Made by a program: the position numbers and the translations under genes. The notes beneath the pieces were generated by a model. It was not told the origin of the DNA. It saw nothing but the letters and a program-made list of their open reading frames with translations, and did not search any database. A DNA stretch of 17,962 bases from an uncultured Flavobacteriales bacterium (GTDB taxonomy: Bacteria > Bacteroidota > Bacteroidia > Flavobacteriales > Vicingaceae): NCBI GenBank assembly GCA_946886085.1, contig CAMPHX010000002.1:1-17962 (forward strand), in the 5' to 3' direction. Shown here one piece after another: positions 1 to 17,962 of this stretch (positions within the stretch are counted from its first letter, which is position 1; the number at the start of each line of letters is the position of its first letter).

Positions 1-64
1 AAATGAATGGCTTCGTATCAAGGCTTGTGAATCCCCGCCTGCGCCAAGCCGCCAAACGTTAGGC
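1..64 (+). other. attC recombination site, right-hand part only (left window edge)
   Basis: This is the 3' half of an integron attC site whose 5' half lies outside the window. The right arm ends GCGCCAAGCCGCCAAACG followed by the core GTTAGGC (58-64), with the predicted crossover between G58 and T59. It resembles the end of the attC at 13170-13303 (CGCCAAGCTGCGAAACG, then GTTATGG). It closes the cassette to the left of the window and marks the start of cassette 1. R'' is not visible, so pairing of this site cannot be tested here. Confidence 0.7.
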
Positions 65-89
65 AACATGCTAAAAAAGCCAACGCACA

Positions 90-151
90 TTCAAGCACAT
101 TTGGTTTTTGCCGACACGCAAAGCCCAAACAAAAAAACAAAAGAGCTTGAA
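90..151 (+). repeat. Structured hairpin repeat, copy A
   Basis: Outer stem TTCAAGC (90-96) pairs with GCTTGAA (145-151). ACA (97-99) faces AGA (142-144) in an internal loop. The inner stem TTTGGTTTTTG (100-110) pairs imperfectly with the A-rich strand 130-141. The terminal loop contains CCGACACGCAAAGCC. It is one of four copies in the window with the same ACA/AGA loop and similar loop sequence but different stems. It lies between the left attC and the cassette 1 promoter, and overlaps the edge of the possible -33 region. Its function is unknown; insulating the promoter from upstream read-through is one possibility. Confidence 0.7.
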
Positions 152-152
152 T

Positions 153-186
153 TTTGCCAACGCTCGAAGAAAGAATCGTAACTTTG
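153..186 (+). promoter_or_regulatory. Bacteroidota-type promoter for cassette 1
   Basis: TAACTTTG at 179-186 matches the TAnnTTTG -7 consensus. TTTG at 153-156 lies 22 bases upstream, inside the range reported for Bacteroidota -33 boxes. Transcription would begin around 190-193, leaving only a few bases before the ATG at 199, so the message would be nearly leaderless. Confidence 0.55.
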
Positions 187-198
187 AAAAAAAGAAAA

Positions 199-1821
199 AT
201 GCAGACGACATTATTTGAAAATATAATTAAACAAGACCAGTCAAAGAAAGAGATTTCTCATAAAGCAGAATCCTACAAAGGACTTTATGCAATGCACAAA
301 TATTGGGGAAAGAAGCCTTTCAATATTATGGCTGACTTTATTAAAAAATATACTTCCCCTAATGATATAGTGCTTGACCCATTTTGTGGTTCAGGAGTTA
401 GTGTGTCAGAAGCTGTATTCAATGGAAGAAAAGGAGTAGGAATAGACATCAACCCCAGCTCTATTTTAATAACAAAAAATGTTATTCAAACTGTTGACAC
501 AAAGCTTGTTTTAAGCGAATTCAATAAAATTGAAGCGAAAGTAAAGGATAAAATACAAGAACTCTATTTAGTTGAAAGAAATGGTCAAAAGTATGAAGGT
601 CAAAACTATTTATGGGAAAATGGAGAGCTAACTGAAATTAGATATTCAAACGGTACAAGAAAAAGGTATTCAGATGTTCCCAATCAACTAGATATTGATA
701 AAGCTAAAGAAATAAGCTACGATAATATTAATACCTTTTTCCCAAAAGAGAACTTTTTCCACAATTCTAGAATCAATGCTAACAGAGAAAATAAAACTTC
801 CGACCTCTTTACACCAAGAAATTTACTTGCTCTTTCATTGATATATAAAGAAATTGATAGCATTTCAAACATTCAAGTTAAAGACTTTTTCAAGTTTTGT
901 TTTACGGCATCTATGGGGCAAGCAAGCAAAATGGTTTTTGTCATTAAGAGACGTAATAAAACAAAAGAAAATGGTTCGACTAAAATATCAGAGAAAAAAG
1001 AAATAGGAAGTTGGGTTATAGGCTATTGGATGCCAAAAGATTATTTTGAAAACAATGCTTGGACTTGCTTCGAAAACAGGTTTAAAAAAATCTATAAAGC
1101 TAAAAAGGAGCAAGGTAAATTGAGCCAAAATCATCAAGAAGGAAAAAGTTTTGAAGCTCTCGACAAAACAGATTTTCTTTTGGTTAAGAGTCCGTCACAA
1201 GACTACCTAAAATCACTACCTGATAATTCGATTGACTATATTTTAACTGACCCACCACACGGCAACAGAATACCGTATCTTGAATTGAGCTTACTTTGGA
1301 ATAGTTGGTTGAAAGAGAATGCTGATTTTGAAAAGGAAATTATAATTAGCGAATCAAAAGACAGAAAGAAGGATAAATACGATTACAATAATTTAATGTA
1401 TGCAGTTTTCCAAGAGTGCTTTAGAGTGTTAAAGCCTGAGAAAAAACTATCGTTTATGTTCAACAGCCTTGATGATGATGCTTGGATAAGTTCAGTTGAG
1501 ATGTTTAGAAGTATTGGCTATAAATTGGAACTTATAGAAACTCTTGGCTATTCTGCCAACTCTGTTGTTCAAGATAATAGAAAAAATGGCTTGCAAACCG
1601 ACTTCATTATAACTTACTCTAAGCCTCTGCATCCTATTAGTACTGATAGGTTAGAAATAATAAGATTTTTGGAATACCCTGAACTTGTAATAAAAATATC
1701 TGAACTAAAGGAAAAGGGCTATAAATCCTATCAAATTATGAATCATATAATGAAGGAGCTATTGTCTCAAGATAAATTTTTAAATGTTACAGAACTCATA
1801 AAAGAAATAGATAATGCCTAA
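199..1821 (+). CDS. Site-specific DNA methyltransferase (N6-adenine or N4-cytosine class)
   Basis: Predicted S-adenosylmethionine-dependent DNA methyltransferase of 540 residues, the modification half of a restriction-modification pair. Motif I is DPFCGSG at residues 60-66 (AdoMet binding), preceded by MHKYWGKKP (32-40), a segment I associate with DNA methylases of this type. Motif IV is TDPPHGN, with DPPH at 351-354, the amino-methyltransferase catalytic tetrapeptide with His in the fourth place. Motif I comes well before motif IV, and the roughly 280 residues between them probably hold target recognition. The reading frame stays open upstream to a TTG at 154, but ATG 199 is preferred because it gives the common MQTTLF-type N terminus and sits just downstream of the TAACTTTG box. 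It overlaps the next gene by 8 bases, implying translational coupling. Target sequence is unknown. Confidence 0.85.
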   Translation: MQTTLFENIIKQDQSKKEISHKAESYKGLYAMHKYWGKKPFNIMADFIKKYTSPNDIVLDPFCGSGVSVSEAVFNGRKGVGIDINPSSILITKNVIQTVDTKLVLSEFNKIEAKVKDKIQELYLVERNGQKYEGQNYLWENGELTEIRYSNGTRKRYSDVPNQLDIDKAKEISYDNINTFFPKENFFHNSRINANRENKTSDLFTPRNLLALSLIYKEIDSISNIQVKDFFKFCFTASMGQASKMVFVIKRRNKTKENGSTKISEKKEIGSWVIGYWMPKDYFENNAWTCFENRFKKIYKAKKEQGKLSQNHQEGKSFEALDKTDFLLVKSPSQDYLKSLPDNSIDYILTDPPHGNRIPYLELSLLWNSWLKENADFEKEIIISESKDRKKDKYDYNNLMYAVFQECFRVLKPEKKLSFMFNSLDDDAWISSVEMFRSIGYKLELIETLGYSANSVVQDNRKNGLQTDFIITYSKPLHPISTDRLEIIRFLEYPELVIKISELKEKGYKSYQIMNHIMKELLSQDKFLNVTELIKEIDNA

Positions 1822-2932
1822 AAATTTTGAATATTGGAAAAAGCAACACGACAGTGAAGAGCTTAAAGAATTTAACTCTGATAGACTTGGCACACTTTGG
1901 TTAAAAGTTAAGTCTATAGTTCGCAGGGAATATATAAATCAATTCTGTCAAGTCAATGATATTGAACTTGAGAACACAAGATTAAATGCTCAATTTAAAG
2001 AATTGTATCACATTCTTTCTGAGAATGTTGATGAATCTCACGAGTTACTTAACAATTTCATTTCCAATCAAAATACTTCTGAATTAGACGAGCTTGACAC
2101 CGACAGCCTAGTTCAAGAACTATATAAGGTTGAAACATTTAAGTGGGGTGCTGACAATCAAAACGACTTGGGCAAGTATCTTGTCAAAAAGTACATAAAA
2201 GATAATACCTCTTATGATTATCTTATTGAACAAATGGAAACAGGAGTTCTTGGAACTGTTCAGGACTACCTTGTTTGTAGTTGGTACAACCATTGGTCAA
2301 GCATCTTAATAGAACACTTATTCAAATCTCACGAAGTAGTTTTACCAACTGTAGGACAAATAAAAAGTGTCGATTTCTTTATGAACGAGATTCCATTTGA
2401 CCTTAAAGTAACATATCTACCAACAAATTTTATTGAATTTGAAAGAAAACAGGCTGACCTACGACCTGAATTGACAACACTTAAGCAAGCTGCAAGGGCT
2501 GCGGATATTAAATTCAATAATGATGATTCAAATCTTTACTACTCTTTAACCGAACGATTGAAAGACAAGGGTGGTCAAGCAGCACAGGCAGTTGCTGAAA
2601 TAAGACAATTTAGATTGGACTTGATAGATAGAGTTAAGGCTGACCCGTTACTATTAGCCCGTAATCTTTATGAAAACCAGAGTGATTTTAGATTCGGTGC
2701 TGAAAACAGAATTTTTCTTATCCTAATCGACAGAACAGATTTTGACCAATCTTGGAAATTGAAAAGGAATGTAGATTTATTGGAACCTGCAATACACTCA
2801 TACCTTGACACTTTTGAGCAAAAATCAACCAATGATTTGAAACTTGAATTTTACAAACAAGGTGATTCTGCAAGATTTCCTAAAAAATACGAAGTTTTGA
2901 CTGATGTAATTATAGTAGAACGAGATAACTAA
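1814..2932 (+). CDS. Putative restriction endonuclease, PD-(D/E)XK-like, partner of the methyltransferase
   Basis: A protein of 372 residues that I do not recognise by name. Its ATG lies inside the last codons of the methyltransferase gene (8-base overlap), the usual arrangement of a coupled modification-restriction pair. The segment VDFFMNEIPFDLKVT carries D187, then D196-L-K198 on consecutive predicted strands, which fits the D...(D/E)xK active site of PD-(D/E)XK nucleases. The rest is mixed helical sequence with no signal peptide or membrane segment. The role as cognate nuclease rests on position plus this motif. A Type IIG or single-chain arrangement is unlikely, since the methyltransferase is a separate chain. 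The hairpin at 2951-3009 follows closely and may end the transcript. Confidence 0.65.
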   Translation: MPKNFEYWKKQHDSEELKEFNSDRLGTLWLKVKSIVRREYINQFCQVNDIELENTRLNAQFKELYHILSENVDESHELLNNFISNQNTSELDELDTDSLVQELYKVETFKWGADNQNDLGKYLVKKYIKDNTSYDYLIEQMETGVLGTVQDYLVCSWYNHWSSILIEHLFKSHEVVLPTVGQIKSVDFFMNEIPFDLKVTYLPTNFIEFERKQADLRPELTTLKQAARAADIKFNNDDSNLYYSLTERLKDKGGQAAQAVAEIRQFRLDLIDRVKADPLLLARNLYENQSDFRFGAENRIFLILIDRTDFDQSWKLKRNVDLLEPAIHSYLDTFEQKSTNDLKLEFYKQGDSARFPKKYEVLTDVIIVERDN

Positions 2933-2950
2933 ATGCCAACTCACATCACC

Positions 2951-3009
2951 CATACACATTGCCAAGTCACACCAGCCGACACGCAAACCAAAACTTGGCA
3001 AAGAGTATG
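2951..3009 (+). repeat. Structured hairpin repeat, copy B
   Basis: CATAC (2951-2955) pairs with GTATG (3005-3009). ACA (2956-2958) faces AGA (3002-3004). TTGCCAAGT (2959-2967) pairs perfectly with ACTTGGCAA (2993-3001). The loop holds CCGACACGCAAACC. The outer stem differs from copies A, C and D (CATAC instead of CAAGC), yet the opposite arm changes to match. It begins 18 bases after the putative restriction gene, so it could act as a terminator, although no U-tract follows. Confidence 0.75.
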
Positions 3010-3045
3010 TCTGTCCTACCGCACGGACGAAAAAGAAACAACGAA

Positions 3046-3177
3046 GGCACAACATTGTATAAGAGCAATAGCGGGTGTAGTGGTAAAATCAAGGTCTGTG
3101 CATTTAAGAAACTTTGGTGGTAGCGGACAGGTAATCGCCTTGAAATCCGCTACTGCTCTTATACTTGACCGTTGGGG
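3046..3177 (+). other. attC site of cassette 1
   Basis: R'' region GGCACAAC (3046-3053). The 5' stem TATAAGAGCAATAGCGG pairs with CCGCTACTGCTCTTATA apart from one mismatch. The site ends CTTGACCG followed by the core GTTGGGG (3171-3177). The interior holds GGTAAAAT at 3082 and GCGGACAGG at 3123-3131, both shared with the attC at 16841-16976. Length is about 132 bp. R'' does not complement the left end of cassette 1. Confidence 0.75.
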
Positions 3178-3198
3178 TGCATTCAAAAAAAGACGACA

Positions 3199-4134
3199 AT
3201 GGAAACAGACATAAAAAACAATCTGCTTGACCGCTTTGGGACAATTCCAAACGAGCAAGGACAAAAAAAGAGAATAAGAATTCATCAGGGTTGGTGGAGA
3301 ATGAACATACTCAACGAGAGACCTGGACAACATCCAAAAAATTCCAACGACAATGTTTGCAATACAATTCTAAATGGTGAGCAGACCAAAAAGAATTTCT
3401 TAACAGAAAACTCAAGCAAAGCCGTTGACCTGACACTGCAAGAAAGACAAGATGAAGACGCTGGGCTAATGGAGCAAGACAGACTTTTCAACAACCTTCT
3501 ATCAAGTCAACCGCTTTGCTTCAACTTTTTCGGAGAGTTAATGGCAGACACAGACTTTGGACTACGGGTGTTGCAAACTTGGTGGCCAGACTTGACAGAA
3601 TTAAAAAGAGTAATCTTCGAGTTCGCACCAAAGGAACGTTTCACGAATGATAACTCTGCCTTTGACATTGCATTTGAGGTTGCTGTAGGAAACAAATCAG
3701 GACTTATCGGACTTGAATGTAAGTACACCGACACATTTTCTTCAACCGAATATGACAAGCCTGCTTACAAGGATATTTTTGAGAAATCAATCTCCTTTTC
3801 CGCCAATTACGATAGCCTTAAAACCAGTAAGTACAATCAGCTTTTTCGCAACCAACTTATTGCAGAGGGTTTAATCCAAAACAACAAATATGACTTTGTG
3901 CGGACTGGACTGTTTTGCTATGAGCAAGATAGCAGTGCCATTGAAACAGGTCAAGAACTTCAACAAATGCTGACCAAGCCCGACAGTTTCCAAATTATCA
4001 CGTATCGCAACTTCATAGAAAATGTGCAGCGACTTGACCTTGAATGGTCAAAAAGAGAATGGACAATGTTGCTTTGGGCAAGATATTGTGGTACGATATT
4101 GAGCGAACCCGTTTTTCAAGAACTCCAAAATTAA
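3199..4134 (+). CDS. PD-(D/E)XK nuclease resembling the PGN_0703-type putative restriction endonucleases
   Basis: A protein of 311 residues. The segment LLSSQPLCFNFFGEL (about 100-114) and the surrounding order of conserved blocks resemble the PGN_0703-like restriction endonuclease family; this is from memory, not a search. The catalytic core is visible as FD at 155-156 (AFDIAFEV), then GLECKYTD with E173 and K175, a clean D...ExK site. The N-terminal third is polar and basic. ATG 3199 is chosen over the in-frame TTG at 3172 because 3172 is the first base of the cassette and TTG starts are rarer. No methyltransferase accompanies it in this cassette, so it may act on phage DNA by another self/non-self rule, or on modified DNA. 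Confidence is high for the nuclease fold and moderate for the family name. Confidence 0.7.
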   Translation: METDIKNNLLDRFGTIPNEQGQKKRIRIHQGWWRMNILNERPGQHPKNSNDNVCNTILNGEQTKKNFLTENSSKAVDLTLQERQDEDAGLMEQDRLFNNLLSSQPLCFNFFGELMADTDFGLRVLQTWWPDLTELKRVIFEFAPKERFTNDNSAFDIAFEVAVGNKSGLIGLECKYTDTFSSTEYDKPAYKDIFEKSISFSANYDSLKTSKYNQLFRNQLIAEGLIQNNKYDFVRTGLFCYEQDSSAIETGQELQQMLTKPDSFQIITYRNFIENVQRLDLEWSKREWTMLLWARYCGTILSEPVFQELQN

Positions 4135-4136
4135 GC

Positions 4137-5255
4137 GTGTTGCATTCGGCTAATCAAAATAATGACACTCGATTTTTCAAACTTGCCCTTGAACTTGAAA
4201 AACAATTCCAAAACGAGTTGATAGAGAATGAAATTCATTTCAGAGCAAGTCTAAACTCCCTTTCCCTCATTTCAGTTGGTGCAGACAAACCAGAACTGGG
4301 TGTTCCATGCAAAAATCACAACCCATGGACAAGAGACATTCTACGCACCTACATTAAGAAGATTCAAAGCAAATCCATCCCGAAACGACCAACACCTGAA
4401 AAGTCACTGCAAGCATGGATTATTAAAGAAGCTCAAGCAAATGACCACAAATTACCCTTTGACAATTCCATCAAATTCATTACATCAGAACTTGCTATTC
4501 ACAACAGCAACGGAACCAAAATCGTATCGGACATTATCGGCTATGACACGGCCACAAATAAACTGGTCATAATCGAATTGAAATCGGACAGGCTTCTCAA
4601 AAGACTAATAGAGCAAGTTGACAGTTTTGAGGAAATAATCCATGACAACTTTTGGTTCTTTCACGACCTTGTAACGCTTCATGGCTTTGGAAAATTGGAG
4701 GAGGTTTCAAGGAAAGCAATCGTTTGGCCACACGAGCGAACATCGCCATTAGTAAAGCTAAAGGACTTGGATATTGCCGAATATACTTATCAGGAGAATG
4801 GCAACAGTTACAGCTTCATTGACCATTCTAAAAACAACACACACCGTTTTGCCCATTTGACCAAGTTTGACATTGAGGCTGACTTTGTAACATTCAGGGA
4901 ACAAATAGTAGAGGAATATGGTGAGCAAAACCTTGAACAAACAATCTTGTTTTTTGAAAGAGCAGTTGCCCAAGCAAATAAGAAACTATTGCACAGTGCC
5001 ATTGCAGACGCTCAAACAGCTTACACATTTTCTCAATTCAATTACGAGTATCGTATCGTTTATTTAATAGGCTTTCTATCACAATTGCACATTGACACGG
5101 AGGACTTTAGAAAAGCACGGGCGTACTGTGAACTTGGATACAAAATGCTTGACCCTGACGATACAGACTATGCTGACGATAAAGCGAAATTTGACGAACT
5201 AAAGGAAATAATTGACAGCGAAAGTTGGAAAGACGACAGAAATAAAAATGAATAA
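4137..5255 (+). CDS. PD-(D/E)XK-like nuclease with C-terminal TPR-like helical region
   Basis: An unnamed protein of about 372 residues from the start chosen here. The segment SDIIGYDTATNKLVIIELKSD carries an Asp (residue 132) and E147-L-K149, the D...ExK pattern of the nuclease superfamily, as in other small endonucleases that act on DNA ends or foreign DNA. The last 100 residues are helical with repeat-like spacing (alanine- and aromatic-rich helices ending in a DELKEII stretch), suggesting TPR-like protein-binding repeats. The start is uncertain. The frame stays open back to ATG 4044, but that would overlap the preceding gene by 91 bases, and that gene's C-terminal segment MLLWARYCGTILSEPVF looks genuine. 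GTG 4137, three bases after that gene's stop, or TTG 4140, is preferred. It may form a two-component system with its neighbour. Confidence 0.6.
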   Translation: MLHSANQNNDTRFFKLALELEKQFQNELIENEIHFRASLNSLSLISVGADKPELGVPCKNHNPWTRDILRTYIKKIQSKSIPKRPTPEKSLQAWIIKEAQANDHKLPFDNSIKFITSELAIHNSNGTKIVSDIIGYDTATNKLVIIELKSDRLLKRLIEQVDSFEEIIHDNFWFFHDLVTLHGFGKLEEVSRKAIVWPHERTSPLVKLKDLDIAEYTYQENGNSYSFIDHSKNNTHRFAHLTKFDIEADFVTFREQIVEEYGEQNLEQTILFFERAVAQANKKLLHSAIADAQTAYTFSQFNYEYRIVYLIGFLSQLHIDTEDFRKARAYCELGYKMLDPDDTDYADDKAKFDELKEIIDSESWKDDRNKNE

Positions 5256-5268
5256 AAATAAGAAGAAC

Positions 5269-5403
5269 GCACCCCAACAAAGGCTAAGAAAACATGCGGG
5301 CTGTCACGGTAAAATGAACATTACAACACATAATAAAACCCAGTACTCGGCTGACAAATACGTGTTCCAAAACCCGCACGTTTCTTAGCCAGGGCCGTTA
5401 TAA
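5269..5403 (+). other. attC site of cassette 2
   Basis: R'' GCACCCCAAC (5269-5278) matches the start of its own cassette. The long stem GGCTAAGAAA-ACA-TGCGGG pairs with CCCGCA-CG-TTTCTTAGCC, leaving an ACA/CG internal bulge. It ends AGGGCCG followed by the core GTTATAA (5397-5403). The interior has GGTAAAAT at 5308. Length is about 135 bp. The same stem design occurs at 16841-16976. Confidence 0.85.
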
Positions 5404-5543
5404 GCAAGCCTAAAAGACGACCGTGCAACTACAAACAGACGACTGAAAACAAGAAAAAGTAAACCATTTTGACAGGTGACCAAAGACAGAGAAACGATAT
5501 TACAAGCGGACAGATATTAATCCGACACGCTGACCGACCCTCT

Positions 5544-5587
5544 GTTTTTTATTTTTTTCCCACCGCTCATTTTTTAAAAACAATTTT
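5544..5587 (+). repeat. Left inverted block of cassette 3
   Basis: GTTTTTTATTTTTTT (5544-5558) and ATTTTTTAAAAACAATTTT (5569-5587) are exact reverse complements of two blocks in the same mirrored order at 13077-13091 and 13045-13063. The short spacers differ (10 versus 13 bases). Farther out, GTAAACCAT (5459-5467) mirrors ATGGTTTAC (13139-13147). The stretch 5404-5543 otherwise shows no gene. Confidence 0.7.
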
Positions 5588-5602
5588 AACCAGCCGCACG
5601 GT

Positions 5603-5660
5603 CAAGCACATTTGGTTTTTTCCGACACACAATCCAACGCCAAAAAACCAAAAGAGCTTG
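5603..5660 (+). repeat. Structured hairpin repeat, copy C
   Basis: CAAGC (5603-5607) pairs with GCTTG (5656-5660). ACA (5608-5610) faces AGA (5653-5655). TTTGGTTTTTT (5611-5621) pairs perfectly with AAAAAACCAAA (5642-5652). The loop holds CCGACACACAATCC. It lies about 60 bases before the promoter of the Type I operon, the same place copy A has relative to the cassette 1 promoter. Confidence 0.75.
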
Positions 5661-5719
5661 CCCTTACCCACCCACGACAATATAGTGGACTTTTACACTA
5701 TTCGACAATGTATTTTTAC

Positions 5720-5727
5720 TATCTTTG
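5720..5727 (+). promoter_or_regulatory. -7 promoter box of the Type I restriction operon
   Basis: TATCTTTG matches the Bacteroidota TAnnTTTG element, 27 bases before the XRE start codon. I do not see a well-spaced TTTG or TTG -33 box. The promoter may therefore be weak or regulated, for instance by the XRE protein encoded immediately downstream. Confidence 0.5.
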
Positions 5728-5754
5728 ACCCGACAAAATTTAATAAGGCTTCAA

Positions 5755-5943
5755 ATGAACAGAATTAAAGAAGTTCTGAAAGAAAAAGGCATCTCGCAAA
5801 CTTGGCTTGCCCAGAAACTGGACAAAAGCTATAACACGATAAACGAGTATTCTCGAAATGTGAGACAACCGAGCCTTGAAGATTTGTACCGAATTGCAAA
5901 AATTTTGGACGTTAACGCCAAAGATTTATTGAAAGAAGAATGA
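5755..5943 (+). CDS. Small XRE/Cro-C1 family helix-turn-helix regulator
   Basis: A 62-residue protein made almost entirely of one HTH domain. Helix 2 and the recognition helix are ISQTWLAQKLDKSYNTINEY (about 14-33), followed by the typical RQPSLEDLYRIAKILDV segment (about 38-54). It is about the size of the controller (C) proteins of restriction-modification systems. ATG 5755 is preferred over the earlier in-frame ATG at 5725 because 5725 overlaps the -7 box and adds residues unlike the family. The stop overlaps the hsdR start by four bases (ATGA), so the two genes are translationally coupled. The likely job is to adjust operon expression so that restriction does not outrun methylation in a new host; that is inferred from size, domain and position. 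Confidence 0.8.
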   Translation: MNRIKEVLKEKGISQTWLAQKLDKSYNTINEYSRNVRQPSLEDLYRIAKILDVNAKDLLKEE

Positions 5944-8936
5944 GTAAAGAGAATCAAATAGAACTAAATCTCATAGAGCAACTAAAAGGGCTAAAATATA
6001 GTTACCGCCCCGACATAGTTGACAGAAAAACGCTTGAACAAAACTTCAAAGCAAAATTTGAAGAACTCAACCGTGTTCACTTATCAGATAATGAGTTTTT
6101 GAGACTTCGGGAAGAAATCATCAACTCGGATGTGTTTGTTGCATCAAAAAAATTACGTGAAAGACAATACTTTCAACGTGAGGACGGAACGCCTTTACAT
6201 TACACTTTAGTAAATATCAAAGATTGGTGCAAAAATGATTTTGAAGTTATCAGTCAGTTACGCATCAACACAGAAAACAGCCATCAACGCTACGACATCA
6301 TTTTATTGATAAACGGATTGCCAGTGGTGCAAATCGAGTTGAAGAAACTTGATATTTCACCAAGAAAAGCAATGCAACAAATTGTGGATTACAAAAACGA
6401 ACCTGGCAACGGTTACGGAAATTCATTGCTTTGCTTTATGCAGTTGTTTGTTGTGAGCAATCGAACTAACACATATTATTTTGCCAACAACAAAATACAG
6501 CATTTTCAATTTAATGCAGACGAACAGTTTTTGCCGATTTACCAATTAGCAGACGAAACAAATAAGAAAATTACACACCTTGATTCATTCACTGAAAAAT
6601 TTCTAAGCAAGTGTACGCTTGGAGAAATGATAAGCAAGTATATGGTTTTGGTAGAGAGCGAACAAAAATTGCTCGTAATGCGACCGTATCAGATTTATGC
6701 AGTAAAAGCAATTGAAGAATGTGTGAAACAAAACAGAGGAAACGGATATATCTGGCACACTACAGGTAGCGGTAAAACTTTGACCTCTTTTAAAGCTTCT
6801 ACCCTTTTAAAGGACAATCCCGAAATTGAAAAATGTTTGTTTGTGGTTGACCGTAAAGACCTTGACCGACAAACCAGAGAGGAATTTAATAAATTTCAGG
6901 AAGGAAGTGTGGAAGAAAACACCAATACAGAAACTTTAGTAAAACGTTTGCTTTCTACAGATTATGCCGACAAGGTGATTGTTACTACCATTCAAAAATT
7001 GGGCTTGGCATTAGATGGAACTTACAAAAAGAACTATAAAGAAAGGTTAGAGCCATTAAGCAAAAAACGAGTAGTTTTCATCTTTGACGAGTGTCACCGT
7101 TCACAATTTGGAGAGAATCACAAAGCGATTAAAGAGTTTTTTCCAAATGCTCAATTATTTGGCTTTACTGGTACACCTATTTTTGATGAAAACGCCACTT
7201 ACAGCATAAGAGAAGGAGAATATGCCTCATACAAAACAACGGAGGACATTTTTCAACAAAGGCTGCACGCTTATACTATTACCCACGCAATAGACGACAA
7301 AAACGTTTTGCGATTTCATATTGATTATTTCAAGGGTAATAAAAACCAAAAACCCGGAGAAGCAATTTCAAGGCAAGCAGTAGTTGAAGCCATTTTAAAT
7401 AAGCACAATGCAGCCACCAATTCAAGAAGATTCAACGCTGTTTTGGCAACGGCTTCAATCAATAATGCCATTGAGTATTATGAGCTTTTCAAAGAATTAC
7501 AAAAGAAAAAACAAACGGAAAATCCTGAATATGTTCCGTTAAATATTGCTTGTGTGTTTTCTCCGCCCTCTCAACTTATTGCAAAACAGGGAGACCAACA
7601 AAGTCAGAAAAATGCAGCCGACATCAAGCAATTGCAGGAAGATTTAACACAGGAGCGTGAGGATAACAAACAAAATCCAGAAGAAAAGAAAAAAGCTCTG
7701 ACTGAAATTATTGAAGATTACAACAGGCAATTCAATACCAATCATAGCATTAACGAATTTGATTTATACTATCAGGATGTTCAAAGACGAATAAAAGACC
7801 AACAATACAGCAACAAAGATTATCCGCACGAAAATAAGATTGATATTACCATAGTGGTAGATATGTTGCTCACAGGCTTTGACAGCAAATACCTCAATAC
7901 TTTATATGTGGACAAAAACCTGAAATACCACGGATTGATTCAGGCATTTTCACGCACTAATCGTGTATTGAATGACACCAAGCCTTACGGTAACATTTTA
8001 GATTTTCGTTCGCAACAAGAAAGCGTAAATCAGGCGATTGCACTTTTCTCAGGAGAAGACAACGGCAAGGCAAGAGAAATTTGGTTGGTTGACCCTGCCC
8101 CTGTAATGATTGACAAATACAAAGAAGCCGTTGAGAAATTAGGGGTGTTTATGCAGGAGCATAATTTGGCAAACGAACCACAGGAAGTTTATAATCTGAA
8201 AGGTGATGCAGCAAGAATTGCTTTTGTACAAAACTTTAAGGAAGTGCAACGGCTCAAAACACAGCTTGACCAATACACAGACTTAGACGAACAACAAAAG
8301 GCAAAAATTAAAGCCATTTTGCCTGATGATACATTGCAAGAGTTCCGCAGTTCATATATTGAAACAGCCAAACAATTACGAGAGATACAGCAAAAGGAAG
8401 GTGAAAATGCTCCGCCCGAAATTCAACAACTCGATTTTGAATTTGTATTGTTTGCTTCTGCCGTGATTGATTATGACTACATAATGAATCTAATTGCAGA
8501 CAGCACACAAAAGAAACCTGCCAAGCAAAAAATGACCAAATCACAAGTGATTAGCTTGTTGAAATCAAATTCCAATTTAATGGATGAGGAAGAAGATTTA
8601 ACCGAGTACATCAATAGTTTGGATTGGGAGAGCGGTCAAGATGTTGAAACGCTTCGCAAGGGTTATGACACTTTCAAAGACGATAAATACAATAAGGAAA
8701 TAGCTTCTATTGCCAATAAACACGGCTTACAAACGGCAGACTTGAAAAAGTTCATAGATAAGATAATGAGCCGAATGATTTTTGACGGTGAAAAACTCAC
8801 TGACCTTTTAGAGCCATTGGATTTGAATTGGAAAGAACGCAGAGTAAGAGAATTGGCATTGATGGAAGACTTAGTGCCACAATTAAAGAAACTTGCCCAA
8901 GGGCGTGAAATTTCAGGATTAGCAGCGTATGAGTAA
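5940..8936 (+). CDS. hsdR: Type I restriction enzyme R subunit (endonuclease and DNA translocase)
   Basis: The motor and nuclease subunit of a Type I restriction complex, 998 residues, normal length for HsdR. The N-terminal PD-(D/E)XK nuclease has RYDII with D119 and QIELKK with E133 and K135. The SF2 helicase core follows: Walker A TGSGKT (275-280), DECH box (383-386), TGTP motif III (410-413) and motif VI QAFSRTNR (668-675). The C-terminal helical region should bind HsdM/HsdS. It would pump DNA past the bound complex and cut at a distance from unmethylated sites. It is second in the operon, overlapping the XRE gene by 4 bases and hsdS by 8. Restriction is thus encoded upstream of the methylase subunit, which makes control at establishment important. 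All key motifs look intact. Confidence 0.95.
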   Translation: MSKENQIELNLIEQLKGLKYSYRPDIVDRKTLEQNFKAKFEELNRVHLSDNEFLRLREEIINSDVFVASKKLRERQYFQREDGTPLHYTLVNIKDWCKNDFEVISQLRINTENSHQRYDIILLINGLPVVQIELKKLDISPRKAMQQIVDYKNEPGNGYGNSLLCFMQLFVVSNRTNTYYFANNKIQHFQFNADEQFLPIYQLADETNKKITHLDSFTEKFLSKCTLGEMISKYMVLVESEQKLLVMRPYQIYAVKAIEECVKQNRGNGYIWHTTGSGKTLTSFKASTLLKDNPEIEKCLFVVDRKDLDRQTREEFNKFQEGSVEENTNTETLVKRLLSTDYADKVIVTTIQKLGLALDGTYKKNYKERLEPLSKKRVVFIFDECHRSQFGENHKAIKEFFPNAQLFGFTGTPIFDENATYSIREGEYASYKTTEDIFQQRLHAYTITHAIDDKNVLRFHIDYFKGNKNQKPGEAISRQAVVEAILNKHNAATNSRRFNAVLATASINNAIEYYELFKELQKKKQTENPEYVPLNIACVFSPPSQLIAKQGDQQSQKNAADIKQLQEDLTQEREDNKQNPEEKKKALTEIIEDYNRQFNTNHSINEFDLYYQDVQRRIKDQQYSNKDYPHENKIDITIVVDMLLTGFDSKYLNTLYVDKNLKYHGLIQAFSRTNRVLNDTKPYGNILDFRSQQESVNQAIALFSGEDNGKAREIWLVDPAPVMIDKYKEAVEKLGVFMQEHNLANEPQEVYNLKGDAARIAFVQNFKEVQRLKTQLDQYTDLDEQQKAKIKAILPDDTLQEFRSSYIETAKQLREIQQKEGENAPPEIQQLDFEFVLFASAVIDYDYIMNLIADSTQKKPAKQKMTKSQVISLLKSNSNLMDEEEDLTEYINSLDWESGQDVETLRKGYDTFKDDKYNKEIASIANKHGLQTADLKKFIDKIMSRMIFDGEKLTDLLEPLDLNWKERRVRELALMEDLVPQLKKLAQGREISGLAAYE

Positions 8937-10179
8937 GAAGAATAAACGAATACCCGAATTGCGTTTTCCTGAGTTTAAGAATGAGGGAGAATGGGAAATA
9001 AAAACTATAGGAGACGTAGCAAACTCTGAAAGTTCAAGTATGGCTCTAAATAAACTTGACCTCAAGCCAACGGGCTATCCTGTTTATGGTGCTGATAGTA
9101 TCGTTGGTTATATTGACGAATTTCAACATAAAGATAAATATATTTCTATTGTGAAAGATGGTTCGGGAGTTGGAAGATTGAATCTATGCCAAAGCAATTC
9201 ATCTATTCTAGGCACACTAACCAGTTTAAAATCAAAAAATAAGAAACAATATGATTTAGTTTGGCTTTATTATCTATTGAACACGGTAGATTTTTCCGTT
9301 TATGTCAAAGGAGCAGGAATACCTCATATTTATTATTCTGATTTTAAAAATGAAATTGTTCCTGTACCCAACCCAAAGGAACAGCAAAAAATAGCTTCTT
9401 GCCTTGCTTCCCTAGATGATTTGATTGAATCCCACAACCAAAAGTTAGATTTACTAAAAGACCACAAAAAAGGTTTGATGCAAAATCTTTTTCCGCAAGA
9501 GGGTGAGAAAGTGCCCAACTTTCGTTTTCCTGAATTCAAAAAGGATGGAAATTGGATAAAAGAAACTGTTGGTGATATTTATGAATTTAAAGTTACAAAT
9601 TCATTTTCAAGAGAAAATTTGAATTATGAAAATGGTACGGTGAAGAATATTCACTATGGAGATATACATACAAAATTCAACACCTTATTTGATATTGCTA
9701 AAGAGGATGTACCTTTTATAAATCCAGATGTCTCCATTGAAAAAATAAGAAAGGAAAGTTATTGCAATGTTGGGGATATAGTTTTTGCAGATGCTTCTGA
9801 AGATATGAATGATGTAGGCAAGAGTATTGAAATCGTCAATTTGAGTAATGAGAAGCTGGTTTCGGGTCTACATACCTTGCTGGCAAGGCAAAAGAAAAAG
9901 AAATTGGCAATTGGTTTTGGCGGGTATTTATTCAAATCAGGCTGGGTTAGAAAACAAATACAACGAGAAGCGCAAGGAGCAAAGGTTTTAGGCATTTCAG
10001 CGACAAGGATTTCAAATGTTCAAATATTATATCCTGATAACCACAAGGAACAACAAAAAATTTCTTCGTGTCTTGCATCTTTAGATGAGCTTATCACCGA
10101 AAATACTGAGAAAATCGAGCAATTGAAGCGGCACAAAAAGGGATTGATGCAGGGTTTGTTTCCGAAAATGAATGATTAG
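8929..10179 (+). CDS. hsdS: Type I restriction enzyme S subunit (DNA specificity)
   Basis: The sequence-recognition subunit, 416 residues. It has the classic two-repeat build: a target-recognition domain (about 20-150), a central conserved helix KEQQKIASCLASLDDL... (150-190), a second target-recognition domain (about 205-370) and a C-terminal copy of the same helix (373-416). Both halves start with near-identical RFPEFK segments (12-17 and 199-204), and both helices end HKKGLMQxLFP. These define the two half-sites of a bipartite target, which cannot be read from sequence alone. It overlaps hsdR by 8 bases and ends 2 bases before prrC. The internal duplication would allow domain shuffling by recombination. 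No premature stop or inverted second hsdS copy is present in the window. Confidence 0.93.
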   Translation: MSKKNKRIPELRFPEFKNEGEWEIKTIGDVANSESSSMALNKLDLKPTGYPVYGADSIVGYIDEFQHKDKYISIVKDGSGVGRLNLCQSNSSILGTLTSLKSKNKKQYDLVWLYYLLNTVDFSVYVKGAGIPHIYYSDFKNEIVPVPNPKEQQKIASCLASLDDLIESHNQKLDLLKDHKKGLMQNLFPQEGEKVPNFRFPEFKKDGNWIKETVGDIYEFKVTNSFSRENLNYENGTVKNIHYGDIHTKFNTLFDIAKEDVPFINPDVSIEKIRKESYCNVGDIVFADASEDMNDVGKSIEIVNLSNEKLVSGLHTLLARQKKKKLAIGFGGYLFKSGWVRKQIQREAQGAKVLGISATRISNVQILYPDNHKEQQKISSCLASLDELITENTEKIEQLKRHKKGLMQGLFPKMND

Positions 10180-10181
10180 AA

Positions 10182-11309
10182 ATGAGCGGTAAAAAGAAAC
10201 TATATAAGTACAAAACATTGAAAAATGTGGCTGTAAGATTAAGGGACGATTTAAACAATCATCACTTTGTTTTGCTGTATGCCTACAATGGAACAGGCAA
10301 AACACGCCTTTCAATGGAGTTTAAGAATATCGGCAAGAAGAAAAAGAAAAACCCTGTAACTGATACACTTTATTACAATGCTTTCACAGAAGACCTTTTC
10401 CATTGGAACAATGACCTTGAGAATGATTTAGAAAGGCATCTAATTATAAATACTAAGTCTGCATTTTTTGATGGATTTAAGGAGTTGGCTTTAGATGAAA
10501 AAATTTTTGGTTATCTAGAACGTTACGCTGATTTTAATTTTGACCTTGACTTCACTAAGAAAACCATTTCATTTAAAAAACAAGTAAAAAATCTAAAATT
10601 CAAACCTGATTCTGGCGAACCTGAATATATTATGCAGTCAGATATTAAGGTTTCTAGAGGTGAGGAGAATATTTTTATTTGGTGTATTTTCCTTGTTCTA
10701 ATTGAACTTGCTATTGATGATGATGGGAATGGCCCATACAACTGGGTAAAATACATTTATATAGACGACCCAATTTCATCACTTGACGACAATAACGCCA
10801 TTGGTGTAGCAAGTGATTTAGCCAAACTTTTGAAAAAAGGAAAGGGCAAAGTTAAAGTAGTTATTTCTTCTCATCATTCATTGTTCTATAATGTGATGTA
10901 TAATGAGCTAAAGAAGATTGAACACAAAAGCCACTTTCTTCATAAAAACGGTGTAGAAGGTTACGTTTTAAGGGCTACAGATGAAACACCTTTTTTTCAC
11001 CACGTAGCAATGTTAACCGAATTGAAGAAAGTTTCTGAAAATGGACAAGTAAACACTTATCACTTTAATATGTTGAGAGCGATTTTGGAAAAAACATCTA
11101 CATTCTTTGGTTTTGATGACTTTTCAAAATGTATCAATGGTGTTGAAGATGAATTGCTTTTTTCACGTGCTTTAAACTTGCTAAGTCACGGTAAATATTC
11201 AATTTATCAGCCAGTGGAAATGAATGAAGACAACAAAGAATTGTTCAACAGAATATTAACTGCATTTTTGGGGAAATACGAATTCCAATTGCCTGAAATA
11301 TTCGCATAA
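10182..11309 (+). CDS. prrC: PrrC-type anticodon nuclease (tRNA-Lys cleaving, ABC-ATPase regulated)
   Basis: A protein of 375 residues, close to the roughly 396 of E. coli PrrC, in the same kind of locus (inside a Type I hsd operon). The N-terminal ABC-ATPase has Walker A YNGTGKT (35-41), signature-like SRGEE (158-162), Walker B and D-loop IDDPISSLDD (194-203), and an H-loop SSHH (229-232). The segment LYYNAFTEDLFHWNNDLE (63-80) closely recalls E. coli PrrC as I remember it. The C-terminal nuclease shows R299-x3-E303 (LRAILEKTSTFFGF) and H336 (LLSHGKYS), equivalent in order and spacing to the Arg320, Glu324, His356 catalytic triad. In the known system the Type I complex keeps PrrC inactive; a phage anti-restriction peptide, with nucleotide signals, releases it to cut tRNA-Lys at the anticodon and stop phage growth. 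Here it sits between hsdS and hsdM. All key residues are present, so activity is plausible. Confidence 0.88.
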   Translation: MSGKKKLYKYKTLKNVAVRLRDDLNNHHFVLLYAYNGTGKTRLSMEFKNIGKKKKKNPVTDTLYYNAFTEDLFHWNNDLENDLERHLIINTKSAFFDGFKELALDEKIFGYLERYADFNFDLDFTKKTISFKKQVKNLKFKPDSGEPEYIMQSDIKVSRGEENIFIWCIFLVLIELAIDDDGNGPYNWVKYIYIDDPISSLDDNNAIGVASDLAKLLKKGKGKVKVVISSHHSLFYNVMYNELKKIEHKSHFLHKNGVEGYVLRATDETPFFHHVAMLTELKKVSENGQVNTYHFNMLRAILEKTSTFFGFDDFSKCINGVEDELLFSRALNLLSHGKYSIYQPVEMNEDNKELFNRILTAFLGKYEFQLPEIFA

Positions 11310-11320
11310 AATAGAAGTCA

Positions 11321-12952
11321 ATGACACAAAAAGAACAAAATAAAAAATTAGGCGATACCCTTTGGGACATTGCCAATGATTTAAGAGGCGTTATGAATGC
11401 GGATGATTTCCGTGATTATATGCTTTCTTTCCTATTCCTTAGATATTTGTCCTTCAACTATGAAGAAGCTGCAAAAAAAGAATTAGGTAAAGATTATCCG
11501 CCAAGTCCTTCAAAAGATTTAAGAGCAGACTTTTTAGTACCACCGCCTTTGGAACTTTGGTACAAAAAAAATAAGGGAGATATTAATGAGTTTGAGGAAC
11601 AGATGCGGAAAAAAGTGCATTATGTTATCAAGCCAAAATTTTTGTGGAGCAACATCACTGAATTGGCACGAACTCAAAACGGAGATTTATTAGAAACACT
11701 CCAAAAAGGATTTCGATACATAGAAGATGAATCGTTTGAAAGTTCATTTAAAGGTTTGTTTTCTGAAATCAATTTGAATTCTGAAAAACTCGGTAAAACA
11801 CCTAAAGAAAGAAACGATAAACTTTGCAAGATAATAACCAAAATAGCGGAAGGCATTGCTGATTTTTCTACTGATACTGACACGCTTGGTGATGCTTACG
11901 AATATTTGATTGGAAAATTTGCAGCGGGTTCTGGAAAAAAGGCAGGTGAATTTTATACGCCCCAACAAATTTCAACGATTCTGTCAAGAATTGTTCTGTT
12001 AGATTCACAAGACCCAACAACTGGTTACAAGAACAAATTGAACAGGGTTTTGGATTTCACTTGTGGTTCCGGTTCTTTGCTCTTAAACGTAAGAACACAA
12101 CTAAAGAAAGCTAAAGGAAGTATAGGCAAAGTTTTCGGCCAAGAAAAAAATGTTACGACTTATAATCTTGCCCGAATGAATATGCTTTTGCACGGTATGA
12201 AAGATACCGAGTTTGAGATATTCCACGGTGATACGTTACTCAATCAATGGGATTTACTCAATGAAATGAATCCGAGCAAAAAAATTGAGTTTGATGCCAT
12301 TGTAGCCAATCCACCATTTAGTTTACGTTGGGAGCCAACCGACACTTTAGCAGAAGATTTTCGCTTTAAAGGATATGGTTTAGCTCCTAAGTCAGCAGCA
12401 GACTTTGCTTTTCTCTTACACGGTTTTCACTTTTTATCTAAAGAGGGAACTATGGCTATTATTCTGCCTCACGGAGTTTTATTCCGTGGCGGTGCAGAAG
12501 CACGAATCAGGGAAAAACTTTTAAAAGAAAATTATATTGACACAGTAATTGGTTTGCCATCAAACTTATTCTACTCGACAGGAATTCCTGTTTGTATTTT
12601 GGTTTTGAAAAGATGTAAAAAACAAGATGATGTTTTGTTTATTAATGCTAGTGAACAATTTGTAAAAGGAAAACGCCAGAACGAACTTTCCGAAAAGCAT
12701 CTTGACAATATCGTAGAAACTTACAAATTCAGAAATGAAAGAGAGCGTTATTCTCGTAGAGTTTCACTGGACGAAATCAAGAAGAACGACTACAATCTGA
12801 ACATTTCAAGATATGTGAGTACCTCAGAAGACGAGATACAAATTGACTTGAAAGATGTAAACGCTAAATTGACAGAAATAAATAAAAGCATAAAAGTAAA
12901 CACAGAAAAACACAACCAATATTTGAAAGAGTTAGGATTGAAACTGATTTAA
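11321..12952 (+). CDS. hsdM: Type I restriction enzyme M subunit (adenine-N6 methyltransferase)
   Basis: The methylating subunit, 543 residues, normal for HsdM. The N-terminal helical domain begins with the family's characteristic DTLWDIANDLRG segment. The catalytic domain has the GEFYTPQQI motif ahead of AdoMet motif I DFTCGSG (245-251) and the catalytic NPPF (330-333) of gamma-class N6-adenine methyltransferases. The C-terminal helices would pair with HsdS. With HsdS it forms the methylase, and with HsdR the full restriction complex. It starts 11 bases after prrC and is last in the operon, so a transcript cut short after hsdR would make restriction without methylation unless regulated. The N-terminal sequence recalls the Type IC (EcoR124I/EcoprrI-like) group, the group PrrC is known to pair with. 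Confidence 0.95.
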   Translation: MTQKEQNKKLGDTLWDIANDLRGVMNADDFRDYMLSFLFLRYLSFNYEEAAKKELGKDYPPSPSKDLRADFLVPPPLELWYKKNKGDINEFEEQMRKKVHYVIKPKFLWSNITELARTQNGDLLETLQKGFRYIEDESFESSFKGLFSEINLNSEKLGKTPKERNDKLCKIITKIAEGIADFSTDTDTLGDAYEYLIGKFAAGSGKKAGEFYTPQQISTILSRIVLLDSQDPTTGYKNKLNRVLDFTCGSGSLLLNVRTQLKKAKGSIGKVFGQEKNVTTYNLARMNMLLHGMKDTEFEIFHGDTLLNQWDLLNEMNPSKKIEFDAIVANPPFSLRWEPTDTLAEDFRFKGYGLAPKSAADFAFLLHGFHFLSKEGTMAIILPHGVLFRGGAEARIREKLLKENYIDTVIGLPSNLFYSTGIPVCILVLKRCKKQDDVLFINASEQFVKGKRQNELSEKHLDNIVETYKFRNERERYSRRVSLDEIKKNDYNLNISRYVSTSEDEIQIDLKDVNAKLTEINKSIKVNTEKHNQYLKELGLKLI

Positions 12953-12963
12953 TGCCCACGCTA

Positions 12964-13032
12964 TTTGCAAGCACATTGCCAAAGCCCCACGAGCCAACGC
13001 TCAAACCAATGCTTTGGCAAAGAGCTTGCAAA
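12964..13032 (+). repeat. Structured hairpin repeat, copy D
   Basis: This is the strongest copy. TTTGCAAGC (12964-12972) pairs with GCTTGCAAA (13024-13032). ACA (12973-12975) faces AGA (13021-13023). TTGCCAAAGC (12976-12985) pairs with GCTTTGGCAA (13011-13020). That gives 19 base pairs around one 3x3 internal loop. The loop holds CCAACGCTCAAACC. It lies 11 bases after hsdM and could end the operon transcript, but A-rich rather than T-rich DNA follows directly. Confidence 0.8.
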
Positions 13033-13044
13033 GCCAACGCAAGA

Positions 13045-13091
13045 AAAATTGTTTTTAAAAAATTTCCCGACCCTTCAAAAAAATAAAAAAC
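13045..13091 (+). repeat. Right inverted block of cassette 3
   Basis: AAAATTGTTTTTAAAAAAT (13045-13063) and AAAAAAATAAAAAAC (13077-13091) mirror the blocks at 5569-5587 and 5544-5558 exactly. The order outward is hairpin, 19-mer, 15-mer, 9-mer (ATGGTTTAC, 13139-13147), then the R box, as at the left end of the cassette. The DNA is A/T-rich, so some similarity is cheap, but two exact blocks in mirrored order are not easily dismissed. No gene is seen in 12953-13337. Confidence 0.65.
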
Positions 13092-13169
13092 GCAACGCAC
13101 AACCCGACAGAAAATGACACGGAAACTCAATACTGACAATGGTTTACAAACACTGTGGAAAGAAGGCCA

Positions 13170-13303
13170 GCTTATAACAGCAGCTTGGCAAAATGGCGGG
13201 TTCAGTGCTAAATTCAAGTTCAGTTCTTCGATTGAACTTTTGTGCAAAACTGAACATTTGTGCTTCGATTTCCGCCACTTCGCCAAGCTGCGAAACGTTA
13301 TGG
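13170..13303 (+). other. attC site of cassette 3
   Basis: R'' GCTTATAAC (13170-13178) complements the start of its own cassette at 5397-5405. The stem CAGCTTGGC-AAAA-TGGCGG pairs with CCGCCA-CTTC-GCCAAGCTG around a four-base mismatch. It ends GCGAAACG followed by the core GTTATGG (13297-13303). An extra hairpin AAGTTCA...TGAACTT sits in the loop. Length is about 134 bp. Confidence 0.85.
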
Positions 13304-13337
13304 GCAACCTTAAAGAACCGACAGCATAAGAGAAAAA

Positions 13338-14069
13338 ATGATTGAAACAGAAATTGAATACAACCTTTCAGCTTATGTTGACCGAATTGAAAAGGACATT
13401 GAATTTGGCAATTTCAGGACGACCAAAACAGAAGACTTTTTTCTTCGAGTGTTTAGTGTCGCTTACAACTTGAAAAATCTTGAGAATCTAGCTTACGACA
13501 AGATAAATACCATTGCAATTGACTTGATTGACAGAAATAGTAACCTTGGTATTCAAGTAACAGCACAAAAATCAAACGAAAAGACTAAAATTGACGACAC
13601 TATAAACGACACAATTTCTGAATGGAAAAAAGAAGATGTTAAAACACTTTGGGTTTTCTTCATAACAGAAACACCATACATCAAAAAGAATATTGACACG
13701 ACAAAGTTGTATCTTGAAAAAGATGGCATTAAAGTATATATTAAGACTGTAAGAAGGCTAATAGGAGACATAAACAAACGTTCAGTTGACGAAAGAAATA
13801 GAATTGACGAACTCCTAAAACAAGAAACATCAACTGAATACAGCGGACTTTCAAGATTGACCATTTTTAAAAGCCTTAATAAAGGAGACAAAATTGTAAA
13901 CGACAGATTTTTCAATTTGTCAGAAACGATTTATTACAGTAAAAATGAATTATCTACAATAAGTTTTCTTGCTAATGGATTCAAAAATGGGAAACTAAAA
14001 GAATATTGCATTCTAGGTAATCCATGTAGTGGAAAACGACTTTTGCATATTCAATCATTCAGAAAATAA
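13338..14069 (+). CDS. N-terminal part: SMEK domain up to the Walker A loop
   Basis: 243 residues, ending in out-of-frame sequence after GNPCSGK. The SMEK domain (about residues 5-160) includes TEDFFLRVF, AIDLID and GIQVTAQKS. The acidic residues followed by Q-V-T...K are reminiscent of a PD-(D/E)XK nuclease core, which is inference only. If this fragment alone is translated it could act as an isolated effector domain, because the nucleotide-binding loop is cut at the lysine. Confidence 0.55.
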   Translation: MIETEIEYNLSAYVDRIEKDIEFGNFRTTKTEDFFLRVFSVAYNLKNLENLAYDKINTIAIDLIDRNSNLGIQVTAQKSNEKTKIDDTINDTISEWKKEDVKTLWVFFITETPYIKKNIDTTKLYLEKDGIKVYIKTVRRLIGDINKRSVDERNRIDELLKQETSTEYSGLSRLTIFKSLNKGDKIVNDRFFNLSETIYYSKNELSTISFLANGFKNGKLKEYCILGNPCSGKRLLHIQSFRK

Positions 14070-14323
14070 GCAAGAGAAAAATTTTCTACCTCAATCTCTC
14101 AAATCCTTCAATATCTCCAAGTCAAGTAATCGAAGAACTCATTCAAATCTCTCACAATTATTCGTTTCTCGTTATTGACAACATTCACGAGAATATTGAA
14201 TTATATCAAACTATACGAGAACGAGTTTCAAAGCATAAATGGATAAACACTCTTTATCTTTCAAGATATTACAAAACCTATGATGAATTTGATATAGAAA
14301 ACATCTATCGGTTAATTGAAGGA

Positions 14324-16828
14324 ATGAAGTATTTTCGGATAGATACAAATGAAAACTTTGAAGAAAAGGTTTCAGGCATCATTTGGAAGAAAACAAAGTT
14401 TTTAAAAGACGCAGGAAGTTTATTAGAATGGCGGAAGGGTGACTTTGAAAAGATTCTCAAAAACATTAGCAGAAATCTGCTGAAACTTAATATTGCATTA
14501 AGAATGTGGGAATTGAAAAACTCACAAACTAATCCAATCACCTTTGATGAAATTGATTCCAACAAGATTTTAGAGCAGTTTTTTGCTGAGCATCAATTGG
14601 GTAAAATTAAAAGTGATGCTCTATATACCTATTGTTTACTATTTAAAAATGACATTCCATTTATTCCATTAAAAGGAGCTTATAACGAAAATTCATTGCT
14701 AAGAGAAAAGGGAATAGTTCTTCAATATTTTAAAAGTGACTTCTGTTTTTTTCCACATAAGGAATATGCTCAATTGATATTTGATGCTTTTAATTATATC
14801 GATAATGGCATTAGCTCAGCAAAGAGATTATCATTGATTTTAAATTACATTAACTGTTTTGACACCACAGAAAATAAAATTGGGCTTCGGTTTATTCTAT
14901 CAAAACTTCATTACTCAGAAGATAAAGAAATTTTAGGCGAAATATTGAATGAAGAAAAGGTATTTTCATTACTACAAAATGAAATTACAGATTCTGAGAC
15001 TACAGTCTCACAAGTCATAGCAACATTGAATATCCTTTATTCCCATTCAGAAAAAATGGCTAAGGAACGACTTGAGAAATACTACAATACCTTTCTTACA
15101 TTTTTCCATAATCACAAATTAAGTTTATTTCTCGAAGATCATTATTTAGCATATAGTAGATTGCTTCAAATAAGCAATTTGCTAAACGTGGAATTAAAAG
15201 ACGAGTTTGTTACAATTGTTCTTAGACCAAATGAAAGAGCAAACACAAATTCAATTGTTGAGTTAACACTCCGAGTAAGTAGAAAAAATAGAGAATCTCA
15301 AACAATTCTCCGCATACTCAACTCATTTACGTTCCCCGAATGGCTACAAATGATTGTTGAGTTACCAAGATTACCAAATTTGACAAATTCACTTTCTGAA
15401 TTAAATACATCATCAGAATCTAAGAAACTTTTAGCAGGTCTATTCAGGAACATTGATTGGGAAAAAGAATATGAAAAGGCAAAGTCTTTAAAAATCGACC
15501 AATTTGTAAAATCACTTAGAGAGATAAACCGAATTGATAATTCTATCGGGACAAATATTTCTCGCTTCTTTTTTAAAAATGCTTTAAGGGAATCTCTTTT
15601 CACTATTAAACTTAAATCAGCAAACCTTTCTGAATATGCAAAAGCACTTTCTGATTTATCTAAAATCAACTCAACCTTTGTAAAGAGTAAACTTGCTGAT
15701 GACTTGAGATCAAACATTGTATTTGAGAAATTTTCAAATGAACCTAGTATTTCTAATTTTACTGCAAGGGCACTAGAGTTAAGAAAGCACTTTGAAGATT
15801 CAAAAGCATATTTTTCGGTACTTAATAAAATCGTGTTGTATGATTCATTCATTAAGAGAATTCAAGAAGAGACAAACCTGAATTATCTTTTGATATTTAC
15901 TGAGTTTGCCGAAAAGTATCTGAATTTTGAGAAGTCAATATTGAAGTATGAAACATCAAAAGCAATTACTGATTTGATAGCTAGACTTCCCAATAAATTA
16001 GATGCTCTGAGTAATCCCAAATTCTTAAATGTTGAGAATTTAGACTCAAATTTCATTGATTCACTGAGCACGCATGAAATTGAAAAATACTTTAAAACAA
16101 ATAAGATAACATATGCAGAAGATTTGTTTAGAGTTTTATCTACAATTGACAAGGAAAAGACCATTGATAAGTTCAAAAAACTCAACAATGCTGTATTAAT
16201 ACGAGCATTTTTAAATCCTGAACTTAATTTTTGTCAAGCGATTGAGAATATTAACAAACTAAAAAACAAAGTCTACAAAGACGGAGAGCTAAATGCCAAT
16301 AGTAAAATTTCAGAAATATTTAATGATTATCTGCTCACATACACCAAAGACCACAGGCGGTATAAGCGTGTTAGCTTAAGTGATTTTTTTAAGGGCTACT
16401 ATTTTGGCTTATGTGTTGATCAATTTACGATTGAAAAGTATTGCAAAAATGATTTCGAAGGAAAATTAAAATCAAAAAATCACAAAAATTTTGAAATCGC
16501 ATCTCTATTCCAATTTGTAAGAAGGCTTTCAGAAATAGAGAACAAAAATAATGACAAAAGCCTTTTAGAGTTTTTGGAATTAAATACTAACAACTTTATA
16601 GAAACGATAAAAAATGAACAAATAACAAAAACACTTTCAGGTTTATGTGAGCTTGCTTTAACTGACTTTGATGATTTTGCTGACGAACTACTATTTAAAA
16701 GCCGGAAATGGGTTATTAAAAAAGTTAAACAAAGAAAGCATCAAAAAATTTACAAAGTAAAACTATTGCCTGACTTAGAAAAAATAGCGAAGGATAAGGG
16801 GAGAGTAGTATTAAGAGAACTAAATTAA
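14324..16828 (+). CDS. C-terminal part: helical sensor region of the SMEK NTPase
   Basis: 834 residues from the first ATG in the restored frame; the frame itself is open back through 14036, so this start is simply the first available one. It lacks both Walker motifs, is rich in Lys, Asn, Leu and Ile helices, and carries no signal or membrane segment. Such long helical C termini in STAND proteins usually sense a ligand or phage protein, but no specific repeat family is recognisable. It is unlikely to be an independent gene, as no promoter or start signal is seen before 14324. Confidence 0.5.
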   Translation: MKYFRIDTNENFEEKVSGIIWKKTKFLKDAGSLLEWRKGDFEKILKNISRNLLKLNIALRMWELKNSQTNPITFDEIDSNKILEQFFAEHQLGKIKSDALYTYCLLFKNDIPFIPLKGAYNENSLLREKGIVLQYFKSDFCFFPHKEYAQLIFDAFNYIDNGISSAKRLSLILNYINCFDTTENKIGLRFILSKLHYSEDKEILGEILNEEKVFSLLQNEITDSETTVSQVIATLNILYSHSEKMAKERLEKYYNTFLTFFHNHKLSLFLEDHYLAYSRLLQISNLLNVELKDEFVTIVLRPNERANTNSIVELTLRVSRKNRESQTILRILNSFTFPEWLQMIVELPRLPNLTNSLSELNTSSESKKLLAGLFRNIDWEKEYEKAKSLKIDQFVKSLREINRIDNSIGTNISRFFFKNALRESLFTIKLKSANLSEYAKALSDLSKINSTFVKSKLADDLRSNIVFEKFSNEPSISNFTARALELRKHFEDSKAYFSVLNKIVLYDSFIKRIQEETNLNYLLIFTEFAEKYLNFEKSILKYETSKAITDLIARLPNKLDALSNPKFLNVENLDSNFIDSLSTHEIEKYFKTNKITYAEDLFRVLSTIDKEKTIDKFKKLNNAVLIRAFLNPELNFCQAIENINKLKNKVYKDGELNANSKISEIFNDYLLTYTKDHRRYKRVSLSDFFKGYYFGLCVDQFTIEKYCKNDFEGKLKSKNHKNFEIASLFQFVRRLSEIENKNNDKSLLEFLELNTNNFIETIKNEQITKTLSGLCELALTDFDDFADELLFKSRKWVIKKVKQRKHQKIYKVKLLPDLEKIAKDKGRVVLRELN

Positions 16829-16840
16829 TGAAAAAAGGCA

Positions 16841-16976
16841 GCCCATAACAGCACCTAAGAAAACATGGGGCGGAGAGTGGTAAACGCCAGGTTCGTTCTT
16901 CGTGGCTTAGTTTGTCGCGGGCGGACAGGAAAATGCTTTGAAAAGCCCCACGTTTCTTAGCTGCGAAACGTTAAAT
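16841..16976 (+). other. attC site of cassette 4 (end of the array)
   Basis: R'' GCCCATAAC (16841-16849) complements the cassette start at 13297-13305. The stem CTAAGAAA-ACA-TGGGGC pairs with GCCCCA-CG-TTTCTTAG, the same build as the attC at 5269-5403. GGTAAA at 16879 and GCGGACAGG at 16921-16929 are shared with the attC at 3046-3177. It ends GCGAAACG followed by the core GTTAAAT (16970-16976). Length is about 136 bp. Confidence 0.87.
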
Positions 16977-16992
16977 AACAAATAAAACAACC

Positions 16993-17910
16993 TTACTGAT
17001 AAAACCTACTTCTAAATATTTTTAGATAATCATCCGGTACTTTGGTTTCAAAAACAACTTCTTTTTTAGTGGTTGGATGAATAAAAGCCAACTGTTTTAA
17101 ATGAAGTGCTAACCTACCTATGGGGTTTTCGGTAGATTCGTATTTTTTATCACCAATAATGGGGTGTCCGAGGCTTTTCATATGTACACGCAATTGGTTT
17201 TTTCTTTCCGTTTCTTGGTGCGCTTCTAACAAAGTGTAAAATTCATTTTTCTTAATTACCTGATAATGGGTAACCGCCAATTTAGCTTCATCACTTTTAC
17301 TCGCCACCACATACATCATCAACGCTTTATTTTCTTTTAAATAGTTTACAATTTTACCTTCATCATTCTCCATAGTGCCTTGCGTAACTGCCAAATACTT
17401 TCTGTTAGCAATGGTTCTATCCCAATCTTTTTGAATAGATAGTTGACTGTTTTTATTTTTAGCAAAAACCATTAACCCGGATGCATCTTTGTCTAAACGA
17501 TGAACAACAAATAGTTTTGCAGTAGGGTCATCAAGCTGAACATGGTGTGAGATGGTTTTATAAACCGTTTGCATTTTAGTATTTCCCGAAGAAATAGATA
17601 AAATCCCACTCTTTTTATCCACAATAATAATATCATCATCTTCAAAAACTACTTTTACTCCTTGGTAAGAAAGTTCTCTAAAAGGTTTGTCCCAGCTAAT
17701 TTTTACCGTATCTCCTACTTTTAAAGCATGGTCGAACTGTTTAATAATCTTATCGTTAACCATAAATTGCTTTCTTGCCAACATCCCCTTTACTTTATTA
17801 CGGGTTTTATCCTTAATGTTCTTTAAAAGAAAATTGAGCAATTCATCAGCTTCCTCTACTTTTAGTCGGCTTACTCTGTTTAAATTTTTATTAGGCGTTT
17901 TTTTTTGCAT
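16993..17910 (-). CDS. RluA-family 23S rRNA or tRNA pseudouridine synthase
   Basis: A 305-residue enzyme that isomerises uridine to pseudouridine in structured RNA. An S4-like RNA-binding domain occupies about residues 15-75 (LLNFLLKNI, LARKQFMVND). The catalytic motif is HRLDKDASG (137-145), with the nucleophile D140. Later family motifs are RKNQLRVHMKSLGHPIIGDK (236-255) and LALHLKQLAFIHP (267-279). The domain order and length fit RluA/RluC/RluD relatives; which uridine is modified cannot be told. The gene converges on the cassette array, its stop codon lying 22 bases from the last attC crossover. It looks like ordinary chromosomal DNA and marks the right edge of the integron. Confidence 0.9.
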   Translation of the reverse strand: MQKKTPNKNLNRVSRLKVEEADELLNFLLKNIKDKTRNKVKGMLARKQFMVNDKIIKQFDHALKVGDTVKISWDKPFRELSYQGVKVVFEDDDIIIVDKKSGILSISSGNTKMQTVYKTISHHVQLDDPTAKLFVVHRLDKDASGLMVFAKNKNSQLSIQKDWDRTIANRKYLAVTQGTMENDEGKIVNYLKENKALMMYVVASKSDEAKLAVTHYQVIKKNEFYTLLEAHQETERKNQLRVHMKSLGHPIIGDKKYESTENPIGRLALHLKQLAFIHPTTKKEVVFETKVPDDYLKIFRSRFYQ

Positions 17911-17929
17911 GCTATTTTAAATAAAGCAG

Positions 17930-17937
17930 CAAAGTTA
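17930..17937 (-). promoter_or_regulatory. -7 promoter box of the pseudouridine synthase gene
   Basis: On the minus strand TAACTTTG matches the TAnnTTTG consensus, 19 bases before the start codon. A properly spaced -33 box is not evident in the remaining 25 bases of the window. The predicted leader is short. Confidence 0.5.
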
Positions 17938-17962
17938 GGTTAATCGCAAGAATAATCTATAT

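Follow-up and report, generated by a model that had tools for sequence, protein, structure and literature searches.

How did four sets of defence-type genes come to lie one behind the other on a single strand of this bacterial DNA? The stretch analyzed here in full, 17,962 nt and called the window below, is probably the right end of an integron-type array of cassettes on the chromosome of a Flavobacteriales-like bacterium, its four cassettes carrying defence-type genes; in Bacteroidota relatives, such arrays would be built by a HARP-like recombinase lacking the I2 helix, and the hairpins of the larger cassettes would be accessory DNA sites or boundary marks.

Cassette boundaries and cargo of the window

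Four complete attC sites and the right half of a fifth, found on the plus strand only, delimit four cassettes of 3.1, 2.2, 7.9, and 3.7 kb (Table 1). A reading of the letters alone (the sequence-only reading) had noticed five attC-like ends in one orientation and suggested an attC covariance-model search. In that search, R1, a model trained on 13 sites drawn from the window and from its relatives, scored all five sites; because the four full sites are in this training set, the R1 scores of the window are not independent. Independent support comes from the reciprocity of the boxes. In the R1 alignment, compensatory changes occur in 11 of the 12 stem pairs of the computed consensus, and control DNA totalling 200 kb, half of it from Escherichia coli K-12 and half from outside the array of a Persicobacter plasmid, gave no R1 match at E ≤ 1. 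R1 was used in place of a crude palindrome scan for attC, which gave an excess of chance matches. Searches of the window for tRNA, tmRNA, and Rfam families returned no match. Paired R''/R' boxes, a folded stem, and a G^TT, which we took as the mark of an integron, were all found at the attC sites.

The first bases of cassettes 2 to 4 are the exact reverse complement of each cassette's own R'' box, as the sequence-only reading had observed. Specifically, cassette 2 starts GTTGGGGTGC (3171) and has the R'' box GCACCCCAAC (ending at 5278), cassette 3 starts GTTATAAGC (5397) and has GCTTATAAC (ending at 13178), and cassette 4 starts GTTATGGGC (13297) and has GCCCATAAC (ending at 16849). Cassette 1 starts GTTAGGC and its R'' box reads GCACAAC, a mismatch that the same reading had implied. 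A 99.2% copy of this cassette, covering window positions 76 to 3173 and ending at the GTT of attC1, lies in an array of a second genome (G001) between different neighbors, where its first bases are GTTGTGC, exactly complementary to GCACAAC. Since the copy matches from position 76, only leader bases before 76 differ between the two. Reciprocity of at least 7 nt was found in 67 of 84 neighboring attC pairs from the fetched loci, compared to 4.1% of random pairings. These are real attC sites with G^TT boundaries, and cassette 1 is present in a second array. Thus, the attC sites, the reciprocity, and the moved cassette bear out the proposed integron-type array. The check put forward in the sequence-only reading, different neighbors on either side of the G^TT boundaries, came out positive for cassette 1 only; none of cassettes 2 to 4 turned up whole in another place.

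Defence-type cargo had been ascribed to all four cassettes, and Pfam and PADLOC matches agree, the 372-aa protein of cassette 1 having none and the 403-aa ORF of cassette 2 a weak one. Its position suggests that the 372-aa protein is a partner nuclease. HsdR, HsdM, and HsdS are all present in cassette 3, which holds a five-gene Type I restriction-modification (RM) operon in one cassette. The Bacteroidota host that had been supposed is supported by the flanking RluA gene, whose protein has 60% identity to its best named relative.

Table 1. Features of the window, in order of position
Feature	Coordinates	Strand	Evidence and remarks
attC0, right half only	1-64	+	R1 22 bits, E 0.017; truncated at 5' end; G^TT crossover at 58
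Cassette 1, methyltransferase and 372-aa protein; hairpin-bracketed, short leader	59-3171	+	Between G^TT of attC0 and attC1; 99.2% copy in G001
Leader hairpin, cassette 1	84-161	+	R2 34 bits
N4/N6 DNA methyltransferase ORF (ATG start at 199)	154-1821	+	PF01555 3e-16; PADLOC MTase_II 1.4e-54
372-aa protein	1814-2932	+	No Pfam or PADLOC match
Trailer hairpin, cassette 1	2943-3020	+	R2 94 bits; in training set
attC1	3047-3177	+	R1 110 bits
Cassette 2, without hairpins	3172-5397	+	Box reciprocity GTTGGGGTGC / GCACCCCAAC
PDDEXK_13 / REase-ARP nuclease	3199-4134	+	PF20796 1.9e-70; PF22558 7.7e-31
403-aa ORF	4044-5255	+	Weak PADLOC match, PDC-S02, 0.0014
attC2	5272-5403	+	R1 82 bits
Cassette 3, 7.9 kb; hairpin-bracketed, long leader	5398-13297	+	Box reciprocity, 9 nt
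Leader hairpin, cassette 3	5595-5671	+	R2 37 bits
HTH_3 regulator	5755-5943	+	PF01381 3.5e-12
HsdR	5940-8936	+	PADLOC REase_I 1075 bits
HsdS	8929-10179	+	PF01420 2.2e-26
PrrC-like protein	10182-11309	+	PADLOC PrrC 446 bits
HsdM	11321-12952	+	PF02384 3.3e-105
Trailer hairpin, cassette 3	12960-13039	+	R2 80 bits; in training set
attC3	13172-13303	+	R1 124 bits
Cassette 4, without hairpins	13298-16970	+	Box reciprocity GTTATGGGC / GCCCATAAC
SMEK-domain protein gene, frameshift in P-loop region	13338-16828	+	PF21941 1.5e-18 on first part; ORFs 13338-14069 and 14324-16828
attC4, last attC found ahead of chromosomal flank	16843-16976	+	R1 110 bits
RluA pseudouridine synthase, chromosomal flank just right of array	16993-17910	-	Best named relatives Flavobacteriales/Vicingaceae MAGs

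Paired hairpins of the large cassettes

Cassettes 1 and 3 are members of a class of large cassettes in which the operon lies between two copies of a covarying hairpin. Being a cassette does not require the hairpins, which are missing from cassettes 2 and 4. Up to 9.6 kb separates the hairpins of bracketed cassettes, and attC-attC intervals without hairpins reach 4.6 kb. The hairpin model, R2, found no match at E ≤ 1 in the 200 kb of control DNA, and an Rfam search of the window, including its four hairpin copies, gave none at the gathering threshold or at E ≤ 1.

Bacteroidota hairpins with an attC nearby share its strand in every case, 57/57 in a scan to 600 nt and 80/80 in a scan to 400 nt. 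The wider scan found no attC near 45 of 102 hairpins and the narrower none near 20 of 115, a further 15 being cut by an end. The hairpin-attC spacing is matched left and right, with 24 short-short, 15 long-long, and 0 mixed cassettes. Past the trailer, no attC was found for 26 of 68 hairpin pairs, in some through the contig running out. Scanning the 420 nt around 79 hairpins that lacked attC with looser settings brought in attC-like sites for only 2. Box reciprocity extends to the bracketed cassettes (33/42, compared to 14/390 mismatched pairs), including those with no attC detected upstream (14/18); for such cassettes an earlier search, with a poor search interval and an exact RYYY box, had given 3/43 and was replaced by the redone one. 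Among the attC pairs described above, reciprocity of at least 7 nt held for 14/16 with hairpins and 53/68 without.

The stems contain 1154 Watson-Crick, 9 G-T, 15 A-C, and 31 other pairs, and thus show no G-U preference. An RNA-element reading was set aside on this ground and on the lack of an Rfam match, and is kept only as a weak rival. We also rejected the idea that the hairpin is, as attC is, one recombination site in two parts; by eye, each copy, whether left or right, is complementary within itself and not to the other. In 34 of the 41 intervals that contain a forward ORF, the last such ORF stops no more than 28 nt from the trailer element. One cassette (L093) has its cargo reversed, with the hairpins still on the attC strand. 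Hairpin-bracketed cargo in Bacteroidota is mostly defence-like, and genes of the ZorD, GajA, and JetC types occur in hairpin intervals of 3.9 to 7.2 kb in relatives. A cargo control confined to proteins of 300 to 620 aa gave 6/6 versus 1/10 (p 0.0009); this comparison replaced a length-matched control, only 5 ORFs of at least 500 aa lying outside arrays.

The recombinase of related arrays

No integrase was found in the window, so the integron platform is seen only in relatives. In one family of these, 81 of 98 genomes carry attC, and classical IntI occurs in 2 of the same 98, once as a partial frame. The array heads of relatives bear a tyrosine recombinase in which the IntI-specific insert (I2) is absent and the N-terminal domain is HARP-like. 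We examined 42 recombinase loci, 40 of them selected from 103 matches listed: in 28, attC sites follow the recombinase gene on its own strand (in two, L275 and L277, as weak sites of 22 to 25 bits), in 8 none was found, and 6 are too short to judge. No attC was found within ~3 kb upstream or on the opposite strand at these loci; in the named genomes of Kriegella and Lacinutrix, recombinase and attC are on opposite strands. Two of 23 hairpin-bearing genomes gave no recombinase match at 1e-40. By 7-nt reciprocity, an attI can be placed 45 to 126 nt past the recombinase stop in 21 of the 26 cases tested. All 26 array-linked recombinases aligned lack the insert, which the classical IntI of G027 does have. 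Because of this absence and the rarity of IntI, we file the array as integron-like rather than as an IntI integron. Against TIGR02249 (classical IntI) the recombinase scored 205 bits, with a cut-off of 265, and a tree of the recombinase, IntI, and a Xer-type enzyme had long branches and gave IntI no firm position. Of the intI and attI that the sequence-only reading proposed to look for upstream, attI could be placed in relatives, and the enzyme at their array heads is not classical IntI.

The N-terminal domain spans ~90 residues. When the PDB was searched with a profile of 23 such domains, the top match was the HARP domain of SMARCAL1 (4o66; E 0.001), and Pfam HARP (PF07443) matched 9 of the 23 at E ≤ 1, with a best value of 4.1e-5; its gathering score was not reached, the first member scoring 17.1 bits against 25. 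The predicted recombinase model has good local confidence over residues 1 to 70, with 10-residue block means of 87 to 91, and a whole-model pTM of 0.49. Structure searches with the whole model are uninformative on this domain, the matches being filled by the recombinase core with no HARP chain among those listed. The HARP domain of SMARCAL1 has a role in fork binding and annealing.

Mechanism, alternatives, and known systems

Judging from the relatives, Bacteroidota arrays would be built by the I2-less tyrosine recombinase with its HARP-like domain, encoded by a gene that precedes the array, runs in the array's direction, and has attI right past its stop. At G^TT, this enzyme would connect the attC of an excised cassette, as a folded strand, either to attI or to a second attC. 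The large operon cassettes have one hairpin just inside each end, so placed that in the excised circle the two flank attC at similar distances; these may serve the recombination complex as accessory DNA sites, or mark boundaries so that multi-kilobase operons can be handled, rather than act as RNA elements. Both the recombination activity and the hairpin function are what we infer. We lean slightly toward a second Bacteroidota integron class, in which an I2-less HARP-domain tyrosine recombinase recombines folded attC, a reaction previously attributed to the I2 helix, and a matched DNA hairpin pair lets whole multi-gene defence operons, up to ~10 kb, move as single cassettes between bacterial orders.

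A plain defence island, with attC-like palindromes arising by chance or from another repeat, could draw on the crude palindrome scan, which matched inside genes as well, but it is refuted by reciprocity far above chance, compensatory stem changes, the nearly identical moved cassette 1, and the clean control, and its probability is negligible. It is unlikely that the array is an ordinary CALIN whose cassettes were spread by a classical IntI, since lost or residing in another strain, with the HARP-type recombinase a neighbor that has another job. IntI does occur in the family, integrase-less arrays are a known class in the accessible part of PMC9024848, and the I2 domain is regarded as necessary for cassette capture in that of PMC7790495; yet IntI is far too rare for the number of genomes with attC, 28 of 36 testable recombinase loci head attC arrays, downstream on the same strand, and an attI is placed directly past the recombinase stop in 21/26.

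Two further alternatives concern the hairpins. As terminators or insulators, they might punctuate transcription and shield a self-promoted operon within the array, which we regard as possible, if doubtful: the leader hairpin precedes the first gene, the trailer closely follows the last stop, and, by eye, a T run follows several leader copies, but none is evident at the trailer copies displayed, the stems lack a G-U preference, matched attC spacing at both ends is unexpected for terminators, and in L093 the hairpins keep the attC strand over reversed cargo. That the hairpins instead bound an independent transposable unit, which brought defence operons into cassettes, is quite unlikely. Leader and trailer are common to unrelated cargo, and the pairs with no attC past the trailer would fit such a unit; however, wherever attC was found the hairpins hold its orientation and spacing, and, by eye, each is self-complementary, the left and right copies not being halves of one site.

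With the preferred reading of hairpin-bracketed integron-type cassettes, the relatives suggest that Bacteroidota have a kind of integron that has drawn little notice, with an enzyme lacking a part thought essential and with matching hairpins at both ends of the largest cassettes. In its accessible text, PMC7790495 describes the I2 helix as found in no other protein, and in that of PMC9024848 (IntegronFinder 2.0) the one complete integron reported for Bacteroidetes proper is that of Salinibacter ruber. A literature search of titles and abstract openings, with preprints and most subscription papers outside its scope, found no I2-less Bacteroidota integron or hairpin-bracketed cassettes described. 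Should attC arrays all across Bacteroidota be run by an enzyme without I2, domain swaps would make the origin model of single-strand cassette recombination testable. The hairpin-bracketed class extends the stated size limit for defence systems in integrons, and the hairpin offers a 23-base sequence tag for locating new multi-gene defence systems.

Similar to the window, sedentary chromosomal integrons, presented as defence biobanks (Darracq 2025, via the available part of the review PMC12409362), hold anti-phage genes in cassettes between attC; here, in contrast to what that part covers, one cassette contains a five-gene Type I RM operon, and hairpin intervals in relatives span several kilobases. 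CALINs in phages are likewise attC clusters outside integrons, one of them in a Polaribacter phage with two methyltransferases, and the accessible text of PMC9892861 describes no hairpin brackets. The recombinase shares with SMARCAL1 only the HARP-like domain, by sequence profile. Unlike classical IntI (TIGR02249; structure 2a3v), it lacks the insert, has the extra HARP-like N-terminus, and has its gene ahead of the array and in the array's orientation. XerA-type recombinases (5hxy, 4a8e; NCBIfam NF040815) are the best fold and sequence match of its core, and NCBI already labels relatives 'site-specific tyrosine recombinase/integron integrase'; the Bacteroidota enzyme is set apart by its attached attC array and attI and by its N-terminal domain.

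Cassette boundaries and the moved cassette

The sequence-only reading had described an array of same-strand attC ends, and sequence reading together with a covariance model bore this out, giving four full attC sites and one half site in the window, all on the + strand. An alignment of 13 attC sequences from the window and its relatives contains two helices of 6 pairs each, with compensatory changes in 11 of the 12 pairs, and the model gave no match at E ≤ 1 in 200 kb of control DNA drawn equally from E. coli K-12 and from a Persicobacter plasmid outside its array. In cassettes 2, 3 and 4 the first bases are, as had been noted, exactly the reverse complement of the cassette's own R'' box. Among the fetched loci, such reciprocity of ≥7 nt was found in 67/84 neighbouring attC pairs versus 4.1% of random pairings.

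Cassette 1 is the only window cassette whose start does not match its R'' box. A related genome, G001, carries most of this cassette at 99.2% identity in a copy that stops at the GTT of attC1 and starts with GTTGTGC, matching the R'' sequence GCACAAC. The mismatch in the window is thus accounted for by its leader bases before position 76, which differ from those of the G001 copy and resemble leaders elsewhere (94% identity to contig C95 of genome G020). Both flanks of the G001 copy are unlike the window, and therefore the cassette 1 unit moved as a single cassette, which is the kind of case that the sequence-only reading had suggested looking for at the G^TT positions. Cassettes 2 to 4 were not found as whole cassettes elsewhere in the genomes compared; G018, G022 and G052 carry relatives of the cassette 3 Type I operon (74 to 78% over longer pieces).

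G001 belongs to a Cytophagales family, distinct from the window host, whose members include Lunatibacter salilacus (G036), Mongoliibacter ruber (G120) and Persicobacter psychrovividus (G073). For RluA, encoded at the right end of the window, Flavobacteriales/Vicingaceae MAGs are the best named relatives, the top at 60%, a value that holds among named relatives, closer ones carrying no lineage name. Because 99.2% identical copies are present in both lineages, the sequences suggest a recent transfer of cassette 1 between orders. The G001 copy may instead be an artefact of a mis-binned contig, as that assembly comprises 360 contigs with 4% contamination.

The proposal that all cargo is of defence type was fair overall, with weak support or none for the second gene of cassette 1 and of cassette 2. 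The frameshift in the SMEK gene reflects either gene decay or a sequencing error.

Coordinates and content of the features discussed (window positions unless another record is named)
Feature	Coordinates	Content or relation
Cassette 1	59-3171	Methyltransferase; protein without match
Cassette 2	3172-5397	PDDEXK_13 / REase-ARP nuclease; 403-aa ORF
Cassette 3	5398-13297	HTH, HsdR, HsdS, PrrC-like, HsdM
Cassette 4	13298-16970	SMEK-domain protein, gene frameshifted
SMEK frameshift	14030-14070	P-loop region
Cassette 1 segment in G001	76-3173	G001:C60
Segment including the cassette 1 leader	30-172	G020:C95, 94% identical
attC3, phage match	13174-13300	L323 3501-3627, 81% identical
attC3, plasmid match	13175-13290	L324 3002-3117, 91% identical
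Retron-type reverse transcriptase gene	L042 2860-3888	G001
P. psychrovividus array	G073:C3:304188-402639	98 kb

An array-linked recombinase with a HARP-like domain

attC sites were found at E ≤ 0.001 in 81/98 family genomes (a single match in 11 of these), and classical IntI scored above cut-off in 2/98, one a partial frame. An attC-bearing G001 contig encodes a 370-aa tyrosine recombinase scoring 205 bits against the classical IntI profile TIGR02249 (cut-off 265) and 219 bits against NF040815 (cut-off 220). Relatives at E 1e-50 occur in 65/98 genomes, in 49 of them with a match covering almost the entire query by manual reading. At 42 recombinase loci (40 near-full-length picks from 103 listed matches plus two added), attC lay downstream on the same strand in 28 (two by weak sites), was not found in 8, and the sequence ended too soon in 6; none had attC upstream (~3 kb) or on the other strand. 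The first cassette, whose start was located through reciprocity with the first R'' box, begins 45 to 126 nt past the recombinase stop in 21/26 loci, and these starts fix the position of attI. In G001, a retron-type reverse transcriptase gene lies between an integrase-like gene and the first detected attC. Contig G108:C1 carries 16 short (~280 aa) recombinase relatives that lack the N-terminal domain; three or more of them directly follow an attC, and they are perhaps a separate mobile element.

The IntI insert is missing in all 26 aligned array-linked recombinases and present in the classical IntI of G027. The first 90 residues resemble HARP, with 4o66 (SMARCAL1 HARP) the top match of a profile against the PDB (E 0.001); Pfam HARP was matched by 9/23 members, at best 4.1e-5 and under the gathering score. 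The predicted recombinase model is confident over the N-terminal part, and its core matches XerA and IntI4.

The same arrangement recurs in named genomes, with strands compared by eye: attC follows the recombinase gene on its strand in Draconibacterium orientale, Flavobacterium aciduliphilum, Bacteroidetes UKL13-3, Algoriphagus marincola, Algoriphagus antarcticus, Membranihabitans, Labilibaculum (two loci) and Gelidibacter pelagius. Polaribacter marinus and Gelidibacter japonicus show it too, through weaker sites. The recombinase match begins past the N-terminal domain in UKL13-3 and F. aciduliphilum. Contrary cases are Kriegella and Lacinutrix, where attC and the recombinase lie on opposite strands; a second G. 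japonicus recombinase locus gave no attC, two contigs were too short, and the recombinase match was missing in 2/23 genomes.

In P. psychrovividus, 61/62 listed attC matches lie on one contig, apparently plasmid pPP2 (NZ_AP025294.1): integrons of this kind can be carried by a plasmid. The integrase gene that heads this array spans the record start, and its first part looks HARP-like by eye; the hairpin model described below found no bracketing hairpins in this genome. Sites resembling attC3 also occur in nine Flavobacterium psychrophilum phage records (6H, 2A and others) and on the small Flavobacterium plasmid pA5BP1; phages could carry these cassettes, and the plasmid is another possible vehicle.

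Paired hairpins in large cassettes

Cassettes 1 and 3 each contain two hairpin copies, a leader and a trailer, of the form stem-GCACATT-stem-loop-stem-AAAGAG-stem. In a seed alignment of eight trailer copies, 121/121 cells are paired, and 7/16 pairs changed on both sides and none on one side only. Over the 93/107 copies fitting the motif, a fit that demanded the ACA/AGA mismatch pattern, we counted 1154 Watson-Crick pairs, 9 G-T, 15 A-C and 31 other. RNA stems usually tolerate G-U; judged from these counts, the pattern is that of a DNA palindrome. The hairpin model found copies in 54/98 family genomes and no match in 200 kb of control DNA. A 23-base trailer pattern occurs in at least 119 stretches of GTDB genomes and on one viral contig; among 80 listed stretches, 72 have Bacteroidota titles by manual reading, and the other eight are Chlorobiota (two), Neomarinimicrobiota, Caldisericales, Sphingomonadales, Oceanicaulis, Patescibacteria and a plain "bacterium".

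Hairpins share the attC strand in 57/57 copies with attC within 600 nt in a first set of 102 (45 without attC), and in 80/80 within 400 nt in a second set of 115 (20 without attC, 15 cut by an end). Hairpin-hairpin intervals span 0.65 to 12.1 kb (median 6.2 kb, n=43) and attC-attC intervals without hairpins 0.2 to 4.6 kb (median 0.94 kb, n=79), in loci that were mostly retrieved because they contain a hairpin or resemble window DNA, rather than sampled from all arrays. ORFs of ≥70 aa are all on the hairpin strand in 40/43 hairpin intervals; of the other three, one contains a reverse ORF of 71 aa, and in two (L093, L098) the cargo is reversed. The last forward ORF stops within 28 nt of the trailer in 34/41 intervals with a forward ORF. 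attC follows the trailer in 42/68 hairpin pairs from both sets, with an exact start/R'' match in 33/42 versus 14/390 mismatched pairs. This match is kept in 14/18 bracketed cassettes lacking a detected upstream attC, which from their sequences resemble solitary insertions or the first cassette of an array; several (L048, L055, L073, L084 and others) appear as if inserted singly at attI or a secondary site. Leader and trailer spacings fall in matching classes (24 short-short, 15 long-long, 0 mixed; n=39 with both distances; Spearman 0.78), with a 90-nt cut chosen after the data were seen and non-independent copies; therefore, in an excised circle both hairpins flank attC at similar distances.

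Among 31 hairpin intervals in loci fetched by hairpin search (L061-L100; L069 in addition coincides in part with a locus matched earlier by window DNA), 29 had their longest protein scanned, and 24 matched PADLOC at 1e-10, labels that are defence-like rather than tests of defence since the PADLOC set contains candidate models and broad models for helicases. The types comprise Type I, IIG and III restriction, ZorD, GajA, JetC, MkoA, HamB-like helicase, AbiEii, a TIR protein and others. By comparison, 1/10 larger proteins chosen by hand from the 79 hairpin-less intervals matched; among proteins of 300 to 620 aa the counts are 6/6 versus 1/10 (p 0.0009). In L055 and L062 alike, the cassette starts with genes of 326 aa and 1318 to 1319 aa (the latter Type IIG in L062); these first genes match in size and the end genes differ, as though operons gained or exchanged genes at their trailer end.

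Comparison with classical integrons

HARP in SMARCAL1 binds forked DNA. The sequences show the cassette boundaries, the moved cassette, where integrase and attI lie, and how the hairpins are placed; we infer that the HARP-type recombinase would recombine folded attC, its HARP-like domain doing the work of I2, the IntI-specific insert, and that the hairpins would assist recombination or mark the boundaries of large cassettes. In published work, I2 is treated as the step enabling single-strand recombination (PMC7790495), the I2 insertion is not fully conserved in an integron-like subgroup (PMC8138268), IntI was chosen by presence of the extra domain (PMC2426708), and one complete integron is reported for Bacteroidetes proper (PMC9024848).
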